Positions 1 to 64,000 of a stretch of DNA of 64,000 nt are shown in pieces. A model generated the notes under the pieces. It was not told where the DNA came from. It saw nothing but the letters and a program-made list of their open reading frames with translations, and did no database searches. Both the position numbers and the translations under genes were made by a program. The stretch comes from Rhodanobacter sp. DHG33 (GTDB lineage: Bacteria; Pseudomonadota; Gammaproteobacteria; Xanthomonadales; Rhodanobacteraceae), in NCBI RefSeq assembly GCF_014843005.1, contig NZ_JACYXM010000006.1, forward strand, positions 186,001 to 250,000. The letters run 5' to 3'. Every line of letters begins with the position of its first letter. Positions within the stretch are counted from its first letter, which is position 1.

Positions 1-1336
1 ATTCCTCGGTGGAGCCGGCGCCGTAGCACTTGAACTGCGGGGCCAGCTCGCAGGAGAACAGCAGGCCGGTGCCCTGCACCTTGGTGATCAGACCGCCCAG
101 TTCGTCCTTCAGCGCATTGAGCTTGTCCACGAACTCCTTGCCGCGCTCGCGGATGTTGGCGCGCACCTCGTCGGTGAGCTCGCCCAGCGTGGCCAGCGCC
201 ACGTCCAGCGCGCGCGGGTTGGCGGTCATGGTGTTGCCGTAGATGCCCTTGCGGTACAGGTTGCCGGCACGCTCGCTCACGGCCAGCACCGACAGCGGGT
301 ACTGGCCGGCATTGAGCGCCTTGGAGAAAGTCTCCATGTCCGGCGCGGGCAGCTTCTCGAAACCGGGGTAGTCGGTGAGCGAGAGCACGCCGTGCGCGCG
401 CAGGCCGGCCTGGATCGAGTCGACCAGCAGCAGGGTGCCGTGCGCTTCGGTGAGCTTGCGCGCGGCGGCGTAGAACTCCGGCGTCACCGCGCGGCCCGGG
501 TCGCCTTCGCCCATCACCGGCTCGAGGAACATCGCTTCGATGAACCAGCCGTGCTTGTCGGCGTCGGCGAACGCGGCCTCGAGCTGGGCCACGTTGTACG
601 GCTCGACCGTCAGCAAGGTGTCCTCGTGGCGATAGCTGGCGAGGTGCTGCTGGTAGGTCTTGCGCGAGGAATCGGAATACAGCGCCGGTTTGTCGGTGCG
701 GCCGTGGAAGGCGCCCTTCACCGCGAGGCGCTTGATGGTGCGGCCGGCATAGCGGCCACCGGCGTCGGTCATCAGCTTGGCGTTGACGTCGGCGATGCGG
801 CAGGCCAGCGACACCGATTCCGAACCGGAGTTGAGGCACAGGTAGTGCGCGTAGGGATTGCCGCCGCGGTGGTGGCCCAGCTCGCGGTTCAGCGCCTGCA
901 CCAGACGCAGCTGAGCAATGCTGGGCGTCATCACGTTGGCCATCACCTGCGGGCGGGCCAGCGCGGCTTCGATGGCCGGGTGGTTGTGGCCGAAGCCCAG
1001 CATGCCGTAGCCGCCGTTGTCGTGCACCACCGCGCCCTTCAGCGTGACGACCCAAGGACCGCGCGCAGCGGCCGGCAGATACGGGTTGATCGCATCGTCG
1101 GGATAGAAGTTGACGAAGCCGGCCTGCGCCTGCGCCAGCTGCGCGGACTCGTCCAGCTTCAGGAAATCTCCAAGGTCGGCGCGCAGTTCGCGGTGGCGCG
1201 CCACGGCGGCGGCCACGGCCTCGGCCAGCATGGAGTCGGTCGCGGCCATGCGCTCGATACTGGCGTCATCCAGACCGGTGGTGCGCGGCTTGCCGCCGAA
1301 TTCGCGCAGTTCGCGCAGCTGATCGATCAAACCCAT
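1..1336 (-). CDS. Class III aminotransferase (PLP-dependent), C-terminus cut by window edge
   Basis: A fold-type I pyridoxal-phosphate enzyme of the class III (ornithine/acetylornithine/beta-alanine-type) aminotransferase family. The reverse strand is open from ATG at 1336 (MGLIDQLRELREFGG) to the left edge, about 445 codons, so the stop lies outside. Visible family marks are CLNSGSESV (PLP phosphate site), AFHGRT, EPVMGEGDPG, LLLVDSIQAGLR (aspartate that contacts the pyridine nitrogen) and the lysine motif ETFSKALNAGQYP. A purine-rich GAGGAGAG ribosome site lies just before the ATG. The amino donor cannot be read from sequence. It is transcribed away from the ABC exporter genes. Family assignment is secure, substrate unknown. 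Confidence 0.9.
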   Translation of the reverse strand, partial: MGLIDQLRELREFGGKPRTTGLDDASIERMAATDSMLAEAVAAAVARHRELRADLGDFLKLDESAQLAQAQAGFVNFYPDDAINPYLPAAARGPWVVTLKGAVVHDNGGYGMLGFGHNHPAIEAALARPQVMANVMTPSIAQLRLVQALNRELGHHRGGNPYAHYLCLNSGSESVSLACRIADVNAKLMTDAGGRYAGRTIKRLAVKGAFHGRTDKPALYSDSSRKTYQQHLASYRHEDTLLTVEPYNVAQLEAAFADADKHGWFIEAMFLEPVMGEGDPGRAVTPEFYAAARKLTEAHGTLLLVDSIQAGLRAHGVLSLTDYPGFEKLPAPDMETFSKALNAGQYPLSVLAVSERAGNLYRKGIYGNTMTANPRALDVALATLGELTDEVRANIRERGKEFVDKLNALKDELGGLITKVQGTGLLFSCELAPQFKCYGAGSTEE

Positions 1337-1531
1337 GGTGCTCTCCTCGAAAATCCGCCGGCGCCTCGCACCCAGCGCAAAGCAGGCCGACGTGTGGTTA
1401 CGTGGCGCGGCGGGGTGAGCCGGCTTGGCGGCAGCGCGCGTCCACGAATCCTAAGGATAACCCGCGGGGCAGGTGGCCCGGTACCCCCTGACTGCGGCAA
1501 AACGCCTTGCACTGCAACACTTTGCGGGCGG

Positions 1532-1545
1532 GTGACGCCTGTCAC
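1532..1545. promoter_or_regulatory. Inverted repeat GTGAC-N4-GTCAC upstream of ABC/two-component operon
   Basis: GTGAC GCCT GTCAC is a perfect 5-bp inverted repeat about 75 bp before the ABC ATPase start. Its symmetry and position fit a binding site for the NarL/DesR-type regulator encoded at the end of the same operon, but that link is an inference; one short repeat can occur by chance. Confidence 0.3.
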
Positions 1546-1618
1546 ACGCGATGGCTGACGGCCACGACTGGGGCCGCGGTGGCACGCTGCCTAGGCTGTG
1601 CAGCACGGAGGAAACCCC

Positions 1619-2527
1619 ATGAACGACACTATCGTTGCCTGTCTTGCCGCTGCCGCGAAACGCTATGGCTCCCTTGTCGCGCTGGACGGCGTGGATCTTG
1701 CCGTGCGGCGCGGCGAACTGCTGGCCCTGCTCGGTCCCAACGGCGCCGGCAAGAGCACCAGCATCAGCCTGCTGCTGGGGCTGATCCGCCCCGATGCCGG
1801 CCGTGCCGAACTGTTCGGCCTGGACCCGCAGCGCATCGAGGCGCGCCGCCGCATCGGCGTGATGCTGCAGTCGGCCAACCTGCCGCCCACCCTGCGCGTC
1901 GGCGAGCTGCTGCGCCTCACCATGAGCTACTACCCGAACCCGCGCGATTTCGACGAAACCGCTGCGCTGGCCGGCATCGCCGATCTGTTGAAGCGGCCCT
2001 ACGGCAAGCTTTCCGGCGGCCAGCAGCGTCGCGTGCAGTTCGCGCTGGCGCTGTGCGGCCGGCCCGAGCTGCTGTTCCTCGACGAGCCCACCGTGGGCAT
2101 GGACATCGACGCGCGGCAGAAGCTGTGGGCGGCGATGCGCACCCTGGTCGCCGAAGGCTGCGCCGTGGTGCTCACCACGCATTACCTGGAAGAAGCCCAG
2201 GCGCTTGCGCAGCGCGTGGTGGTGCTGGGGCAGGGCCGCGTGCTCAGCGAGGGCAGCGTGGACGACCTGCGCAAGCGCGTGGCGCTCACCCGCATCCGCT
2301 GCGTGAGCGACCTGGATGCCGAGGCGATTGCCGCATGGCCCGGCGTGGCTTCCGCCTCGCGCGACGGCGTGCATCTGAGCATCGCCACCGCGCGCGCCGA
2401 GATCGTGGTGCGCCGGTTGCTCGACGCCGATCCCGCCCTGGATGAGCTGGAAGTGCAGCGTGCCGGCCTCGCCGAGGCGTTTACCGAACTCACCCGCGAA
2501 CCCACTGCCGAGCTGGAGGCCGCCTGA
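1619..2527 (+). CDS. ABC transporter ATP-binding protein (ABC-2 exporter type)
   Basis: Nucleotide-binding subunit of a two-gene exporter. Walker A GPNGAGKS lies at residues 39-46, the signature LSGGQQRR follows, then Walker B LLFLDEP with a switch histidine (LTTHYLEE). The C-terminal ~80 residues form the usual accessory segment of drug/antibiotic or lantibiotic-type ABC-2 ATPases. ATG 1619 is chosen over an in-frame upstream ATG at 1598 because GGAGG at 1607-1611 sits 7 nt before it; the protein is 302 aa. Its stop overlaps the ATG of the permease by one base (TGATGA), so the two are translationally coupled. Exported substrate unknown; lipid, peptide or antibiotic are all possible. Confidence 0.95.
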   Translation: MNDTIVACLAAAAKRYGSLVALDGVDLAVRRGELLALLGPNGAGKSTSISLLLGLIRPDAGRAELFGLDPQRIEARRRIGVMLQSANLPPTLRVGELLRLTMSYYPNPRDFDETAALAGIADLLKRPYGKLSGGQQRRVQFALALCGRPELLFLDEPTVGMDIDARQKLWAAMRTLVAEGCAVVLTTHYLEEAQALAQRVVVLGQGRVLSEGSVDDLRKRVALTRIRCVSDLDAEAIAAWPGVASASRDGVHLSIATARAEIVVRRLLDADPALDELEVQRAGLAEAFTELTREPTAELEAA

Positions 2528-3321
2528 TGAACACCATTGCCTTTGCCGCCGCATCGCCGGATGCCGCCCCCGTCATGCCGCCGCGCCGCGTGCTGGGCGC
2601 CTATCTTGCCGAGGCGCGCAGCGAGTGCCTGCGCTATCTGCGGGCGCCCGGTTTCCTGCTGCCGATCCTGCTGTTCCCGGGCCTGTTCTACCTGGTGTTC
2701 GGCGTGCTGATGGGGCGCTCCGAGGGTGCGGATGCGGCCCGCTACCTGTTGGGCAGCTATAGCGTCTTCGGCGTGATGAGCCCGGGTCTTTTCGGTTTCG
2801 GCGTGTCGCTGTCGCTGGAGCGCGACGGCGGCCTGCTGACCTGGAAGCGCGCGCTGCCGATGCCGCCCGGCGCCTACCTGCTGGGCAAGATGCTGATGGC
2901 GATGGGCGCCGCCACGGTGGTGGTGCTGATGCTGCTGGCGATGGCGACGGGCCTGGGCCACGTGGTGCTGGCGCCGATGCAGGCCATCGCGCTGCTCGTC
3001 ACCGGCATGCTGGGCGTGCTGCCGTTCTGCGCGCTGGGCATGCTGGTGGGCACCCTGATCAAGGGGCAGGGCGCGCCCGGCATGCTGCAGCTGGTCTACC
3101 TGCCGATGTCCTTCCTCTCCGGCCTGTGGTTTCCGCTGTCGATGATGCCGAAGTTCCTGCAGCAGTTCGCGCCGGTGTGGCCGAGCTATCACCTCGACCG
3201 CATCGCGCTGGTCGCGGTGGGCCTGGCGCACGAGGCAGTGCTGCCCCATGTGCTGGTGCTGGCCGGCTTCGGCGCGGTGTTCTTCGCGCTGGCGGTGCGG
3301 CGGCTGCGCCGGTACGGCTGA
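2527..3321 (+). CDS. ABC-2 type transporter permease
   Basis: Integral membrane partner of the preceding ATPase, 264 aa. It has a cytoplasmic N-terminus, then about six hydrophobic spans (first near PGFLLPILLFPGLFYLVF), typical of ABC-2 permeases of the drug-resistance/Yad type. The start codon overlaps the ATPase stop. The next gene, a sensor kinase, begins 21 bp downstream, so exporter and two-component system are probably one operon, an arrangement common in exporters controlled by DesK/DesR-like pairs. Substrate cannot be told. Confidence 0.92.
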   Translation: MNTIAFAAASPDAAPVMPPRRVLGAYLAEARSECLRYLRAPGFLLPILLFPGLFYLVFGVLMGRSEGADAARYLLGSYSVFGVMSPGLFGFGVSLSLERDGGLLTWKRALPMPPGAYLLGKMLMAMGAATVVVLMLLAMATGLGHVVLAPMQAIALLVTGMLGVLPFCALGMLVGTLIKGQGAPGMLQLVYLPMSFLSGLWFPLSMMPKFLQQFAPVWPSYHLDRIALVAVGLAHEAVLPHVLVLAGFGAVFFALAVRRLRRYG

Positions 3322-3341
3322 ACTGGCGGTAGCATTCGGCC

Positions 3342-4547
3342 ATGAGCGACAGCAATCCCCATGCAAGCAATAGGCGATGGCCTGCCTGGCTGCACCCGAC
3401 GCCAGATTCCGCGGCGGCGGCAATGCGCGCCGCAGGCCATTCGCCGTGGGCCTATGGATGGAACCTGCTGTGGTCGTTCTGGATCTTCCTCGGCCCGCTG
3501 TTCCAGCACGTGGGGCCTGGCTTCTGGTGGTCGCTGGTCCTGGGCTATCCGATTTTCCTGCTGCTCTTCCTGCTTTCGTGGATACGGCCGACCGTCGAGG
3601 TGAACGGTTACGTCGGTGCGCTGGTGATATTGACCGCGCTGTCGATGCCGTGGAATCCCGCCGGGTGGACCTATGCCGTGTTCGCCTGCGCGATGCTGCC
3701 ATACGAAGGGTCGTGGCTGACCACGGCCATAAGGATGGCGGTGATCCAGGCTCTGCTGGTGCTGGAAGGCATCTTCCTGCACTGGGACTGGTATGCCTTC
3801 CTGATCCTGGTCGGCGTATGCACCAGTACCGGCGTCGGTGCGCTGGCGGGGCGCATCAACTGGGAAAAGAACACCAGGCTGCGCATGTCGCACGAGCAGA
3901 TCCGCCAGCTCGCCGCTACCGCGGAGCGCGAGCGCATCGGTCGCGATTTGCACGACTTGCTCGGCCATACGCTGTCTTTGATCACGATGAAGCTGGAGTT
4001 GTCGCGCCGGTTGCTGGACCGCGACCCGGCGACGGCACGACGCGAGCTGGCCGAGGCCGAAGAGGTGGCGCGCCACGCGCTGGCGGAAGTGCGTGCGGCG
4101 GTCACCGGCATCCGCGCCGCGGGTTTTGCCGCGGAGCTGGCTTCGGCGTCGCTGCTGCTGCGCACGTCCGGCGTGCGGCTCGACCAGCACCTGCAGGCCT
4201 TCAACCTGCCCGAGCCTGTCGAGTGCGGTTTGGCGCTGGTGCTGCGCGAGGCGACCACGAATATCGCGCGGCACGCGCATGCGACGCTTGCGCGGGTGTC
4301 CCTCGCCGGCACGGGCGACGGCGTGCAGCTGTGCGTCGAGGACAACGGGCGCGGCGGCATCCAGGTCGCAGGCAACGGCCTGCGCGGGATGCGTGAGCGC
4401 GTGCAGGCGTTGGGCGGCACGCTGCAATTGGATTCGCCGCCTGGCGGCGGCACGCGGCTGAACGTCCAGGTGCCGTTGGCCGCGACGGTTGCGGCGCACG
4501 GCATCGAATCGCCGCTGGTTTTCGCCAGAGTACGGCACGCCACATGA
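3342..4547 (+). CDS. DesK-like sensor histidine kinase, first of a tandem pair
   Basis: Membrane sensor kinase of the HisKA_3 class, 401 aa. About five hydrophobic spans occupy residues ~41-170. They are followed by a short coiled coil and the dimerisation/phosphoacceptor box ERERIGRDLHDLLGHTLSL, with the phosphorylated histidine at H204. The HATPase_c domain shows LREATTNIARHAHA (N box), DNGRGG (G1) and GNGLRGMRERV (G2). This topology and class match Bacillus DesK and related membrane-stress sensors. Its stop overlaps the start of a second, homologous kinase (ATGA, 4544-4547). Both kinases keep all catalytic boxes, so neither looks degenerate. Signal unknown. Confidence 0.92.
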   Translation: MSDSNPHASNRRWPAWLHPTPDSAAAAMRAAGHSPWAYGWNLLWSFWIFLGPLFQHVGPGFWWSLVLGYPIFLLLFLLSWIRPTVEVNGYVGALVILTALSMPWNPAGWTYAVFACAMLPYEGSWLTTAIRMAVIQALLVLEGIFLHWDWYAFLILVGVCTSTGVGALAGRINWEKNTRLRMSHEQIRQLAATAERERIGRDLHDLLGHTLSLITMKLELSRRLLDRDPATARRELAEAEEVARHALAEVRAAVTGIRAAGFAAELASASLLLRTSGVRLDQHLQAFNLPEPVECGLALVLREATTNIARHAHATLARVSLAGTGDGVQLCVEDNGRGGIQVAGNGLRGMRERVQALGGTLQLDSPPGGGTRLNVQVPLAATVAAHGIESPLVFARVRHAT

Positions 4548-5752
4548 TGCCGGCCTTTCTCGCCCGCTGGTTCACACCTGCGCCGGATTCCGGCGTGGCC
4601 GACGACATCAAGCGCGGCAAATCGCCGTGGGCCGACAGCGTCCACCTGCTGTGGTCGGTGTGGATCTTCGTCACTCCGCTGTTCGACAACGGCGTTGCCG
4701 GCTACACCCGGACCTGGCTGCTGTTCACGCTGGTGTCGTATCCGCTGTTCCTGTTGCTGTTCGCCCGCATCCAGTTGGCGCCCCAGCGCACGACGTATGT
4801 CTATGCCTGGGCGATGGCGGCGCTGTGTTTCGCGCTGCTGCGCTGGTACCCGAGTGGCCTCAGCTATTTCGTCTATGCCTGCGTGATGCTGAATCATTGC
4901 CGGATGCGCCTGCGCGCCCAGCTGATCCAGCTGGTGCTGCTCAACGTGGCCTTGCTTGGACTGGCCTGGTGGATCGGCTATCCGACCAGCGTGCTGGTGA
5001 TCATGCCGGCTTCGGTCATCGTGATCAGCGTGATCATGCTGGTCGAGCGCATCAACAAGGAAAAGGACGCCGCGCTGCGCCTGTCGCAGGAAGAGATACG
5101 CCGGCTGGCGGTGCTCGCCGAGCGCGAGCGCATCGGCCGCGACTTGCACGACCTGCTCGGTCACACGCTGTCGCTGGTGACGCTGAAGTCCGAGCTGGCG
5201 CGCAAGCTGGCGCTGGCCGATCCGCCGCGCGCCCAGCGCGAGATGGAAGAAGTGGAGCGCGTGTCGCGCCACGCGCTGGCCGAGGTACGCGCCGCGGTCA
5301 CCGGCATGCGGCGCAGCGACCTGACGGCGGAGCTGGCCTCGGCGCGGCTGATGCTCGAAGCTTCGAACATCGCGTTCGAGGCCGGTGCGCCCGTGTTGCC
5401 CGAGCTGCCGCCGGAGATCGAGGCGTCGCTGGCGCTGGTGCTGCGCGAGGCGGTCACCAATATCCATCGCCACGCGCATGCCGCGGTGGCGCGAGTGTCT
5501 TTCTCATGCGAGGCGGAAAGCTTGCACATGCGCATCAGCGACAACGGACGCGGCGGCCTTGCCGCCCACGGCAACGGCATCAGCGGCATGCGCGAGCGCG
5601 TGCGCGCGCTGGGCGGCACACTGGCCATCGACTCGCCCGCGCGGCGCGGCACGACGCTCGACATCCAAGTGCCTTTGCGTATGGTGCCGAGATCCGCCGT
5701 TGCGGATGCGCGTCTGCAGCCAACGCTGGCAGCCCAGAGGAGCGGCGCATGA
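4544..5752 (+). CDS. DesK-like sensor histidine kinase, second of a tandem pair
   Basis: Paralogue of the kinase before it, 402 aa. It has about five hydrophobic spans (residues ~31-165), the same ERERIGRDLHDLLGHTLSL box with H202, the N box LREAVTNIHRHAHA, and DNGRGG and GNGISGMRERV in the ATPase domain. The catalytic half is nearly identical in motif layout to the first kinase while the membrane half is more diverged, which suggests tandem duplication followed by change of the sensing part. It starts inside the stop of the first kinase and its own stop overlaps the regulator start (ATGA at 5749-5752), so two kinases appear to feed one regulator or to form heterodimers. Confidence 0.92.
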   Translation: MMPAFLARWFTPAPDSGVADDIKRGKSPWADSVHLLWSVWIFVTPLFDNGVAGYTRTWLLFTLVSYPLFLLLFARIQLAPQRTTYVYAWAMAALCFALLRWYPSGLSYFVYACVMLNHCRMRLRAQLIQLVLLNVALLGLAWWIGYPTSVLVIMPASVIVISVIMLVERINKEKDAALRLSQEEIRRLAVLAERERIGRDLHDLLGHTLSLVTLKSELARKLALADPPRAQREMEEVERVSRHALAEVRAAVTGMRRSDLTAELASARLMLEASNIAFEAGAPVLPELPPEIEASLALVLREAVTNIHRHAHAAVARVSFSCEAESLHMRISDNGRGGLAAHGNGISGMRERVRALGGTLAIDSPARRGTTLDIQVPLRMVPRSAVADARLQPTLAAQRSGA

Positions 5753-6351
5753 TCCGCGTGTTGCTGGCCGAAGACCAGGCCATGGTGCGCGGCGCGCTGT
5801 CGGCGCTGCTGAACCTCGAGTCGGACATCGAGGTGCTGGGCTCCGCCTGCGACGGCGAGGCCGCATGGCGCGAGCTGCAGCGGCTGAAGCCCGACGTGCT
5901 GGTCACCGACATCGAGATGCCCGGCCTCACCGGGCTGGAGCTGGCGCAGCGCATCCAGCGGCACGAGCTGCCGATCAAGGTGATCATCGTCACCACCTTC
6001 GCGCGACCGGGCTTTTTGCGCCGCGCGCTGGATGCGGGCGTGTCCGGCTACCTGCTCAAGGATGCGCCTGCGGAGAACCTCGCCGAAGCGCTGCGCACGG
6101 TGCATCGCGGCGGCCGCGCCATCGATCCGCAACTGGCGCTGGAAGCCTGGTCCGAAGCCGACCCGCTCAACGATCGCGAACGCCAGGTGCTGCGCCTGGC
6201 CGGCGAAGGGCAGAGCGCGGGCGACATCGCCACCGCCTTGAACCTGTCGCACGGCACCGTGCGCAACTACCTTTCCGAAGCCATCGGCAAACTCGGCGTG
6301 GCGAATCGCATCGAGGCGTACCGCCTGGCGCGGCAGAAGGGTTGGCTGTGA
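5749..6351 (+). CDS. NarL/LuxR-family response regulator (DesR-like)
   Basis: Two-domain regulator of 200 aa. The receiver domain has the acidic pocket AEDQ, the phosphoacceptor in VLVTDIEMPG at D54, the conserved threonine (VTT) and lysine in YLLKDAP. The C-terminal LuxR/GerE helix-turn-helix is seen in LNDRERQVLRL and SAGDIATALNLSHGTVRNYLS. The ATG at 5749 overlaps the stop of the second kinase. It probably controls the exporter operon; the inverted repeat near 1532 is a candidate site. The reading frame is open far upstream, but only this start gives a normal receiver domain. Confidence 0.93.
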   Translation: MIRVLLAEDQAMVRGALSALLNLESDIEVLGSACDGEAAWRELQRLKPDVLVTDIEMPGLTGLELAQRIQRHELPIKVIIVTTFARPGFLRRALDAGVSGYLLKDAPAENLAEALRTVHRGGRAIDPQLALEAWSEADPLNDRERQVLRLAGEGQSAGDIATALNLSHGTVRNYLSEAIGKLGVANRIEAYRLARQKGWL

Positions 6352-6373
6352 TGCCTGAAGCTTGCCAGCGCGC

Positions 6374-6913
6374 CTAACGCCGGACCTTCGTGCCTTGCTT
6401 CCGCTCCGGGGTGCGTGACGCCTGCAGATCGCGCACGAAGCCGGCAGGGTTCGCGGGAGACAGCACCACGGTGCAGGTGCTGGTGCGCAACACCACGGCC
6501 TGCTGCCAGTCGGTGACGAAGGCGCGGTAGCGGCCCAGCTTCGCGTTGCGGAACCAGCCCGAGAACGAAAACAGGCCGCCGTTGCCGACCAGCCGCAGCG
6601 AACCGGACCCGGCCTGCGGGTCGATGGTCGCTTCGCGCAGTTCGCCCAGCGCAACCCGCGTGACCCAGCACAATCGGTAGACCTGCAGCACGCCGTCGCG
6701 CAGTTCGTAGCCGCGTACCACGAAGAGCGCGGCGGCCAGCAGGATTATCAGCGGCAACGCGGACACCGCCCGGTGTAACGACGGCGGCGCATGCGCATGG
6801 ATCGGCGTGACGAAGGCAAGCAGCAGGGATATGCCCAGCAGAAGCAGGGTGACGGCGACCGAGATGCCCTTGAGGAAGCCGCCCCAGGGCGCGGCGGGAT
6901 AGCGTGGGTCCAT
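6374..6913 (-). CDS. Small two-span membrane protein with bacterial PH-like domain
   Basis: 179-aa protein read from ATG 6913 ([13 protein letters not shown]). Two hydrophobic helices come first (about residues 15-35 and 50-68), separated by a short histidine-rich loop. A ~90-residue soluble part follows, with the pattern [12 protein letters not shown]...[11 protein letters not shown]...[12 protein letters not shown], resembling the bPH domains found in small membrane proteins of Xanthomonadales. An upstream in-frame ATG at 7060 would add 49 residues of low-complexity, non-hydrophobic sequence and is less likely. It converges on the response regulator with a 22-bp gap. Function unknown. Confidence 0.7.
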
Positions 6914-7095
6914 GGCCGGGATTCTGGCCGCAGTCCGGCATGCAGACAAGGCGGAATGCCAGGGCCAAAGCGATTCGCCGCATGCGGATGGCGGCGTCGC
7001 ATACAGCAGGAAATCACGCGGTTCTTCACGGTTCGTGCGGCAGTGAAGACCCTCGACCAAGCCCGGGCATGCCGGCGGCGGCGCACTGCGGGATA

Positions 7096-8160
7096 ATGGC
7101 CGATCCCCGCATCGCCGCCGAGCCGCTCTTGAAGAAGTCCGATTTCGATTTTGACCTGCCGCGCGAACTGATCGCGCAGGCGCCGCTGCCCGAGCGTTCG
7201 GCGAGCCGCCTGTTGCTGCTGGATGTGCCGGCTGACCGGCGCGAAGACCGGATGTTCCGCGAGCTGCCCGGCTTCCTGCGTCCCGGCGACCTGCTGGTGT
7301 TCAACGACACCCGCGTGCTGCCGGCGCGACTGTACGGGCGCAAGGACACGGGCGGCGCGGTGGAGATCCTGATCGAGCGCGTCACCGGCGCACACGAAGC
7401 CGTCGTGCAGCTGGGCGTGAGCAAGAAGCCGAAGGAAGGCGGTCGCATCGAACTGGCCGACGGCAGCCACGCCGTGGTGCTAGGTCGCGACGAGGGTTTC
7501 TTCCGGCTGCGCTTCGAGGCTCCCGAGCCGCTGGAAAAGCTGTTGCTCAAGCTGGGCGAGATGCCGCTGCCGCCGTACATCGAACGCCATGCCGACGCCG
7601 CCGACATGGAGCGTTACCAGACGGTGTACGCACGTGCGCCTGGTGCGGTGGCGGCGCCCACGGCCGGCCTGCATTTCGACGAGCCGCTGCTGGCCGCGCT
7701 GCGCGATCTCGGTGTGGCGTTCGGGTACGTCACTCTCCACGTAGGCGCGGGTACGTTCCAGCCGGTGCGCGAGGACAACCTGAGCGATCACCATATGCAC
7801 CGCGAGTGGCTCAACGTGGGTGCGGGCCTGGTGGAACAGATCCGCCGCACCCGCGCCGCCGGTGGCCGGGTGATCGCGGTGGGCACCACGGTGGTGCGTG
7901 CGCTAGAAAGCGCCACGGTGGATGGCGTGCTGCATCCGTTCGCGGGGGAAACGCAGATCTTCATCTTCCCGGGCTACAGGATCACCAGCATCGACGGCCT
8001 CATCACCAACTTCCACCTGCCGCAATCCACACTGCTGATGCTGGTGTCCGCACTGGCCGGGCGCGAATACATGCTGGGCGCGTATCGGCATGCGGTGGAG
8101 CAGCGTTACCGCTTCTTCTCGTACGGCGATGCGATGCTGATCCTGCCGCACGGGGCCTGA
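7096..8160 (+). CDS. queA: tRNA preQ1(34) S-adenosylmethionine ribosyltransferase-isomerase QueA
   Basis: Transfers and isomerises the ribosyl group of S-adenosylmethionine onto preQ1 at the tRNA wobble position, giving epoxyqueuosine. Motifs throughout match Que[47 protein letters not shown] shape at 7630-7690, [28 protein letters not shown] and [15 protein letters not shown]. The length of 354 aa equals the family norm. ATG 7096 is used; a TTG at 7129 would give the family-typical beginning [11 protein letters not shown] and may be the true start. Unlike in many relatives, tgt and yajC-secDF do not follow; kdpD does, 68 bp downstream. Confidence 0.96.
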
Positions 8161-8228
8161 GTGTTCTTTTGCCGGACTTGCAAAAGGAGCGAGGCGGTGA
8201 AGAATTCGCTCTTCCCATCGGGAACCGT

Positions 8229-10904
8229 ATGGCCATGAGCGAACCCAACCGCGAAGCCCGCGCCGACGCCCTGCTCGGTGTCGCCAACGGCGAACGGCGG
8301 CGCCTGAAGATCTTTCTCGGCGCCGCGCCGGGCGTGGGCAAGACTTGGGCCATGCTGTCCGCCGCGCGCGAGCTGAAGAAGCAGGGCGTGGACGTGGTGG
8401 TGGGCCTGGTGGAGACGCACGGCCGCGCCGAGACGGCGGCCATGCTCGAAGGCCTGGAAATCCTGCCGCGCCGGCACGTGCACTACCGCGGCCGCGAGTT
8501 CGAGGAGTTCGATCTCGACGCCGCTCTGGCGCGTAAGCCGGCGTTGCTGCTGGTGGACGAGCTGGCGCACACCAATCTTCCCGGCGGCCGCCACGAGCGC
8601 CGCTGGCAGGACATCGCCGAGCTGCTCGATGCCGGCATCGAGGTGTACACCGCACTCAACGTGCAGCACCTGGAAAGCCTCAACGACCAGGTGCAGCGCA
8701 TCACCGGCGTGACCGTGCGCGAGCGCGTGCCGGATGCCTTCCTGGATCGTGCGCGCGACATCGTGCTGATCGACCTGCCGTCGCGCGAGCTGATCCAGCG
8801 CCTGAAGGACGGCAAGGTCTACGTGCCGGAAACCGCGTCGGCGGCGCTGGATTCGTTCTTTTCGCCGACCAATCTCGCCGCGTTGCGCGAGCTGTCGGTG
8901 GACACCGTGGCCGGCCACGTGGAAAGCGACCTGCGCGGCGCCATGCTGGCGCGCGGCGGCGCGATGCCGGTGCGCCGTCGCGTGCTGGCGGCGATCGACG
9001 GCCATGCGCAGAGCGAATACCTGGTGCGCGTGGCGCGACGCATCGCCGAACGGCGCGGCGTGCCCTGGGGCGTGGCCTTCGTGGACACCGGGGCGAGCAT
9101 GGACGGGGCATGGCACGAGCGGCTGGACGCCGCGATGCGCCTGGCGCGCCGCCTCGGCGGCGACGCCGTGGTGCTGCGCGGCCACGCCATCGCCGACGAA
9201 CTGCTGGCGCACGCCGACCGCGAAGGGGTGGGCCAGATCCTGCTGGCGCGCACGCGCGAGCGCCTGTTCGCACGCATGTTCGGGCGCTCGCTCACGCAAC
9301 AGCTGCTGCGCCGTGGCGCGCATATGGAACTCACCATTGTCGCCACGCCGGCCGAGCGCGCGGCTTCGCGTCGCCGCCAGCGCCTGCCGAACCTTCCCGG
9401 CGGCCTGGGGCGGGGCGGCGAATACGTCTATGCCACGTCGGCCACGCTGGTGGCGCTGGCCCTGGGTTTCCTGGGGCAGCGTTATCTGGGGGTGGCGAAT
9501 CTCTCGCTGATCTTCCTCACCGCCGTGCTGGTGGTGGCGGTGCGAACGCGCATGGCCGTGGCGATCTATACGGCCATCCTGTGTTTTCTTTCCTACAACT
9601 TCTTCTTCGTACCGCCGATCTACTCGCTGACGATTTCCAGTACCGACGATGTGCTTGCCATGGGACTGTTCCTGCTGGCGGCGCTGGTGTGCAGCCGGCT
9701 GGCTACGCGCCTGACGCAGCAGGTGGAGTCGTTGCGTACGACGCACGTGCACGCGCGGTCCCTGCTCACGCTGGGCCAGCGTCTGGCCGCCAGTACCGAT
9801 GCCGATGGCGTGCGTGCCGTGGGCGTGGCGGCCCTGGCGAAAGCGCTGCCATGCGAAGCGGCGCTGCTGGCGCGCGACGCCACCGGCGCGCTGCAGGCGG
9901 TGGCGACCGATCCGCACGTGATGCAGCTGCAGCCGCAGGACATCGCCGCCGCCGACTGGTGTGAACGCCATGCCGCGCCGGCGGGCCGCTATACCGACAC
10001 CTTGAACGCCGCACCGTGCTGGCTATTGCCGCTGGGTGGCGACGAGCAACGCCTGGGTGTGGCCGCGCTGCGGTTCCCGGCCAGTGACGGCGACCTCGAC
10101 TCTGACCGCCGCAGCCTTGCGCTGGCGATGGTGCAGGACATCGGCCAGGCGCTGGCGCGCGCACGGCTGGCGGAGGAGCTGGAGGGCGCGCGCGTGCAGG
10201 GCGAGACGGAGCGCCTGCGCAGCGCGCTGCTTTCCTCGGTATCGCACGACCTGCGCTCGCCGCTGTCCTCGATGATCGGCGCCGCGGGCACGCTGGTGGA
10301 CTACGAAGATCGCCTGCCGCCTACCGAACGCCGCGAATTGCTCGAAGCCATCCTCGGCGAAGGCCAGCGGCTGGACCGCTATATCCAGAACCTGCTCGAC
10401 ATGACCCGGCTCGGCCACGGCACGCTCAAGCTCAACCGCGACTGGGTGGACGTGGCCGAAATCGTGGGGGCGGCGGTGACGCGCCTGCGCAAGCTGTTTC
10501 CCGCGCAGCGCGTGGAGATCGCGCTGCCGTCCGACACGGTATTGCTGCATGCGCATCCCGCACTGATCGAGCAGGCGCTGTTCAACATCCTCGAGAACGC
10601 CGCGCGTTTCTCGCCGCCGGACCAGCCGGTGACGGTGGGCGCGCGCACCGAGGGCGGACGCCTGCTGCTGGACGTGGGCGACCGCGGTCCCGGCATTCCG
10701 GAGGACGAGCGCGCACGCATCTTCGACATGTTCTATTCCGTGTCGCGCGGCGACCGCGCGACACAAGGCACCGGATTGGGCCTGGCGATCTGCCGCGGCA
10801 TGATCGGTGCGCACGGCGGCAGCGTGGAGGCCTTGCCGCGCGAAGGCGGCGGCACCACCATTCGCATCAATCTGCCGTTGCCCGAACCACCCGCCGCCGC
10901 ATGA
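8229..10904 (+). CDS. kdpD: Sensor histidine kinase KdpD
   Basis: Potassium/turgor sensor kinase of 891 aa, the usual size for full-length KdpD (E. coli 894). Domain order is as expected. First is the N-terminal KdpD ATP-binding domain with Walker A GAAPGVGKT and DELAHTN. A Usp-like domain follows around residues 245-370. Four membrane spans lie near residues 400-500 (FLGQRYLGVANLSLIFLTAV...), then a GAF-like segment, then HisKA with SSVSHDLRSPLSSMIGA and an ATPase domain with DRGPGIPEDE and GTGLGLAICRG. ATG 8229 or 8235 is the start. It overlaps kdpE by ATGA. The kdpFABC pump genes are not adjacent, so the pair may act on a distant pump or another regulon. Confidence 0.95.
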   Translation: MAMSEPNREARADALLGVANGERRRLKIFLGAAPGVGKTWAMLSAARELKKQGVDVVVGLVETHGRAETAAMLEGLEILPRRHVHYRGREFEEFDLDAALARKPALLLVDELAHTNLPGGRHERRWQDIAELLDAGIEVYTALNVQHLESLNDQVQRITGVTVRERVPDAFLDRARDIVLIDLPSRELIQRLKDGKVYVPETASAALDSFFSPTNLAALRELSVDTVAGHVESDLRGAMLARGGAMPVRRRVLAAIDGHAQSEYLVRVARRIAERRGVPWGVAFVDTGASMDGAWHERLDAAMRLARRLGGDAVVLRGHAIADELLAHADREGVGQILLARTRERLFARMFGRSLTQQLLRRGAHMELTIVATPAERAASRRRQRLPNLPGGLGRGGEYVYATSATLVALALGFLGQRYLGVANLSLIFLTAVLVVAVRTRMAVAIYTAILCFLSYNFFFVPPIYSLTISSTDDVLAMGLFLLAALVCSRLATRLTQQVESLRTTHVHARSLLTLGQRLAASTDADGVRAVGVAALAKALPCEAALLARDATGALQAVATDPHVMQLQPQDIAAADWCERHAAPAGRYTDTLNAAPCWLLPLGGDEQRLGVAALRFPASDGDLDSDRRSLALAMVQDIGQALARARLAEELEGARVQGETERLRSALLSSVSHDLRSPLSSMIGAAGTLVDYEDRLPPTERRELLEAILGEGQRLDRYIQNLLDMTRLGHGTLKLNRDWVDVAEIVGAAVTRLRKLFPAQRVEIALPSDTVLLHAHPALIEQALFNILENAARFSPPDQPVTVGARTEGGRLLLDVGDRGPGIPEDERARIFDMFYSVSRGDRATQGTGLGLAICRGMIGAHGGSVEALPREGGGTTIRINLPLPEPPAAA

Positions 10905-11593
10905 ATGCCGCATCGCCCCGTATCCTGGTGATCGACGACGAAGCGCAGATCCGCCGCTTCCTCGACATCGGCCTGCGCGCCGAGGGTTACCAGGTGCTGC
11001 TCGCCGCCAACGCCGCCGAAGGCCTGGCCCAGGCCGCCACCGGCAGCCCGGATCTGGTGATCCTGGACATCGGCCTGCCCGACCGCGATGGCCACGAGGT
11101 GCTGGCCGAGTTGCGGCAATGGAGCCGGGTGCCGGTGCTCATGCTGTCGGTGCGCGACACGGAAACCGAAAAGGTGCGCGCGCTGGACGCCGGCGCTAAC
11201 GACTACGTCACCAAGCCCTTCGGCATCCAGGAGCTGATGGCGCGTCTGCGCGCGCTGCTGCGCCAGCGCACGGCCGGCGAGCCGGAGGCGCCGCCGCGCT
11301 GGGACGACGGCCGCCTCAGCGTGGATTTCCTGCGCCGCGAAGTGCGCCTCGACGGCGCCGAGCTAGCGTTGACCCGCAAGGAATACGCGGTGCTCAGCCT
11401 GCTGCTGCGCCACGCCGGGCGCGTGGTCACGCAACCTCAGTTGCTGCGCGAGGTATGGGGCCCCAGCCATGTGGGCGACAGCCAGTACCTGCGCATCGTC
11501 ATCGGCAAGCTGCGCCAGAAGCTGGGCGACGATCCGACCCAGCCGCGCTGGCTGAAGACCGAGCCGGGCGTGGGCTACCGCTTCCTTGGGTGA
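10901..11593 (+). CDS. kdpE: Response regulator KdpE (OmpR family)
   Basis: Partner of KdpD, 230 aa. Its receiver domain has IDDE, phosphoacceptor D56 in LVILDIGLPD, and NDYVTKPF with the conserved lysine. Its winged-helix OmpR-type DNA-binding domain shows LTRKEYAVLSLLLRHAGRVV and KTEPGVGYRF at the C-terminus. The start overlaps the kdpD stop by 4 nt, so the two are coupled. It is convergent with the MocR gene 30 bp further on. Confidence 0.95.
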   Translation: MNAASPRILVIDDEAQIRRFLDIGLRAEGYQVLLAANAAEGLAQAATGSPDLVILDIGLPDRDGHEVLAELRQWSRVPVLMLSVRDTETEKVRALDAGANDYVTKPFGIQELMARLRALLRQRTAGEPEAPPRWDDGRLSVDFLRREVRLDGAELALTRKEYAVLSLLLRHAGRVVTQPQLLREVWGPSHVGDSQYLRIVIGKLRQKLGDDPTQPRWLKTEPGVGYRFLG

Positions 11594-11623
11594 CCGTGCC
11601 GCGACAGGACATGACGAGGCGGA

Positions 11624-13096
11624 TCATGCCGAGTGGCGCCGCATCGACAACGGCTTCCGCGCGGCGTCGACCGCGTCCAGGCTCTCGCCGAACAGCTGCA
11701 TCGCTTCGTGCAATTGCGCCCTGGATAGGCCGCAGTAGCCAAGGATGAGGCCGGGTACGGTCGGTGGCTTCCGGTAGTGCGGCGCAATGGAATACAAGCC
11801 CAGCCCGCGCCCATGCGCTTCGGCGATCACCGCGTCGACTTGCTCATGTCCGTAGTCGGGCAGCCAGACGGTGACATGCATGCCGGCATGGGCGTCGGCG
11901 ATCTGCACGCGGTCGCCGACGTATTGCTGCAGGCCGGCGATCAGCTCGCGCCGCCGTGCGCTCAGCTCCTTCGTCACATAGCGCAGATGGCGCTCGAAAC
12001 CGCCGTCCTCCATGAAATGCGCAAGCGCGGCCTGCTCGATCGCCGGGTTGCCGCGATCGCATAAATACTTGGCGTTGACGAAGTCGTCGCACAGCGCCTC
12101 CGGCAGCACCATGTAGCCAAGCCGCAGCGCGCCGAACATCACTTTGGAGAAGGTGCCCACATAGATCACGCGATCGTCGTCGTCGAGCGAGCGCAGGGTC
12201 GGCAGCGGCGCGGAGTCGTAGCGCAGCTCGCCATCGTAGTCGTCCTCCATGATCCAGCAGTTTTTGGCCTGCGCATAACGCAGCAGTTCCTGCCGCCGCG
12301 GCAGGGAAAGCGCCGGGCCGGCGGGGAACTGGTGGGAAGGGGTGACCATCACCAGGCGCGGTGCCTGCGCTGGCAGGGCGCTGCAGACCAGGCCTTCATG
12401 GTCCGTCGGGATGGCCTGCAACGATGCGCCATGGGCGCCGAATTGCTGCCAGGCGCCGAAATAATGCGGATCCTCTATGCCTACCTCGTCGCCTTCGTCC
12501 AAAAGCACGCGCGACGTCAGGCTGATCGCCTGCTGGGTGCCGCTGACGATCAGTACGCGGTCCGACGTTGTCCGGATGCCGCGACGCCGCGCCAGATAGT
12601 CGCAGACCTGTTCGCGCAGGGCCGGGAGCCCCTGGTTGCTGGCATATTCGAGCCGGGTGCGCGTGGAGGCCCAGGCGAGCTCGCGGCCCCAGATGGCGCC
12701 CAGCGTGGGGTTGATCTGCGAGCGCCCGTACTGCATGTCCAGACGCCGGTCGCAATGCCGGGTCGTGATCGACCAGTCCGCGAGCTGCCGCGCACGTTTC
12801 GCATAGCGCGTGAGCGGCGTGCCGGGAATGGCCGGCGCACGGCGCGGAAGCATGGGCTCGGCGTGCGACGTGCTCACGTAGCTGCCGGAGCCCACGCGGC
12901 CGACGATGTAGCCCTCGGCGCGCAACTGCTCATAGGCAGTCAGCACCGTGATGCGGGAGAGCCCCAATTCTTCGGCCAGCACGCGGGTAGAAGGCAGCCG
13001 CGCGCCGGTGCTCAGCCGTCCGCTGAGGATGGCCGACTTCAGGGCACGGGTGAGCTGGCTGTAATGCGGACCGTGTCCATCTAGCTCAAGAAACAT
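11624..13096 (-). CDS. MocR/PdxR-family regulator (GntR helix-turn-helix fused to aminotransferase fold)
   Basis: 490-aa chimera typical of the MocR family. The N-terminal winged helix-turn-helix is SRLSTGARLPSTRVLAEELG through TVLTAYEQLRAEGYI. A linker and a full fold-type I aminotransferase-like domain follow, which keeps the PLP lysine in VGTFSKVMFGALRLGY and the contacts VSGTQQAISL and WIMEDDYDGELRYD. Such proteins sense PLP or amino-acid-like ligands and commonly activate a neighbouring divergent gene. Here the divergent side holds only non-coding sequence and a transposase-like remnant, so its target is not evident. The ATG at 13096 is preceded by GGAGGCG. Confidence 0.93.
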   Translation of the reverse strand: MFLELDGHGPHYSQLTRALKSAILSGRLSTGARLPSTRVLAEELGLSRITVLTAYEQLRAEGYIVGRVGSGSYVSTSHAEPMLPRRAPAIPGTPLTRYAKRARQLADWSITTRHCDRRLDMQYGRSQINPTLGAIWGRELAWASTRTRLEYASNQGLPALREQVCDYLARRRGIRTTSDRVLIVSGTQQAISLTSRVLLDEGDEVGIEDPHYFGAWQQFGAHGASLQAIPTDHEGLVCSALPAQAPRLVMVTPSHQFPAGPALSLPRRQELLRYAQAKNCWIMEDDYDGELRYDSAPLPTLRSLDDDDRVIYVGTFSKVMFGALRLGYMVLPEALCDDFVNAKYLCDRGNPAIEQAALAHFMEDGGFERHLRYVTKELSARRRELIAGLQQYVGDRVQIADAHAGMHVTVWLPDYGHEQVDAVIAEAHGRGLGLYSIAPHYRKPPTVPGLILGYCGLSRAQLHEAMQLFGESLDAVDAARKPLSMRRHSA

Positions 13097-13522
13097 GTCG
13101 CCTCCTGATTGGTTATACGTGTTTCCTTAAAAATGGTCATGTGCATGACACTACTTCGCCAAAGCACGACGTTTGACGATCCCAAAATTGAAATGACAAC
13201 GACATTCCGGGAAAAGAATGTTGGCCGAATCCATTTGTTTCCGCTTCCTGGATATTCGGTCATGTGCCAGAAGGCACGGATTGACTGTCCGCGGATGCAA
13301 ACGGATCAATAGATCTCGATGACATTGGTCATGCTGGTTTCCAGTCAAATGGTTCTGTAAAGCATCCAAATGTTTATTTAGTGTGTATGTATGGAAGCTT
13401 TAAAGGGTGGCCGATTTGTCGTTTCTGATTGAAGCCGAATGGAACCGGGGCGAGTCAGGCATGCCGATCAACCAACTCCATGCCGTGCAAACCGCACATG
13501 GCAAGACGATGGGGGCGGAAAG
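13097..13522. other. 426-bp non-coding, relatively AT-rich stretch
   Basis: This lies between the MocR start and the OrfA-like remnant. Base composition is clearly more AT-rich than the coding sequence around it. I see the inverted repeat at 13136-13149 and no convincing gene; short open frames on both strands lack ribosome sites and family signatures. The composition shift and nearby transposase remnant suggest an old insertion or rearrangement boundary. Confidence 0.5.
13136..13149. promoter_or_regulatory. Inverted repeat GTCATG-TG-CATGAC upstream of the MocR gene
   Basis: Perfect 6-bp arms about a 2-bp centre, 40 bp upstream of the MocR-type regulator start. The position would suit an autoregulatory operator. 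No second copy was noticed, so this is weak evidence. Confidence 0.25.
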
Positions 13523-13780
13523 ATGCGTGTGAAGTCGTATCCGGATGAGCTGAAGGACGAGGCTATCCGACTGGTGGTCGAGCATCGGCTCACCACGAAC
13601 GAGGCGGCCCTGAAGCTAGGTTTGCGCGGCGAAGTCGTCAGGGTCTGGGTGCATCGCTTTCGTTGCCGCAAGACTTCTCTCAACGACATTGAACAACTGC
13701 GCGCCTGCGTAAAAAGACTTGCGATTGAGCGCGATACGTTTGCCGGCATCGCTGCCAGTCTCTTGGACAAAACCGGTTGA
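13523..13780 (+). CDS. Orphan IS3-type OrfA (transposase helix-turn-helix subunit) remnant
   Basis: 85-aa protein starting MRVKSYPDELKDEAIRLVVE. The pattern matches IS3-family OrfA: a helix-turn-helix (TNEAALKLGLRGEVVRVWVHRF), then a short leucine-zipper-like segment ending ACVKRLAIERDTFAGIAASL, where active OrfA has a similar EERDILKKAAA block. No OrfB with a DDE catalytic core follows and no terminal inverted repeats were recognised. It is therefore either an immobile relic or a small OrfA-derived DNA-binding protein. It precedes the TonB receptor by 169 bp. Confidence 0.6.
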   Translation: MRVKSYPDELKDEAIRLVVEHRLTTNEAALKLGLRGEVVRVWVHRFRCRKTSLNDIEQLRACVKRLAIERDTFAGIAASLLDKTG

Positions 13781-13949
13781 GCTACGCGCATTTATCGGCG
13801 CAATCGCAGGAAATTACGTGAATGCCTTTGATGTAGATGTTATTGCTGTTGTTTGAAAGATGTTTTGAGTCGCGGGGAATAAACCTTTTTGGACCATTGG
13901 CCGGAGAGGTCATGGTCCTTGTTCATGTCATTAGCTGGGGAGTCGCTTA

Positions 13950-16900
13950 ATGAATATCGCAAAATTCCGTAATTCATCGCTGCATGGCACGCGTTTGCGT
14001 CGCACTGCGTTGGCCGTGGCCGTCGTCGCCGGCGTCGGCATGACGGGGCAGGTGTTGGCACAGGCCACCACTGGCTCAGTGTTTGGTTCCGCACCAGTCT
14101 CGTCGGGCGAGACGGTACGCATCGTCAACAACCAGACTGGTCTCACTCGCGAAGTGGCGGTGGACAGCACGGGTCGTTTCGGCGCCAACCAGTTGCCGGT
14201 GGGTGATTACACGGTGTCGCTGATGCAAGGCGGCAACGTGATCGCCTCGCGCGAGCACGTGTCGGTAAGCGTGAACGGCGGTTCTCAAGTACCGTTCACT
14301 ACTGCCGAAGCCGGTCAGAATGTACAGAACCTTTCCAGCGTGACGGTCACCGCCAATTCGGTGCCTGCGATCGACGTGTCCTCGACCCGCCAGACCTCGG
14401 TGATTACCTCGCAGGATCTGAAGGTGCTGCCGGTAGCCCGTGATGCTGAGGCCATCGCACTGCTGGCGCCGGGTGTCTCCGGCGGCAATGCCGTGCTGGG
14501 CACTGGCCCGGCAGGTACTCCGCTGCTTTCCTTCGGCGGCAACTCCGTGATGGAGAATGCCTATTACATCAACGGCTTCAACACCACCGATCCGGTGGGC
14601 AACACCGGCGGCATCGCCCTGCCGTACTTCGCCATTGCCGAGCAGCAGACCATTACCTCGGGCTATGGCGCCGAATATGGCCGCTCCACTGGCGGTGTGA
14701 TCAGCCAGGTAGGCGCGCGTGGCGGTAACGATTTCCACGCTGGCGTTTACGTCACGATGTTGCCGGGCTGGGCGCAAAGCGACGCCGACAATACGTACTA
14801 TTCCAATGCGTTGTCGACCACGCCGGACAAGGAATACGGGGATCTCTACCAGTATCGGAAGGCAAACAGCAATTGGACCACGATCTACGACGCCTATCTG
14901 TCCGGCCCGCTGATCAAGGACAAGCTGTTCTTCTACATCACTGCTGAATCCGAGCATGACCACAGCGAGGGGGTCACCGGGCTCAACTTGCCCAGTACCG
15001 ATGCGCACTACCAGTCGACGGGTTCTACCTTGCCCAAGTTCTACGGCAAGCTGGATTGGAACATCAACGACAATAACACCCTCGAATACACCAATATCCA
15101 GACCAAGAACCAGACCCAGTTCGACAATCTGTACAACTACGACTACGCCACGCGCACCATTGGTGGCTTCAACGCCGTCAGTAATCCGATCACTTCGAGC
15201 AAGTTCGGCGTCAACATTCTCAAGTACACCTCGTACATCACCGACAACCTCACGCTGACCGTGCTGGGCGGCAAGATGAAGAGTACGTACTTCAGTCAGT
15301 TCGTGCCTTACGCGGGCTTCGATCCGACCATCCCGGGCATTGCCGCCAACCCGGGTGTGAATCCCAATGTTCCGGGATACACGAACGTCAACAACAACAT
15401 CTACGCAACAACAGCCGGTTCGCCGGGGCACAAATCGACGACGAACAACTTCCGTCTGGATTTGGACTGGAAGCTGGGCGATCATGACTTGCGCTTCGGT
15501 ATCGACAATCAGCGCAGCGTGGATATCGACGACGGCCAGATCACTGCTGGCCCTGGATACTACTGGCAGTACGCAGCCCCGACGGCACCGGTCAGCGCGC
15601 AGTACCAGTCATGCAACAACCTCGGCCAATGCCTCTACAACCCGCGCAACTATGCGGGTGGCGCCAGCGGCTATTACGCAGCCAAGGTGTTCTACGGCGG
15701 CACCTCTTCGTTCGTAGTGCAGCAGAAGGCGCAGTACATCGAGGATAACTGGCAGGTCACGCCGAACTTGTTGCTGAACCTCGGTCTGCGCAACGACCAG
15801 TTCACCAACTACAACGGGGCCATGGTTCCGTACATCCGCGAGACCTCGCCGCAGTGGGCGCCGCGCATTGGCTTCAGCTGGGACATCTTCGGCGACAGCA
15901 GTGCCAAGTTGTACGGCAATGCAGGCCGCTATTACCTTGCCATCCCCTCGGGCATGGGTACGCGCATGGCGGGCTCCAACGACTATAGCTACGAGTACTA
16001 CACCTACGATTCGGTCAATGCGGAAGGTATCCCGCACATCGTGACGCAGGTGCCCACCACGGCCACGCCGTATTCCGCCGACGGTGAATATGGCCAGCCC
16101 AAGGATCCGCGCACTGCGTCCTCGGCCGACCTGAAGCCGATGTACCAGGACGAGTACGTGCTGGGCTTCCAGAAGGCATTTCAGACCTTCGGCCAGTCGC
16201 TGGTGTGGACCACTCAGGCCACCTACTCGAAGATGAACGATATCGTGGATGACACGAGCGCCTTCTGCACCACGGCAGGTACCGGCTATGCCGTGACCAC
16301 GCAGCCAACGGCATGCGCCAGCGGTTATACCTTCCTGCCGCCGGATGCCAATCCCGCCACCTGGACCGATGACTACCTGGTCAATCCGGGGCGCAGCAAC
16401 GTGATGCGCTACCAGAAGACCGATGGCAGCTACGGCACCTTCGTCTGGAATCCGCACACGGCTCAAAGCGCCGCAGGTGCGGTCGTTGGCTTCCCCGCCG
16501 CGTTCCGCAAGTACTACAGCCTCGAGGAATCGCTGGAGCGCCCGTGGGACGGCAAGTGGATGGCGAAGATCGACTACGTCTTCTCCAAGAGCTACGGCAC
16601 CACGGAAGGCCCCACTGAGTCGTCCACTCACCAGGTCAGCTCGTCGTCGTCTGCAGCAGGTGGCTACAACTCGGGTGGCCTGACCGAGGCATGGGACTTC
16701 CCCGAGGTCATGCAGTATGCCAACGGCGAATTGCCTAACTCGCATCGTCACACGTTCAAGGCCTATGGCACCTATGCCATCACGCCGGAGTGGTTGGTCA
16801 GCGGCACCTACATCGTCCAGTCGGGCGCGGCGATCTCCTGCTTGGGCCTGTTTGGTCCGGGGCAGACTGATCCGATCAGCTATGGCGAGGCCTACCACTG

Positions 16901-17174
16901 GTGCGGTGGCCACCCGGCACCCCCGGGGGAGATGGGCCACACGCCGTGGACCCACCAGTTGAACCTGTCGGTGAACTACATCCCGGCTTGGGCCGACAAG
17001 CACCTGACCTTTCAGTTGCAGCTCCATAACGTGTTCAACGAGCAGAACGTCACTGCCTATGACGATTTCTACGGCGCAACGAATGTCCCGGGTGGCGCAG
17101 ATCCCCAGTACAAGGAGCCGTGGGGCATCGAGTCCCCGCGCTACGCGGAATTCAGCGTGAAGTACGATTGGTAA
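13950..17174 (+). CDS. Oar-like TonB-dependent outer-membrane receptor
   Basis: 1074-aa outer-membrane receptor. The Sec signal peptide covers residues ~1-36 (TALAVAVVAGVGMTGQVLA-QA). Next comes a carboxypeptidase-regulatory-like beta-sandwich (~40-105, GDYTVSLMQGG), then the plug with VTVTANSVPAIDVSS and YINGFNTTDPVGNTGG. The long barrel ends in the aromatic terminus YAEFSVKYDW expected for Bam-dependent insertion. The N-terminal extension is what sets Oar-type receptors apart from classical siderophore receptors; ligands are usually unknown peptides or polymers. None of the palindromic operators of the glycan locus is seen upstream, so it is probably regulated separately. A perfect terminator hairpin follows. 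Confidence 0.92.
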   Translation: MNIAKFRNSSLHGTRLRRTALAVAVVAGVGMTGQVLAQATTGSVFGSAPVSSGETVRIVNNQTGLTREVAVDSTGRFGANQLPVGDYTVSLMQGGNVIASREHVSVSVNGGSQVPFTTAEAGQNVQNLSSVTVTANSVPAIDVSSTRQTSVITSQDLKVLPVARDAEAIALLAPGVSGGNAVLGTGPAGTPLLSFGGNSVMENAYYINGFNTTDPVGNTGGIALPYFAIAEQQTITSGYGAEYGRSTGGVISQVGARGGNDFHAGVYVTMLPGWAQSDADNTYYSNALSTTPDKEYGDLYQYRKANSNWTTIYDAYLSGPLIKDKLFFYITAESEHDHSEGVTGLNLPSTDAHYQSTGSTLPKFYGKLDWNINDNNTLEYTNIQTKNQTQFDNLYNYDYATRTIGGFNAVSNPITSSKFGVNILKYTSYITDNLTLTVLGGKMKSTYFSQFVPYAGFDPTIPGIAANPGVNPNVPGYTNVNNNIYATTAGSPGHKSTTNNFRLDLDWKLGDHDLRFGIDNQRSVDIDDGQITAGPGYYWQYAAPTAPVSAQYQSCNNLGQCLYNPRNYAGGASGYYAAKVFYGGTSSFVVQQKAQYIEDNWQVTPNLLLNLGLRNDQFTNYNGAMVPYIRETSPQWAPRIGFSWDIFGDSSAKLYGNAGRYYLAIPSGMGTRMAGSNDYSYEYYTYDSVNAEGIPHIVTQVPTTATPYSADGEYGQPKDPRTASSADLKPMYQDEYVLGFQKAFQTFGQSLVWTTQATYSKMNDIVDDTSAFCTTAGTGYAVTTQPTACASGYTFLPPDANPATWTDDYLVNPGRSNVMRYQKTDGSYGTFVWNPHTAQSAAGAVVGFPAAFRKYYSLEESLERPWDGKWMAKIDYVFSKSYGTTEGPTESSTHQVSSSSSAAGGYNSGGLTEAWDFPEVMQYANGELPNSHRHTFKAYGTYAITPEWLVSGTYIVQSGAAISCLGLFGPGQTDPISYGEAYHWCGGHPAPPGEMGHTPWTHQLNLSVNYIPAWADKHLTFQLQLHNVFNEQNVTAYDDFYGATNVPGGADPQYKEPWGIESPRYAEFSVKYDW

Positions 17175-17237
17175 GCAGTGCGGCTCCCCGTGTTCCGTGC
17201 AATTGCGAGTTGGCAGCACGGGGATAGGTGATCAAGC

Positions 17238-17279
17238 AAACGAACAAGGCCACCGGTTATCCGGTGGCCTTGTTCGTTT
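17238..17279. terminator. Intrinsic terminator after TonB receptor gene
   Basis: Perfect 19-bp inverted repeat (17238-17256 and 17261-17279) about a TTAT loop. It reads AAACGAACAAGG...CCTTGTTCGTTT, so A/T runs on both sides could act in either direction. Confidence 0.9.
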
Positions 17280-17621
17280 CAGGGTGCGATTGTTCTCGGG
17301 GTAACTGAAGCCAATCGAGACGTGGCATCTTGCGTGCCGGATCGGCGCAGATGGGTTTATATGCCAAACAAGCCACACTGGCAGCGTTAGTTGCCCCGAG
17401 TCGGGCCAGGTTGGACGTGGAGACATCCGAAAAATGAGGGCCGCCGGATTCGAAGCCGGGTAGCGCCGGATGTCGGCTGGTGCTGCGAGTCTGCATGCGA
17501 CTACAGCTGTGGCGGGTTTGCGGCAGGTGCTTTCAGTCCCCGGCGAGGTATGATGGCCGTCACTTCAACCCCGGCCGCAATTCAACCTCAAGTGCGGCCG
17601 GCTCAACCAGGAAGCGAATCC
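17280..17621. other. 342-bp leader region of ssb
   Basis: No gene recognised. A -10-like TATGAT lies at 17549-17554 without a good -35 at normal spacing. An AGGA ribosome site lies shortly before the ssb ATG. No tRNA or SOS-type operator was identified by eye. Confidence 0.4.
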
Positions 17622-18137
17622 ATGGCACGCGGCATCAACAAGGTCATCATCGTCGGCAACCTCGGCGCCGATCCCGAAACCCGCTATACCGGCAATGGCA
17701 CGGCCATCACCAGCCTGCGCATCGCCACCTCGGAACAGTGGACCGACAAGCAGAGCGGGGAGCGCCAGGAACGCACCGAGTGGCATCGCGTGAAGCTGTT
17801 CGGCAAGCTGGCCGAGATCGCTGGCGAATACCTGAAGAAGGGGCGCCAGGTCTACATCGAAGGCTCGCTGCGTACCGACAAGTACACCGACAAGGACGGC
17901 GTCGAGCGCTACTCCACCGACATCATCGCCAACGAAATGCAGATGCTCGGCGGCGGCAGCGAAGGTGGCAGCGGCGGTGGCGGCGGTGGCGGTTTCCAGC
18001 GCGAGCGTCCGCAAGGCGGCCAGCGCCCGCAGGGTGGCGGCGGCAATTACGGCAACCAGTCGCGCGGCGGCGGTGTCCCGGCGCCGTCGGCACCAGCCGG
18101 CAACGGCGGCTTCGAGGATGACGATATCCCGTTCTGA
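17622..18137 (+). CDS. ssb: Single-stranded DNA-binding protein
   Basis: Binds single-stranded DNA in replication, recombination and repair. The OB-fold core begins [20 protein letters not shown] and includes [23 protein letters not shown] flexible glycine-rich linker (residues ~115-160) follows, then the acidic tip DDDIPF that recruits partner proteins. Length is 171 aa, normal for bacterial SSB. The ATG at 17622 matches the family start; the frame is open further upstream but without family sequence. A terminator follows. Confidence 0.97.
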
Positions 18138-18177
18138 ACAACACCTATTTCCGAGTGTTGAGAGAGATGCAGAGAGG

Positions 18178-18204
18178 GCCCCGTTCTTACGGGGCTTTTC
18201 TTTT
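18178..18204 (+). terminator. Intrinsic terminator of ssb
   Basis: GCCCCG, a 6-nt loop TTCTTA and CGGGGC, followed by TTTTCTTTT, 40 bp after the ssb stop. Confidence 0.9.
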
Positions 18205-18315
18205 CAAGGCCGGCCATCTTTCCAGCGATCTTGGTGGGGTGGTTTTCCCCACGAACAAGAGCGAAGTCGAAGAGAGAGTCCATTTTGCTTCCATGGCAAA
18301 GCCATGGTGGTTGGC

Positions 18316-19518
18316 TCAATCCACCGCCGTCTTCGTCGGCGAGCCGTTTTGATGTACGGCTTCGGCAATGGCCTTCAGCGCGCCCTCGGTGCCCTCGCAG
18401 GCATCGTTGGCAAGCAAAGCGAAGCCTTCGTGCTGTTTCGGATAGAGCACAACCTGGCTGGACATGCCAAAGCTGCCGCCGCTGTGCGAGATGACAGGCT
18501 GGCCCTGGTCATTTCCTAGGTTCCAGGCCATGGCTTCGCCGTCGTCTGTGCTGCCCGTCAAGACCTGGTGCGACAGGCGCACGGCCGGATCATTGCCGTC
18601 CAGCTGCCAGCGGACGTAGCGCGCCATGTCCTCCGTGGACGCATAGAGCCCCCATGCAGCACCCGCGTTCTGCGCGTGGTACGGCGCGGCGCGGTCATAG
18701 CCGTCGTAGCCGTTGACCAGGCGTGATCGCTCGCCGTCGTCTAGCGTGAGGCCCGTGGATGCCATGCCCAGCGGCTGCGTGATGTATTGGCGCAACACTT
18801 GATCGAATGGTTTGCCGTAGACCTTTTCGAGCCCTAGTCCGATCACCAGAAAGCCGGCATTGGAGTAGACCTGCTTTTCGCCGGGTGTGCTGCGCAGCCT
18901 GGTGTCGTGCAGCGCAGCCAGGAACTGTTCGCGGCCGAAGCCCCGGTTGAGGGCGACCATGCGGGCGATGAAGTCAGGCGCGTTCTTGTTCGCAAAGAGG
19001 GCATCCGTGTCGGGAATATCGCGAGGCATGCCGGAGTAATGCGTGGCCAGCGTGCGCAAGGTGATCGGCTGGCCCTTCCAGGCGAGATTGCCGAAGTCGC
19101 CCGGCAAGTCGTTGCGGAAATCGCCGTCCAGACTCATGCGCCCGTCGACAAGCGCTTGCGCTGCCAGCGTTGCGGTGAAGGTCTTGGTGACCGATGCAAG
19201 CTCGTAGATGCTTTGCGGCGTCGCCAAGGCAGCTTTGTCGCGAGAAGTGCTTCCGTAGTCGTAGAAATGAGGTTGGCCAGCCTCGATGACGACGATGGAA
19301 ACACCTACATGGCAGCGATTGCGAAAATAGTCATTGGCGGCTCTGTCGACGGCGCGATCCAGCGCCGAATGGCGTGGATTGTCGCTGGGTGTTCTTGTTG
19401 TCGCGGTGCACGCAACGAGGGAGGCGGCCGAGTACAGAAGCACCGTGACGCAAGCCAGCCAGCACAACGTGCAGGCTGGAGACGTCGCATCCCGCGCAAC
19501 CTGCTTGGTCATGGCCAT
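18316..19518 (-). CDS. Serine hydrolase of the beta-lactamase/penicillin-binding (class C-like) family, probable lipoprotein
   Basis: 400-aa protein. The N-terminus is hydrophobic (residues ~18-36) and ends in a lipobox LVAC with C37, suggesting a lipid anchor facing the periplasm. The catalytic serine and lysine are in SVTK (S109, K112). A YSN motif occurs in QVYSNAGFLVIGL, and HSGGSFG replaces the KTG of true beta-lactamases, as is common in esterase or D-aminopeptidase-like members of the family. Activity may be peptidase or esterase; antibiotic resistance should not be assumed. It is transcribed toward the ssb terminator. Confidence 0.9.
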   Translation of the reverse strand: MAMTKQVARDATSPACTLCWLACVTVLLYSAASLVACTATTRTPSDNPRHSALDRAVDRAANDYFRNRCHVGVSIVVIEAGQPHFYDYGSTSRDKAALATPQSIYELASVTKTFTATLAAQALVDGRMSLDGDFRNDLPGDFGNLAWKGQPITLRTLATHYSGMPRDIPDTDALFANKNAPDFIARMVALNRGFGREQFLAALHDTRLRSTPGEKQVYSNAGFLVIGLGLEKVYGKPFDQVLRQYITQPLGMASTGLTLDDGERSRLVNGYDGYDRAAPYHAQNAGAAWGLYASTEDMARYVRWQLDGNDPAVRLSHQVLTGSTDDGEAMAWNLGNDQGQPVISHSGGSFGMSSQVVLYPKQHEGFALLANDACEGTEGALKAIAEAVHQNGSPTKTAVD

Positions 19519-19557
19519 CCCTTCGATGGTTCGATGAGGTGTCGTTGTGGCGAGGGT

Positions 19558-19644
19558 TCAGGCCAGCATCGCCGTCAGCACAGACACGCAGATGGCAGTG
19601 CAGACGACGAACAGGCTGTTGAGCATCATGGCTTCGAATTTCAT
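19558..19644 (-). CDS. Possible 28-residue membrane peptide
   Basis: ATG at 19644 opens MKFEAMMLNSLFVVCTAICVSVLTAMLA and then a stop: a short charged start followed by one ~20-residue hydrophobic helix. Composition is what a small single-span protein would have, and it ends 40 bp before the serine hydrolase start on the same strand. No good ribosome site is visible, so it may be chance. Confidence 0.35.
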   Translation of the reverse strand: MKFEAMMLNSLFVVCTAICVSVLTAMLA

Positions 19645-19874
19645 GGCGGTTGTCCGTTGGGTGGGTTGATGAGGCTTTCGAGGTAGGTAGTGCAAGGCGG
19701 ATGCCAACTGCATCGGTGTCTCGAAAACCGCATGGGAACGCCATTTCTGATGGATCATCGAAACGCGGCGTCTTGTCCGCGGACAGTTGTGCGTGGTTAT
19801 CCGGACAACGCGGTGCCATGGAAATGCGGCGCAACGCACTCCAACATCGTGTTCATGCCGTTTCTCGCCCCGCA

Positions 19875-19913
19875 AAAGCAGAAAGCCCGCCGTCATGGCG
19901 GGCTTTCTGCTTT
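19875..19913. terminator. Intrinsic terminator after the aldo/keto reductase gene
   Basis: Perfect 17-bp inverted repeat (19875-19891, 19897-19913; AAAGCAGAAAGCCCGCC and its complement) with a 5-nt loop. It lies 29 bp beyond the stop of the minus-strand reductase gene. Confidence 0.88.
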
Positions 19914-19942
19914 GCTTGCAAGAGAGAAGGCAGGCGCTCTGC

Positions 19943-20812
19943 TCATCGATTGCCGATGGCATCCAGTTCCGCCAGAACTTCGGTCGACAATTCCAGTTCC
20001 GCCGCTGCGAGGTTTTCGCGCAGGTGGCCGACCGATGACGTGCCCGGGATCAGCAGGATGTTCGGCGAGCGGTGCAGCAGCCACGCGAGGGCCACCTGCA
20101 TCGGCGTCGCGCCGATGCGTTTGGCCACGTTGTTGAGCTTGTCCGATTGCAGCGGGCTGAAGCCGCCCAGCGGGAAGAACGGCACGTAGGCGATGCCCAT
20201 GCCGGCCAGCGCATCCACCAGGGCATCGTCCTCGCGCTGCACGAGGTTGTACTGGTTCTGCACGCATGCCACCGGTGCGATGGACTGTGCCTGCTTCACC
20301 TGTCCGAGCGTGGCGTTGCTGAGGCCGAGGTGGCGGATCAGGCCTTTCTCGCGTAGTGCGGCCAGGGCGGCGAATTGCGGTTCGATGCTGCCTTCGCTGG
20401 GCTTGTGTACGTCGCCCATGATGCGCAGGTTCACCACGTCGAGGGCGTCGAGGCCGAGGTTGCGCAGGTTGTCGTGCACGGCCTGGGTCAGTTCGGCAGG
20501 GCTTTGCGCGGGGTTCCACGATGCGTCGGCGCCGCGCACGGCACCCACCTTGGTCACGATGGTGAGCTTGTCCGGGTAGGGGCTGAGCGCCTCGCGGATG
20601 AGGCGGTTGGTGACGTGCGGGCCATAGAAGTCGCTGGTGTCGATGTGGTCGACGCCAGCCGCGATGGCTTCGCGCAATACGGCGAGTGCGCCGGCATGGT
20701 CCTTCGGCGGTCCGAACACGCCCGGGCCGGCGAGTTGCATGGCGCCGTAGCCCATGCGGTGGACGGTGCGGTCACCAAGCTGGAAGGTGCCGGCTTTCTT
20801 CAGAGCGTTCAT
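19943..20812 (-). CDS. Aldo/keto reductase family oxidoreductase
   Basis: NADPH-dependent TIM-barrel reductase, 289 aa. It shows GYGAMQLAGPGVFG near the start, HIDTSDFYGPHVTNRLI with the catalytic aspartate and tyrosine, the catalytic lysine in LTIVTKVGA, the SNAT segment and the cofactor loop IPGTSSVGHLRENLAA. This resembles the AKR subgroup often annotated as pyridoxine 4-dehydrogenase or general stress reductase; the real substrate is unknown. AGGAG lies 6 nt before the ATG. It is divergent from a LysR gene 102 bp away, the usual arrangement of a LysR regulator and its target. Confidence 0.93.
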   Translation of the reverse strand: MNALKKAGTFQLGDRTVHRMGYGAMQLAGPGVFGPPKDHAGALAVLREAIAAGVDHIDTSDFYGPHVTNRLIREALSPYPDKLTIVTKVGAVRGADASWNPAQSPAELTQAVHDNLRNLGLDALDVVNLRIMGDVHKPSEGSIEPQFAALAALREKGLIRHLGLSNATLGQVKQAQSIAPVACVQNQYNLVQREDDALVDALAGMGIAYVPFFPLGGFSPLQSDKLNNVAKRIGATPMQVALAWLLHRSPNILLIPGTSSVGHLRENLAAAELELSTEVLAELDAIGNR

Positions 20813-20914
20813 GCGTGACTCCTGACGGGCGAGGGGGATGCGCGGAAGCATAGGGATTGACCGGTCGATCGATAATCCGTTGGAATCGGCACGGGTTGTG
20901 CGAATGGTCGAACA

Positions 20915-21823
20915 ATGAATGCCGACATGCAGGATCTCCTCGCTTTCCTCGCCGTGGTCCGTGCGGGAGGCTTCCGCGAGGCAGCGCGCACCGGCGATGC
21001 CTCGGCATCCAGCCTCAGCGAGGCCGTGCGCAGGCTGGAGGCCAGGCTGGGCGTCCGCCTGTTGAACCGCACGACACGCAGTGTCGCACCCACCGAGGTG
21101 GGCGCGCGGCTGGTCGAACGGCTGCTGCCCGCGCTGGGCGAGGTGGAAGCCGCGCTCGACGTGGTGAACCTTTACCGCGACAGCCCGGCAGGCACCCTGC
21201 GCATCAACGTGCCAGCCAACGTGGCGCGCACGGTGCTGCTGCCCATCATCGCGCCGTTCCTGGAACGCTATCCCGATATCCGCATCGAGGTCGTGGTGGA
21301 GGACAGCTTCGTCGATCTGCTGGCCGCAGGCTGCGATGCGGGCATCCGCTACGACGACAGGCTGGAGCAGGACATGATTGCCCTGCCGATCGGCCCGCGC
21401 ACGCAGCGTCTGGTCACGGCCGCTGCGCCGGAATATCTGGCTGCGCACGGCACGCCCCGGCATCCGCGTGACCTGCTCGAGCATCGCTGTCTACGCGGCC
21501 AGTTCGCAGGCGGCGCGATGCCGGCATGGGAGTTCGAGCGCGACGGGGAAATCATCCGCATCGATGCGTCTGGCCCGCTGCTGGTGCGGCAAGGCGCGGC
21601 GTTCGACCTGGCGGTCGGCGCTGCCTTGCAGGGCCTGGGCATCATCCATTTGTTCGAGGACTGGCTGCAGCCGCATCTGGACAGCGGGGCACTCGTATCC
21701 GTTCTCGAGCCCTGGTGCCAGACTTTCACCGGGCCCTATCTCTATTACCCGGGGCGGCGGCATCTGCCGGCGCCACTCAAGGCCTTCGTGGAATTCGTGC
21801 GGCACGAAGCAGCGTCAGCGTGA
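20915..21823 (+). CDS. LysR-family transcriptional regulator
   Basis: 302 aa. The N-terminal winged helix-turn-helix is DLLAFLAVVRAGGFREAAR through SSLSEAVRRLEARLGVRLLNR, followed by a periplasmic-binding-like co-inducer domain (LRINVPANVARTVLLPIIAPF, then GCDAGIRYDDRL). It belongs by eye to the CrgA/YafC-like LysR subgroup. It most likely controls the divergent aldo/keto reductase. Its last 9 bases overlap the end of the convergent AraC gene. Confidence 0.94.
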   Translation: MNADMQDLLAFLAVVRAGGFREAARTGDASASSLSEAVRRLEARLGVRLLNRTTRSVAPTEVGARLVERLLPALGEVEAALDVVNLYRDSPAGTLRINVPANVARTVLLPIIAPFLERYPDIRIEVVVEDSFVDLLAAGCDAGIRYDDRLEQDMIALPIGPRTQRLVTAAAPEYLAAHGTPRHPRDLLEHRCLRGQFAGGAMPAWEFERDGEIIRIDASGPLLVRQGAAFDLAVGAALQGLGIIHLFEDWLQPHLDSGALVSVLEPWCQTFTGPYLYYPGRRHLPAPLKAFVEFVRHEAASA

Positions 21824-22690
21824 GACGGGCGAAGCTGGCGTGGATCGGTCGTGCCCGGCACGCCGGTATTCGCCCGGCGTCATGCCGAAGCGGTGCAGGA
21901 ACAGATCGCCGAAATGCGATGGCGTGGCGAAGCCCAGGCCGGTCGCGATGCCGGCAATGCTCTGCTCGGTTTCGAGCAGACGGCGGCCGGCCAGGTGCAG
22001 GCGGTGCGTGCGCACGTAGTCGCTCCAGCTCATGCCCACCTGCTGCTTGAAGCGGCGACTGAAATAGGCGGCCGACATCGCGCAAAGCGCGGCGGCCTGT
22101 TCCGCGCCGGGCGCATCGGCCGGGTGGCGGCGCAGGCGATCGATGGCGGGGCGCAGGCGTTGCAGGCCACGGGCATTGGCGGCCAGTTTCTCGCCCGCGA
22201 CCGCCGGCGCGAGCGTCGCCGCGCGCAGCAGCAGTGCGGTCAGCGGCAACACCAATGGATCGCCGGCGTCGAGGCCGAGCAGCCAATCGGCCAGCACGCC
22301 CAGGCGCTGCCGCAGCAGCCGGCCAGGGCGTGCGCAGAACGGCTGGCGCAGCCGCTGCCACTCGGGTGCATGGACCAGTGTCTCGCCGGCCGTGGCCTCG
22401 ATCTGCACGAGCACCCAGTCGCGCGCGCCGGGGTCGAGCTGGAAATCGTGCTGGCGCATCGAGGGAATGAAGGCGAGGCAGCCGGGGGTCAGGGCGTAGC
22501 GCCGGTCTTCCGTATCGAAATGGCCACCGACGCGGCCGAACAGCACCAGCTCGTGCGCATCATGGAAATGCACGAACGAATCGGTGGCCGCGGACCCGCG
22601 ACCCTGACGGACGCGCTCGACACGGACCGGCGTGCGCGGCGCCAGTTCTACGGGTTCGCAGATCGGGCGTTCGAAGTGGGGCAGGGCCAT
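21815..22690 (-). CDS. AraC-family transcriptional regulator with cupin-type sensor
   Basis: 291 aa. An N-terminal cupin-like ligand domain (FHDAHELVLFGRVGGHF, then ALTPGCLAFIPSMRQHDF) precedes a C-terminal double helix-turn-helix (CAMSAAYFSRRFKQQVGMSW and AGIATGLGFATPSHFGDLF). This layout is typical of regulators of sugar use. It starts 60 bp after the stop of the GH13 gene on the same strand, so it may be the last gene of that operon and its local regulator. Confidence 0.93.
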   Translation of the reverse strand: MALPHFERPICEPVELAPRTPVRVERVRQGRGSAATDSFVHFHDAHELVLFGRVGGHFDTEDRRYALTPGCLAFIPSMRQHDFQLDPGARDWVLVQIEATAGETLVHAPEWQRLRQPFCARPGRLLRQRLGVLADWLLGLDAGDPLVLPLTALLLRAATLAPAVAGEKLAANARGLQRLRPAIDRLRRHPADAPGAEQAAALCAMSAAYFSRRFKQQVGMSWSDYVRTHRLHLAGRRLLETEQSIAGIATGLGFATPSHFGDLFLHRFGMTPGEYRRAGHDRSTPASPVSR

Positions 22691-22750
22691 GGCGATGCCT
22701 GCAGGATGGCGACGGTCGATTGTCGCCTATCGCGCGTCAAGGCACTGGAT

Positions 22751-24343
22751 TCAGCGCGTGCCCACAATGCGCACCTGCATGGGATGCAGTACCGCATCGG
22801 GCGAAGCGGTGCCGCCGCCGTCGAGCAGGTCGACCCAAGCAGTGCCGGCGACGAACTGCGGATCGAGGCGCGGCCGCGCATCGGCCTTGCCGAGATTGAC
22901 CAGCAGCAGCGTGCGGTGGCCGCCCTGTTCGCGCAGTATGCAGAGCACCGCAGTGTCGTCGTCGCAGAGGATGCGCTGGCTGCCGCCGCCGATGTCCGGC
23001 CGCGCGTTGCGCAGTGCGAGCAGCTTCCGGTACCAGTGGTAGAGCGAACCGGGGTCGGCCTGTTCTTCCTCCAGCGACACGCCGTCATGCGAGCGGTTGA
23101 AACGGTTCTTCCAGAACCATTGGTCGCCGCGGTACCAGGTGGCCGAGCCCGCGGCATCGAGGTCCGTCTTCCAGCGGAACGCCTCGCGCGAAGGTATGCC
23201 CACGGCGTCGGTGAGCGGGATGCCGCTGGAGGTGCCGATATTCTTCGGCTGCTCGCCGCGCATGCCCAGTTCCTGCCCGTAGTAGATCAGCGGATCGCCC
23301 TTGAGCATCAGCTCGATCGCGGCACCCGCGCGTGCCCTGGCGGGATCGTCGTGCACCAGCGACATGTAGCGGTCGATGTCGTGGTTTTCCAGGAGCAGCA
23401 CCTGGGTCTTGCCCGGCGGCGTGGCGGCGTCGGTGGCGCGGATCGCCTTGACGATGGTCTTCTTGTCCAGCGACACCAGCGCGCCGCGCAGCGGGAAGGC
23501 GAACACCATGTCCACGTGGCCGTCGGTCAGCCACTGCGTGCCGTAGCCCCAGCCGGCCTGTTCGGCGAGGATGCGCAGCGCGGGACGGCGCGCTTTTAGC
23601 GCATCGAAGATAGGCGTCCAGAAGCCGGCGAACAGGTGCTTGTCCAGCCCCTTGTGGTCGAGGTCGTCCATCATGTGGTCGATGCGGAAACCATCCACGC
23701 CGTCGCGGCCGCTGCCGTTGCCATGCGGGTCGGCCCAGTACAGCAGCAGGTCACGGAAATACGCGCGCACCGCCGGGTTTTCGAGGTTGACCATGGCGAT
23801 GCCATGGGACTTGCCGTCGTAGCCCATCCACTTCGCCTGTCCCAGGAAGGGCTGGGCCACGCAATGCTGCGCGTCCGTCCACAGCAGATAGCCGGCGTAT
23901 TTCGCGTGCGGCTTGCAGATCGATTCCTGCCACCATGGATGGCCTTCGACGACGTACTGGAATTCCTCGTCGAGATAGACCTTGAGCCCTTGCGCATGCG
24001 CGGCGCGCACGAAGGCGAAGTAATCGTCCATCGTGCCGTAGGCCGGGTCTATGGCCTTGAACCGGGTGGCGAAGTAGTTGTGGTAGTACGGCGAGGGCTG
24101 CAGCGGCGTGAGCAGGATGGTGCTGGCGCCGAGCTGCCTGATGTAGCCGAGCTCGGAAGTCAGTCCCTTGAGGTCGCCGATGCGGTCGCCGTTGGAGTCG
24201 CGGAAGCTGCGGAAGAAGATCTGGTAGAAAACCTGGCTGCCGGATTGCGCGGGCGCGGGCGTCGCAGCCTGTGCCGGCGCTGCGGACAACACCGCGAACA
24301 GCGCGGCGCCGAACCAGGCGAGCAGAAAGCGGGCAGGTTTCAT
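22751..24343 (-). CDS. Secreted GH13 alpha-amylase-family glycosidase
   Basis: 530-aa exported enzyme. Its signal peptide ends near residue 27 (VLSAAPAQA-AT). The barrel begins VFYQIFFRSFRDSNGDRIGDL. Catalytic residues are visible: nucleophile D222 in DGFRIDHM, acid/base E261 in ILAEQAGW and transition-state aspartate D322 in LENHDIDR. A small beta-domain ends the protein. The specificity (amylase, oligo-glucosidase or trehalose-type) cannot be fixed from motifs. GGAGG lies 7 nt before the ATG, which overlaps the esterase stop by ATGA, so it is the fourth gene of a coupled set that starts at 27103. Confidence 0.93.
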   Translation of the reverse strand: MKPARFLLAWFGAALFAVLSAAPAQAATPAPAQSGSQVFYQIFFRSFRDSNGDRIGDLKGLTSELGYIRQLGASTILLTPLQPSPYYHNYFATRFKAIDPAYGTMDDYFAFVRAAHAQGLKVYLDEEFQYVVEGHPWWQESICKPHAKYAGYLLWTDAQHCVAQPFLGQAKWMGYDGKSHGIAMVNLENPAVRAYFRDLLLYWADPHGNGSGRDGVDGFRIDHMMDDLDHKGLDKHLFAGFWTPIFDALKARRPALRILAEQAGWGYGTQWLTDGHVDMVFAFPLRGALVSLDKKTIVKAIRATDAATPPGKTQVLLLENHDIDRYMSLVHDDPARARAGAAIELMLKGDPLIYYGQELGMRGEQPKNIGTSSGIPLTDAVGIPSREAFRWKTDLDAAGSATWYRGDQWFWKNRFNRSHDGVSLEEEQADPGSLYHWYRKLLALRNARPDIGGGSQRILCDDDTAVLCILREQGGHRTLLLVNLGKADARPRLDPQFVAGTAWVDLLDGGGTASPDAVLHPMQVRIVGTR

Positions 24344-25164
24344 GCATCGTCCTCCGTCGTGCGCAATGCGTGGCCGAAGAAGCGCAGCGTGCTTTCCAAG
24401 GTGGCCGACCAGTAATCCCAGTCGTGCCCGCCCGGACCTTCGGCGTAGTGGTGCGTGATGCCGTGGCGCTGCAGCTCGCGGTGCAGGGCGCGGTTGGCTT
24501 CGATGCAGGGGTCGTCGAGGCCGCAGTCGATGCGCAGCGGCGGCAGCGGGACGTTGCCGCCGGTGAGCGCGGTGAGCACGCTGCGGTCGGCGGGCGCCGT
24601 GCTCCAGTCGTGGCGGTCCTCCTCGATCAGCGCACCGAGCTGGACGGCTTCGGTCACGGCCGAGAGCGAGGCCGCTGCCGCAATGCGGCGCGGATATTTG
24701 CCGGCCAGCCGCAGTGCGCCGAAACCGCCCATGCTCAGGCCCGCCACCAGCAGCGGCGAGCGTGCGGTGCAGCCATCGATCAGTTCGCATGCCAGCACGG
24801 GCAGTTCGTCGATGATCCAGCGCTCGGCGTCGTGGTCGCCGTGCGCGACGTAACCCGAACCATCGCCCCACAGTCCGTCCGATGGCATCAGCAGGGCCAT
24901 CGGTGGCAGCGCGCCTTCGTCGATCAGGCGTGCGGCAGTGAGATGCGCGCGGCCTTTCAATGCCCATGCCCAGTGCGAGCCGTACACGCCGTGCAGCAGT
25001 ATCGCCACCGGCAGGTCCGCCACGCCGCGCGCCGCTGGCGGCACGTACAGGGTGACGTCGGCGCGGCGCGCCAGCGCGCGGCTTTTCACGGTGGCGAAGA
25101 CTAGCCCGTCCGCGGCAATGGCGGGATCGGAAACCTCGACGGTGCGGAAGATGTCGTCGTTCAT
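24340..25164 (-). CDS. Esterase of the alpha/beta-hydrolase fold (esterase D / CE1-like)
   Basis: 274-aa hydrolase without signal peptide. It has the oxyanion segment ILLHGVYGSHWAW, the nucleophile elbow GLSMGGFGAL, the acid aspartate probably in DCGLDDP, and histidine in EGPGGHDWDYW. This pattern is shared by S-formylglutathione hydrolase (FrmB/esterase D) and feruloyl-type CE1 esterases. The frame stays open upstream, but the ATG at 25164 overlaps the dehydrogenase stop (ATGA), which fixes the start. It is flanked by a zinc dehydrogenase and a GH13 enzyme. Either sugar-ester hydrolysis or formylglutathione hydrolysis would fit. Confidence 0.88.
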   Translation of the reverse strand: MNDDIFRTVEVSDPAIAADGLVFATVKSRALARRADVTLYVPPAARGVADLPVAILLHGVYGSHWAWALKGRAHLTAARLIDEGALPPMALLMPSDGLWGDGSGYVAHGDHDAERWIIDELPVLACELIDGCTARSPLLVAGLSMGGFGALRLAGKYPRRIAAAASLSAVTEAVQLGALIEEDRHDWSTAPADRSVLTALTGGNVPLPPLRIDCGLDDPCIEANRALHRELQRHGITHHYAEGPGGHDWDYWSATLESTLRFFGHALRTTEDDA

Positions 25165-26279
25165 GCGATGCGCAATACGCCCTTGGTGCTGTGTCCCTGC
25201 AGCATGTCGTCGAAGGCGCGATCCAGCGCCTCCATCGGATAGTGGTGGCTGACCAGCGAAGCGAGTTCGAGCTTGCCTTGCGCGATCCACTCGAACAGCC
25301 GTGGAAAGTCGCGTGCGGGAACGCAACCGCCATACAGCGGCGCGAAATAGCGCTTGTTCCAGAACAGGTCGGTGAGTTCCAGCGTGGAAGGGCCGTGCGC
25401 GCCGCTCACCTGCAGTGCATTGCCGCCGTTGCGGGCGAGCTTGAGCGGCAGGAAGGCCAGCGCCGGCACGCCGGTGGCCTCGAAGGCATGATCCACGCCG
25501 CGGCCATCGGTCAGCACGCGCACGTCGGCGACGAGCTGCGCGTGATCGCCATCGCCATCGCGCGGCAGCAGCGTGTGCGTCGCGCCGAGTTCGCGTGCGC
25601 GCTCCAGCCGGGCCGGCACGCGGTCGATGGCGATGATGCGGCGCGCGCCGGCGATGCGCGCGCCCTGGACCACGTTGAGGCCGACGCCGCCGCAGCCGAG
25701 CACCGCCACCGTATCGCCGGGCGCCACTGCGGCCACGTTCACCGCCGAACCCACGCCGGTCATCACCGCACAGCCGAGGATGCAGGCGAGGTCGAGCGGA
25801 AGGCTGGGTGGCAGTGGCGTCACCGCCTCGGCACGCACCAGCGTGTAGTGGGCGAAGGTGCCGAGGTGGAAGGAACGCTCGACAGGCTGCCCGCGCCAGC
25901 GCGTCGCGCCGGCATGCGCGCGGCTGTTGCCGAGATGCGGCACGTCTAGCTCGTGCGTGCGCTCGCACAGTGCCGCGGCGCCTTGCGCGCACTGGAAGCA
26001 GTGGCCGCACGGTATCGCCCAGTTGAGCAATACCGGCTGGCCGACTTCCAGGCCAGCCACGCCTTCGCCGATGGCTTCGATATGGCCTGCACCTTCGTGG
26101 CCCATCACCAGCGGGCCGGGCCAGTGCAGCGAGGCGTGATCGGTATGGCAGACGCCCGCCGCGGCCATCGTCACGCGCACTTCGCCCGCGGCGGGCGCAT
26201 CGACCGCGATGGTTTCGAGGCTGAAACGCCCCATGCCGTCGGTGATGATCGCGTTGCCGTGGACGACCTTGGCGCTCAC
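25161..26279 (-). CDS. Zinc-dependent alcohol dehydrogenase (MDR superfamily)
   Basis: 372-aa NAD(P)-dependent dehydrogenase. Catalytic zinc ligands are visible in AGVCHTDH and MGHEGAGH. Structural zinc cysteines are in CGHCFQCAQGAAALC. The Rossmann motif is AVLGCGGVGLNVVQGA, with an acidic residue after the second strand (AIDRVPARL) favouring NAD. The overall pattern is that of class I/III alcohol or glutathione-dependent formaldehyde dehydrogenases and benzyl-alcohol-type relatives. The GTG at 26279 is taken as start because it overlaps the upstream stop as GTGA; an upstream ATG in this frame would lie inside the dioxygenase gene. Confidence 0.9.
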   Translation of the reverse strand: MSAKVVHGNAIITDGMGRFSLETIAVDAPAAGEVRVTMAAAGVCHTDHASLHWPGPLVMGHEGAGHIEAIGEGVAGLEVGQPVLLNWAIPCGHCFQCAQGAAALCERTHELDVPHLGNSRAHAGATRWRGQPVERSFHLGTFAHYTLVRAEAVTPLPPSLPLDLACILGCAVMTGVGSAVNVAAVAPGDTVAVLGCGGVGLNVVQGARIAGARRIIAIDRVPARLERARELGATHTLLPRDGDGDHAQLVADVRVLTDGRGVDHAFEATGVPALAFLPLKLARNGGNALQVSGAHGPSTLELTDLFWNKRYFAPLYGGCVPARDFPRLFEWIAQGKLELASLVSHHYPMEALDRAFDDMLQGHSTKGVLRIA

Positions 26280-27103
26280 GCCGCGTGCCCGGACGGCCTG
26301 CTTTCGAACAGCAGCGGGTTCTTCGGTGTGGCTATCACCGCGCCGACTTCCGCGCCCGGGCACCAGCGCTCCCAGTCGGCCTGCTGCATGTGGTTGTCCG
26401 GCGCCTTCAGCCGCATGTCGCGGTCCATGTAGATCACCGTCATCACCGAGCGCGGCGTGGCCGAGCGGTTGGGGCCGGCGCGGTGGAAAGTCCAGCCGGA
26501 GTGGAAGCTCACTTCGCCCAGCGCGAACGGTTCGTCCAGCACGTCGAAGCCGCAGGCTTGCATCTTCGCGGTGATCGCGCGCTCGCTCTCGTCGGAAATC
26601 TCCAGGTCGCGGCCGAACGCCTCATGCTGGCTGCCGGCGAAGAAGGCCAGCGGTCCCATGTCCTGCGGCACGGCCTGCAATGGCACCCAGGCGGTGACGG
26701 TGCGGTCGCTGGTGACGGGCCAGTAGTACTGGTCGGCGTGCGCCGGGGTGATGCCGCCGCCCGGCTCCTTGTACAGCGACTGGTCGTGGTACAGCCGCAC
26801 ACCGTCCACTTCCATCAATGCGGCGGCGAGCCCGGCCAGGCGCCTGCCGAACACGAACTCGCGCACGGTGGCGCTTTCCTCCCAGAGGTTCATCACCTGC
26901 AGGAAGGCGCGGTCGTAGGTGCTGCGTTCTTCCAGCGGCGCGGTCTGCGTGTTCAGCGCGATGGTGAGGCGGGTGATTTCCTCGCCGTAATGGCGCAGCT
27001 CGTCGGCATTGAACACGTCCTTGAGCTTGATGAAGCCGTTGCGGCGGTAATCCGCGATCTGCTGCGCGGTGAGCGGGTAGGGGCGGTCGAGGTCGATGGC
27101 CAT
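26276..27103 (-). CDS. Phytanoyl-CoA-dioxygenase-like Fe(II)/2-oxoglutarate oxygenase
   Basis: 275-aa oxygenase of the PhyH family, expected to hydroxylate (or oxidatively demethylate) a small substrate using iron, O2 and 2-oxoglutarate. The facial triad is visible: H122 and D124 in TPAHADQYYW, and H207 in WTFHRAGPNR, with the 2-oxoglutarate-binding arginine at R218 (H-x10-R). The N-terminal helix RRNGFIKLKDVF is also typical. No signal peptide. First gene of a four-gene coupled set with dehydrogenase, esterase and GH13; substrate unknown. Confidence 0.88.
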   Translation of the reverse strand: MAIDLDRPYPLTAQQIADYRRNGFIKLKDVFNADELRHYGEEITRLTIALNTQTAPLEERSTYDRAFLQVMNLWEESATVREFVFGRRLAGLAAALMEVDGVRLYHDQSLYKEPGGGITPAHADQYYWPVTSDRTVTAWVPLQAVPQDMGPLAFFAGSQHEAFGRDLEISDESERAITAKMQACGFDVLDEPFALGEVSFHSGWTFHRAGPNRSATPRSVMTVIYMDRDMRLKAPDNHMQQADWERWCPGAEVGAVIATPKNPLLFESRPSGHAA

Positions 27104-27254
27104 GCGCGGACTCCGGCGGGGATGGCTTCATGCTAGGCAGCACGTGGCGATTGCGCATCGGCGTGAGATGTCCAAAAGCGCGGGGAGACTGTCGGATTCA
27201 TGACCTCTTGGTGAGAGGTGTGTATGCGCTCTGCGCCAGGGATGGGGGTATGCG

Positions 27255-27350
27255 TTGCCGCAAGTTACAGAGCGGTTTCGTGCTGCTGCCGCAGCCCGAG
27301 TTACTTTTCTCTTGCGTGGCCAAGAGAAAAGTAACCAAAAGAGAAGGCCA
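27255..27350 (+). repeat. Intergenic hairpin repeat, copy 1
   Basis: The core is a perfect 14-bp inverted repeat, GTTACTTTTCTCTT at 27300-27313 and its complement at 27322-27335, around the loop GCGTGGCC. It is preceded by CGCAAGTTACAGAGCGGTTTC and followed by CAAAAGAGAAGGCCA. The same order of blocks occurs inverted at 27715-27805, so this is a true repeat family and not just a hairpin. Confidence 0.8.
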
Positions 27351-27714
27351 CCCCGATGCAGCGCTCTCCGGGCATCCTGCCCTGCGAGTGCGTGAGGCGG
27401 GGCCGGGCTTTTCGGCCGGACTCCTGTCCGGTCGAAAAGGCGAGTCCCTCCATGGACTCGCCCGCTGCGCGGCCTGATCGCCCCCGCCTCACCGCCGCCT
27501 AGGGGCCCCTGAAGAAGCAGCGCGCTTCCTCCGCGCAGAAGCAACGGCAACCGCCAGAGCAAAGCCAAGGCGGCGCGAAGCGCCGCGAGGCTTTGTGCTT
27601 TGTCCCCTCAGTTTCCAGATACGGCGCGGTGTGGCCGCGGTGCAGGACGTGTCGCCGAACGTAGTTCCAACATCCTCAACACCGCCTGCTCGTAGTCCCG
27701 GCGGATTACACCAG

Positions 27715-27805
27715 GCCCTTTCTCTGGGTTACTTCTCTTTGGGCCAGCAAAGAGAAGTAACTCGGGCGCCGGCAGGCGACCGAAACCGCTTTGTCGCTTG
27801 CGATA
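27715..27805 (-). repeat. Intergenic hairpin repeat, copy 2 (inverted)
   Basis: Read on the minus strand: CGCAAGCGACAAAGCGGTTTC, a spacer, CCCGAG, the 13-bp hairpin (27728-27740 paired with 27749-27761, loop GCTGGCCC), then CCAGAGAAAGGGCC. Block order and most bases match copy 1. Compensating differences in the hairpin arms (TTTT against TTC) keep pairing, which suggests the folded form matters. Confidence 0.8.
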
Positions 27806-27848
27806 GCCAAGACAACTCATCCCCGGCGCAGAACACCAGGGTGCCTTC

Positions 27849-29381
27849 TCAGCCCGCGACCCCATTCCCCAATCGCACCCTCAACGTACACAACCCCGCC
27901 ATGAACAGACTGGCGCCCCCCGTCACCAGCGCCCACACCGGCTGATCATGGAAGCACCGCTTCAACAGCTCCCCCAGCACGCTGGCGGCGACTAGCTGCG
28001 GAATCACGATGAAGAAATTGAAGATGCCCATGTACACGCCCATCTTCGACGCGGGCAGGTTGTCGGAGAGCATCGCGTAGGGCAGCGACAGGATCGATGC
28101 CCATGCGAAGCCCACGCCCACCATCGGCAGCAGCAGCCAGTGCGGGTCGCGCACGAACAGGAAGGACGCCAGCCCCAGGCCGCCCAGCCACAGGTTCACC
28201 AGATGGCTCACGCGCAGGCCCCAGCGGCGCACCATGCGCGGAATGACCATCGCGGCCACCGCCGCGCAGACGTTGTAGGCGGCGGAAAGCACGCCCACCC
28301 AGTTCGCCGCTTCGTTGTAGAGCGCGGAGTGCGCGTCCGTGGCGCCGTATTGCACCTGCGCCACGGTAGCCGTGGTGTAGATCCACATCGCGAACAGCGC
28401 GAACCACGAGAACAACTGCACCCACGCGAGTTGGCGCATCGCCGCGGGCATGGCGTGCAGGTCGCCCAGTACATGGCCGAGCAGGCCGCGCTTTTCCGCC
28501 AGCGCGGGACGCATCTTCATGGCGGCCTCGTAGCCGATCAGCAGCAGGCCGTAGAAGGCCAGGCCGCCGGCCAGCAGGTATACCTCGTTGCGCAGTTGCA
28601 GGAGCCAGACCAGCATGCCGAGCGCCATGCCCGCGACCAGCCACAGGCTGCCGCGGCGCCAGATGCCGCGCAGGTCGGGCAGGTTCCCGTGTGCCGGCGC
28701 GGCATCGAAGCTGCGCAACTGTTCGGGCGGGTACTCCTTCGTGCTGAAGACGGTCCACAGCACGGCGCACAGCAGCGCGGCGCCGCCGGCATAGAACGAA
28801 TACTTCACCGTATCGGGAATGCCGCCGTCGGGCGCCACGTTGCTGACGCCCGAGTGCGCCAGGATCCACGGCAGCATCGAAGCGACCACCGCGCCGATGC
28901 CGATGAAGAAGCTCTGCATCAGATAGCCCAGCGGACGCTGGCGCACCGGCAACTGGTCGGCGACGAAGGCGCGGAACGGCTCCATCGCGACATTGAAGGA
29001 GGCGTCCATCAGCCACAGCAGGATCGCCGCCATCCACAGCACGCCGGAGTTCGGCATCCACAGCAGCGCCAGCGTCGACAGCAGCGCGCCGGCGAGGAAA
29101 TACGGGCGTCGCCGCCCCAGCCGGGTCCAGGTGCGGTCGGAGTAGTGGCCGATGATGGGTTGCACGATCAGGCCGGTGAGCGGCGCGGCTATCCACAGCG
29201 AAGGGATCTGCTCCAGCGAGGCGCCCAGGGTCTGGAAGATGCGGCTGACGTCGGCGGTCTGCAGCGCGAAGCCGAACTGGATGCCGAGGAAGCCGAAGCA
29301 CATGTTCCAGATCTGCCGGAACGACAACTCGGGTTGTTGCTGCGAGGCGGTGCGAGGGGTGGGGACGGGCGTCAAGGGCAC
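27849..29381 (-). CDS. MFS sugar transporter, SLC45/SuxC-like
   Basis: 510-aa inner-membrane carrier with about twelve spans. The SLC45-type signature is APLTGLIVQPIIGHYSDRTW followed by RLGRRRPYFLAGA; characterised bacterial relatives carry sucrose or maltose. The start is a GTG at 29381 (MPLTPVPTPRT); the ribosome site there is weak, so the first residues are uncertain. It is divergent from the beta-mannosidase gene, and the palindromic operator at 29598 lies between them, so it may belong to the glycan regulon. It also lies upstream of the GH13 set, and maltose-type cargo is equally possible. Confidence 0.9.
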   Translation of the reverse strand: MPLTPVPTPRTASQQQPELSFRQIWNMCFGFLGIQFGFALQTADVSRIFQTLGASLEQIPSLWIAAPLTGLIVQPIIGHYSDRTWTRLGRRRPYFLAGALLSTLALLWMPNSGVLWMAAILLWLMDASFNVAMEPFRAFVADQLPVRQRPLGYLMQSFFIGIGAVVASMLPWILAHSGVSNVAPDGGIPDTVKYSFYAGGAALLCAVLWTVFSTKEYPPEQLRSFDAAPAHGNLPDLRGIWRRGSLWLVAGMALGMLVWLLQLRNEVYLLAGGLAFYGLLLIGYEAAMKMRPALAEKRGLLGHVLGDLHAMPAAMRQLAWVQLFSWFALFAMWIYTTATVAQVQYGATDAHSALYNEAANWVGVLSAAYNVCAAVAAMVIPRMVRRWGLRVSHLVNLWLGGLGLASFLFVRDPHWLLLPMVGVGFAWASILSLPYAMLSDNLPASKMGVYMGIFNFFIVIPQLVAASVLGELLKRCFHDQPVWALVTGGASLFMAGLCTLRVRLGNGVAG

Positions 29382-29597
29382 GATCCTGCGCTGGGCGATC
29401 CTGCGAGGTTAGGCGGCATCGCAGTGCAGCAGCCAGCCCGGTGCATACGTATTCATGCAACCGCCTGACTTCTTTCACAGGCTGGGGCGGGGTGGGAGAG
29501 GGAAGCTTTGGATCGGTTGAAGTCTCCAATCCGCGTGACCGCCTTGGCGGATTTTGCGCTGCGGCATGCACCGGGGTCAGGTCGGTGTTAGCGTCCA

Positions 29598-29613
29598 CAT
29601 GGATCGATCTAAA
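29598..29613. promoter_or_regulatory. Candidate LacI-type operator, site 1
   Basis: CATGGATCGATCTAAA matches TTTAGATCGATCTAAA at 13 of 16 positions. It lies 48 bp before the beta-mannosidase start and about 215 bp from the divergent transporter start. Confidence 0.7.
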
Positions 29614-29661
29614 TTTGGCGATGACAGAGCCGGTACGCGGCCATACGAGAAGGGGTAGGCG

Positions 29662-32322
29662 ATGAAGAAGCGATGGCCGCGAAGCGTGCCGGCATGCAGC
29701 CCATGGTTGCCGGCACTGGCGGCCCTGATGCTGGCCTTGCCCCTGCCAAGCCTGGCGGCGTCACTGGCGACGCAATCGCTGGACAGCGGCTGGCAGTTCC
29801 GCCTCGCACCCGGCGACAAGCACGCCGCCGATCATCCCGACGCCGCGCAATGGCTGGCTGCCACCGTGCCCGGTATGGTGCAGACCGACCTGCTCGCCGC
29901 GAAGCTGGTGCCCGATCCGTACTGGCGCGACAACGAGGCCAAGATCCAGTGGGTGGGCCTGTCCGACTGGCAGTACCGCAGCAGTTTCAGCATCGACGTC
30001 GCCACGCTGGCGCGCAAGCACGTGGAGCTGGTGTTCGACGGGCTGGACACGTTTGCGGACGTCTCGCTCAACGGCCACAAGCTGCTCGCCGCCGACAACA
30101 TGTTCCGCCGCTGGCGCGTGCCGGTGAAGGCGTGGCTGCATGCGGGTGCGAACACGCTGGAAGTCACCCTGCATTCGCCGATCGCGCGCCTGCAGCCCTG
30201 GTTGCTGAAGCAGCCGTATGCGCTGCCGGGCGAGTTCGACACGCCCTTCGGCGACGAGCCCGAAGGCAAGCAGACGGCCAACTACGTGCGCAAGGCCGCC
30301 TGGCAGTACGGCTGGGACTGGGGTCCGCGCATCGTCGCCGAAGGCATCTGGAGGGACGTGAAGCTGGAAAGCTGGGACGCGCTGCGCCTCGTCGATTTCC
30401 ACATCGCCCAGCCGAAAGTCACGGCGGACGTCGCCGAACTGCAGGCGCAGCTCGACCTCCATGCCGATGCCGCCGGTATGGCCAAGGCCACGCTGCGCTG
30501 GCGCGCGCCGGACGGCGGCACGCAATCGCAGACCAGCGACATCGCGCTGAAAGCCGGCGACAACCACATCGCACTGCCGCTGCGCATCGCCCACCCGCAG
30601 CGCTGGTGGCCTGTCGGCTACGGCGCACCGAACCTGTACGACTTCCACGTCGACGTGGACATGGGCGGCCAGACCGTGGCCAGTGCGGACCGCAGCACCG
30701 GCCTGCGCAGCGTCGAGCTGCGTCGGCAGAAGGATCAGTGGGGCAAGAGCTTCGAGTTCGTGGTGAACGGCGTGCCCATCTTCGCCAAGGGCGCGGACGT
30801 GATCCCACAGGACATGTTCCCGAACCGCGTCACGCCGGCGCGCATCGATGCGATGCTGCAATCCGCGCGCGACGCCAACATGAACATGCTGCGCATCTGG
30901 GGCGGCGGCTACTACTTCGACGACGCGTTCTACGCCGAGGCCGACAAGCTGGGCCTGATGGTGTGGCAGGACTTCATGTTCGGCGGCGCGATCACGCCCT
31001 ACGACAAGGCCTACCGCGACAACACGCGCATCGAGGCCGTCGAGCAGGTGGACCGCCTGCGCGACCATCCCTCCATCGTCATATGGGTGGGCAACAACGA
31101 AGTCGAAACCGCGTGGGAGTCCTGGGGCACCAGCCTCGATCTCAAGGCCAAGCTGGCGAAGGACGAAGCCCGGCGCATCGAGCAGGGCATGCGCGAGCTG
31201 TTCGACCACACGCTGCGCGACGTGGTGGCGTCGCAGTCGCCCGATACGCCGTACTGGCCGAGCACGCCCAGCAGCAATTACGACGACAAGGCCAACGTGC
31301 TGGACAACGGCGACTACCACTACTGGAACGTGTGGTCGGGCGACGCGCTGCCGCCGACGGCCTACCTCGACGTGACGCCGCGCTTCCAGTCCGAATACGG
31401 CCTGCAATCCTTCCCCTCGATGGCGACGCTGCGCAGCGCGCTCGAGCCGTCCGACCTCGACATCGATTCACCCGTGCTGCGCGCGCACCAGAAGTTCGAC
31501 AAGGGCAAGGGCAACCAGCGCCTGTTGATGTACGTGGAGCGCGGCTACGGCAAGCCCAAGGATTTCGCCTCGTTGGTGTACCTCAGCCAGGTGATGCAGG
31601 CCGAAGGCATCCAGCTCGCCGCCGAGCACCTGCGCGCCTCGCGGCCGCAGAGCATGGGTTCGCTGTACTGGCAGCTCAACGACGTGTGGCCGGGCGCCAC
31701 CTGGGCCAGCATCGACTACTACGGTCGCTGGAAGGCGCTGCAATACCATGCCAAGCGCTTCTACGCGCCGCTGCGTGTGGTAGCCCTGCGCAAGGGCGGC
31801 AAGACGCAGGTGTCGCTGGTGTCCGACCGCACCGAGGCGTTCGACGCCGAACTGCGCGTGCGCGTGCTCGGCATGGACGGCAAGACGCTCTGGGAGCGCA
31901 CGCAGCCTGCGCACGTGGCGGCGCTGGCCAGCACGGCCGTCGGCGACTACACCGATGCACAACTGCTGCGTGGCGCCGATCCGCGCCGCACGGTGGCGGT
32001 GTTCGAATTGCTGGAGCACGGCAAGCCGGTTTCGCGTCATCTGCTGTATTTCGATGACGCGAAGAACCTGGCGCTGCCCGACCCCGGCCTGAAGGCGGAG
32101 CTTTCCGCGGACGGCCACAGCGTCACGGTGAGCGCACGGCATCTTGCGCGCGAAGTGTGGCTGGACTTCGCCGATCCCGATGCGCGCCTGTCCGACAACG
32201 CCTTCGACCTGCTGCCCGGCGAATCGGTGACGCTGCATGTCGACAGCACCGCCGATGCGGCCGCCTTGCAGCACTCGTTGACGGTGCGCAGCCTGTACGG
32301 CGCCACGGTAACCGCGCCGTGA
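29662..32322 (+). CDS. Secreted GH2 beta-mannosidase
   Basis: Exo-beta-mannosidase, 886 aa, expected to cleave the core Man-beta-1,4-GlcNAc linkage of N-glycans. The signal peptide ends near residue 33 (LALPLPSLA-AS). Family marks of the mannosidase branch of GH2 are present: the N-terminal jelly roll with VGLSDWQYRSSF, AAWQYGWDWGPR, acid/base E480 in WVGNNEVETAW and nucleophile E578 in FQSEYGLQSF, then C-terminal sandwich domains. The length is normal for the family. First gene of a five-gene plus-strand run; its stop overlaps the GTG of the GH3 gene. The operator at 29598 implies control by the locus LacI regulator. Confidence 0.94.
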   Translation: MKKRWPRSVPACSPWLPALAALMLALPLPSLAASLATQSLDSGWQFRLAPGDKHAADHPDAAQWLAATVPGMVQTDLLAAKLVPDPYWRDNEAKIQWVGLSDWQYRSSFSIDVATLARKHVELVFDGLDTFADVSLNGHKLLAADNMFRRWRVPVKAWLHAGANTLEVTLHSPIARLQPWLLKQPYALPGEFDTPFGDEPEGKQTANYVRKAAWQYGWDWGPRIVAEGIWRDVKLESWDALRLVDFHIAQPKVTADVAELQAQLDLHADAAGMAKATLRWRAPDGGTQSQTSDIALKAGDNHIALPLRIAHPQRWWPVGYGAPNLYDFHVDVDMGGQTVASADRSTGLRSVELRRQKDQWGKSFEFVVNGVPIFAKGADVIPQDMFPNRVTPARIDAMLQSARDANMNMLRIWGGGYYFDDAFYAEADKLGLMVWQDFMFGGAITPYDKAYRDNTRIEAVEQVDRLRDHPSIVIWVGNNEVETAWESWGTSLDLKAKLAKDEARRIEQGMRELFDHTLRDVVASQSPDTPYWPSTPSSNYDDKANVLDNGDYHYWNVWSGDALPPTAYLDVTPRFQSEYGLQSFPSMATLRSALEPSDLDIDSPVLRAHQKFDKGKGNQRLLMYVERGYGKPKDFASLVYLSQVMQAEGIQLAAEHLRASRPQSMGSLYWQLNDVWPGATWASIDYYGRWKALQYHAKRFYAPLRVVALRKGGKTQVSLVSDRTEAFDAELRVRVLGMDGKTLWERTQPAHVAALASTAVGDYTDAQLLRGADPRRTVAVFELLEHGKPVSRHLLYFDDAKNLALPDPGLKAELSADGHSVTVSARHLAREVWLDFADPDARLSDNAFDLLPGESVTLHVDSTADAAALQHSLTVRSLYGATVTAP

Positions 32323-34913
32323 CGAAACGTATCGCCAGCATCGCGGCTATGGCCCTGCTGCTGGCGGCGGGTGGCGCTGCAGCGCAGACGCAAGGCGCCG
32401 AGGCGCAGGCGTCGGCGCTAGTGGCGAAGATGACGCTGGCGGAAAAAGTCTCGCAGCTGCAGAACGACGCGCCGGCGATCCCACGCCTCGGCGTGCCGGC
32501 GTACGACTGGTGGAACGAGGGCCTGCACGGCCACGCGCGCGACGGCTACGCCACCGTGTTTCCGCAGGCCATCGGCCTCGCTGCGAGCTGGGATGCGCCG
32601 CTGCTGCAGGCGGTGGGGACGGCGGTGTCGACCGAGGCCCGCGCCAGCTTCAACGCAGCCGGCGTGGGCCATGCCCACGAGCGCTATCGAGGCCTGACCA
32701 TCTGGTCGCCCAACATCAACATCGACCGTGACCCGCGCTGGGGCCGCGGGCAGGAAACCTACGGCGAGGATCCGTTCCTCACCGGCAGTCTCGCGGTGGC
32801 CTTCGTGCATGGCATCCAGGGCGACGATGCGCTGCACCCGCGCGCCATCGCCACGCCCAAGCATTTCGTGGCGCACAGCGGGCCGGAGACCGGGCGCGAC
32901 AGCTTCGATGCCAAGGTGTCGCCACACGATCTGGAAGACACCTATCTGCCGGCCTTCCGCGCAGCCGTCACCGCAGGCGGCGCAGGCTCGGTGATGTGTT
33001 CCTACAACGCGCTGGACGGCGTGCCGATGTGCGCCAACGCAACGCTGCTGGACACGCGCCTGCGCAAGGACTGGGGCTTCAAGGGCTATGTGGTGTCCGA
33101 CTGCGACGCGGTAGGCGACATCTCGGCCTTCCATCATTACAAGCCCGACGATGGGCAGGCTGCTGCGGCCGCGTTGCGTGCCGGCACCGATCTCGATTGC
33201 GGCCACACCTACGCCAGCCTCGCCGCCATGGTGGGCAAGGGCGAGCTTCCCGAAGCTGCGCTGGATACCGCGCTGGTGCGCCTGTTCACCGCGCGCTATC
33301 GCCTCGGCGAGCTCGGCAGCGACGACAGGTATGCACGCATCGGCACGGACGACATCGACAGCGACGTGCACCGCAAGCTGGCGCTGCAGGCCGCGCAGGA
33401 GTCGCTGGTGCTGCTGAAGAACGCACACGACACGCTGCCGCTGCATGCCGGCCTGCGCCTTGCCGTGATCGGCCCGGACGCGGATACGCTGGAAACGCTG
33501 GAGGCGAACTACCACGGCACCGCGCGTGCGGCGGTGACGCCGTTGCAGAGATTGCGCGCGCGTTTCGGCAACGATCGCGTGAGCTATGCGCAAGGCGCTC
33601 CGGTCGCGATCGGCGTGCCCATTCCGGTGCCGGAGAGCGCGCTGCGCACCGTAGGTGGCGCAGCCGGTCTCACGGGCGAGTACTACGCACATGACGACTT
33701 CCGCGGCACGCCGCGCGTCACGCGCACCGATCGTGTGATCGACTTCGACTGGGATCGCGCGGCGCCTGCCGCCGGTCTCGATGCCGGTCACTACGCGGTG
33801 CGCTGGAGCGGCGAGCTCTTGCCGCCGGGGTCCGGCGACTACGTGCTCGCCTTGCATGTGGACCGTTGCTTCGATTGCGATGCGCACGACGCGTTGCGAC
33901 TGTTCGTGGACGGCAAGCCCGTGCTTGCTGACGATGGCGACGACAAGCACATGCAGGCGAAGCTGCATTTCGCCGACGGCAAGCCGCACAGCTTGCGCAT
34001 AGAGCTGCTGCATCGCGGTCACGACGGCGGCGTGCGCCTGCAGTGGCTGGCGCCGCCTGCGGTGCAACTCGCCGAGGCCGATCGCGCGATGCGCGCGGCG
34101 GATGCAGTGGTCGCCTTCGTCGGCCTGTCGCCCGATGTCGAAGGCGAGGCCTTGCAGGTCGAGGTACCCGGCTTCGCGGGCGGCGACCGCACTTCGCTCG
34201 ATCTGCCGGCACCGCAACGCGCCTTGCTGGAACGCGCCGCGGCATCCGGCAAGCCGCTGGTCGTCGTGTTGATGTCCGGCGGCGCGGTGGCGCTGGACTG
34301 GGCGAAGCAGCACGCCGACGCCATCCTTGCCGCGTGGTATCCGGGGCAGGCCGGCGGCACGGCGATCGCGCAGACCCTGGCGGGCGACACCAATCCTGCT
34401 GGCCACTTGCCGGTGACGTTCTATCGCTCGGTGCAGGATCTGCCGCCGTTCACCAGCTATGCGATGCAGGGGCGCACCTACCGCTATTTCCAGGGCACGC
34501 CGCTGTATGCCTTCGGCCATGGCTTGAGCTACACGCGCTTCGCCTATGCGGCGCCCGCATTGTCGACGGATGCACTCAAGGCGGGCGGCACCTTGCAGGT
34601 GAGCGCCGAGCTGCGCAACGCCGGATCGCGCGCGGGCGACGAAGTGGTGCAGGTGTACCTGGATGTGCCGCCGTCACCGCTGGCGCCACGGCATGCGTTG
34701 GTCGGCTTCCAGCGCGTGCACCTCGCACCGGGCGAAACGCGGCACGTGAGCTTCACGCTGTCGCCGCGGCAATTGAGCAGCGTGGACGCGGCGGGCATGC
34801 GCGCCGTGGTGCCCGGCCGCTATCGTGTGTTCATCGGCGGCGGCCAGCCCGGCGACGCTGCAGGTGTCGCATCCACATTCACCATCAACGGCAAAGAGGT
34901 GCTGGCTCCATGA
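32319..34913 (+). CDS. Secreted GH3 enzyme with PA14 insertion, beta-xylosidase-like
   Basis: 864 aa counted from a GTG that overlaps the preceding stop (GTGA, 32319-32322); this gives a clean signal peptide (MTKRIASIAAMALLLAAGGAAA). Nucleophile D261 is in YVVSDCDAVGD; the cysteine after SD is usual in beta-xylosidase-type GH3 members. The (alpha/beta)6 part is interrupted by a PA14 domain (about residues 445-585, GLTGEYYAHDDF to VRLQWLAPP), and a fibronectin III-like domain ends the protein. In Xanthomonas the GH3 enzyme at the same place before GH125 and GH92, NixI, removes the beta-1,2-xylose of plant N-glycans. By position this protein should do the same; beta-glucosidase activity is the alternative. 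Confidence 0.9.
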   Translation: MTKRIASIAAMALLLAAGGAAAQTQGAEAQASALVAKMTLAEKVSQLQNDAPAIPRLGVPAYDWWNEGLHGHARDGYATVFPQAIGLAASWDAPLLQAVGTAVSTEARASFNAAGVGHAHERYRGLTIWSPNINIDRDPRWGRGQETYGEDPFLTGSLAVAFVHGIQGDDALHPRAIATPKHFVAHSGPETGRDSFDAKVSPHDLEDTYLPAFRAAVTAGGAGSVMCSYNALDGVPMCANATLLDTRLRKDWGFKGYVVSDCDAVGDISAFHHYKPDDGQAAAAALRAGTDLDCGHTYASLAAMVGKGELPEAALDTALVRLFTARYRLGELGSDDRYARIGTDDIDSDVHRKLALQAAQESLVLLKNAHDTLPLHAGLRLAVIGPDADTLETLEANYHGTARAAVTPLQRLRARFGNDRVSYAQGAPVAIGVPIPVPESALRTVGGAAGLTGEYYAHDDFRGTPRVTRTDRVIDFDWDRAAPAAGLDAGHYAVRWSGELLPPGSGDYVLALHVDRCFDCDAHDALRLFVDGKPVLADDGDDKHMQAKLHFADGKPHSLRIELLHRGHDGGVRLQWLAPPAVQLAEADRAMRAADAVVAFVGLSPDVEGEALQVEVPGFAGGDRTSLDLPAPQRALLERAAASGKPLVVVLMSGGAVALDWAKQHADAILAAWYPGQAGGTAIAQTLAGDTNPAGHLPVTFYRSVQDLPPFTSYAMQGRTYRYFQGTPLYAFGHGLSYTRFAYAAPALSTDALKAGGTLQVSAELRNAGSRAGDEVVQVYLDVPPSPLAPRHALVGFQRVHLAPGETRHVSFTLSPRQLSSVDAAGMRAVVPGRYRVFIGGGQPGDAAGVASTFTINGKEVLAP

Positions 34914-36349
34914 CCATGGACACGCTCACCCGGCGCGACATGCTCAAGCTGATCGGTGCCAGCGCCGTCGCGCTGGCGTCGCCGCGTTTCGCCATCGCGG
35001 CCGCGAAGCAGGCGCGTCCCGATCACCGTCCGCCACCGGGCAAGCGCAAGTTCACCAGTGCGGCGGTGGAAGCGGAGATCGCGCGGGTGCAGGCGAAGAT
35101 CGGCGATCCCGAACTCGCGTGGCTGTTTGGCAACTGCTATCCGAACACGCTGGATACCACCGTGCATATCGGCACCCTGCGCGGCAAGCCGGACACCTTC
35201 ATCGTCACCGGCGACATCGACGCGATGTGGCTGCGCGATTCCTCGGCGCAGGTGTGGCCGTACCTGCCGCTGGCGGCGAAGGACGAGTCGCTGCGACGGC
35301 TGTATCGCGGGCTGATCCACCGCCATGCGGCATGCATCGCGATTGATGCCTACGCCAATGCTTTCCTGCCGGATCCGCAGGCACACACCACGCTGAGCTG
35401 GGCGCAGCACGACCTCACCGACATGAAGCCCGGCGTGGCAGAGCGCAAGTGGGAGATCGACTCGCTGTGCTGGACGATCCGCATCGCGCACGGCTACTGG
35501 AAAGCCACCGGCGACCGCGTACCGTTCGACGACGACTGGCGCGCGGCGATGCAGCAGGTGCTGGCGACGTTCCGCGCGCAGCAGCGCAAGCACGGTCCGG
35601 GTCCGTACCATTTCCAGCGCGCCTCCGCCGTGCCCACCGACACCGTGCCGCTGGACGGCTACGGCAATCCGGCGTTGCCGGTGGGGATGATCTTCTCGAT
35701 GTTCCGTCCGTCGGACGATGCCTGCATCTATCCGTTGTTCGTACCGGCGAATGCGTTCGCCGTGGTATCGCTGCGGCAACTGGCCGAAATGTCGCGAACA
35801 CTGCATGGCGATGCCGCGTTCGCCGCCGACTGCGAGGCGCTGGCCGGCGAGGTGCAGGCGGCGCTGGAAAAGTACGCCGTGATGAGCGACGCCGGCCAGG
35901 ACTTCTGGGCCTATGAAACGGACGGCTACGGCAACCAGCTGTTCATGGACGACGCCAACGTACCCAGCCTGCTGGCCTTGCCGTATCTCGGCTTCTGCAC
36001 CCCTGACGATGCGCGTTATCGCCGCACCCGCGCGCGCGTCTGGAGCGAGCACAATCCGTATTTCTTCCGCGGCAAGGCGGCGGAGGGCATCGGCGGACCG
36101 CACGAAGGCCTGCGAATGATCTGGCCGATGTCGCTGATGGTGCGTGCGCTCACCAGCGCGGACACGGGCGAGATCCGCCAGTGCCTGCACTGGCTCAAGA
36201 CCACGCACGCCGGCACCGGTTTCATGCACGAAGCCTTCGATCAGGACGATCCCGCGAAATTCACGCGGCCCTGGTTCGCCTGGGCCAACAGCCTGTTCGG
36301 CGAGCTGATCGTCGAGCTGGCCGACCACCACCCCGAGCTGCTGCGGTAA
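34910..36349 (+). CDS. GH125 exo-alpha-1,6-mannosidase with Tat signal
   Basis: 479-aa enzyme of the metal-independent GH125 family, which removes alpha-1,6-linked mannose. The family signature is clear: NCYPNTLDTTV, VTGDIDAMWLRDSSAQVWPY, ERKWEIDSLCW, and near the C-terminus HEGLRMIWPMSL and FMHEAFDQDDPAKFTRPWF. The N-terminus TRRDMLKLIGASAVALA is a twin-arginine signal, so it should be exported folded to the periplasm. The ATG at 34910 overlaps the GH3 stop by ATGA, with GAGG 10 nt before it. In the nix cluster the GH125 enzyme NixJ acts after the beta-xylosidase, in agreement with this gene order. Confidence 0.95.
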   Translation: MTMDTLTRRDMLKLIGASAVALASPRFAIAAAKQARPDHRPPPGKRKFTSAAVEAEIARVQAKIGDPELAWLFGNCYPNTLDTTVHIGTLRGKPDTFIVTGDIDAMWLRDSSAQVWPYLPLAAKDESLRRLYRGLIHRHAACIAIDAYANAFLPDPQAHTTLSWAQHDLTDMKPGVAERKWEIDSLCWTIRIAHGYWKATGDRVPFDDDWRAAMQQVLATFRAQQRKHGPGPYHFQRASAVPTDTVPLDGYGNPALPVGMIFSMFRPSDDACIYPLFVPANAFAVVSLRQLAEMSRTLHGDAAFAADCEALAGEVQAALEKYAVMSDAGQDFWAYETDGYGNQLFMDDANVPSLLALPYLGFCTPDDARYRRTRARVWSEHNPYFFRGKAAEGIGGPHEGLRMIWPMSLMVRALTSADTGEIRQCLHWLKTTHAGTGFMHEAFDQDDPAKFTRPWFAWANSLFGELIVELADHHPELLR

Positions 36350-36386
36350 CCGCCGCACCCCACATTCCCCGAAGGAGCCCACGAAC

Positions 36387-38837
36387 ATGGTGACCCGCAG
36401 ACGATTCCTGCAAGGCGCGACAGCATTGACCCTGCTTGGCGGCCTCGATGCGCACCGCGCGCTGGCCGCGACGCGCGCGCTAGGCGGCGCGGATGCGCTG
36501 TCGCTGTCCAGCCTGCCTAAGAACAACGTGTCGAAGTACGTCGACATCTTCGTCGGCACCGGCGGCCATGGGCACACCTATCCGGGCCCCACGCTGCCGT
36601 GGGGCATGGTGCAGCTGTCGCCCGACACCAACAACTACGGCTGGGATGCCTGCTCGGGCTACCACCAGGCCGACGGTTCCATCATGGGCTTCTCGCACAC
36701 CCATCTCAGCGGCACCGGTGGCGGCGACCTGCTGGACGTGCTGGTGATGCCGAGGCAGGGCGAGGTGCTGCTCAAGGCCGGCGACCGCGGCTTGCCCGAC
36801 CAGCTGTACTTCTCCAAGTTCGACGGCGCGGCGCATGGGCCGCACCTCACGGCGGATTCCGTGGCGCATCCGGGCAAGGGCTACCGCTCGCGCTACGACA
36901 AGGGTTCCGAGCAGGCGGTGCCGGGCTATTACCGCGTGCGCCTCACCGACAACGACATCCTCGCCGAGCTGACCGCGACGGCGCGCACCGGCTTCCACCG
37001 TTATACCTTCAACAAGAGCGGCCCCGGTCACCTGCTGGTCGATTTCACGCACGGCTACCAGGACAACGCGAAGACGCCGTGCAAGGTCACCGACGCCAAG
37101 CTGCGCCTGGTCGGCAACGACACCCTGGTCGGCGGCCGCCGCGTCAACGAATGGGCGCCCGGCCGTTACATCTACTTCGCGATGAAGCTGTCGCGGCCGA
37201 TCTCCAAGGCCACGCTGTACATCGAGGACGCGCCGCTTCCCAGCAGCATGAAGGAAGCATCGGGCGACCATCTCAAGGCCGCGCTGCACTTCGACGACGC
37301 GGACAAGGCGCCGCTGCTGGTCAAGGTGGGTCTCTCGGCCGTGGATATCGACGGCGCGCTGCGCAACCTCGAAACCGAACTGCCCGACTGGAATTTCGAG
37401 CACGTGCAGCAGGCCGCCGCGCAGCAGTGGGAGCAGGAGCTTTCGCGCATCCGCATCGACAGCTCGTCCAACGTGGTGCTGAAGACGTTCTACAGCTCGC
37501 TCTATCACACGATGGTCGCGCCCACGCTTTTCAGCGACGTCGACGGCCGCTACCGCGGCATGGACCTCGAGGTGCACCAGTTGCCGCAGGGACAGCACAC
37601 CTACAGCACGTATTCGCTGTGGGACATCTACCGTGCGCTGCATCCGCTGTACACGCTGTTCCAGCCGGAGCGCATTCCCGACTTCGCCAACGACCTGATC
37701 CGCCAGGCCAACGAAAGCCCGGAAGGTCCGGCGGTATGGCCGCTGCAGGGCGTGGAGACCGGCTGCATGATCGGCTACCACTCCATCGTGCTGCTCGCCG
37801 AGGCGCAGGCCAAGGGCTATACCGGCATCGCCTTCGACAAGGCTTGGCCGGTGTATCGCAAGCGCGCCTTCGACGACGACTACCGCGGCCTGCCGCTGTA
37901 CCGCGGCATGGGCTTCATCCCGGCGGACATGGAATGGGAGTCGGTGAGCAAGACGCTGGAATACTCCTACGACGACTGGGCGATGGCCCGCCTGGCCGAC
38001 GCCGTGGGCCAGCACGCGGATGCGGAGGCGCTGCGCAAGCGTTCGCGCAACTACCGCAACGTGTTCGACCCCAAGATCACCTTCATGCGTCCGCGCGACA
38101 GCAAGGGCCAGTGGATCGAGCCGTTCAATCCGCTCGAGATGGGCCACTTCGAGAAGTGGCGCGATTTCACCGAGTCGAATCCCTGGGAAGCCACCTTCCT
38201 CAACCAGCACGACCTCTACGGCTACATGCCGATGTTCGGCGGCATCCCCGCCTTCGAGCGCAAGCTGGACGAACTGTTCACCACCAGCTCCGAGCTGCCT
38301 GCCGACGCGCCGCCGGACATCGCCGGCATGGTGGGCCAATACGCGCACGGCAACGAGCCCAGCCACCACGTGGCCTACCTCTACGCCTACACCGGTTCGC
38401 ACTGGAAGACGCAGTCGCGCGTGCGCTCCCTGCTGGAAACCATGTACCCGCCGCTGCCCGACGGCACCGCCGGCAACGACGACTGCGGGCAGATGAGCGC
38501 GTGGTACGTGCTGAGTGCGCTGGGCCTGTACGCGGTGGATCCGGTGAGCGCCGAATGGGTGTTCGGCAGCCCGCTGGTGGATCGCGGCGAAGTGACGGTG
38601 GGCGAAGGCAAGAAGCTCGTCGTCGAGGCGCACGGCAACGGCCCGGGCAAGCCCTACATCCAGTCCGTGACGTGGAATGGCAAGCCGTGGACGAAGAGCT
38701 GGATCAGCCACGCGGAACTGGCCGCAGGCGGCACGCTGGTATTCGAGATGGGTGACCAGCCGAACAAGAAGTTCGGCGCCGCGCCGGAAGACCGGCCGCC
38801 GTCGTTCGGCCGTCTTGCCACGGAAACCAAAGCATAA
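36387..38837 (+). CDS. GH92 exo-alpha-mannosidase with Tat signal
   Basis: 816-aa calcium-dependent, inverting GH92 alpha-mannosidase. The signal VTRRRFLQGATALTLLGG is a textbook twin-arginine motif. The N-terminal domain has FVGTGGHGHTYPGPTLPWGM. In the catalytic barrel the acid is E525 in VSKTLEYSYDDW, the base aspartates are D698 and D699 in GNDDCGQMSAWYV, and HGNEPSHHV carries the His-Asn-Glu-Pro group that in characterised alpha-1,2-mannosidases of the family contacts the +1 mannose. Corresponds in position to NixK of Xanthomonas. GGAG precedes the ATG; 37 bp separate it from GH125 and 16 bp from the next gene. Confidence 0.95.
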   Translation: MVTRRRFLQGATALTLLGGLDAHRALAATRALGGADALSLSSLPKNNVSKYVDIFVGTGGHGHTYPGPTLPWGMVQLSPDTNNYGWDACSGYHQADGSIMGFSHTHLSGTGGGDLLDVLVMPRQGEVLLKAGDRGLPDQLYFSKFDGAAHGPHLTADSVAHPGKGYRSRYDKGSEQAVPGYYRVRLTDNDILAELTATARTGFHRYTFNKSGPGHLLVDFTHGYQDNAKTPCKVTDAKLRLVGNDTLVGGRRVNEWAPGRYIYFAMKLSRPISKATLYIEDAPLPSSMKEASGDHLKAALHFDDADKAPLLVKVGLSAVDIDGALRNLETELPDWNFEHVQQAAAQQWEQELSRIRIDSSSNVVLKTFYSSLYHTMVAPTLFSDVDGRYRGMDLEVHQLPQGQHTYSTYSLWDIYRALHPLYTLFQPERIPDFANDLIRQANESPEGPAVWPLQGVETGCMIGYHSIVLLAEAQAKGYTGIAFDKAWPVYRKRAFDDDYRGLPLYRGMGFIPADMEWESVSKTLEYSYDDWAMARLADAVGQHADAEALRKRSRNYRNVFDPKITFMRPRDSKGQWIEPFNPLEMGHFEKWRDFTESNPWEATFLNQHDLYGYMPMFGGIPAFERKLDELFTTSSELPADAPPDIAGMVGQYAHGNEPSHHVAYLYAYTGSHWKTQSRVRSLLETMYPPLPDGTAGNDDCGQMSAWYVLSALGLYAVDPVSAEWVFGSPLVDRGEVTVGEGKKLVVEAHGNGPGKPYIQSVTWNGKPWTKSWISHAELAAGGTLVFEMGDQPNKKFGAAPEDRPPSFGRLATETKA

Positions 38838-38853
38838 GCAGAGAGGCACGCAC

Positions 38854-40719
38854 ATGATCGGTAAGGGCGAGATGCGACAAGTGATGCTGATGATCGGTCT
38901 GGCTGCCGCCATCGGGTTTGCTCCCATGGCGATGGCGGCACCGGACCAGGCGGCCACATGGAGCGGCAAGATCGCGCCCCTGACGACGCCATGGACGGCC
39001 AAGGTCTCGCCCACCAATGCGTTGCCGGACTACCCGCGCCCGCAGCTCGCCCGGCCGTCGCTGGCGCATCCGCAATGGATGAACTTGAATGGCCTGTGGC
39101 AGTTTGCGCCGGATGACGGCAAGGGTGCCCCGCCGTTCGGCAAGACGCTGGCGGAGCGCGTGCTGGTGCCGTACCCGATCGAGTCCGTGTTGTCGGGCGT
39201 GCAGCAGCATGCCGACTTCATGTTCTATCGCCGGCTGGTGGATATCCCGCCGGCATTCACCGCGCACGATCAGCACGTATGGCTGAACTTCGGCGCGGTG
39301 GACCGGGAGGCCACGGTCTACGTCAACGGCAGGCAGGCGGCCCGGCACGTGGGCGGCTACACCTCCTTCAGCGTAGACATCACGCCTTATCTTCATGCGC
39401 AGGGAATGCAGGAGATCATCGTCGCCGTGCATGCGCCGGCGGACAGCCTCAACGTGATGGTCGGCAAGCAGCGCCTGAAGCCGGGCGGCATCTTCTACAC
39501 GGCGGCCTCGGGCATCTGGCAGTCGGTGTGGCTGGAGCCGGCGCCGGCCACCAGCCTCGCGCAGCTCGTCTTCACGCCGAGCCAAAGCCTTGACGCTTTC
39601 ACCGTGACCGCCAAGGTGCACGGAAGCGAGGGCGCCACCCTGCACGTCACCGCCTATGCAGGCGACAAGGTGGCGGGGGAGGCCAGCGGCCCGGCCGGCC
39701 AGCCGCTGCATCTGGCGATCGCGCAACCGCATCTGTGGAGCCCGGCGGATCCGTTTCTCTATACCTTCAAGGCCACGCTCACGCGGGATGGGCAAAGCGA
39801 CGCGGTCACCAGCTACGCCGGTCTGCGCAGCATCGCGATCAAGCCGGAAGGCGGCCGCAACCGCATCGTGTTGAATGGCAAGCCGACCTTCCTGCTGGCC
39901 ACGCTGGACCAGGGCTATTGGCCGGACGGCATCTACACCGCGCCTACCGACGAGGCCCTGAAGTTCGACATCCAGAAGACCAAGGACCTCGGTTTCAACA
40001 CCATCCGCAAGCACATCAAGGTGGAGCCGGCGCGCTGGTATTACTGGGCCGACCGCCTCGGCGTGATGGTGTGGCAGGACATGCCGGCGCTGCCCACGGA
40101 CCGCAACGACAAGCTCAGCGAGGCCGACAAGGACAACTTCCGCACGCAGGTGTCGGCCATCGTCGACCAGCTCAAGGGCACGACGGCGATCATCGGCTGG
40201 ATTCCCTTCAACGAAGGCTGGGGCCAGTGGAGCATTCCCGCCGCGGCCGAGCTGGCCGCGCAGATCAAGCAGCTCGATCCGTCGCGCCTCGTCGATGCGC
40301 GCAGCGGTGCCAATTGCTGCGACATGAAGGGCGATCCGCATGCCGGCGACGTCTACGACGTACACGACTACCAGGGGCCGGGCCTGCCCAGTCCGGATGC
40401 GGTACGTGCAGCCATCGACGGCGAGCACGGCGGTCTTACCCTCGGCATCCCCGGTCATGTCTGGCCCGGTACGCCGATCAACCCCTATGGCGCGGTGAAG
40501 GATCGCGCGGCGCTGGTTGCTGGCTATGTCGCCAACACCCAAGTGCTGCTCGACAAGGGCGTGCCCAAGGGCATGTCCGGCAGCGTCTACACCCAGATCA
40601 CCGACGTCGAGGGCGAGCACAACGGCCTGTTCACCTACGACCGCAAGGTTGAGAAAGTGGACGAGGCCAAGGTGCGTGCGATCAACGCAGCGGTAATTCG
40701 CGCGGGTGGAACGCCGTGA
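38854..40719 (+). CDS. GH2-family secreted glycosidase (beta-galactosidase/mannosidase-like), last gene of the five-gene run
   Basis: 621-aa exported protein. Signal peptide residues ~1-28 (IGFAPMAMA-AP). An N-terminal sugar-binding jelly roll (NLNGLWQFAPDDG, FMFYRRLVDIP) and immunoglobulin-like domain precede the TIM barrel, with acid/base E454 in WIPFNEGWGQW and candidate nucleophile E524 in DGEHGG. The start at 38854 is supported by GAGAGG 7 nt upstream. It lacks the long C-terminal part of E. coli-type LacZ. Such proteins occur in N-glycan clusters beside GH92, but the linkage cleaved is uncertain: beta-galactoside, beta-mannoside or an atypical linkage. Confidence 0.88.
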   Translation: MIGKGEMRQVMLMIGLAAAIGFAPMAMAAPDQAATWSGKIAPLTTPWTAKVSPTNALPDYPRPQLARPSLAHPQWMNLNGLWQFAPDDGKGAPPFGKTLAERVLVPYPIESVLSGVQQHADFMFYRRLVDIPPAFTAHDQHVWLNFGAVDREATVYVNGRQAARHVGGYTSFSVDITPYLHAQGMQEIIVAVHAPADSLNVMVGKQRLKPGGIFYTAASGIWQSVWLEPAPATSLAQLVFTPSQSLDAFTVTAKVHGSEGATLHVTAYAGDKVAGEASGPAGQPLHLAIAQPHLWSPADPFLYTFKATLTRDGQSDAVTSYAGLRSIAIKPEGGRNRIVLNGKPTFLLATLDQGYWPDGIYTAPTDEALKFDIQKTKDLGFNTIRKHIKVEPARWYYWADRLGVMVWQDMPALPTDRNDKLSEADKDNFRTQVSAIVDQLKGTTAIIGWIPFNEGWGQWSIPAAAELAAQIKQLDPSRLVDARSGANCCDMKGDPHAGDVYDVHDYQGPGLPSPDAVRAAIDGEHGGLTLGIPGHVWPGTPINPYGAVKDRAALVAGYVANTQVLLDKGVPKGMSGSVYTQITDVEGEHNGLFTYDRKVEKVDEAKVRAINAAVIRAGGTP

Positions 40720-41169
40720 CGCGTTTCGATTAATCCGGCTTTATTGCCGAATCGAATAATGGATACGGAGTGGAGGAGGCTTTTGCCTTCCTCCCAAACT
40801 GCCATTTACGCCTCATTTCAAGCATTGAATGGAATGGCAATGCTTGGCGCCGAATTTCATTGGCGCGCATCGATTAAGAAAAGATGAAGATTTTGCGCAG
40901 TGCAGCGTGACATGCCGCGCCGCGATGTATAAGTTTTATAATACGATTTAGATCGATATAAATACGGCTTTCTTTGACGTCCATGGATGACATGGCGCTG
41001 GGAGGGTTTGCGCGTCGTCAGGGGTGGCGATGTGCATGCCATGGATTATCTGCCGGGTGTCGGAGGTTGTTATGACCACGTGAATGAATCGTCTATCCAA
41101 ACAGGGGCGGGAGGAGATGTCGCGCTGACTCCGACAAACAACGCGCGCCAATGAAATGGGGATTCAAAT
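40720..41169. other. 450-bp intergenic region with hairpin and promoter/operator
   Basis: Between the five-gene run and the TonB receptor. A hairpin with a one-base bulge (GGAGGAGGC, loop TTTT, GCCTTCCTCC; 40772-40794) may end the upstream transcript, though no U-tract follows. The 40.8-41.0 kb part is AT-rich and holds a TATAAT and a palindromic operator, listed separately. Confidence 0.55.
40937..40962 (+). promoter_or_regulatory. Promoter -10 box with overlapping candidate LacI-type operator, site 2
   Basis: TATAAT at 40937-40942 is followed after 4 bp by TTTAGATCGATATAAA (40947-40962), which matches the palindrome at 15 of 16 positions. The operator would cover the transcription start, the classic position for repression. 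No good -35 was found at 16-18 bp. The TonB receptor starts 207 bp downstream. Confidence 0.75.
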
Positions 41170-44100
41170 ATGATCAGTCTATTGCGTGTTTCTGCACGAA
41201 AGCCCTTGTATGCAGCGCTCACCCTGGCCCTCCTGTCTTTTGGAGGTGGCCTGCCCGCAGCCGTTCATGCCCAACAGGCGCCGACGGCGCCGGCAAGCTC
41301 GCCGTCCCCTCAGGCGGCCGATAGCACGACATCCGACACGACGAAGACGGATGGCAAGAAGAAGGCCGGAAACGAAAAACCGGTGGTACTGCAAGGCATG
41401 GTCGTCACGGGCTACCGCCAGTCGATCGACGAAAACCTGCAGGACAAGCGCAACACCAACGAGATCGTGGAAGTCGTCAACGCGCAGAACATCGCGCAGT
41501 TCCCCGCCCAGAACATCGCCGATGCCCTGCAGTTCGTTCCCGGCGTGGTGATCAGCCGCAGCGACGGCGAAGGCAAGAACATCAGCATCCGCGGCCTGGC
41601 GCCGGAGCTGACGTTGACCGAACTCAACGGCAACTACGTCGCCTCCGCCGATACGTCGAGCGGGCTCGACCGTTCGTTCAACTACCAGTTGCTGCCGGCC
41701 AACATGTTCTCCAGCGTCAAGCTCTACAAGAGCCAGATGGCGTCGCTGGACGAAGGCGGCATCGGCGGCGTAGTGGAGGCGCACACGCGCAAGCCGCTGG
41801 ACATGAAACCCAACGACGGCTTCCTCACCGTCAACGAGACGGGCGCCGACAACAACGGCAAGATCAATCCGCAGGTATCCGGGCTGTATTCCTGGCACAA
41901 CAGCGACAGCACCTTCGGCGTGCTGGTGGGCGGGGCCTACAACAAGCGGCAGGAAACCGAATACACGTCCAACGCCTCGAACTGGTACTGGTGGGCCAAC
42001 AATTACAACACCCAGCCGCCGGTGAGCGTCGGCGGCAACCAGTTCGGCAACTACGTGGAGCCCAACATCCCCGAATGGGGCAACGTCCCGCCCGGAGGCA
42101 TCGTCGACCAGGGCGGCCGCGCCTATTCGGGTTACTGGATGCCGCAGCAGTTCAGCACTTCCCAGACGCAGTTGAACCTGAAAAACAAGGCCGCCCAGCT
42201 CACCTTGCAGTTCAAGCCCAGCGACCACTTCCAGATGACGGCCAACTACTTCCGCTTCCAGTTGGACCGCACCCAGATTACCAACACGCTCGAGATTCCC
42301 GAATGGAATCTGCCCACCGACACCTACGCGAACCAGCAGGGCAACTTGCTGGCGCCTAACGGACTGACGTTCGACCCGTCGGGCACGGTCGTCACCGGCG
42401 CCAACTACCAGTTGCCGGCGGCCGGCACGGGGTGCAACTCGCTGACCAATCCGGTCACCGGTGCGCAGCGCCAGCCAGTGGATGTCTGCTCCACGCAGAC
42501 GCCGTGGCTCAATGGCAACTACTCCGTCGAAAAAGCGACGTCGCAGACCGCCAACATCGAGGGCGAATGGAATACCGGCGGCATCCTCAGCGGCACGTTC
42601 AATCTCGGCCGCACCTGGGCCACGGGTGGCCCGTCGGTGGAGTTCGGCGTGGCGGCCAAGCCGCGCAACTTCGTCAACGGGCAGTGGGTAGACGGCAGCG
42701 AGTACAGCCAGTGGACCCTGATGGGCAGAGAGGGTACGCCGGGCATCTCGGCTTCGACGGACACGCTGCAGAACATGCTGGATGGCGAGGGGCAGGTGGA
42801 TCTGGGTTCCACCGGTTCCGGCTTCGTCAACACCGCGACATCCCAGAACGTCGCCCAGGCCGATTTCACGCTGGATCTCGACAAGGGCTGGCTGTCGTCG
42901 GTGCAGTTCGGCGCCAAGTACCGCTACAACACCGCCTACCAGCAGAGTGGCCAGTTGCGCTGGTACTGCCCCGGCACGACGCAGCAGTTCCAGAGCTGCG
43001 ACCCCAATGCCGGCGACCTGCAGTCCAGCCTCCTGCTGCCGTATGAGCTGACCACCAACACGCTGGCCTACCACGACAACATCTTCCCGGGGATCAACTT
43101 CCCGGCGTACTACAACTACCTCAACCAGACCTACGACCCCGTCAAGTACATGGATCCCGACAATCAGGCGCGGGTGCGCGAGTCGATCGGGGCGGCCTAC
43201 GTGCAGGTGAATTTCGACACCGACACGCTGCACGGCAACTTCGGTCTGCGCTATGTGGATACCCTGCAGGACGTGACCACCGCCGACCAGGTCACCACCT
43301 ACTTCGCGGACTACTACCACGGCACGGATGGCTCCATCCTGATCTGTCCGGCCAGCGGCGTGAACTCCGCCGGTGGCCCGTGCGCTCCCGGCGATTTCGA
43401 ATATCTCCCCCAGCAGTGCTCGACGTATGCGGACGGGCAGGCCGGGAAGTGCTCGTATTACGAGGCCTACACTCTCAACACCCAGCGCCGGCGCTACCGG
43501 AACTTCCTGCCCAGCTTCAACCTGGTGTGGAACTTCGTCGGCGACTTCGATTTGCGCGTCGCCGCCAACCGCGCCATGGCGCGCGCCAACTATGGCGATC
43601 TGGCCCAACTGGGCAGCCTCAACAACTACCTCCCGACCTATTACGCCGATCGCAGCCAGTTCGGTTCGCCGCTGCCCGGCTGGTATGGCAGCGGTGCCGA
43701 CAACAACCTGCAGCCCTTCCTCGCCACCCAATACGACGCGGCGGTGGAGTGGTACTACGCGCCGGAATCGGTGCTGGGCTTCGACGTGTTCTACAAGACG
43801 GTGAAGAACTTCGTGGTGCCGGTCCAGGTGAACAACTTCACCGTGGACGTGAACGGCACGCCGACGCCGTTCGCGCAGTACAGCACCAATGCCAACGGGC
43901 AGGCCGGCGTTTCCAAGGGCATCGAGCTGTACACGCAGCACACGTGGTCGTCGGGCTTCGGCGTCATCGCGAACTACACGCTCAACAAGACCAACTCGAC
44001 GGCGGTTTCCATCGGCGACACGCGGATCGGCAGCGCGTCGCTGATCGGCAGCGCGAAGTACGCGGGGAATCTCTCGCTGTTCTACCAGAAGAACGGGCTG

Positions 44101-44373
44101 CTGCTGCGCGCGTCGTCCAACTGGACCGGCCGCGTGATGGACGGCCTGGCCGCAGGCCTGCCCGAATACACGTCGCCGTACAACGAGATCGACCTGAACG
44201 GCCAGTACAACATCAACAAGCACCTGATGGTCACCGCTTCGGTTCTCAACCTGACGCGTTCCACGACCCGTTCCTACCTGGGCAGCGACACGACCGATCG
44301 CCTGAACACGCTCGAGTACGACGGGCGCCAGTACTACGTGGGCCTCACGTACAACTTCGGAGGGAATGACTGA
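41170..44373 (+). CDS. TonB-dependent receptor (Xanthomonas/Caulobacter carbohydrate type)
   Basis: 1067-aa outer-membrane receptor. The signal peptide ends near residue 35 (PAAVHAQQ). A proline/serine/threonine-rich spacer follows, then a TonB-box-like VVLQGMVVTGYRQSIDENL. The plug has EVVNAQNIAQFPAQNIADALQ and RGLAPELTLTELNG, and the barrel ends in YYVGLTYNFGGND. The KRNTNEIVEVV-type plug is the pattern of the large TonB receptor group of Xanthomonas and Caulobacter that imports plant or complex oligosaccharides. The operator at 40947 and the GH92 gene 94 bp downstream put it in the N-glycan locus; the likely cargo is a mannosyl oligosaccharide or glycopeptide. Confidence 0.94.
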   Translation: MISLLRVSARKPLYAALTLALLSFGGGLPAAVHAQQAPTAPASSPSPQAADSTTSDTTKTDGKKKAGNEKPVVLQGMVVTGYRQSIDENLQDKRNTNEIVEVVNAQNIAQFPAQNIADALQFVPGVVISRSDGEGKNISIRGLAPELTLTELNGNYVASADTSSGLDRSFNYQLLPANMFSSVKLYKSQMASLDEGGIGGVVEAHTRKPLDMKPNDGFLTVNETGADNNGKINPQVSGLYSWHNSDSTFGVLVGGAYNKRQETEYTSNASNWYWWANNYNTQPPVSVGGNQFGNYVEPNIPEWGNVPPGGIVDQGGRAYSGYWMPQQFSTSQTQLNLKNKAAQLTLQFKPSDHFQMTANYFRFQLDRTQITNTLEIPEWNLPTDTYANQQGNLLAPNGLTFDPSGTVVTGANYQLPAAGTGCNSLTNPVTGAQRQPVDVCSTQTPWLNGNYSVEKATSQTANIEGEWNTGGILSGTFNLGRTWATGGPSVEFGVAAKPRNFVNGQWVDGSEYSQWTLMGREGTPGISASTDTLQNMLDGEGQVDLGSTGSGFVNTATSQNVAQADFTLDLDKGWLSSVQFGAKYRYNTAYQQSGQLRWYCPGTTQQFQSCDPNAGDLQSSLLLPYELTTNTLAYHDNIFPGINFPAYYNYLNQTYDPVKYMDPDNQARVRESIGAAYVQVNFDTDTLHGNFGLRYVDTLQDVTTADQVTTYFADYYHGTDGSILICPASGVNSAGGPCAPGDFEYLPQQCSTYADGQAGKCSYYEAYTLNTQRRRYRNFLPSFNLVWNFVGDFDLRVAANRAMARANYGDLAQLGSLNNYLPTYYADRSQFGSPLPGWYGSGADNNLQPFLATQYDAAVEWYYAPESVLGFDVFYKTVKNFVVPVQVNNFTVDVNGTPTPFAQYSTNANGQAGVSKGIELYTQHTWSSGFGVIANYTLNKTNSTAVSIGDTRIGSASLIGSAKYAGNLSLFYQKNGLLLRASSNWTGRVMDGLAAGLPEYTSPYNEIDLNGQYNINKHLMVTASVLNLTRSTTRSYLGSDTTDRLNTLEYDGRQYYVGLTYNFGGND

Positions 44374-44467
44374 CACGGGGCGCAAGGCCACGCCGGGGAT
44401 GCATCAGTGCATCTCCGGCCATGCGGCCTCGCAGAGAGCGCAATTCAAATTCCCCGACGGAGAAATC

Positions 44468-46864
44468 ATGCAAACGTCCAGCGAACATCCCTATAGCGCG
44501 TCGACTCGACACACTGCACGCGTCCTCGCCATCGCCCTGGCGATCGCCTTGCTTGGAAGCGGAGCAGGGCAGGCCCGCGACAGCGAGTCACCGCAGCATG
44601 CGATGCAGGCCGTGGATGAGGCCAACCCGCTCGTCGGTACGGCACCGCTGGACCAGCAGGCGCTGATCGGCAACGCGCCGCCACCGGGCGAGCCGCTCTA
44701 TTCGGGCATGACCTCGCCGGGCGCGAGCCTGCCGCACAGCTCGACCGAGGCGACGCCGGTCAACCTTAACGTCGACCTCAGCTATCCCGCGGGCGTCGGC
44801 ATGTCGTACTACTACCCCAATCCGACGATGATCGGCTTCACGGGCGGGGGCTCGACCTACGGCGGGGAGGCCTCGCCGATGATCATGCCGGTGGTGGGCG
44901 ACTGGACCGTGCCGCCCGACTACGCGCAGTCTTACTACGACAAGGCGAGCGAGAAGGCGTCGCCGGGCTACTACGCGGTTGATCTCGCCACCTTCCACAC
45001 CAAGGTCGAGCTCACGGCGACGCAGCGCACCAGCCTGATGCGCTTCACGTTCCCGGCGAGCCATCGATCGAATGTCGTCATCAACCTGCGCCGCCCCGGC
45101 GGCGACGTCGAAGTGGTCGATGACCACACCATTCGTGGCGTCACCACGGGCGGGCGTCCGGAGCGCGACTCGGATGGCTCCTGGTTCGTCGCCGAGTTCT
45201 CGCAGCCGTTCGCCGGATTCGGCACCTTCTACGCAAATCACGATCACAGAGGCTATGGCATCGGCGACGCGGACGTGCAGCAGAACCGGCGTACGGTGTC
45301 CGGCAGTTACGCAGGCGCTTACGTCACCTTCGACACCAAGGCCGGCGAACAGGTGCTGGTGAAGATCGCCCACGGCCACAGCGCCGCCGAAGCCGAGCAG
45401 CGGCTGCACGACGAAGATCCGGATTGGAATTTCGAGCGCCTGCATGCCAAGGCGCGTGCGGCGTGGGCGCAATTGCTCGACCGTGTCGAAGTCACTGGTG
45501 GCACGCCGAAGCAGCGCATGCTGTTCTACTCGACGCTCTACCACTCCTTCGCCAGTCCGCGGCTGCTTGCGCGCAAGGGCGAACGCTTCACTGGCGCGGA
45601 CGGCAAGGCTCAGGTCGCCAGCTACGACCGCTATGGTCCGGTGCCGTTCTGGGATACCGGCCGCAACCAGATCACGCTGCTGATGCTGCTCGAACCCGAG
45701 GTCGTGCAGGACATCATGCGTTCCGAGCTCGACATGGCGCGCGAACGCGGCTACATGAACACCTCGTTCCATGGCGACCATGCCTCGTTGATGTACGACG
45801 GCGCGTGGCAGCGCGGCATTCCGTTCGACTACGCCGCCGCGTACACGTACCTGCGCAAGAACGCCACCGACCCGGCCGGCCCGCGCGGCTACCTGGCCGA
45901 GTACATGAAGAACGGCTGGATCTCCGACGTCGTTCCGCCCGGCAATCCCAGCCCGCCGTATGCCGGCGGCAAGGCAGGTGCCGCCACCACGCTGGAATAT
46001 GCCTGGGACGATCACGCGCTGGCCGACATCGCACGGAGGCTCGGCAAGACGGACGACGCGCAGATGTTCCTGCGCCGCGCCGCGAACTATCGCAACGTGT
46101 TCGATCCGTCGGTCGGCTTCATGCGCGGCAGGACCGCCGACGGCCAATGGATCGCGCCGTTCGATCCGGGCGAGCCGTACTACAACTTCATGATGAAGGA
46201 GGCCTCGGGCTGGTCCACGCTGTGGCTGGTGCCGCACGATGTGCAGGGCCTGGCCGACCTGCTCGGCGGGCGCGCCGCGTTCGATGCCAAGCTCGATACG
46301 TTTTTCTCCACGCCCTACCGCGCCAAGGGTATCTGCCGCGATTGCACCGGCCTCGTCGGGGAATACGTCCAGGGCAACCAACCGGATCAGCAGGCTGCCT
46401 ATCTCTACGCCTGGGGTGGCCAGCCCTGGAAGACGCAGGCGCTGGTGCGCCGCATCCTCGCCGAGATGTACGGCAGCGACGCCAGCGGCTATGCGTTCCC
46501 CGGCATGGACGACCAGGGTTCGACCTCGTCCTGGTACGTGCTCAGCGCGATGGGGTTCTATCCGGTGGACCCGTCCACCCCGGATTACATCCTGGGCAGC
46601 CCGATCTTCGACAAGGTGCGCATGCGCATGGGCAACGGCAAGATGTTCGAGATCGACGCACTCAACAATTCGGCGCGTAACATGTATATCCAATCCGCTA
46701 CGCTCAACGGCAAGCCGTGGAACAAACCATGGTTCAGCCAGGCCGACATTGCGGGCGGCGCCAAGCTTGTGTTGATGATGGGACCGGAGCCGAGCAAATC
46801 CTGGGGTGCCGACCCGGACGATGCGCCGCCCTCGATGACGATGCGCAAGGCCAGCCCGAACTAA
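44468..46864 (+). CDS. Divergent GH92 alpha-mannosidase-like protein
   Basis: 798-aa secreted protein with a Sec signal (ARVLAIALAIALLGSGAGQA) where the first GH92 has a Tat signal. The catalytic acid is kept (E510 in TTLEYAWDDH), as is the base motif (GMDDQGSTSSWYV). Two things differ from the classical subgroup. The N-terminal VGTGGHGHTYPG block is replaced by NPLVGTAPLDQQ and a long insertion containing YPAGVGMSYYYPNPTM. The HGNEP group that binds the +1 sugar reads QGNQPDQQ. Active but with another linkage or substrate preference is the best reading. GGAG lies 5 nt before the ATG. It lies between a TonB receptor and the fucosidase. Confidence 0.9.
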   Translation: MQTSSEHPYSASTRHTARVLAIALAIALLGSGAGQARDSESPQHAMQAVDEANPLVGTAPLDQQALIGNAPPPGEPLYSGMTSPGASLPHSSTEATPVNLNVDLSYPAGVGMSYYYPNPTMIGFTGGGSTYGGEASPMIMPVVGDWTVPPDYAQSYYDKASEKASPGYYAVDLATFHTKVELTATQRTSLMRFTFPASHRSNVVINLRRPGGDVEVVDDHTIRGVTTGGRPERDSDGSWFVAEFSQPFAGFGTFYANHDHRGYGIGDADVQQNRRTVSGSYAGAYVTFDTKAGEQVLVKIAHGHSAAEAEQRLHDEDPDWNFERLHAKARAAWAQLLDRVEVTGGTPKQRMLFYSTLYHSFASPRLLARKGERFTGADGKAQVASYDRYGPVPFWDTGRNQITLLMLLEPEVVQDIMRSELDMARERGYMNTSFHGDHASLMYDGAWQRGIPFDYAAAYTYLRKNATDPAGPRGYLAEYMKNGWISDVVPPGNPSPPYAGGKAGAATTLEYAWDDHALADIARRLGKTDDAQMFLRRAANYRNVFDPSVGFMRGRTADGQWIAPFDPGEPYYNFMMKEASGWSTLWLVPHDVQGLADLLGGRAAFDAKLDTFFSTPYRAKGICRDCTGLVGEYVQGNQPDQQAAYLYAWGGQPWKTQALVRRILAEMYGSDASGYAFPGMDDQGSTSSWYVLSAMGFYPVDPSTPDYILGSPIFDKVRMRMGNGKMFEIDALNNSARNMYIQSATLNGKPWNKPWFSQADIAGGAKLVLMMGPEPSKSWGADPDDAPPSMTMRKASPN

Positions 46865-46894
46865 CCGACATTCCTGTACCTGCGATCCCAGAAG

Positions 46895-48316
46895 ATGCCC
46901 TGTCCATTGCAACAACCGCTTTTCAAGACATTCCCTCGCAAATCCAAGCGGAATCATCTCGGGCGACGGATCGCCCTGCTGGCCGCCTGTGCCTGCGCCA
47001 GCCTAGGCGTACATGCCGCGACGCCGGCGGATACATCGCCACCATCGGCGACCGCACCCACCGAAGCACAGCGCATGCAATGGTTCGCGGATGCGAAGTT
47101 CGGCATCTTCATCCACTACGGCATCTATTCGGTGGACGGCATCGACGAGTCGTGGTCGTTCTTCGACGGTTACGTCAGCTACGACCACTACATGCAGCAG
47201 CTCAAGGGCTTCACCGCGGCGAACTACCACCCGCAGGCCTGGGCCGACCTGATCCGCGAAAGCGGCGCGCGCTATGCGGTGCTCACCGCGAAGCACCATG
47301 ACGGCGTGGCGCTGTGGGATACCGCGCAGGGCCTCAACGTGGTGAAGGACACGCCGGCCCGGCGCGACCTGGTCGGGCCGTTCGTGCAGGCCTTGCGCAA
47401 GGACGGCGTCAAGGTGGGCCTGTACTTCTCGCTGATCGACTGGTCGTATCCGGACTATCCGGGCTTTACCAAGACCGAGTCGCGCTACGACGCCAAGGCC
47501 GATCCCGCGCGCTGGAATCGTTTCGTGAAGTACTACCAGGGCCAGTTGAAGGATCTGTCGCAGCGCTACAACCCCGACCTGTACTGGTTCGACGGCGACT
47601 GGGAGCACAGCGCCGAGGAGTGGCATGCGAAGCAGGTGCGCGAAATGCTGCTGGCGCGCAATCCCATGGCCATCATCAACTCGCGCCTCGCGGGCTATGG
47701 CGACTACGCCACACCCGAGCAGGGCGTGCCGATCACGCCGCCGCCCCAGAAATACTGGGAGCTGTGCATGACCATGAACAATTCCTGGGGCTGGCAGCCG
47801 AACGACGACCACTTCAAGAGCGCCAACCAGCTGATCCGCATCCTCGCCGACACCATCGGCATGGGCGGCAACCTGCTGCTGGACATCGGCCCGCGTCCCG
47901 ACGGCACGATCCCGCAGCAGGAGGTCGACACGCTGAAGGAAATCGGCCGTTGGACGCACAAGAACGCCGAGGCGATCTACGGCACGCAGGCCGGCATTCC
48001 CAAGGACTACTACGCCGGTTCCAGCACGCTGTCGAAAGACGGCAGCACGCTGTATCTGTTCGTGGACGGGCGCCCGAACGGCCCGGTGCTGGTGAAGGGA
48101 CTGATGAATCGCGTGCTGCATGCACGCGTGGTCGGCAACGGCACCACGCTGGATACGCAGGTGCTAGGCAAGGCCTACTGGAGCAAGGTGCCGGGACTGC
48201 TCTACGTCACTGTGCCGCCCGAGACGCTGGACTCCGAGGTCACCGTGCTGGCGCTCACGCTCGACGGGCCGGTGAAGCTGTTCCGCGACGAAGTGAAGCC
48301 GATCGAGAGCAACTGA
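46895..48316 (+). CDS. Secreted GH29 alpha-L-fucosidase
   Basis: 473-aa retaining exo-fucosidase. The N-terminus (LGRRIALLAACACASLGVHA) is a signal peptide. Family marks are QWFADAKFGIFIHYGIYSV, VLTAKHHDGVALWDT, nucleophile D233 in PDLYWFDGDW, NSWGWQPND and GNLLLDIGPRPDG. The last ~100 residues form the usual C-terminal beta-sandwich. In this locus it would remove core fucose (alpha-1,3 in plants, alpha-1,6 in animals) from N-glycan remnants; the linkage is not decidable by eye. It starts 30 bp after GH92, so they are probably co-transcribed from the TonB receptor promoter. Confidence 0.93.
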   Translation: MPCPLQQPLFKTFPRKSKRNHLGRRIALLAACACASLGVHAATPADTSPPSATAPTEAQRMQWFADAKFGIFIHYGIYSVDGIDESWSFFDGYVSYDHYMQQLKGFTAANYHPQAWADLIRESGARYAVLTAKHHDGVALWDTAQGLNVVKDTPARRDLVGPFVQALRKDGVKVGLYFSLIDWSYPDYPGFTKTESRYDAKADPARWNRFVKYYQGQLKDLSQRYNPDLYWFDGDWEHSAEEWHAKQVREMLLARNPMAIINSRLAGYGDYATPEQGVPITPPPQKYWELCMTMNNSWGWQPNDDHFKSANQLIRILADTIGMGGNLLLDIGPRPDGTIPQQEVDTLKEIGRWTHKNAEAIYGTQAGIPKDYYAGSSTLSKDGSTLYLFVDGRPNGPVLVKGLMNRVLHARVVGNGTTLDTQVLGKAYWSKVPGLLYVTVPPETLDSEVTVLALTLDGPVKLFRDEVKPIESN

Positions 48317-48785
48317 TTGGCCTGCCGCGGCTGACGGAGCGCGGCAGCAGGTTCGTCCGAACGGGCAGGGCTTGCGGCGGCAAGCGAAACCTAGGCGCAA
48401 CCGCAATCTTCCTCGAAGCCGCCCTTGGCGCCCATGCAGGGTGCGATGGGTTGCGGGTGCCCGGTGCCAATTGGCCTTGTCGAGGGCGTGCCGGCCGCCG
48501 AATTGGTCATATTGCAATGCGGCTTGCATCGTTCATGGGTGAATGGTAGCTTCATATATGGATCGATCTAAACGACCGGAAAAATTCACGGCCGTGCTGG
48601 ATGGCATGAAATCCAAGTCGATTCCGTGGTGCTGTGGTGATCGCGATAACGCATGGATCCCGTGTTGATTGACACGATTCAATCGGGGCTGGGCAAGAAA
48701 TCGAGTCAAGCAGGGCTGGACGAGGGGGGTGTTCTCGCCGGCCACGCGAAAACGACAATCAACAAATTTTTTGGGAGGGGTTTCC
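48317..48785. other. 469-bp upstream region of a TonB receptor gene
   Basis: No gene supported. It contains a GCTTGC-GGCG-GCAAGC hairpin near 48369, a -35-like TTGCAT at 48524-48529, the operator at 48557-48572, and a ~200-bp leader ending in a strong GGGAGGGG ribosome site at 48774-48781. Confidence 0.5.
48557..48572. promoter_or_regulatory. Candidate LacI-type operator, site 3
   Basis: TATGGATCGATCTAAA matches the palindrome at 14 of 16 positions; it shares ATGGATCGATCTAAA with site 1. It lies 214 bp before the TonB receptor start, a distance much like that of site 2 (207 bp) to its receptor. Confidence 0.75.
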
Positions 48786-51700
48786 ATGCGTCAAGCCATC
48801 GCATTGCGTCGCAGTGCACTCGTGAGTGCGCTTTCCATCGCCTTGCTGTCGCCGCTCGCCGTGCAGGCGCAGACGGCTTCGTCGGGCGATACCCAGTCCG
48901 CACAGTCCGGTACGCCGCAGGCGAACCCGTCCAGCGCGCAGCCTGACCAGAGCAAGGCGAAGAACCTGCAGACGGTCACCGTCACCGGTTCGATGATTCC
49001 GCGCGTGGAAGTCGAAGGTCCCGCGCCCGTGGTCACCATCACCGGTACGCAGATCAAGCAGCAGGGTTTCACCACGCTGTGGGAATTCCTGGACTCGCTG
49101 CCGCAGATGGGCCAGCCGCCGCAGGATCCCGCCAGTTGGGGAGCCACCGCGGTGAATGCGCGCCCGGTGAATCTGCGCAACCTGGGTGCGGGCTTCAGCC
49201 TGCTGCTGATCAACGGCGTTCGCGTGGTGGATTACCCGCAGCCGCTGGGCGCGCAGAGCAGCTTCCAGAACTACGCAAACCTGCCTAGCGGCATGATCGA
49301 CCATGTCGAGATCCTGGCCTCCGGTGCCTCGTCGATCTACGGTTCGGATGCGGTGGCGGGCGTCGTCAACGTGATCCTGAAGAAGAACTACCAGGGTAAC
49401 GATCTGCAAGTCACCGGCGGCGGCGCTACCCGTGGCGGCCGTTCCTATGGCGACATCAATTTCTTCGGCGGCGAGTCCGGCGAAAACTGGCACATTCTCT
49501 ACAACGTGGAGAAGTCCAACCGCACGGCTTTGTGGGGTAGCGATCGTCCGTACCAGGATTCGGTGTCCGATGCAGGCTACGGTGCCTGGAACTCGGCCGA
49601 CCGCATGTTCGGCTACCAGTACGCTCCGGCCGGCGCCATCGCCCTCTCCGCGACGAACGGCAATGGCCAGTACATCACGCCGCCGGCGGGCACCTGCGGC
49701 AAGTTCAGCAACTCGCAGTTGAGCGAGTCGCACAGCGTCAGCACCAGCGGCACCCAGATCACCGGGACGACCGACAACGGCGCCTTCTGCTCGCAGCCCA
49801 ACCTGTTCCAGAACTGGGTGCTGACGCCGGGCAGCCGCACCACCAACGGTTACCTGGCCGGCGAATACGATTTCAGCAATGGCCTGCAACTCTACGGTTC
49901 GGCGGCCTTGTACGACACGGTGGGTATCTCCCAGACCCAGTTGCCGTTCTTTGGCTACGGCAGCCCGTTCTATGACTCGAGCACGGGGCAAACCATCAAT
50001 GCGCTCGACCGCCAGTTGACCGCGCAGGAAATCGGCACGTCCGCCAATACCCATGACCGCGAGCAGAACTGGAACATCACGGCCGGCCTGCGCGGCACCA
50101 TGTTCGACGGCAACTTCAACTGGGACTTCAGCGTCAACAGCCAGAAGTACATCGTGCGCGAGGACTTTACGGGCATGGACCAGGCGGCCATGAACAACTT
50201 CTTCCTCGGCCAGCAAATGGGAACCACCGCCGGTGGACTGCCCATCTATGCCATCAACTGGCAGCGCTTCTGGAACCCCATCACGCCGCAGCAATACAGC
50301 CAGTTCGCGGTCAATGGCGAGAACACGGCGGAGTCGTCGCTGAACCAGGCGCAGTTCCGCGTCAACGGCGACCTGTTCAAGTTCCCGTGGGTGGACGAGT
50401 CGGTGGGTTGGGCAGCCGTGGTGGAAGCTGCGGACAACGATTTCCTGCTGTCGCCGGATCCGCGCGAGGCCAATGGCGCGACCTTCGTGGATCCCTTCTA
50501 TAACGACAACTTTGGCGGCGGCAGTCGCCAGCGCTTTTCGCTGGGCACCGAGTTCCGCGTGCCGATCGTGAACTCGCTGACCTGGACCATCTCCGGCCGC
50601 CTCGACAAGTACCACGACGCCAGCAGCGCCGACATTGCCCGCACCTGGGGCACCGGCCTCGAATGGCGTCCGTTCGACAGCCTGCTGATCCGCGGCAGCT
50701 ACGGAACCAATTTCAAGGCGCCGGACATGGCGGCGATCTACCAGGGCGGCTCCGTCGTACCACAAGGCATCTACGAGGATAATCTGCAGTGCATCAACGC
50801 CATCAAGGCGGGCAACACCTCGAGCACCTGGTGCAACGGCAGTATTCAACGTCCCCAGTCGCAGTGGTACGAGCAAAGAACGGTCGGCGGCCCGGACCTG
50901 GTGCCGGAGACCGGCCACTCCTGGACCTATGGTTTCGTGTGGCAGGTTCCGGGCGTGGAGGGTCTGTCGGTGTCTGCCGACTACTGGCACATGGGCGTGG
51001 ACAACGCCATCGAGTACATCAGTCAGAGCACCGTGCTCCAGGACGAGGCTGGCTGCCTTACCGGCTATCTGGCGGACGGCTCAACGGGTTTGTCGCCGTA
51101 CACCGCGCACGTTCGGGGATCGGCGTATTGCCAGATGGTGATAGGGGATGTGCAGCGCAATGCGGCAGGCCAGATCACTTCGGTGCAATCCGGCCCGATC
51201 AACGAGGCCTCGCTGTACGTGAGTGGTGTCGATGCCTCGCTGCAGTACAGGCTGAATACCGAGGATTACGGCAATTTCACCACCAGCGTCAACTACACCG
51301 ACAACCTCGCGTACAAGCAGCGCGTGCTGTCTTCCGACCCGTTGCTGAACACTCGCTACAACAATGTGGCGAGCAGGGTCACCTGGATCGGCACCTGGCA
51401 GAAGGGCGACTGGAACGCGTCGCTCTCCGGCGTGCGCGATGGCCGCATGCGCGCGCCAGGCTACGGTAACTGCAACACGCTGCCCAATGGCATCCAGCCG
51501 AGCCCGGTGACTGTCGTCAGCCCCGACGGGACGACGGTCAATACCGGCGCTTGCCAGATCGGCGGGGCAAACGTCGCTGACACCTTGTACTACGGCCATG
51601 TACCGACGTGGATCACGTGGAGCGGCTCGATCGGCTGGCAAATCAATCCGGAGACCAAGCTGAGCTTCACGGTATCCAATATCTTCAACAGGGTCTCTTC

Positions 51701-51806
51701 GATCCCGTACTACGCCGGCGGCTTCGAGTTCGTCACGACCGGACAGACCGGCAGCGAGTACGACGGTCGTGAGTTGTTCTTGACCTTTGATTACAAGCTC
51801 AACTGA
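48786..51806 (+). CDS. TonB-dependent receptor
   Basis: 1006-aa outer-membrane receptor read from ATG 48786, with GGGAGGGG just upstream; an earlier in-frame ATG at 48669 would precede a signal peptide by 39 residues and is rejected. Signal peptide residues ~1-29 (ALLSPLAVQAQT). TonB-box-like LQTVTVTGSMIPRVEVEG; plug with VNLRNLGAGFSLLLINGVRV and LASGASSIYGSDAVAGVVN, a pattern common in large receptors of Xanthomonadales and Caulobacter; barrel end ELFLTFDYKLN. Operator at 48557 places it in the regulon. It belongs to a different receptor clade from the one at 41170, so the two probably bind different glycan fragments. A terminator follows. Confidence 0.93.
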   Translation: MRQAIALRRSALVSALSIALLSPLAVQAQTASSGDTQSAQSGTPQANPSSAQPDQSKAKNLQTVTVTGSMIPRVEVEGPAPVVTITGTQIKQQGFTTLWEFLDSLPQMGQPPQDPASWGATAVNARPVNLRNLGAGFSLLLINGVRVVDYPQPLGAQSSFQNYANLPSGMIDHVEILASGASSIYGSDAVAGVVNVILKKNYQGNDLQVTGGGATRGGRSYGDINFFGGESGENWHILYNVEKSNRTALWGSDRPYQDSVSDAGYGAWNSADRMFGYQYAPAGAIALSATNGNGQYITPPAGTCGKFSNSQLSESHSVSTSGTQITGTTDNGAFCSQPNLFQNWVLTPGSRTTNGYLAGEYDFSNGLQLYGSAALYDTVGISQTQLPFFGYGSPFYDSSTGQTINALDRQLTAQEIGTSANTHDREQNWNITAGLRGTMFDGNFNWDFSVNSQKYIVREDFTGMDQAAMNNFFLGQQMGTTAGGLPIYAINWQRFWNPITPQQYSQFAVNGENTAESSLNQAQFRVNGDLFKFPWVDESVGWAAVVEAADNDFLLSPDPREANGATFVDPFYNDNFGGGSRQRFSLGTEFRVPIVNSLTWTISGRLDKYHDASSADIARTWGTGLEWRPFDSLLIRGSYGTNFKAPDMAAIYQGGSVVPQGIYEDNLQCINAIKAGNTSSTWCNGSIQRPQSQWYEQRTVGGPDLVPETGHSWTYGFVWQVPGVEGLSVSADYWHMGVDNAIEYISQSTVLQDEAGCLTGYLADGSTGLSPYTAHVRGSAYCQMVIGDVQRNAAGQITSVQSGPINEASLYVSGVDASLQYRLNTEDYGNFTTSVNYTDNLAYKQRVLSSDPLLNTRYNNVASRVTWIGTWQKGDWNASLSGVRDGRMRAPGYGNCNTLPNGIQPSPVTVVSPDGTTVNTGACQIGGANVADTLYYGHVPTWITWSGSIGWQINPETKLSFTVSNIFNRVSSIPYYAGGFEFVTTGQTGSEYDGRELFLTFDYKLN

Positions 51807-51832
51807 TCCCTCTCAGGTTGGGCTTTCCCCCG

Positions 51833-51859
51833 CGCCCCGGCTCTGCCGGGGCGTTTTTT
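51833..51859 (+). terminator. Intrinsic terminator of TonB receptor gene
   Basis: CGCCCCGG, loop CTCTG, CCGGGGCG, followed by six T; 27 bp after the stop. Confidence 0.92.
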
Positions 51860-52100
51860 GTGGGGATTTTGCGTTCGATCTTGAGCGCGGTATTCCTGTT
51901 GCATGGTCGTGTCTCCAAGCGAGCCTATTGCGACTATGTAAGCCCAAGCGTGGTATGTGAAACGATTGAGTAATGCGGCCGCTCTAAAGGTGTTCGCCGA
52001 CGGCAGAAGGCTCCGCATGTCCGCTAGTGCGGTGAGCGATATCCCGTTGTTCCTGCCACATCGCTGCGTTTAGCCGAAAAGCGACCTCGCAAACGATGCA

Positions 52101-53684
52101 TCAACCATTGCGCGGCGCGGTCATCGACAGCGGAAGCTCCAGCGCCTCGCGCAGGGGATTCAGCAATTCGCCATAGCGCGGCGCACGTGCCGTATCGGTA
52201 CGCAATGGCTGTCGCACCTGCATGGCGCTGGGGGTGGCTACGGTACGCCGTGTTTCGTTGAAGCGCAGACATGTCTCTTCGAACGGCAGGCCGCAGAATT
52301 CCAGCAGGCGGCGGATCCCGCTTTCGGGATTGTGAATAAGGTCTTCGTACACATGCTCATGCACGTGCTCAGGAGCCTGCTTCGCCCAGTGGCTGGCTGC
52401 GGCATCGAAGCTGCGCCAGTACGCGGCCAGATCGATGAAGCTGCGTGTGTAGTCGTTGCCAGGGAAGTACTGCCGATAGCACGAGAAGCAGGTTTCCAGG
52501 GCATCGCGGCGGGCGATGACGATGCGCGCCGCCGGCAGCATCGCGCGGATCATGCCGATGTGCATCCAGTTGTTGGGCAGCTTGTCGGTGAACATCGGAC
52601 GATGCTCGCGCCAACGTGCGGTCCGCTCCAGGTAGCGCTGTCCCAGTCGCCGCCAATCGTCGGCACTCATATCCGGCAGCCATTGGGGGTAGGGCTTTCG
52701 TTGCCTGGCCGATTCCTCGGCGATCAACAGGGGCAGGTCGGCCAGCTCCGCGGCGCCCTCGATCCTGGAATGCGAGGCGAGAATCTGCTCGACCAGGGTC
52801 GATCCCGAACGTGGCATGCCCACGATGAAGATCACTTCCGCACCCAGTGCTTCCCCGGCGTCGCCGTTGCAGTTCGCGGCCCGGATCGCGGCCATCGTCG
52901 AGGCGAAACCTGCCGCATTCCATGCCCTGTGTCTGCGGGCGATTTCATTGGCCGTTGCGAGTGCTTGCATGGACTCGGCGTAGCGGCCCTGGTCGTCGAG
53001 GGCCTTGGCCAAGGCGAAACCCATCGCGACGCGATCGCCGTCGCCGGCCCGCGGGTGCATGAGCGCGTGCCGGATGGCATCGCTGTCGCCTTGCTCCAGG
53101 CGCAGCGTCTTGATTTCCGCCAGGCCCCACCAGGCCATGCCTGTCCATGGCTGCTCGGCCAGCAGCTTGCGGTATTCGGTGATGGCTTCCTCGTGGCAAT
53201 TGTCCATGCGCAGTAGGTCGGCAAGCTGCGCGCGTGCGGCCGCATAGCCGGGCGCCAGTTTCACGGCGTGCTGCAGCGCCTGCTTCGCTTCGCCGAAACG
53301 CGCGCTGCGTGTGAGGAACAGGCCCAGGTTGTACCAGGCCATGACGAAGCTAGGCTGCAGCTCGCATGCGCGACGCAGGCCGTCGATGGCCTGTTCGAGT
53401 TCGCCGGCTTCCGCGAGGAAGAGGGCATAGGCGTTGTGGTAGAGGGCTTCCCGCGGTCGCTGCTCCAGAGCGCGCCGCATCGCTTGCAAGGCGGCGCGGT
53501 GTGCCCCGCGCAGGCTCAGCAGGCTGGCATGCAGGCGCAGGACTTCGGGATGATCGGGATGGCTGGACAGCACCGGGTCCAGCTGAATCGCGGCCTGATC
53601 GGGGCGATGCATCTCCAGAGCCTGTGCGGCGGCGATCACCCGATTCGCGGCAGTCGGGTCCAGGCCTTGCAATAGCGGGTTCAA
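52101..53684 (-). CDS. TPR-repeat sulfotransferase
   Basis: About 527 aa. The N-terminal half is a row of tetratricopeptide repeats (HPDHPEVLRLHASLLSLRGA, PREALYHNAYALFLAEAG, PSFVMAWYNLGLFLTRSARF). The C-terminal half is a PAPS-dependent sulfotransferase with the 5'-phosphosulfate loop FIVGMPRSGSTLVEQIL and the 3'-phosphate motif RIVIARRDALETCFSCYRQY. I choose a TTG start at 53684 because GGAGG (53690-53694) precedes it by 5 nt. The in-frame ATG at 53741 lies within a terminator hairpin and has no ribosome site. Fusions like this occur beside TonB receptors in Xanthomonadales; the sulfated target is unknown. Confidence 0.88.
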   Translation of the reverse strand: MNPLLQGLDPTAANRVIAAAQALEMHRPDQAAIQLDPVLSSHPDHPEVLRLHASLLSLRGAHRAALQAMRRALEQRPREALYHNAYALFLAEAGELEQAIDGLRRACELQPSFVMAWYNLGLFLTRSARFGEAKQALQHAVKLAPGYAAARAQLADLLRMDNCHEEAITEYRKLLAEQPWTGMAWWGLAEIKTLRLEQGDSDAIRHALMHPRAGDGDRVAMGFALAKALDDQGRYAESMQALATANEIARRHRAWNAAGFASTMAAIRAANCNGDAGEALGAEVIFIVGMPRSGSTLVEQILASHSRIEGAAELADLPLLIAEESARQRKPYPQWLPDMSADDWRRLGQRYLERTARWREHRPMFTDKLPNNWMHIGMIRAMLPAARIVIARRDALETCFSCYRQYFPGNDYTRSFIDLAAYWRSFDAAASHWAKQAPEHVHEHVYEDLIHNPESGIRRLLEFCGLPFEETCLRFNETRRTVATPSAMQVRQPLRTDTARAPRYGELLNPLREALELPLSMTAPRNG

Positions 53685-53719
53685 ATTCGCCTCCGGAAAT
53701 GCTGCCAGGCCAGCACAAA

Positions 53720-53750
53720 GATGCCCCCATGTCTGAGACATGGGGGCATC
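53720..53750 (-). terminator. Perfect 14-bp hairpin between TonB receptor and sulfotransferase genes
   Basis: GATGCCCCCATGTC, loop TGA, GACATGGGGGCATC (53720-53733 / 53737-53750), 29 bp beyond the receptor stop on the minus strand and followed by TTTGTG. Likely a terminator or attenuator that lowers read-through into the sulfotransferase gene. Confidence 0.75.
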
Positions 53751-53778
53751 GCTGTCAAGCAAGATGCAACGCTGGCGG

Positions 53779-56700
53779 TCAGTTGAACTGCCAGCGGAAC
53801 ACCAACTGGCCGACGCGTCCTGCCTGGAATGTGTTCGGCGACATGAAGGCGGCGTTGTACTGGCCGCCATTCGTGATGTTGGTGTTGTACGAGGTCACGG
53901 TCTGGCTGTTGAAGAGATTCATCACCTTCAGATCCAGCGAGAAGCTGTTCTTGTCGTAGGCCCAGTCGTAACCGATGTCCAGATCTACCTGCTTGTACGA
54001 CGGCAGGCGGCCGTAGCTGCCGCGGGTATAGATGATGGTGTTCGACGTCGGATTGCCGTTCAGCGCGTTCGGCAGGGTGTTGCAGTAGAACGCGTTGTTG
54101 TTGTTGGTCTGCCCGGACGAGATGTCCGTGCTGTTCGGGTACGGGTAGTTCGACAGACAGTCGATCGGGCCGCCCGCGTAATACGTCAGTGCACCGCCTA
54201 CGCGCAGGCCTTTCAGGAACTCGCCGTAGTGGGCGAACTTGTAGTAACCGAACACCTTGAACGTCGACGGGATATCGTCGCCCAGCCGACCGCCTGCGCC
54301 CTGCAGGAAGGCCGAGCTCGACAGCGCGCCGTCGTAGCCGGTGGCACCGGTGTTGTTGCCGCCGCCCTCGTAGTCGGTGGTGCCATCGGTGTTGCCGAAC
54401 TCGTTGCGCCAGGTGTAGGAGGCGCTGAGGTAGTAGGGCTCGTCGTCGGAGTACGCGTGATCCAGGGTCAGGCTGGCCTGGTAGATCCGGCGATGCAGCG
54501 ACGGATAGCCAAGATAGCTGGCCGGGAAGGTGTACATGCTCAGCGGGCTGTTGGGTCCGTTCAACTGCACCGGAATGGTGATGTCCTTGCCGGGAGTGAT
54601 CAGGTAGTCGCCGAGCAGCGAGGCGTTCGGATAGCCGTGGGCTTTGAGGTAGCTGGCCAGCTGGCCGGTGTTGCCGTCGATGTTCGGCAGGCCGGTGAGC
54701 TTGCTGGTGAACAGCGAGGCACCGGCGACCCAGTTGTCGCCCAGTTTCTGCTGGGCATAGACCACGAACTGGCGAAGCTTCGCGTTCTGCGTCGTGGTCG
54801 AAATGAACTGGTTGGGCGTCAGGTAGTGCAGGCCGCTGCCGTTGCTGCCCTGTACGCCGCCCACCTGGGTAAGGCCGGTCGGGACGCCATCGGGCGATAC
54901 ACCGGTGTACACATAGTAGGTGTTGGTGTGGATGTAGCCCGCGCCCGGCGTGCCGCCATAGGCATTGAAGTAGAGCGGGATGCCTTCGCTGTATTCGCCC
55001 GCGCTGGCGCCGATCTTCAGGCTGGAATCGCCGTGGACATCCCAGGCCACACCGACGCGGGGCACGAAGTTGCCCTTGCTGTACATCTTGACGTTGATGT
55101 TGTCGGTCATGGCGTAGTTGTCGTAACGACCGCCGAAGTATCCCGTCCAGTTGTCGGCGAAGTGCCAGCTGTCGGCCAGGTAGTAGCCGTAAGTGGGAGA
55201 GGTGTTGTAGTAGATGCGCGGCGCGTAGTTCGACGTCACGTACTTCGTGCCCGGCGCGAACGGCTGGCCGGTGGCTGGGTTGATGGTCTGGCCGTTGATG
55301 ACGCAGGCCTCCGTCGGGCCCGTCGCCGTGCTGCAGTAGGTGAAGGTGTACGTGTTGGGGTTCGGGATATTGGACTGCGCCATGCTGGGGCTGTATTGCT
55401 CGGCGCCGAACGTGATTTCATGGTTTTCGCTCGGATCCCACGTGAAGTCGATGCGCGATCCCATCATGCGGTACTTCAGGACGTAGTCGCTGCCTGCACC
55501 GTTGTGCGGCGGATTCGTGTTCTTTCCCGTGTCCGGGTCGTTGAACGTGATGTTCGGGACGTCGATGCCGTACAGGTTGTAGCTGGAGAAATACTGCTGC
55601 GAGGTGCCAGCCATCGCCGTGACGGAGAACGTGTCGGTGATCTGGCCGTGGTAGTTGGCGACCAGCATCTTGTCGTGCCACGCATTGCCGCTCCAGTTCT
55701 GCAGCGCGGGTGCCGCGCTGGAGGCGTCGAACGGCGTGGCCAGCGGGTACTGGGATTGTGCCTGGTAGGCGGTCTGGCGATCGCCGAACACGTTCAGCGT
55801 GTGGCCGGGCGCGATGTTCCAGGTGAGGTTGATCAGGAACTGTTTGTTGCGATTGGTGTTGAGGTTCTTGTTCGAGCTGTCGACGGTTGTGGTCGGGGTG
55901 CTGCCCTGTACGCCTTGGGCGTAGTTGTTCGGCTGGAGTTCGGCCAACGCGTAGAAGAACAGCGTGTCCTTCACGATGGGGCCGGATGCCCAGTAGTCCT
56001 GCAGCAGGCTGGGCGACCAGTGATTGGCCTGGTTGTTGTTTACGATCTGCCCGTTGAGGTTGTAGGTGGTCTTGAGGTTCTCGTTGAGCATGCCCGAGGC
56101 TGGCGTGAACGCGAGATCGACACCGCCCTTGAAGTCGTTCGAACCCTGCTTGATCGTGCCGGAGACGATGCCGCCCATGGCGCTGCCGTACTTCGCGTCC
56201 ATGCCGCCGTTGATGGTGGACACGCTGGCCAGGGCTTCGTTCGGGATCTTGTCCGGCGCGCCTCCCTGCTGCATGTCGGTCACGTTGAATTCGTTGATGA
56301 AGTACCGGTTCTCTGTGCCCGATGCGCCATTGAACTGCGGCGAGTTGCCGTGCGAGCTGGTGATGGCGGCCACGTTCGATTGCATCGAAGCCACGGCGAG
56401 CAGATCCGGATTGATCAGCGGCAGCCGGTTGATCTCGGTCGAGGTCCAGGTCTGCACCTGCTGGCTGGTCGTGACGTCGATCGCATTGACCGTGGGGCGG
56501 CTGGCGTTGACGGTCACCGAGTTCAGGTTGGTCACGTTCTTGCCGGCCGCACTCGCGAAAACGACGGCGCTGTTGGAGCCGGCGAGCACGCTCACGCCGC
56601 GCTGATCGACGACCTGACCGTCGCGCAGCAATTTGACGACATAATCGCCGGGCATCAGGCCGGTAACCACGTAGCGGCCGTTGGCATCGGCATGCGCAGT

Positions 56701-56859
56701 GCTGTCGTAGCCCGTCGCCGGATTGGTTACTTCTGCCGTGACATTCTTGCCCTCGGGCAAATTGCCGTAGACGCCGCCTGTAATGGCCTGCGCGTACGCC
56801 GCGCTGCTGACCAACAGCGTCGCGACAATTGCCGTGGATAGCACACTCTTGCGATACAT
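53779..56859 (-). CDS. Oar-like TonB-dependent receptor under locus operators
   Basis: 1026-aa outer-membrane receptor from ATG 56859 with GGGAGGGGG upstream. Signal peptide residues ~1-24 (LLVSSAAYAQA); carboxypeptidase-regulatory-like domain (~25-95: NVTAEVTNPATGYDSTAHAD, GDYVVKLLRDGQ); plug with LNSVTVNASRPTVNAIDV and ENRYFINEFNVTDMQQGG; barrel end GQLVFRWQFN. It is a distant homologue of the receptor at 13950, but unlike that one it has a strong promoter flanked by two copies of the LacI-type palindrome. Cargo may be a glycopeptide rather than a free glycan, judged from Oar-type relatives; this is an inference. Confidence 0.93.
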   Translation of the reverse strand: MYRKSVLSTAIVATLLVSSAAYAQAITGGVYGNLPEGKNVTAEVTNPATGYDSTAHADANGRYVVTGLMPGDYVVKLLRDGQVVDQRGVSVLAGSNSAVVFASAAGKNVTNLNSVTVNASRPTVNAIDVTTSQQVQTWTSTEINRLPLINPDLLAVASMQSNVAAITSSHGNSPQFNGASGTENRYFINEFNVTDMQQGGAPDKIPNEALASVSTINGGMDAKYGSAMGGIVSGTIKQGSNDFKGGVDLAFTPASGMLNENLKTTYNLNGQIVNNNQANHWSPSLLQDYWASGPIVKDTLFFYALAELQPNNYAQGVQGSTPTTTVDSSNKNLNTNRNKQFLINLTWNIAPGHTLNVFGDRQTAYQAQSQYPLATPFDASSAAPALQNWSGNAWHDKMLVANYHGQITDTFSVTAMAGTSQQYFSSYNLYGIDVPNITFNDPDTGKNTNPPHNGAGSDYVLKYRMMGSRIDFTWDPSENHEITFGAEQYSPSMAQSNIPNPNTYTFTYCSTATGPTEACVINGQTINPATGQPFAPGTKYVTSNYAPRIYYNTSPTYGYYLADSWHFADNWTGYFGGRYDNYAMTDNINVKMYSKGNFVPRVGVAWDVHGDSSLKIGASAGEYSEGIPLYFNAYGGTPGAGYIHTNTYYVYTGVSPDGVPTGLTQVGGVQGSNGSGLHYLTPNQFISTTTQNAKLRQFVVYAQQKLGDNWVAGASLFTSKLTGLPNIDGNTGQLASYLKAHGYPNASLLGDYLITPGKDITIPVQLNGPNSPLSMYTFPASYLGYPSLHRRIYQASLTLDHAYSDDEPYYLSASYTWRNEFGNTDGTTDYEGGGNNTGATGYDGALSSSAFLQGAGGRLGDDIPSTFKVFGYYKFAHYGEFLKGLRVGGALTYYAGGPIDCLSNYPYPNSTDISSGQTNNNNAFYCNTLPNALNGNPTSNTIIYTRGSYGRLPSYKQVDLDIGYDWAYDKNSFSLDLKVMNLFNSQTVTSYNTNITNGGQYNAAFMSPNTFQAGRVGQLVFRWQFN

Positions 56860-57089
56860 GGGTTTCCCCCTCCCTTCGCCTATTGGCTTCGCTGTCAATT
56901 GAGTAATTGAGCGCCCCGTTGTTTCGGTGTTTCGAGGGGCACAAATCCGCCCGCGGTTCATGGTGGTTGCCATGGACCTTTTGCATCGTTCCGGGAATTG
57001 CAGACTGGCTTGGCTGCAGGTGTGTGCCGCAGACCGGACAGTCGCCACGCCGTCTTTTCCCCTAGACCTCCCCTGTATCTCCCCAGGAA

Positions 57090-57105
57090 TTTAGATCGAT
57101 CTAAA
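57090..57105. promoter_or_regulatory. Candidate LacI-type operator, site 4 (perfect palindrome)
   Basis: TTTAGATCGATCTAAA is a perfect 16-bp palindrome here and extends to 20 bp (AATTTAGATCGATCTAAATT, 57088-57107). It lies just downstream of the predicted start of receptor transcription and is the best example of the motif in the window. Confidence 0.88.
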
Positions 57106-57132
57106 TTTCACGGAAAGATACTGCGCCCACTA

Positions 57133-57161
57133 TGGATAAAACAGCGACATCTCTTTGTCAA
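57133..57161 (-). promoter_or_regulatory. Sigma-70-type promoter of Oar-like receptor gene
   Basis: On the minus strand, TTGACA (57156-57161, consensus -35), a 17-bp spacer and TATCCA (57133-57138, weak -10). Transcription would start near 57126, giving a ~265-nt leader. Operators lie on both sides. Confidence 0.6.
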
Positions 57162-57167
57162 CAGGAA

Positions 57168-57183
57168 TTTGTATTGATCTAAA
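57168..57183. promoter_or_regulatory. Candidate LacI-type operator, site 5
   Basis: TTTGTATTGATCTAAA matches at 13 of 16 positions, with one perfect half. It lies 6 bp upstream of the -35 box; centre-to-centre distance to site 4 is 78 bp. Confidence 0.65.
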
Positions 57184-57734
57184 TTTGTATGGCAAAACGA
57201 CTGGTCCGCAGGGAGCTCGTGCTGCGTGCGACAGGCTTCTTCGCGCGGCCGAAATCAAGGGTGATTTGGTGACGAATTCAGCGCGTCGGCATCACATATC
57301 CCGATATTCCTGGATCCGGAAATAATGCGAGCGTTTAAGTGATGGGCTGCTGGAATGCCGCGTTATTGACGATAATGTCGATGACGATGCACGGGGATTA
57401 TCGGGCAGGGCGCATCGGTTAGATGCCTGCGGGCAACCCATGAGCGCCAAGCGTACTTTCCTTTTGCGCACAACCGTGCGCAATGTCGCAGTCAGTCAGG
57501 TCATACGGCTTCGCGGTGGCCAGTTAATGGCAATGTGGAGGCGTGGCCGTTATTCCCATGCTCGGATCTCATTCGAGAATGATCGATGGGAATCCAGCGC
57601 TCCTTTGAGCGGAGCGAGTGGCGAAGAAGGCTGGCCATCCATGGCATTTCGCGGTGAGCTTTGTTCTTCTTTGGCCCGGCACTCGGCGTGGGCGTTCGGC
57701 GAGAACGGCAGATGATCGTTGAAGTCGGGTGCCG

Positions 57735-58970
57735 TTATCGGCGCCCGTGCAATTGCAGCAGCTCGTAGCATGCGCCCATGGTGTGATAGTCCACCTTGCC
57801 GGCAGGGCTCTTCTCGTCGCTGTACTTGCGGTTGTCGCGCGTGAGGATGCGGTACCAGGCGCCGTATTCGTGATCGACGAAGTGCTTCCACGAATAGGCC
57901 CACAGCTTGTCGTGCCATGCGGAGTAGCTGGCGTCCCCGGTACGTGCATGGAGCAGGGCGGCGGCAGCGAGCGACTCGGCCTGCACCCAGAAATACTTGT
58001 CGTCGTCGCACACGCTGCCGTCGGGCGCGAAGCCGTAGCAGAGGCCGCCATGCACCTCGTCCCAGGAATGCTTCACCGCGGTGTCGAACAGGTGGCGAGC
58101 GACGGGAAGGATCCAGTGTTCCTCGCGGTTGCGTTCCAGCAGCAGCGGCTCGAGGATCATCAGCAGCTTGGCCCACTCGGTCTGGTGGCCGGGCTGGAAG
58201 CCCCAGGGGCGGAACAGGTGCTTGGGGTTGTCCTTGTTGTAGTCCCAGTCGATGCGCCACTGCGCGTCGTAGTGCTCCCACACCAGGCCATCGGCCAGCG
58301 CGGCCTGGCGGCGCGTCATGTGGTCGGCGAGCGTGAGCGCGCGGTCGAGGTAGCGCACATCGTCGCTGGCCTGGTACGCGGCGAGCATCGCCTCGCACAT
58401 GTGCATGTTGGCGTTCTGGCCGCGATAGCTGCTGAAGTTCCAGTCGGCATCGGCCTCGTCGCGGTACAGGCCTGCCTCGGCGTCCCAGAAGCGGCGTTCC
58501 AGCAGATCCCAGGTTTCGTCCATCCACGCGGCGGCTTCGGCGGCGCCGGCCTTGCGCGCGCTGGAATAGGCCAGCAGCACGAAGGCGACACCATAGGCAT
58601 GGTTGGTACGGTCTTCCGCCACGCCGTCGCGGATCGTCCATGCATAGCCGCCGCTCTGCGCATTGCGGTGCACGTCGCGCAGGTAGCTCAGGCCGTGGCG
58701 AGTGGCATCGCGGTATTCGGCGGCGAGCTTCGCGTCGTCGGCGAACTCGATGGCCGCCATCGCGTAGTTGAAGACGAAGCGCGTGCTACTCACCAGGTGG
58801 CGATGGCTGCGGTCGTAGATCGTGCCGTCGTCCTTGTAGTAGTGGAAGAAGCCGCCGGCGGGATCGATGGCATGCGGGTGGTAGAACGCCATGGTGTCGG
58901 CGATGTGCCGGCGCAGGAAGGCGGGCGAATTGAAATCGGGCAGCGGCGTGGCGGGCAGTACGTGGGGCAT
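57735..58970 (-). CDS. Mannose isomerase / N-acylglucosamine 2-epimerase-family enzyme
   Basis: 411-aa (alpha/alpha)6-barrel protein of the AGE superfamily. Typical motifs are AIDPAGGFFHYY, STRFVFNYAMA, NANMHMCEAMLAAY, FRPWGFQPGHQTEWAKLL, SWDEVHGGLCYGF and DYHTMGACYE, with catalytic histidines in the HQTEW and YHTM motifs. Length and motifs fit D-mannose isomerase (YihS-type and its Xanthomonas relatives), which makes fructose from mannose, better than GlcNAc 2-epimerase. The fructokinase gene 11 bp upstream in the same operon supports this. Cytoplasmic. Confidence 0.9.
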   Translation of the reverse strand: MPHVLPATPLPDFNSPAFLRRHIADTMAFYHPHAIDPAGGFFHYYKDDGTIYDRSHRHLVSSTRFVFNYAMAAIEFADDAKLAAEYRDATRHGLSYLRDVHRNAQSGGYAWTIRDGVAEDRTNHAYGVAFVLLAYSSARKAGAAEAAAWMDETWDLLERRFWDAEAGLYRDEADADWNFSSYRGQNANMHMCEAMLAAYQASDDVRYLDRALTLADHMTRRQAALADGLVWEHYDAQWRIDWDYNKDNPKHLFRPWGFQPGHQTEWAKLLMILEPLLLERNREEHWILPVARHLFDTAVKHSWDEVHGGLCYGFAPDGSVCDDDKYFWVQAESLAAAALLHARTGDASYSAWHDKLWAYSWKHFVDHEYGAWYRILTRDNRKYSDEKSPAGKVDYHTMGACYELLQLHGRR

Positions 58971-58981
58971 GGATGCAGGAC

Positions 58982-59956
58982 TCAGGAATGGGATGCCATG
59001 AAGGCAAGAACTTCGTCGGTGGTGGGCAGCGAGACGAACGAGCCTTGCCGTGTCACCGCGATCGCGGCGGCGGCGGCGGCGTAGCGCAGCGTGGCGTGCA
59101 GGCGCGGCAGCGTAGTGACCAGCGTGTCGAGGTCGCCTGCGCCGATCCGCTGTTCGGCCAGCTGCTGCAGCAGGCCGCCCACGAAGGCGTCGCCTGCGGC
59201 CGTGCTGTCCACCATCGGCACGCGGTAGGCGGGCAGTTCGCCATCGGCGTCAGGGTGGAACCAGCGCAATGCGTTGGGGCCGTCAGTGACTATCAGCAGG
59301 CGCGTGTGGCCTTGCCACAGGCGCTCCAGCAAGGCGTCTTCGCCGTCCACCGCCAGCCACGCGAATTCTTCCGCACTGAGTTTCACCAGGTCGGCAAGCT
59401 GCAATGCCGGCCAGACATCCGCGCGCGCATCCACGTTGCGCGGCCACAGCGCGGGACGCAGGTTGAGGTCGAAGCTCACCAGGGCGCCGGAAGCCCGCGC
59501 GCGGCGCATGCCTTCGCGCGTGGTTTCCGCGGCGGCGGGTTCCGTCATGCTGTTGGAGCAGATGTGGAAGACGGCGGTGTCGTCGAATGCATCCGCGTGG
59601 AAGTGCTCGGGACGGAACAGCAGGTCGGCCGAAGGCGGCCGATAGAAGCTGAAACTGCGGTCGCCGTGCGCGTCCAGCGCCACGAAGGCCAGGGCGGTGT
59701 TCGCCTCGCCGGTGCGCTCCACGTCGCGGGTGTCCACGTTGGCGTGCTTCAGGCTGTCCAGCAGCAGGTCGCCGAACAGGTCGGTGCCCAGCATGCCGGC
59801 GAAGCGTGCGGCGCCGCCCAGCTTCGCCACCGCCACCGCCACATTGGCGGGTGCACCGCCGGCGAAGGGCACGAAGGCGCGCGGATAACCGTGCGGGTCG
59901 CGGCCCTCGGCATGGAAATCGATCAGTGCTTCGCCGAAGCAGAGTACGGAAGGCAT
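58982..59956 (-). CDS. PfkB-family fructokinase
   Basis: 324-aa ribokinase-fold kinase. Substrate-side motifs are LCFGEALIDF and PFAGGAPANVAVAVAKLGG; the catalytic signature is DSTAAGDAFVGGLL, an AAGD variant of the usual GAGD with the base aspartate kept. With the isomerase after it, mannose would go to fructose and then fructose 6-phosphate, by-passing mannose 6-phosphate isomerase. Start ATG 59956 is 14 bp from the transporter stop, so the genes are co-transcribed. Other 2-keto-sugar kinases of PfkB type cannot be excluded. Confidence 0.92.
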   Translation of the reverse strand: MPSVLCFGEALIDFHAEGRDPHGYPRAFVPFAGGAPANVAVAVAKLGGAARFAGMLGTDLFGDLLLDSLKHANVDTRDVERTGEANTALAFVALDAHGDRSFSFYRPPSADLLFRPEHFHADAFDDTAVFHICSNSMTEPAAAETTREGMRRARASGALVSFDLNLRPALWPRNVDARADVWPALQLADLVKLSAEEFAWLAVDGEDALLERLWQGHTRLLIVTDGPNALRWFHPDADGELPAYRVPMVDSTAAGDAFVGGLLQQLAEQRIGAGDLDTLVTTLPRLHATLRYAAAAAAIAVTRQGSFVSLPTTDEVLAFMASHS

Positions 59957-59970
59957 GGTGCGGATAACCC

Positions 59971-61287
59971 TTAGCGGACGGCGGCGTCGCGGATCTTCGA
60001 TCCGCTGCGGCCGTAGAAAATGATGTAGGCGTAGCAAAGCAGCGGCAGCACGAAGGCGTGCTGGATGCCGATTTGGTCGGCCAGCACGCCCTGCAGCAGC
60101 GGCACCAGCGCGCCGCCGACGATGGCCATGATGAGCAGGCTGGACGCCTTGTCGGTGAGCGGCCCCAGTCGTTCGATGCCCAGCGCGAAGATGGTGGGAA
60201 ACATGATGGAGTTGAACAGGCCGACGGCAATGATGCTGACCATCGCCACGTTGCTCGAGCTCAGCATGCTGGTCACCACCAGCAGGCCGGCAATGGCGGC
60301 GAACGCCGCCAGCAGCTTGCGCGGATCGAGCCACGCCAGCAGCGCGGAGCCGAACAGCCGGCCGACCATCGCGCCGCCCCAGTACAGCGACACGTAGTGC
60401 GAAGCCTGCTGCTCGCTGATGTGGCCGATCTGCGGCAGGGAGATGTAGTTGATCATGAAGCTGCCGATCGACACCTCGGCGCCCACGTAGCAGAAGATCG
60501 CGATCACGCCGAACTTCACGTGCGGTACGCGCAACGCGTCGAGCAGAGTGTGCTTGCCGCCGCTGGCCAGCTGGGTGTTCTCGGACAGCGAGGGCAGGCG
60601 GAACAGCCAGACGATCACCGCCAGCAGCACCAGCACCAGCGCCAGGCCAAGGTATGGCCCCTGCACGGATTGCGCTTCGTGGGTGCGATAGGCCAGCTGC
60701 TGCGCGGCGGGCAGCGCATCGATCTGCGCGCCGCTCAGCACCGTGTTGGAGAGGATCAGCCAGGCGCCAAACAGCGGCGCCAGCGTGGTGCCTAGCGAGT
60801 TCAGCGCCTGCGCCAGGGTGAGGCGGCTGGAGCCGGTGCGCGCGGGGCCGAGCAGGGCCACGTACGGATTGGCCGCCACCTGCAACACGGTGATGCCGGT
60901 GGCCAGCACGAACAGCGCGCCGAGGAACAGCGCGTAGCTGTGCCATTGCGCCGCGGGCCAGAAGGCCGCCGCGCCCACGCCGGCGATCGCCAGACCGGTC
61001 ACCATGCCGCGCTTGAAGCCCAGCCTCTCCACCAGCCAGCCCGAAGGCAGCGACATCAGGAAGTACGCGCCGAAGAAGGTGAACTGCACCAGCATCGCGC
61101 GGGTGTAGTCCAGCTCGAACACCGCCTTGAGATGCGGGATCAGGCTGTCGTTCAACGCCGTGAGGAAGCCCCACATGAAGAACACCGCGGTGGTGACCGC
61201 GAATGCGCCGGGGTAGTCGGTGTAGCGGCCGCTGTCGGCACCGTTGCTCACGGTGGAAGAAGGCGATGGAGCGGAGGCAAAGGCCAT
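59971..61287 (-). CDS. FHS-type MFS sugar permease (GluP/FucP-like)
   Basis: 438-aa inner-membrane symporter with ~12 spans. Hallmarks of the fucose:H+ / glucose-galactose symporter group are FFMWGFLTALNDSLIPHLK, LVQFTFFGAYFLMSLPSG and LQVAANPYVALLGP. Relatives carry fucose, glucose, galactose or mannose; the operon context favours mannose, with released fucose as an alternative. ATG 61287 is chosen; an in-frame ATG at 61395 would overlap the lacI gene by 86 bp and add non-homologous residues. It starts 22 bp after lacI. Confidence 0.93.
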   Translation of the reverse strand: MAFASAPSPSSTVSNGADSGRYTDYPGAFAVTTAVFFMWGFLTALNDSLIPHLKAVFELDYTRAMLVQFTFFGAYFLMSLPSGWLVERLGFKRGMVTGLAIAGVGAAAFWPAAQWHSYALFLGALFVLATGITVLQVAANPYVALLGPARTGSSRLTLAQALNSLGTTLAPLFGAWLILSNTVLSGAQIDALPAAQQLAYRTHEAQSVQGPYLGLALVLVLLAVIVWLFRLPSLSENTQLASGGKHTLLDALRVPHVKFGVIAIFCYVGAEVSIGSFMINYISLPQIGHISEQQASHYVSLYWGGAMVGRLFGSALLAWLDPRKLLAAFAAIAGLLVVTSMLSSSNVAMVSIIAVGLFNSIMFPTIFALGIERLGPLTDKASSLLIMAIVGGALVPLLQGVLADQIGIQHAFVLPLLCYAYIIFYGRSGSKIRDAAVR

Positions 61288-61309
61288 TCGTTTCCCCAGG
61301 GACGGAAGA

Positions 61310-62368
61310 TCAGGCGGTAGCTGGCGGGCAACTGCTGCCGCGCACGACCAGTTGCACCGGTACCACGATGCGTTGCGGTTCGGCTTGTGGCTCACGCAGG
61401 CGCTGCAGCAGCAATTCGGCAGCCTGCTTGCCGCGCGCGCGCGGCGTGGAGGCCAGCGTGGTGAGCGGCGGCGCGCTGAGCCCGGCTTCGGCGATGTCGT
61501 CGAAACCGGTGACGGCGAAGTCGCGGCCGGGCTGGATGCCGCGCTGGTACAGGCCCAGCATCAGGCCCAGCGCCACCGCGTCGTTGTAGCAGACGGCGGC
61601 CGTAGGGGCGGGCGATTCGAAGAACAGCGCACCGCATTGCGCCGCGGCGTCCACGCGGTTCGGTGCGCATTCGATGCGCCAATGCGGCTCGATGCGCAGG
61701 CCGGCCGCCTTCATCGCCTCGACGTAACCGGCATGGCGCTGCTGGCAGGAGCTGGAGGCGGCATGGCCGCCGAAGAAGGCGATGCGCTTCTGGCCCAGCG
61801 CGATCAGGTGTTCGGTGGCCAGGCGTGCGCCACGCTGGTTGTCCAGCATCAGCCGGTCCCACGGCGCGTCGGGCGAAACCTTGCCGGCGAGTTCGCGGTT
61901 GAACAGCAGCAGCGGCGTGCGCACGCCGATGGTCCTGAGCACCTGGCCGGCATCGCTGCCTTCGGCGGGCGAGAGGATCACGCCCGCCGGGTCGTGTTCC
62001 AGCAGCGAACCCAGCACGGCCTGTTCGCGCGTCACCGATTCGCCGGTGCTGCCGAGCAGGGTGACGTAACCGCCTCCGCCCAGCGCCTCGTCCACGCCGG
62101 TGGCGAACTCGGCGAAGAACGGGTTGGCGAGGTCGTTCAGCACCAGTGCGATGCTGGACGAGGTGCGCCGGCGCAGGTTGGCGGCGGCACGGTTGTACAC
62201 GTACCCCTGCCTGCGCAATTCTTCTTCGACGCGGGCGCGCGTGAGCTTGTTCACCAGCGGGCTGCCGCGCAGCACCAGCGACACGGTGGCGCGCGAGACG
62301 TCGCAGCCTGCGGCGATGTCGGCGAGGGTTACTTTGCGGTTGGCGTGAGGCGTGCTGTCCGTGGCCAT
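61310..62368 (-). CDS. LacI-family repressor, probable regulator of the N-glycan/mannose locus
   Basis: 352 aa. Helix-turn-helix residues ~13-36 (VTLADIAAGCDVSRATVSLV), hinge helix near residues 55-65 (YNRAAANLRRR), then a periplasmic-binding-like sugar domain (IALVLNDLANPFFAEFATGV, GVRTPLLLFNREL, AVTGFDDIAEAGLSAPPLTT). First gene of the operon with the transporter, kinase and isomerase. Two palindrome variants lie between it and the divergent GH92 gene, as expected for autoregulation. Mannose, fructose or a phosphorylated derivative is the likely inducer; this is an inference from the operon. Confidence 0.94.
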   Translation of the reverse strand: MATDSTPHANRKVTLADIAAGCDVSRATVSLVLRGSPLVNKLTRARVEEELRRQGYVYNRAAANLRRRTSSSIALVLNDLANPFFAEFATGVDEALGGGGYVTLLGSTGESVTREQAVLGSLLEHDPAGVILSPAEGSDAGQVLRTIGVRTPLLLFNRELAGKVSPDAPWDRLMLDNQRGARLATEHLIALGQKRIAFFGGHAASSSCQQRHAGYVEAMKAAGLRIEPHWRIECAPNRVDAAAQCGALFFESPAPTAAVCYNDAVALGLMLGLYQRGIQPGRDFAVTGFDDIAEAGLSAPPLTTLASTPRARGKQAAELLLQRLREPQAEPQRIVVPVQLVVRGSSCPPATA

Positions 62369-62384
62369 GCTCGTCGTTTGGGCG

Positions 62385-62400
62385 ATTGGAACGATCAAAA
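62385..62400. promoter_or_regulatory. Candidate LacI-type operator, site 6
   Basis: ATTGGAACGATCAAAA matches the palindrome at 12 of 16 positions and shares TTGGAACGATC with site 7. It lies 17 bp before the lacI start, suiting autoregulation. Confidence 0.6.
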
Positions 62401-62475
62401 TGTACCGGAAGCCTGCCGCATGCGGTTCCGCGATGCAACATGCATGGATGTGCGGAGCGATGCTAGCGTTCGGGA

Positions 62476-62491
62476 CTTGGAACGATCTAAA
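62476..62491. promoter_or_regulatory. Candidate LacI-type operator, site 7
   Basis: CTTGGAACGATCTAAA, 13 of 16, with one perfect GATCTAAA half; 22 bp before the GH92 start. Centre distance to site 6 is 91 bp. Confidence 0.7.
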
Positions 62492-62512
62492 AATCCAGAC
62501 AGGGTGAGGCGC

Positions 62513-64000
62513 ATGAAACAGCGCGGCAAGCAGATGTGTTCGGTACTGGCGATGGCGACCTCGCTGGCCCTGCTGTCCACCGGCGCGATGGCGGCCAGCG
62601 GCGGCAACGCGGCCGCGGTCGACCCGCGCATCGGCACGGGCGGCGACGGCCATACCTTCCCTGGCGCGACGGTGCCCTTCGGGATGATCCAGCTGTCCCC
62701 CGACACCGCGATGCCGGACTTCAAGCACGCCTACAAGTGGGCCTCGGGCTACCAGTACGGAGATCCCACCATCATGGGCTTCTCGCACACGCACTTCTCC
62801 GGCTCCGGCCATTCGGACCTGGGCGACGTGCTGGTGATGCCGATCGCGGGCGACGTGAAGCTCGATCCGGGCGACGCGGACAAGCCGGGCAGCGGTTACC
62901 GCTCGCGCTTCAGCCACGACACCGAGGTCGAGCAGGCCGGCTACTACGCGGTCACCCTGAGCGATTATGGCGTGCGCGCCGAGCTCACCACCTCGCCGCG
63001 CGTCGGCTGGCACCGCTACACCTTCCCCAAGGGCAAGCCGGCGCACCTGCTGCTCGACTTCCGCCCCAGCATCTACGACTACCCCGGCAAAGTGCTGTGG
63101 TCCGACCTGCGCGTGCATGCCGACGGCACGGTGACGGGTTGCCGCACCACGCGCGGCTGGGCCCCGGGTCGCGAGCTGTGCTTCGCAATGCGCTTCGACC
63201 AGCCGATGACCTCGCGCACGCTGTACAACCGCGAGACGGGTGTGCTTTACAACGGCTTCAAGGGACCGGGCAACCAGCCGCAGGACAGCGACGCCGAGAA
63301 CGGCCGCGCGCTGGAAGGCGTGTTCGACTTCGGTCAGCTGGACAAGCCGCTGCAGGTGAAGGTGGCGATCTCGTCGGTGAGCGAGGCCAACGCCGTCGCC
63401 AACCTCGACCAGGACGGCAAGGGCTGGGATTTCGACGCCCGCCATGCCGATGCCACCGCGGCGTGGAACAAGGCACTGTCCGCCATCGACGTGGAAGGCT
63501 CGCCGGCGCAGCGCACCGGTTTCTACACGTCGCTCTACCACGCCATGCTCGCGCCGACGCTGAGCATGGATGTGAACGGCGAATACCGCGGCCCCGACCA
63601 CCAGGTGCACAAGGCGGCCGGTTTCGACTTCTATTCGAGCTGGTCGATGTGGGACGTGTACCGCGCCGAGGAGCCGTTGATGGTGCTGCTGCGGCCCGAC
63701 CTCAGCACGCAGTTCATCCGTTCGCTGATCGCCGCGCAGAAGGCCAGCCCGTTCGGCATGCTGCCGGTGTGGGCGTACCAGGGCCTGGAAACCTGGTGCA
63801 TGACCGGTTACCACGCGGTGGCGATCATCGCCGATGCGTACATCAAGGGCGTGCGCGGCTTCGACGCGGACCAGGCGCTGAAGGCGATGGTGTCCACCGC
63901 CACCTACGGCAACTACGGCGATCTCGCCGACTACATGAAGCTCGGCTACGTGCCCATCGACAAGGAAACGGAAGCCGGCTCCAAGACCCAGGAATACGCC
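62513..64000 (+). CDS. GH92 alpha-mannosidase, third copy, C-terminus cut by window edge
   Basis: 496 codons are visible, about two thirds of a normal GH92 enzyme. Sec-type signal (VLAMATSLALLSTGAMA-AS), then the classical N-terminal block DPRIGTGGDGHTFPGATVPFG, GFSHTHFSGSGHSDLGD and a catalytic part up to SKTQEYA, where the glutamate is the predicted acid; the window ends there. It belongs to the classical subgroup (GTGG-GHT-PGA), unlike the divergent copy at 44468. It is divergent from lacI with operators in between, so it probably begins a further operon of the same locus. Confidence 0.95.
   Translation, partial: MKQRGKQMCSVLAMATSLALLSTGAMAASGGNAAAVDPRIGTGGDGHTFPGATVPFGMIQLSPDTAMPDFKHAYKWASGYQYGDPTIMGFSHTHFSGSGHSDLGDVLVMPIAGDVKLDPGDADKPGSGYRSRFSHDTEVEQAGYYAVTLSDYGVRAELTTSPRVGWHRYTFPKGKPAHLLLDFRPSIYDYPGKVLWSDLRVHADGTVTGCRTTRGWAPGRELCFAMRFDQPMTSRTLYNRETGVLYNGFKGPGNQPQDSDAENGRALEGVFDFGQLDKPLQVKVAISSVSEANAVANLDQDGKGWDFDARHADATAAWNKALSAIDVEGSPAQRTGFYTSLYHAMLAPTLSMDVNGEYRGPDHQVHKAAGFDFYSSWSMWDVYRAEEPLMVLLRPDLSTQFIRSLIAAQKASPFGMLPVWAYQGLETWCMTGYHAVAIIADAYIKGVRGFDADQALKAMVSTATYGNYGDLADYMKLGYVPIDKETEAGSKTQEYA

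Follow-up and report, generated by a model that had tools for sequence, protein, structure and literature searches.

A palindrome shared by seven sites suggests a single LacI regulon in a glycosidase locus of Rhodanobacter sp. DHG33

Introduction

LacI-family regulators of local sugar regulons, including five ManR groups for mannose or mannosides, have been described by Ravcheev et al. 2014 (PMC4052901), the available part of which places more than 75% of the sites of this family at 30–140 bp before the start codon. The main text of that work contains no word starting with "xanthom". According to the available sections of PMC5700972, the nix/nag N-glycan clusters of Xanthomonas campestris combine a TonB receptor with glycosidases and have a separate GlcNAc (nag) cluster; in these sections no motif or LacI is given for nix, and the term LacI has 0 occurrences. 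The SuxR sucrose locus of X. campestris comprises four genes, with a LacI-type repressor, an MFS transporter and a TonB receptor, as given in the accessible text of PMC1790865.

The locus described here, from a soil bacterium, lies in a window of 64,000 nucleotides, the whole stretch of DNA that was analyzed (contig NZ_JACYXM010000006.1, positions 186,001 to 250,000). It resembles the regulons in the available part of PMC4052901 by its LacI-type protein and its 16-bp even palindrome with a CG centre, and further by autoregulation, sites before sugar genes and tandem sites, the last three read here from sequence alone. LacI sugar regulons of such a design are an already known kind. As in the accessible nix/nag description (PMC5700972), a TonB receptor accompanies presumptive N-glycan glycosidases and the GlcNAc genes stand apart. 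As in the SuxR locus, a LacI-type repressor, an MFS transporter and a TonB receptor occur together, although SuxR concerns sucrose and one locus of four genes (PMC1790865, in the same text). Among the open-access matches listed, no title or beginning of an abstract was on this regulator, and the accessible part of PMC5507952 has nothing bearing on it.

Results

Genes and candidate operators in the window

The genes of the locus are as follows.

27849..29381, minus strand, MFS1 transporter, divergent from GH2
29662..32322, plus strand, GH2 with mannosidase-type Ig domains (beta-mannosidase), first gene of the operon
32319..34913, plus strand, GH3 glycosidase with PA14 domain, start approximate
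34910..36349, plus strand, GH125, alpha-mannosidase family, start approximate
36387..38837, plus strand, GH92a, alpha-mannosidase family
38836..40719, plus strand, GH2b glycosidase, last of the GH2 operon, start approximate
41170..44373, plus strand, TBDR1, TonB-dependent receptor
44366..46864, plus strand, GH92b, alpha-mannosidase family, TBDR1 unit
46895..48316, plus strand, GH29 alpha-L-fucosidase, TBDR1 unit
48669..51806, plus strand, TBDR2, TonB-dependent receptor, start uncertain
53779..56859, minus strand, TBDR3, TonB-receptor-like by size and context
57735..58970, minus strand, AGE-family sugar isomerase/epimerase (NCBIfam best match D-mannose isomerase, under its cut-off)
58982..59974, minus strand, PfkB-family sugar kinase (NCBIfam best match fructokinase, under its cut-off)
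59971..61395, minus strand, MFS2 sugar symporter, FucP/GluP group, read after lacI
61310..62368, minus strand, lacI, 352 aa (P0001), LacI HTH and periplasmic-binding-type sensor
62513..64000, plus strand, GH92c, alpha-mannosidase family, extending beyond the window end (full gene L007:2514-4853)

The GH2 operon is predicted to span 29662-40719. In TBDR3, the sole Pfam domain was CarboxypepD_reg, under the cut-off.

A first-pass annotation of this DNA had claimed seven copies or variants of one palindrome, with a CG centre and 12 to 16 of 16 positions matching, always upstream of locus genes. All seven sites were present, and are listed below (none is assigned a strand) with their mismatches to the literal palindrome TTTAGATCGATCTAAA.

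29598..29613, candidate operator CATGGATCGATCTAAA, 3 mismatches, between the divergent MFS1 and GH2 beta-mannosidase operon
40947..40962, candidate operator TTTAGATCGATATAAA, 1 mismatch, about 207 bp upstream of TBDR1 (41170)
48557..48572, candidate operator TATGGATCGATCTAAA, 2 mismatches, upstream of TBDR2
57090..57105, perfect candidate operator TTTAGATCGATCTAAA, 0 mismatches, about 230 bp upstream of TBDR3 (start about 56859, minus strand)
57168..57183, second TBDR3 candidate operator TTTGTATTGATCTAAA, TG centre, 3 mismatches, 78 bp from the 57090 site
62385..62400, lacI-proximal candidate operator ATTGGAACGATCAAAA, 4 mismatches, 16 bp before the lacI start codon
62476..62491, GH92-proximal candidate operator CTTGGAACGATCTAAA, 3 mismatches, 21 bp before the GH92c start and 91 bp from the lacI-proximal site

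Six sites thus had at most 3 mismatches and the seventh had 4, in agreement with the claimed range of matches. By the gene calls all seven are intergenic: one each in the divergent MFS1/GH2 region, before TBDR1 and before TBDR2, and two each before TBDR3 and in the divergent lacI/GH92 region. The CG centre held in six of the seven and failed at 57168. The sites at 29598, 62385 and 62476 are close to start codons, and those at 40947, 57090 and 57168 are 200–310 bp away; for the 48557 site, the TBDR2 start is uncertain.

Since many lacI sites of relatives read TTTGGATCGTTCCAAA, the literal palindrome was replaced by a refined consensus, TTTRGAWCGWTCYAAA, drawn from the relatives' sites. The 62385 site has 2 mismatches to this consensus, so its description as a variant was correct. 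At up to 3 mismatches to TTTRGAWCGWTCYAAA, the whole window yielded the same seven sites and no extra one; consequently, the TonB receptor at 13950 has no upstream site, as the first-pass annotation had noted. When a scan demanded strict palindromes (7 of 8 pairs), this lacI had none upstream, because both of its sites are asymmetric.

Scan of the whole genome

With as many as 2 mismatches allowed, the complete genome (3.76 Mb) gave 11 matches to TTTRGAWCGWTCYAAA, and the reversed control gave none. Seven of these are the window sites, and the other four lie in three regions on two other contigs: one preceding another GH92 mannosidase, two preceding an orphan secreted protein, and one separating glucokinase-TonB receptor-GH20 from a sugar transporter. 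Matches were not equally dense away from sugar genes, as nine of the 11 precede glycan-gene families and the remaining two precede the orphan. At up to 3 mismatches, the 33 matches are mostly background, the control giving 23. We inspected five of the 22 matches with exactly 3 mismatches. Three were rejected as background, one at the start of an MFS gene (L003) and two inside peptidase-M1-type and fatty-acid genes (L004 and L005, respectively); the other two lie before another lacI (C38:24471) and in the orphan's upstream region (C22:700030).

Conservation among relatives

Among 80 loci with the orthologous lacI, the motif preceded this gene in 60, 67 and 75 when up to 1, 2 and 3 mismatches were allowed, respectively. 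For permuted palindromes (200 generated, the first 60 used), the corresponding means were 0.03, 0.68 and 2.7 of 80 loci. One of these controls hit the lacI promoters of 33 of the 80 loci at 2 mismatches, and one hit 66 loci at 3; counts at 2–3 mismatches are therefore weak when taken alone, and the weight falls on matches with no more than one mismatch and on the control scan of the genome. An origin of the sites in chance, base composition or GATC repeats is of practically negligible probability and was rejected. The core octamer GATCGATC alone speaks for it only mildly, with 4 occurrences in the window against 1.4 expected (at least 4 in 5 of 100 shuffles), and by itself this core is unremarkable, the specificity of the site coming from the outer TTT/AAA arms. 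Against it, shuffled windows had a mean of 0.03 sites at up to 3 mismatches (sd 0.17) and none of 100 reached six; the permuted palindromes, the 11 genome matches against a control of 0 and the retention of sites in relatives argue in the same direction.

The 80 loci hold 158 sites at up to 2 mismatches; lacI or a reference-gene homolog lies within 600 bp of 156 of them, and 124 sit in the lacI promoter by position. Six relatives together had 62 sites at up to 2 mismatches, of which 45 had a glycan gene start within 600 bp and 17 did not; with the limit at 1 mismatch, the corresponding counts were 16 and 2 of 18. At up to 3 mismatches, five of the 80 loci (L074, L075, L076, L077 and L086) had no site before lacI. 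Three of them, the Xanthomonas loci L074, L076 and L077, carry the orthologous LacI and have sites before GH92 and TBDR1 homologs.

In the relative G080, neither the TBDR1 gene nor its site is present, while the other six window sites are retained, with identical letters at 29598 (L113:4001, also the same position), 48557 (L113:14929) and 57168 (L114:4080). TBDR1 homologs in other genomes are also preceded by sites, as are TBDR2 orthologs in L008, L010, L011, L012 and L016. Counterparts of the 57090 site precede TBDR3 at L009:14384 and L114:4001, and the 57168 site is kept in both loci.

The two lacI sites rank among the most conserved blocks in an alignment of ten sequences. The claim that lacI is autoregulated through two sites was upheld at the level of sequence, both sites being found and 67 of 80 orthologs having one, together with co-occurrence across genomes. 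The CG centre was present in all 111 distinct orthologous-lacI sites, a set whose selection used a CG-containing motif with at most 2 mismatches. In 61 loci, the two lacI sites were spaced 88–94 bp apart in 47, 102–106 bp in 11, and 272, 306 and 347 bp in one each, whereas the available part of PMC4052901 reports peaks at 13, 22 and 32 bp. This spread indicates no fixed helical phase, and helical phasing of paired operators was dropped.

Across 157 genomes of the family, a site with at most 1 mismatch occurred in 99 of 99 carrying this LacI and in 5 of 58 lacking it. The genomes are kin, so that p-values overstate independence. Site totals were 339 against 6 control matches in LacI-bearing genomes and 10 against 4 in LacI-less genomes, and nine genera contain genomes of both kinds. 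In genera g4 and g69 strong sites were listed only beside lacI, so the co-occurrence there represents autoregulation and not a broad regulon. An order-wide scan gave matches at up to 2 mismatches in 96 of 121 genomes. The count was restricted to the 37 members of families f1 and f2, with 84 genomes dropped, since beyond these two families the reversed control was often equally frequent.

These data bear on whether a regulator of another type, or a promoter element shared by sugar genes, might account for the motif. The three window sites at 200–310 bp, beyond most LacI sites in the available part of PMC4052901, would fit such an explanation, but in that same source even palindromes centred on CG are characteristic of LacI-family sites, and 53 of the 58 family genomes without this LacI have no site, which makes it barely credible.

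The LacI protein and other LacI proteins of the genome

Both domains of a LacI-family regulator, the HTH and the periplasmic-binding-type sensor, were found in P0001 (PF00356, 33.1 bits with a cut-off of 27; PF13377, 111 bits), and the recognition helix VSRATVSLVLRGSP is nearly invariant among its 80 orthologs. The domain order is like that of E. coli LacI and MalI, and the best NCBIfam match is MalI, under its cut-off. E. coli LacI reaches residue 360, whereas the alignment with P0001 stops at LacI residue 334 with one P0001 residue remaining. The C-terminal helix is the tetramer segment of lac-type LacI, and it seems to be absent from P0001. Judged from this alignment, lac-style looping by a P0001 tetramer is unlikely.

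This genome encodes seven LacI proteins, and the operators might belong to, or be common to, another of them, chiefly that of contig C38, which we consider highly improbable. The C38 lacI has a palindrome with a related core, GCTGGAACGTTCCAAC, 84 bp before its HTH-coding start, a similarity that leaves room for cross-talk, and the C33 site stands in front of an MFS gene, after which comes another lacI. However, strong sites stand beside the P0001 ortholog in the majority of the 80 loci and track the presence or absence of P0001 over the 157 genomes; the recognition helix of the C38 protein differs (KKTVSR, compared with RATVSL in P0001); and the C33 region has a separate palindrome, ACAACGTTGT, in two copies, that may serve the C33 regulator.

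Discussion

The palindrome very probably serves as operator for the LacI-family protein whose gene lies at 61310-62368, in a single regulon that would reach past 33 kb. The predicted link between this LacI and the motif is strong, on a comparative basis. The first-pass annotation had proposed a single LacI regulon across 33 kb; comparison supports the single regulon, and the boundary did not hold, as three regions lie outside. The assignment of regulator, motif and targets spans two families, which we take to be Rhodanobacteraceae and Xanthomonadaceae, and the specificity of the scan in the organism's own genome (11 against 0) allows regulon members off the locus to be named.

In the proposed mechanism, a P0001 dimer would sit on TTTRGAWCGWTCYAAA and repress five promoter regions of the window: MFS1 / GH2-GH3-GH125-GH92-GH2; TBDR1-GH92-GH29; TBDR2; TBDR3; and lacI-MFS-sugar kinase-isomerase / GH92. 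Three outside targets would be a fourth GH92, the gene for the orphan secreted protein, and the glucokinase-TonB receptor-GH20 / NagP-like transporter region. LacI would be released by mannose or by a breakdown product that contains mannose. Mannose is a likely inducer because the lacI operon encodes a symporter, a fructokinase-like kinase and a mannose-isomerase-like enzyme. The TonB receptors would import the substrate, likely high-mannose N-glycans or alpha-mannan; high-mannose or hybrid N-glycans, or alpha-mannan, would be stripped to mannose, GlcNAc and fucose.

The features of interest beyond this known design are the orphan secreted protein and a link to the GlcNAc genes.

L002:2562-4604 (contig C22), orphan secreted protein, two candidate operators upstream

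We tentatively suggest, at somewhat less than even chances, that the orphan represents a new family of secreted glycan-active enzyme, acting in extracellular N-glycan release or mannan cutting, and that LacI co-regulates a GlcNAc branch (glucokinase-TonB receptor-GH20 / NagP-like), so that a single N-glycan circuit would cover the use of both mannose and GlcNAc. The regulon would thereby tie mannose use to the use of GlcNAc from N-glycans, and a motif scan of this kind can reveal uncharacterized glycan enzymes, such as this orphan. Searches of its N-terminal domain against Pfam (with E values up to 5) and NCBIfam, and with a profile against the PDB, gave nothing usable, and the full-length protein matched PDB entries only in the C-terminal domain (AziU2/Azi28, E about 2e-05). 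One of the two orphan homologs in LacI-bearing genomes (G095, L139) has no site. The orphan carries DTIDFDDE, which fits the GH18 enzyme signature DxxDxDxE; its nearest homolog has DAIDLDDE, with the signature intact, and the next has DAANFDDE, in which the signature is only partly kept.

Results

The palindrome proposed in the first-pass annotation, TTTAGATCGATCTAAA, was recovered at six sites of the window (29598, 40947, 48557, 57090, 57168 and 62476) with up to three mismatches, against 0.03 expected, and none of 100 shuffles reached six. A seventh proposed site, at 62385, differs from the literal palindrome by four letters but is among the matches of a refined motif, TTTRGAWCGWTCYAAA, at up to two mismatches. 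The core GATCGATC by itself was only mildly over-represented; the arms are what distinguish the site. As had been claimed, the sites lie upstream of locus genes: when promoter regions and operons were defined by gene spacing, each promoter region of the block carried one or two sites and none fell within an operon.

Genes of the block (Pfam)
from 29662, plus strand: GH2 beta-mannosidase, followed by GH3, GH125 and GH92
to 40719, plus strand: second GH2
from 41170, plus strand: TonB receptor TBDR1, followed by GH92 and a GH29 fucosidase (to 48316)
from 48669, plus strand: TonB receptor TBDR2
53779 to about 56859, minus strand: TBDR3, a presumed TonB receptor
between TBDR3 and lacI, minus strand: AGE-family isomerase, PfkB kinase and MFS symporter
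61310-62368, minus strand: lacI
from 62513, plus strand, continuing beyond the window end: GH92c

A TPR-sulfotransferase gene (52101-53870, minus strand) immediately follows TBDR3 and is retained in the compared genome G080 (loci L113/L114).

The refined motif was derived from the lacI promoters of relatives (best 80 of 104 related loci; by LacI, the nearest are Rhodanobacter, next Dyella and others), where TTTGGATCGTTCCAAA and its variants are frequent. From -450 to +40 of lacI, it occurs in 60, 67 and 75 of the 80 loci at up to one, two and three mismatches, respectively, whereas 60 permuted palindromes gave means of 0.03, 0.68 and 2.7 loci, the largest single control reaching 2, 33 and 66. 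Five loci (L074-L077 and L086) have no site before lacI at up to three mismatches. In a ten-sequence alignment, the two lacI-promoter sites rank among the most conserved blocks, and another conserved block, of the TTGCATCGCGGAA type, lies between them. At up to two mismatches, 156 of the 158 sites in the 80 loci have lacI or a reference-gene homolog within 600 bp (two have neither) and 124 fall in the lacI promoter by position, although the loci are mutually related and centred on lacI, so these counts are not independent.

The density of the motif away from the locus was checked across the whole genome, which holds 11 sites at up to two mismatches and none for the reversed pattern; at three mismatches, background dominates (33 matches against 23 in the control). 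The proposal of one regulon spanning 33 kb is supported for its seven sites and falls short in extent, as four more lie outside the window.

Sites outside the window (contig:position)
C22:327955, perfect site: before another GH92 (L001)
C22:699779 and 699851 (spacing 72 bp): upstream of the gene for an orphan secreted protein, L002:2562-4604
C33:137233: flanked on one side by glucokinase-TonB receptor-GH20 and on the other by a NagP-like transporter, then another lacI (L006/L090); counterpart present in G080 (L123)

Sites at up to two mismatches were also searched in eight genomes, six of them annotated, and were counted as qualifying when a glycosidase, PNGase, TonB-receptor, glucokinase or lacI gene, or a cutC-GH2-GH3 operon, started within 600 bp. 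In the annotated genomes, 45 of 62 sites qualified (G080 7/7, G022 6/9, one of the six by a GH13 gene, G039 7/14, G074 9/11, G032 7/10 and G096 9/11), and 16 of 18 did at up to one mismatch. Target types added in relatives were GH76 (L095), PNGase A (L127) and GH20 (L125; behind TBDR2 in L110). G080 lacks both the TBDR1 unit and its site, and retains the other six window sites.

The candidate owner of the sites is the LacI encoded in the window, whose segment VSRATVSLVLRGSP and hinge ANLRRRTS are nearly invariant among 80 orthologs. In families f1 and f2 (37 of 121 genomes of the order; LacI counted as present at a best identity of 63% or more), the 27 genomes with this LacI have 2-14 sites at up to two mismatches and the 10 without it have 0-2 (p 4e-6 by U test). 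This count excludes the other families (84 genomes), where background is high. Family-wide (157 genomes), a site at up to one mismatch occurs in 99 of 99 genomes with LacI versus 5 of 58 without (G124, G110, G159, G189 and G234), with a Fisher p of 1.7e-36 that ignores relatedness. Nine genera include genomes of both kinds. Genomes without LacI are site-free in seven of these genera, the exceptions being G189 (86% complete) in genus g3 and G234 (93%) in g6. Four strong sites were found in G189 and two in G234; their LacI gene may be absent from an incomplete assembly, or replaced. The sole LacI-less genome of g1 (G258) is just 1.5 Mb, and in g4 and g69 strong sites are confined to those beside lacI.

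Only one of the six other LacI proteins of the genome has a similar-core palindrome within 450 bp, and cross-talk with it is possible. This lacI (contig C38, L089:6544-7557) is preceded by a GH2 gene whose product carries an Ig domain of the glucosaminidase type (Ig_GlcNase); the palindrome, GCTGGAACGTTCCAAC (L089:6472), falls within the end of that GH2 gene. In the glucokinase/NagP-like intergenic region of C33, ACAACGTTGT occurs twice (L006:2150-2163 and 2441-2455), adjoining the refined-motif site, and may serve as operator for the second LacI, whose gene is nearby. Overlapping palindromes ATGATATCGATATCAA and AAGATATCGATATCAT lie upstream of yet another lacI at about 35.5 kb of C22 (L093 near 4492-4521).

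The orphan is a 680-aa ORF with a signal-peptide-like start, the conserved stretches IDTIDFDDEN, LQAYSGG and GFLWLYDD, an N-terminal domain for which no family match was found, and a repeated C-terminal domain weakly matching AziU2/Azi28. Three other relatives occur among the 121 genomes: a site precedes the G100 copy by 41 bp, and the G095 and G052 copies have none, G052 also being without this LacI. A tentative reading, which we consider somewhat doubtful, is that the orphan is a new family of secreted glycan-active enzyme, with LacI co-regulating a GlcNAc branch. DxxDxDxE, a signature of GH18 enzymes, is contained in the first stretch (DTIDFDDE); no GH18 profile match stands behind it, and it is fitted by the G095 copy and incompletely by the G100 copy, which slightly lowers the odds of this reading. 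A gene for a T6SS Tle1-like phospholipase catalytic domain lies nearby (L002:7492-8514).

Discussion

LacI regulons with comparable architecture are well described, and five ManR groups for mannosides are distinguished, in PMC4052901. An open-literature search by terms other than the motif letters, covering titles and abstract starts among the matches listed, gave nothing on this LacI regulator, which is possibly already predicted in RegPrecise. We rate the architecture as known and the regulator itself as apparently new.

The lacI-proximal site ends 16 bp upstream of the lacI start and the other site of the pair 21 bp upstream of GH92c, so a bound LacI dimer could block both divergent promoters, presumably acting as a repressor. 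The protein has no counterpart to the C-terminal extension found in E. coli LacI, which makes looping by a tetramer unlikely. The spacing of paired sites is not constant among lacI loci.

In the lacI operon, the symporter scores above the gluP and fucP model cut-offs, and the best matches of the kinase (fructokinase) and the AGE enzyme (D-mannose isomerase) are below theirs. A route from mannose to fructose to fructose-6-phosphate, with mannose as the inducer, would be our slightly favoured proposal. The enzyme set of the locus resembles the bacterial toolkit for high-mannose N-glycans and alpha-mannan, as outlined in a review (PMC10154615). In G039 (contig C11, L095), a perfect site 276 bp upstream of the GH76 gene suggests that the substrate could alternatively be mannan of yeasts or fungi.
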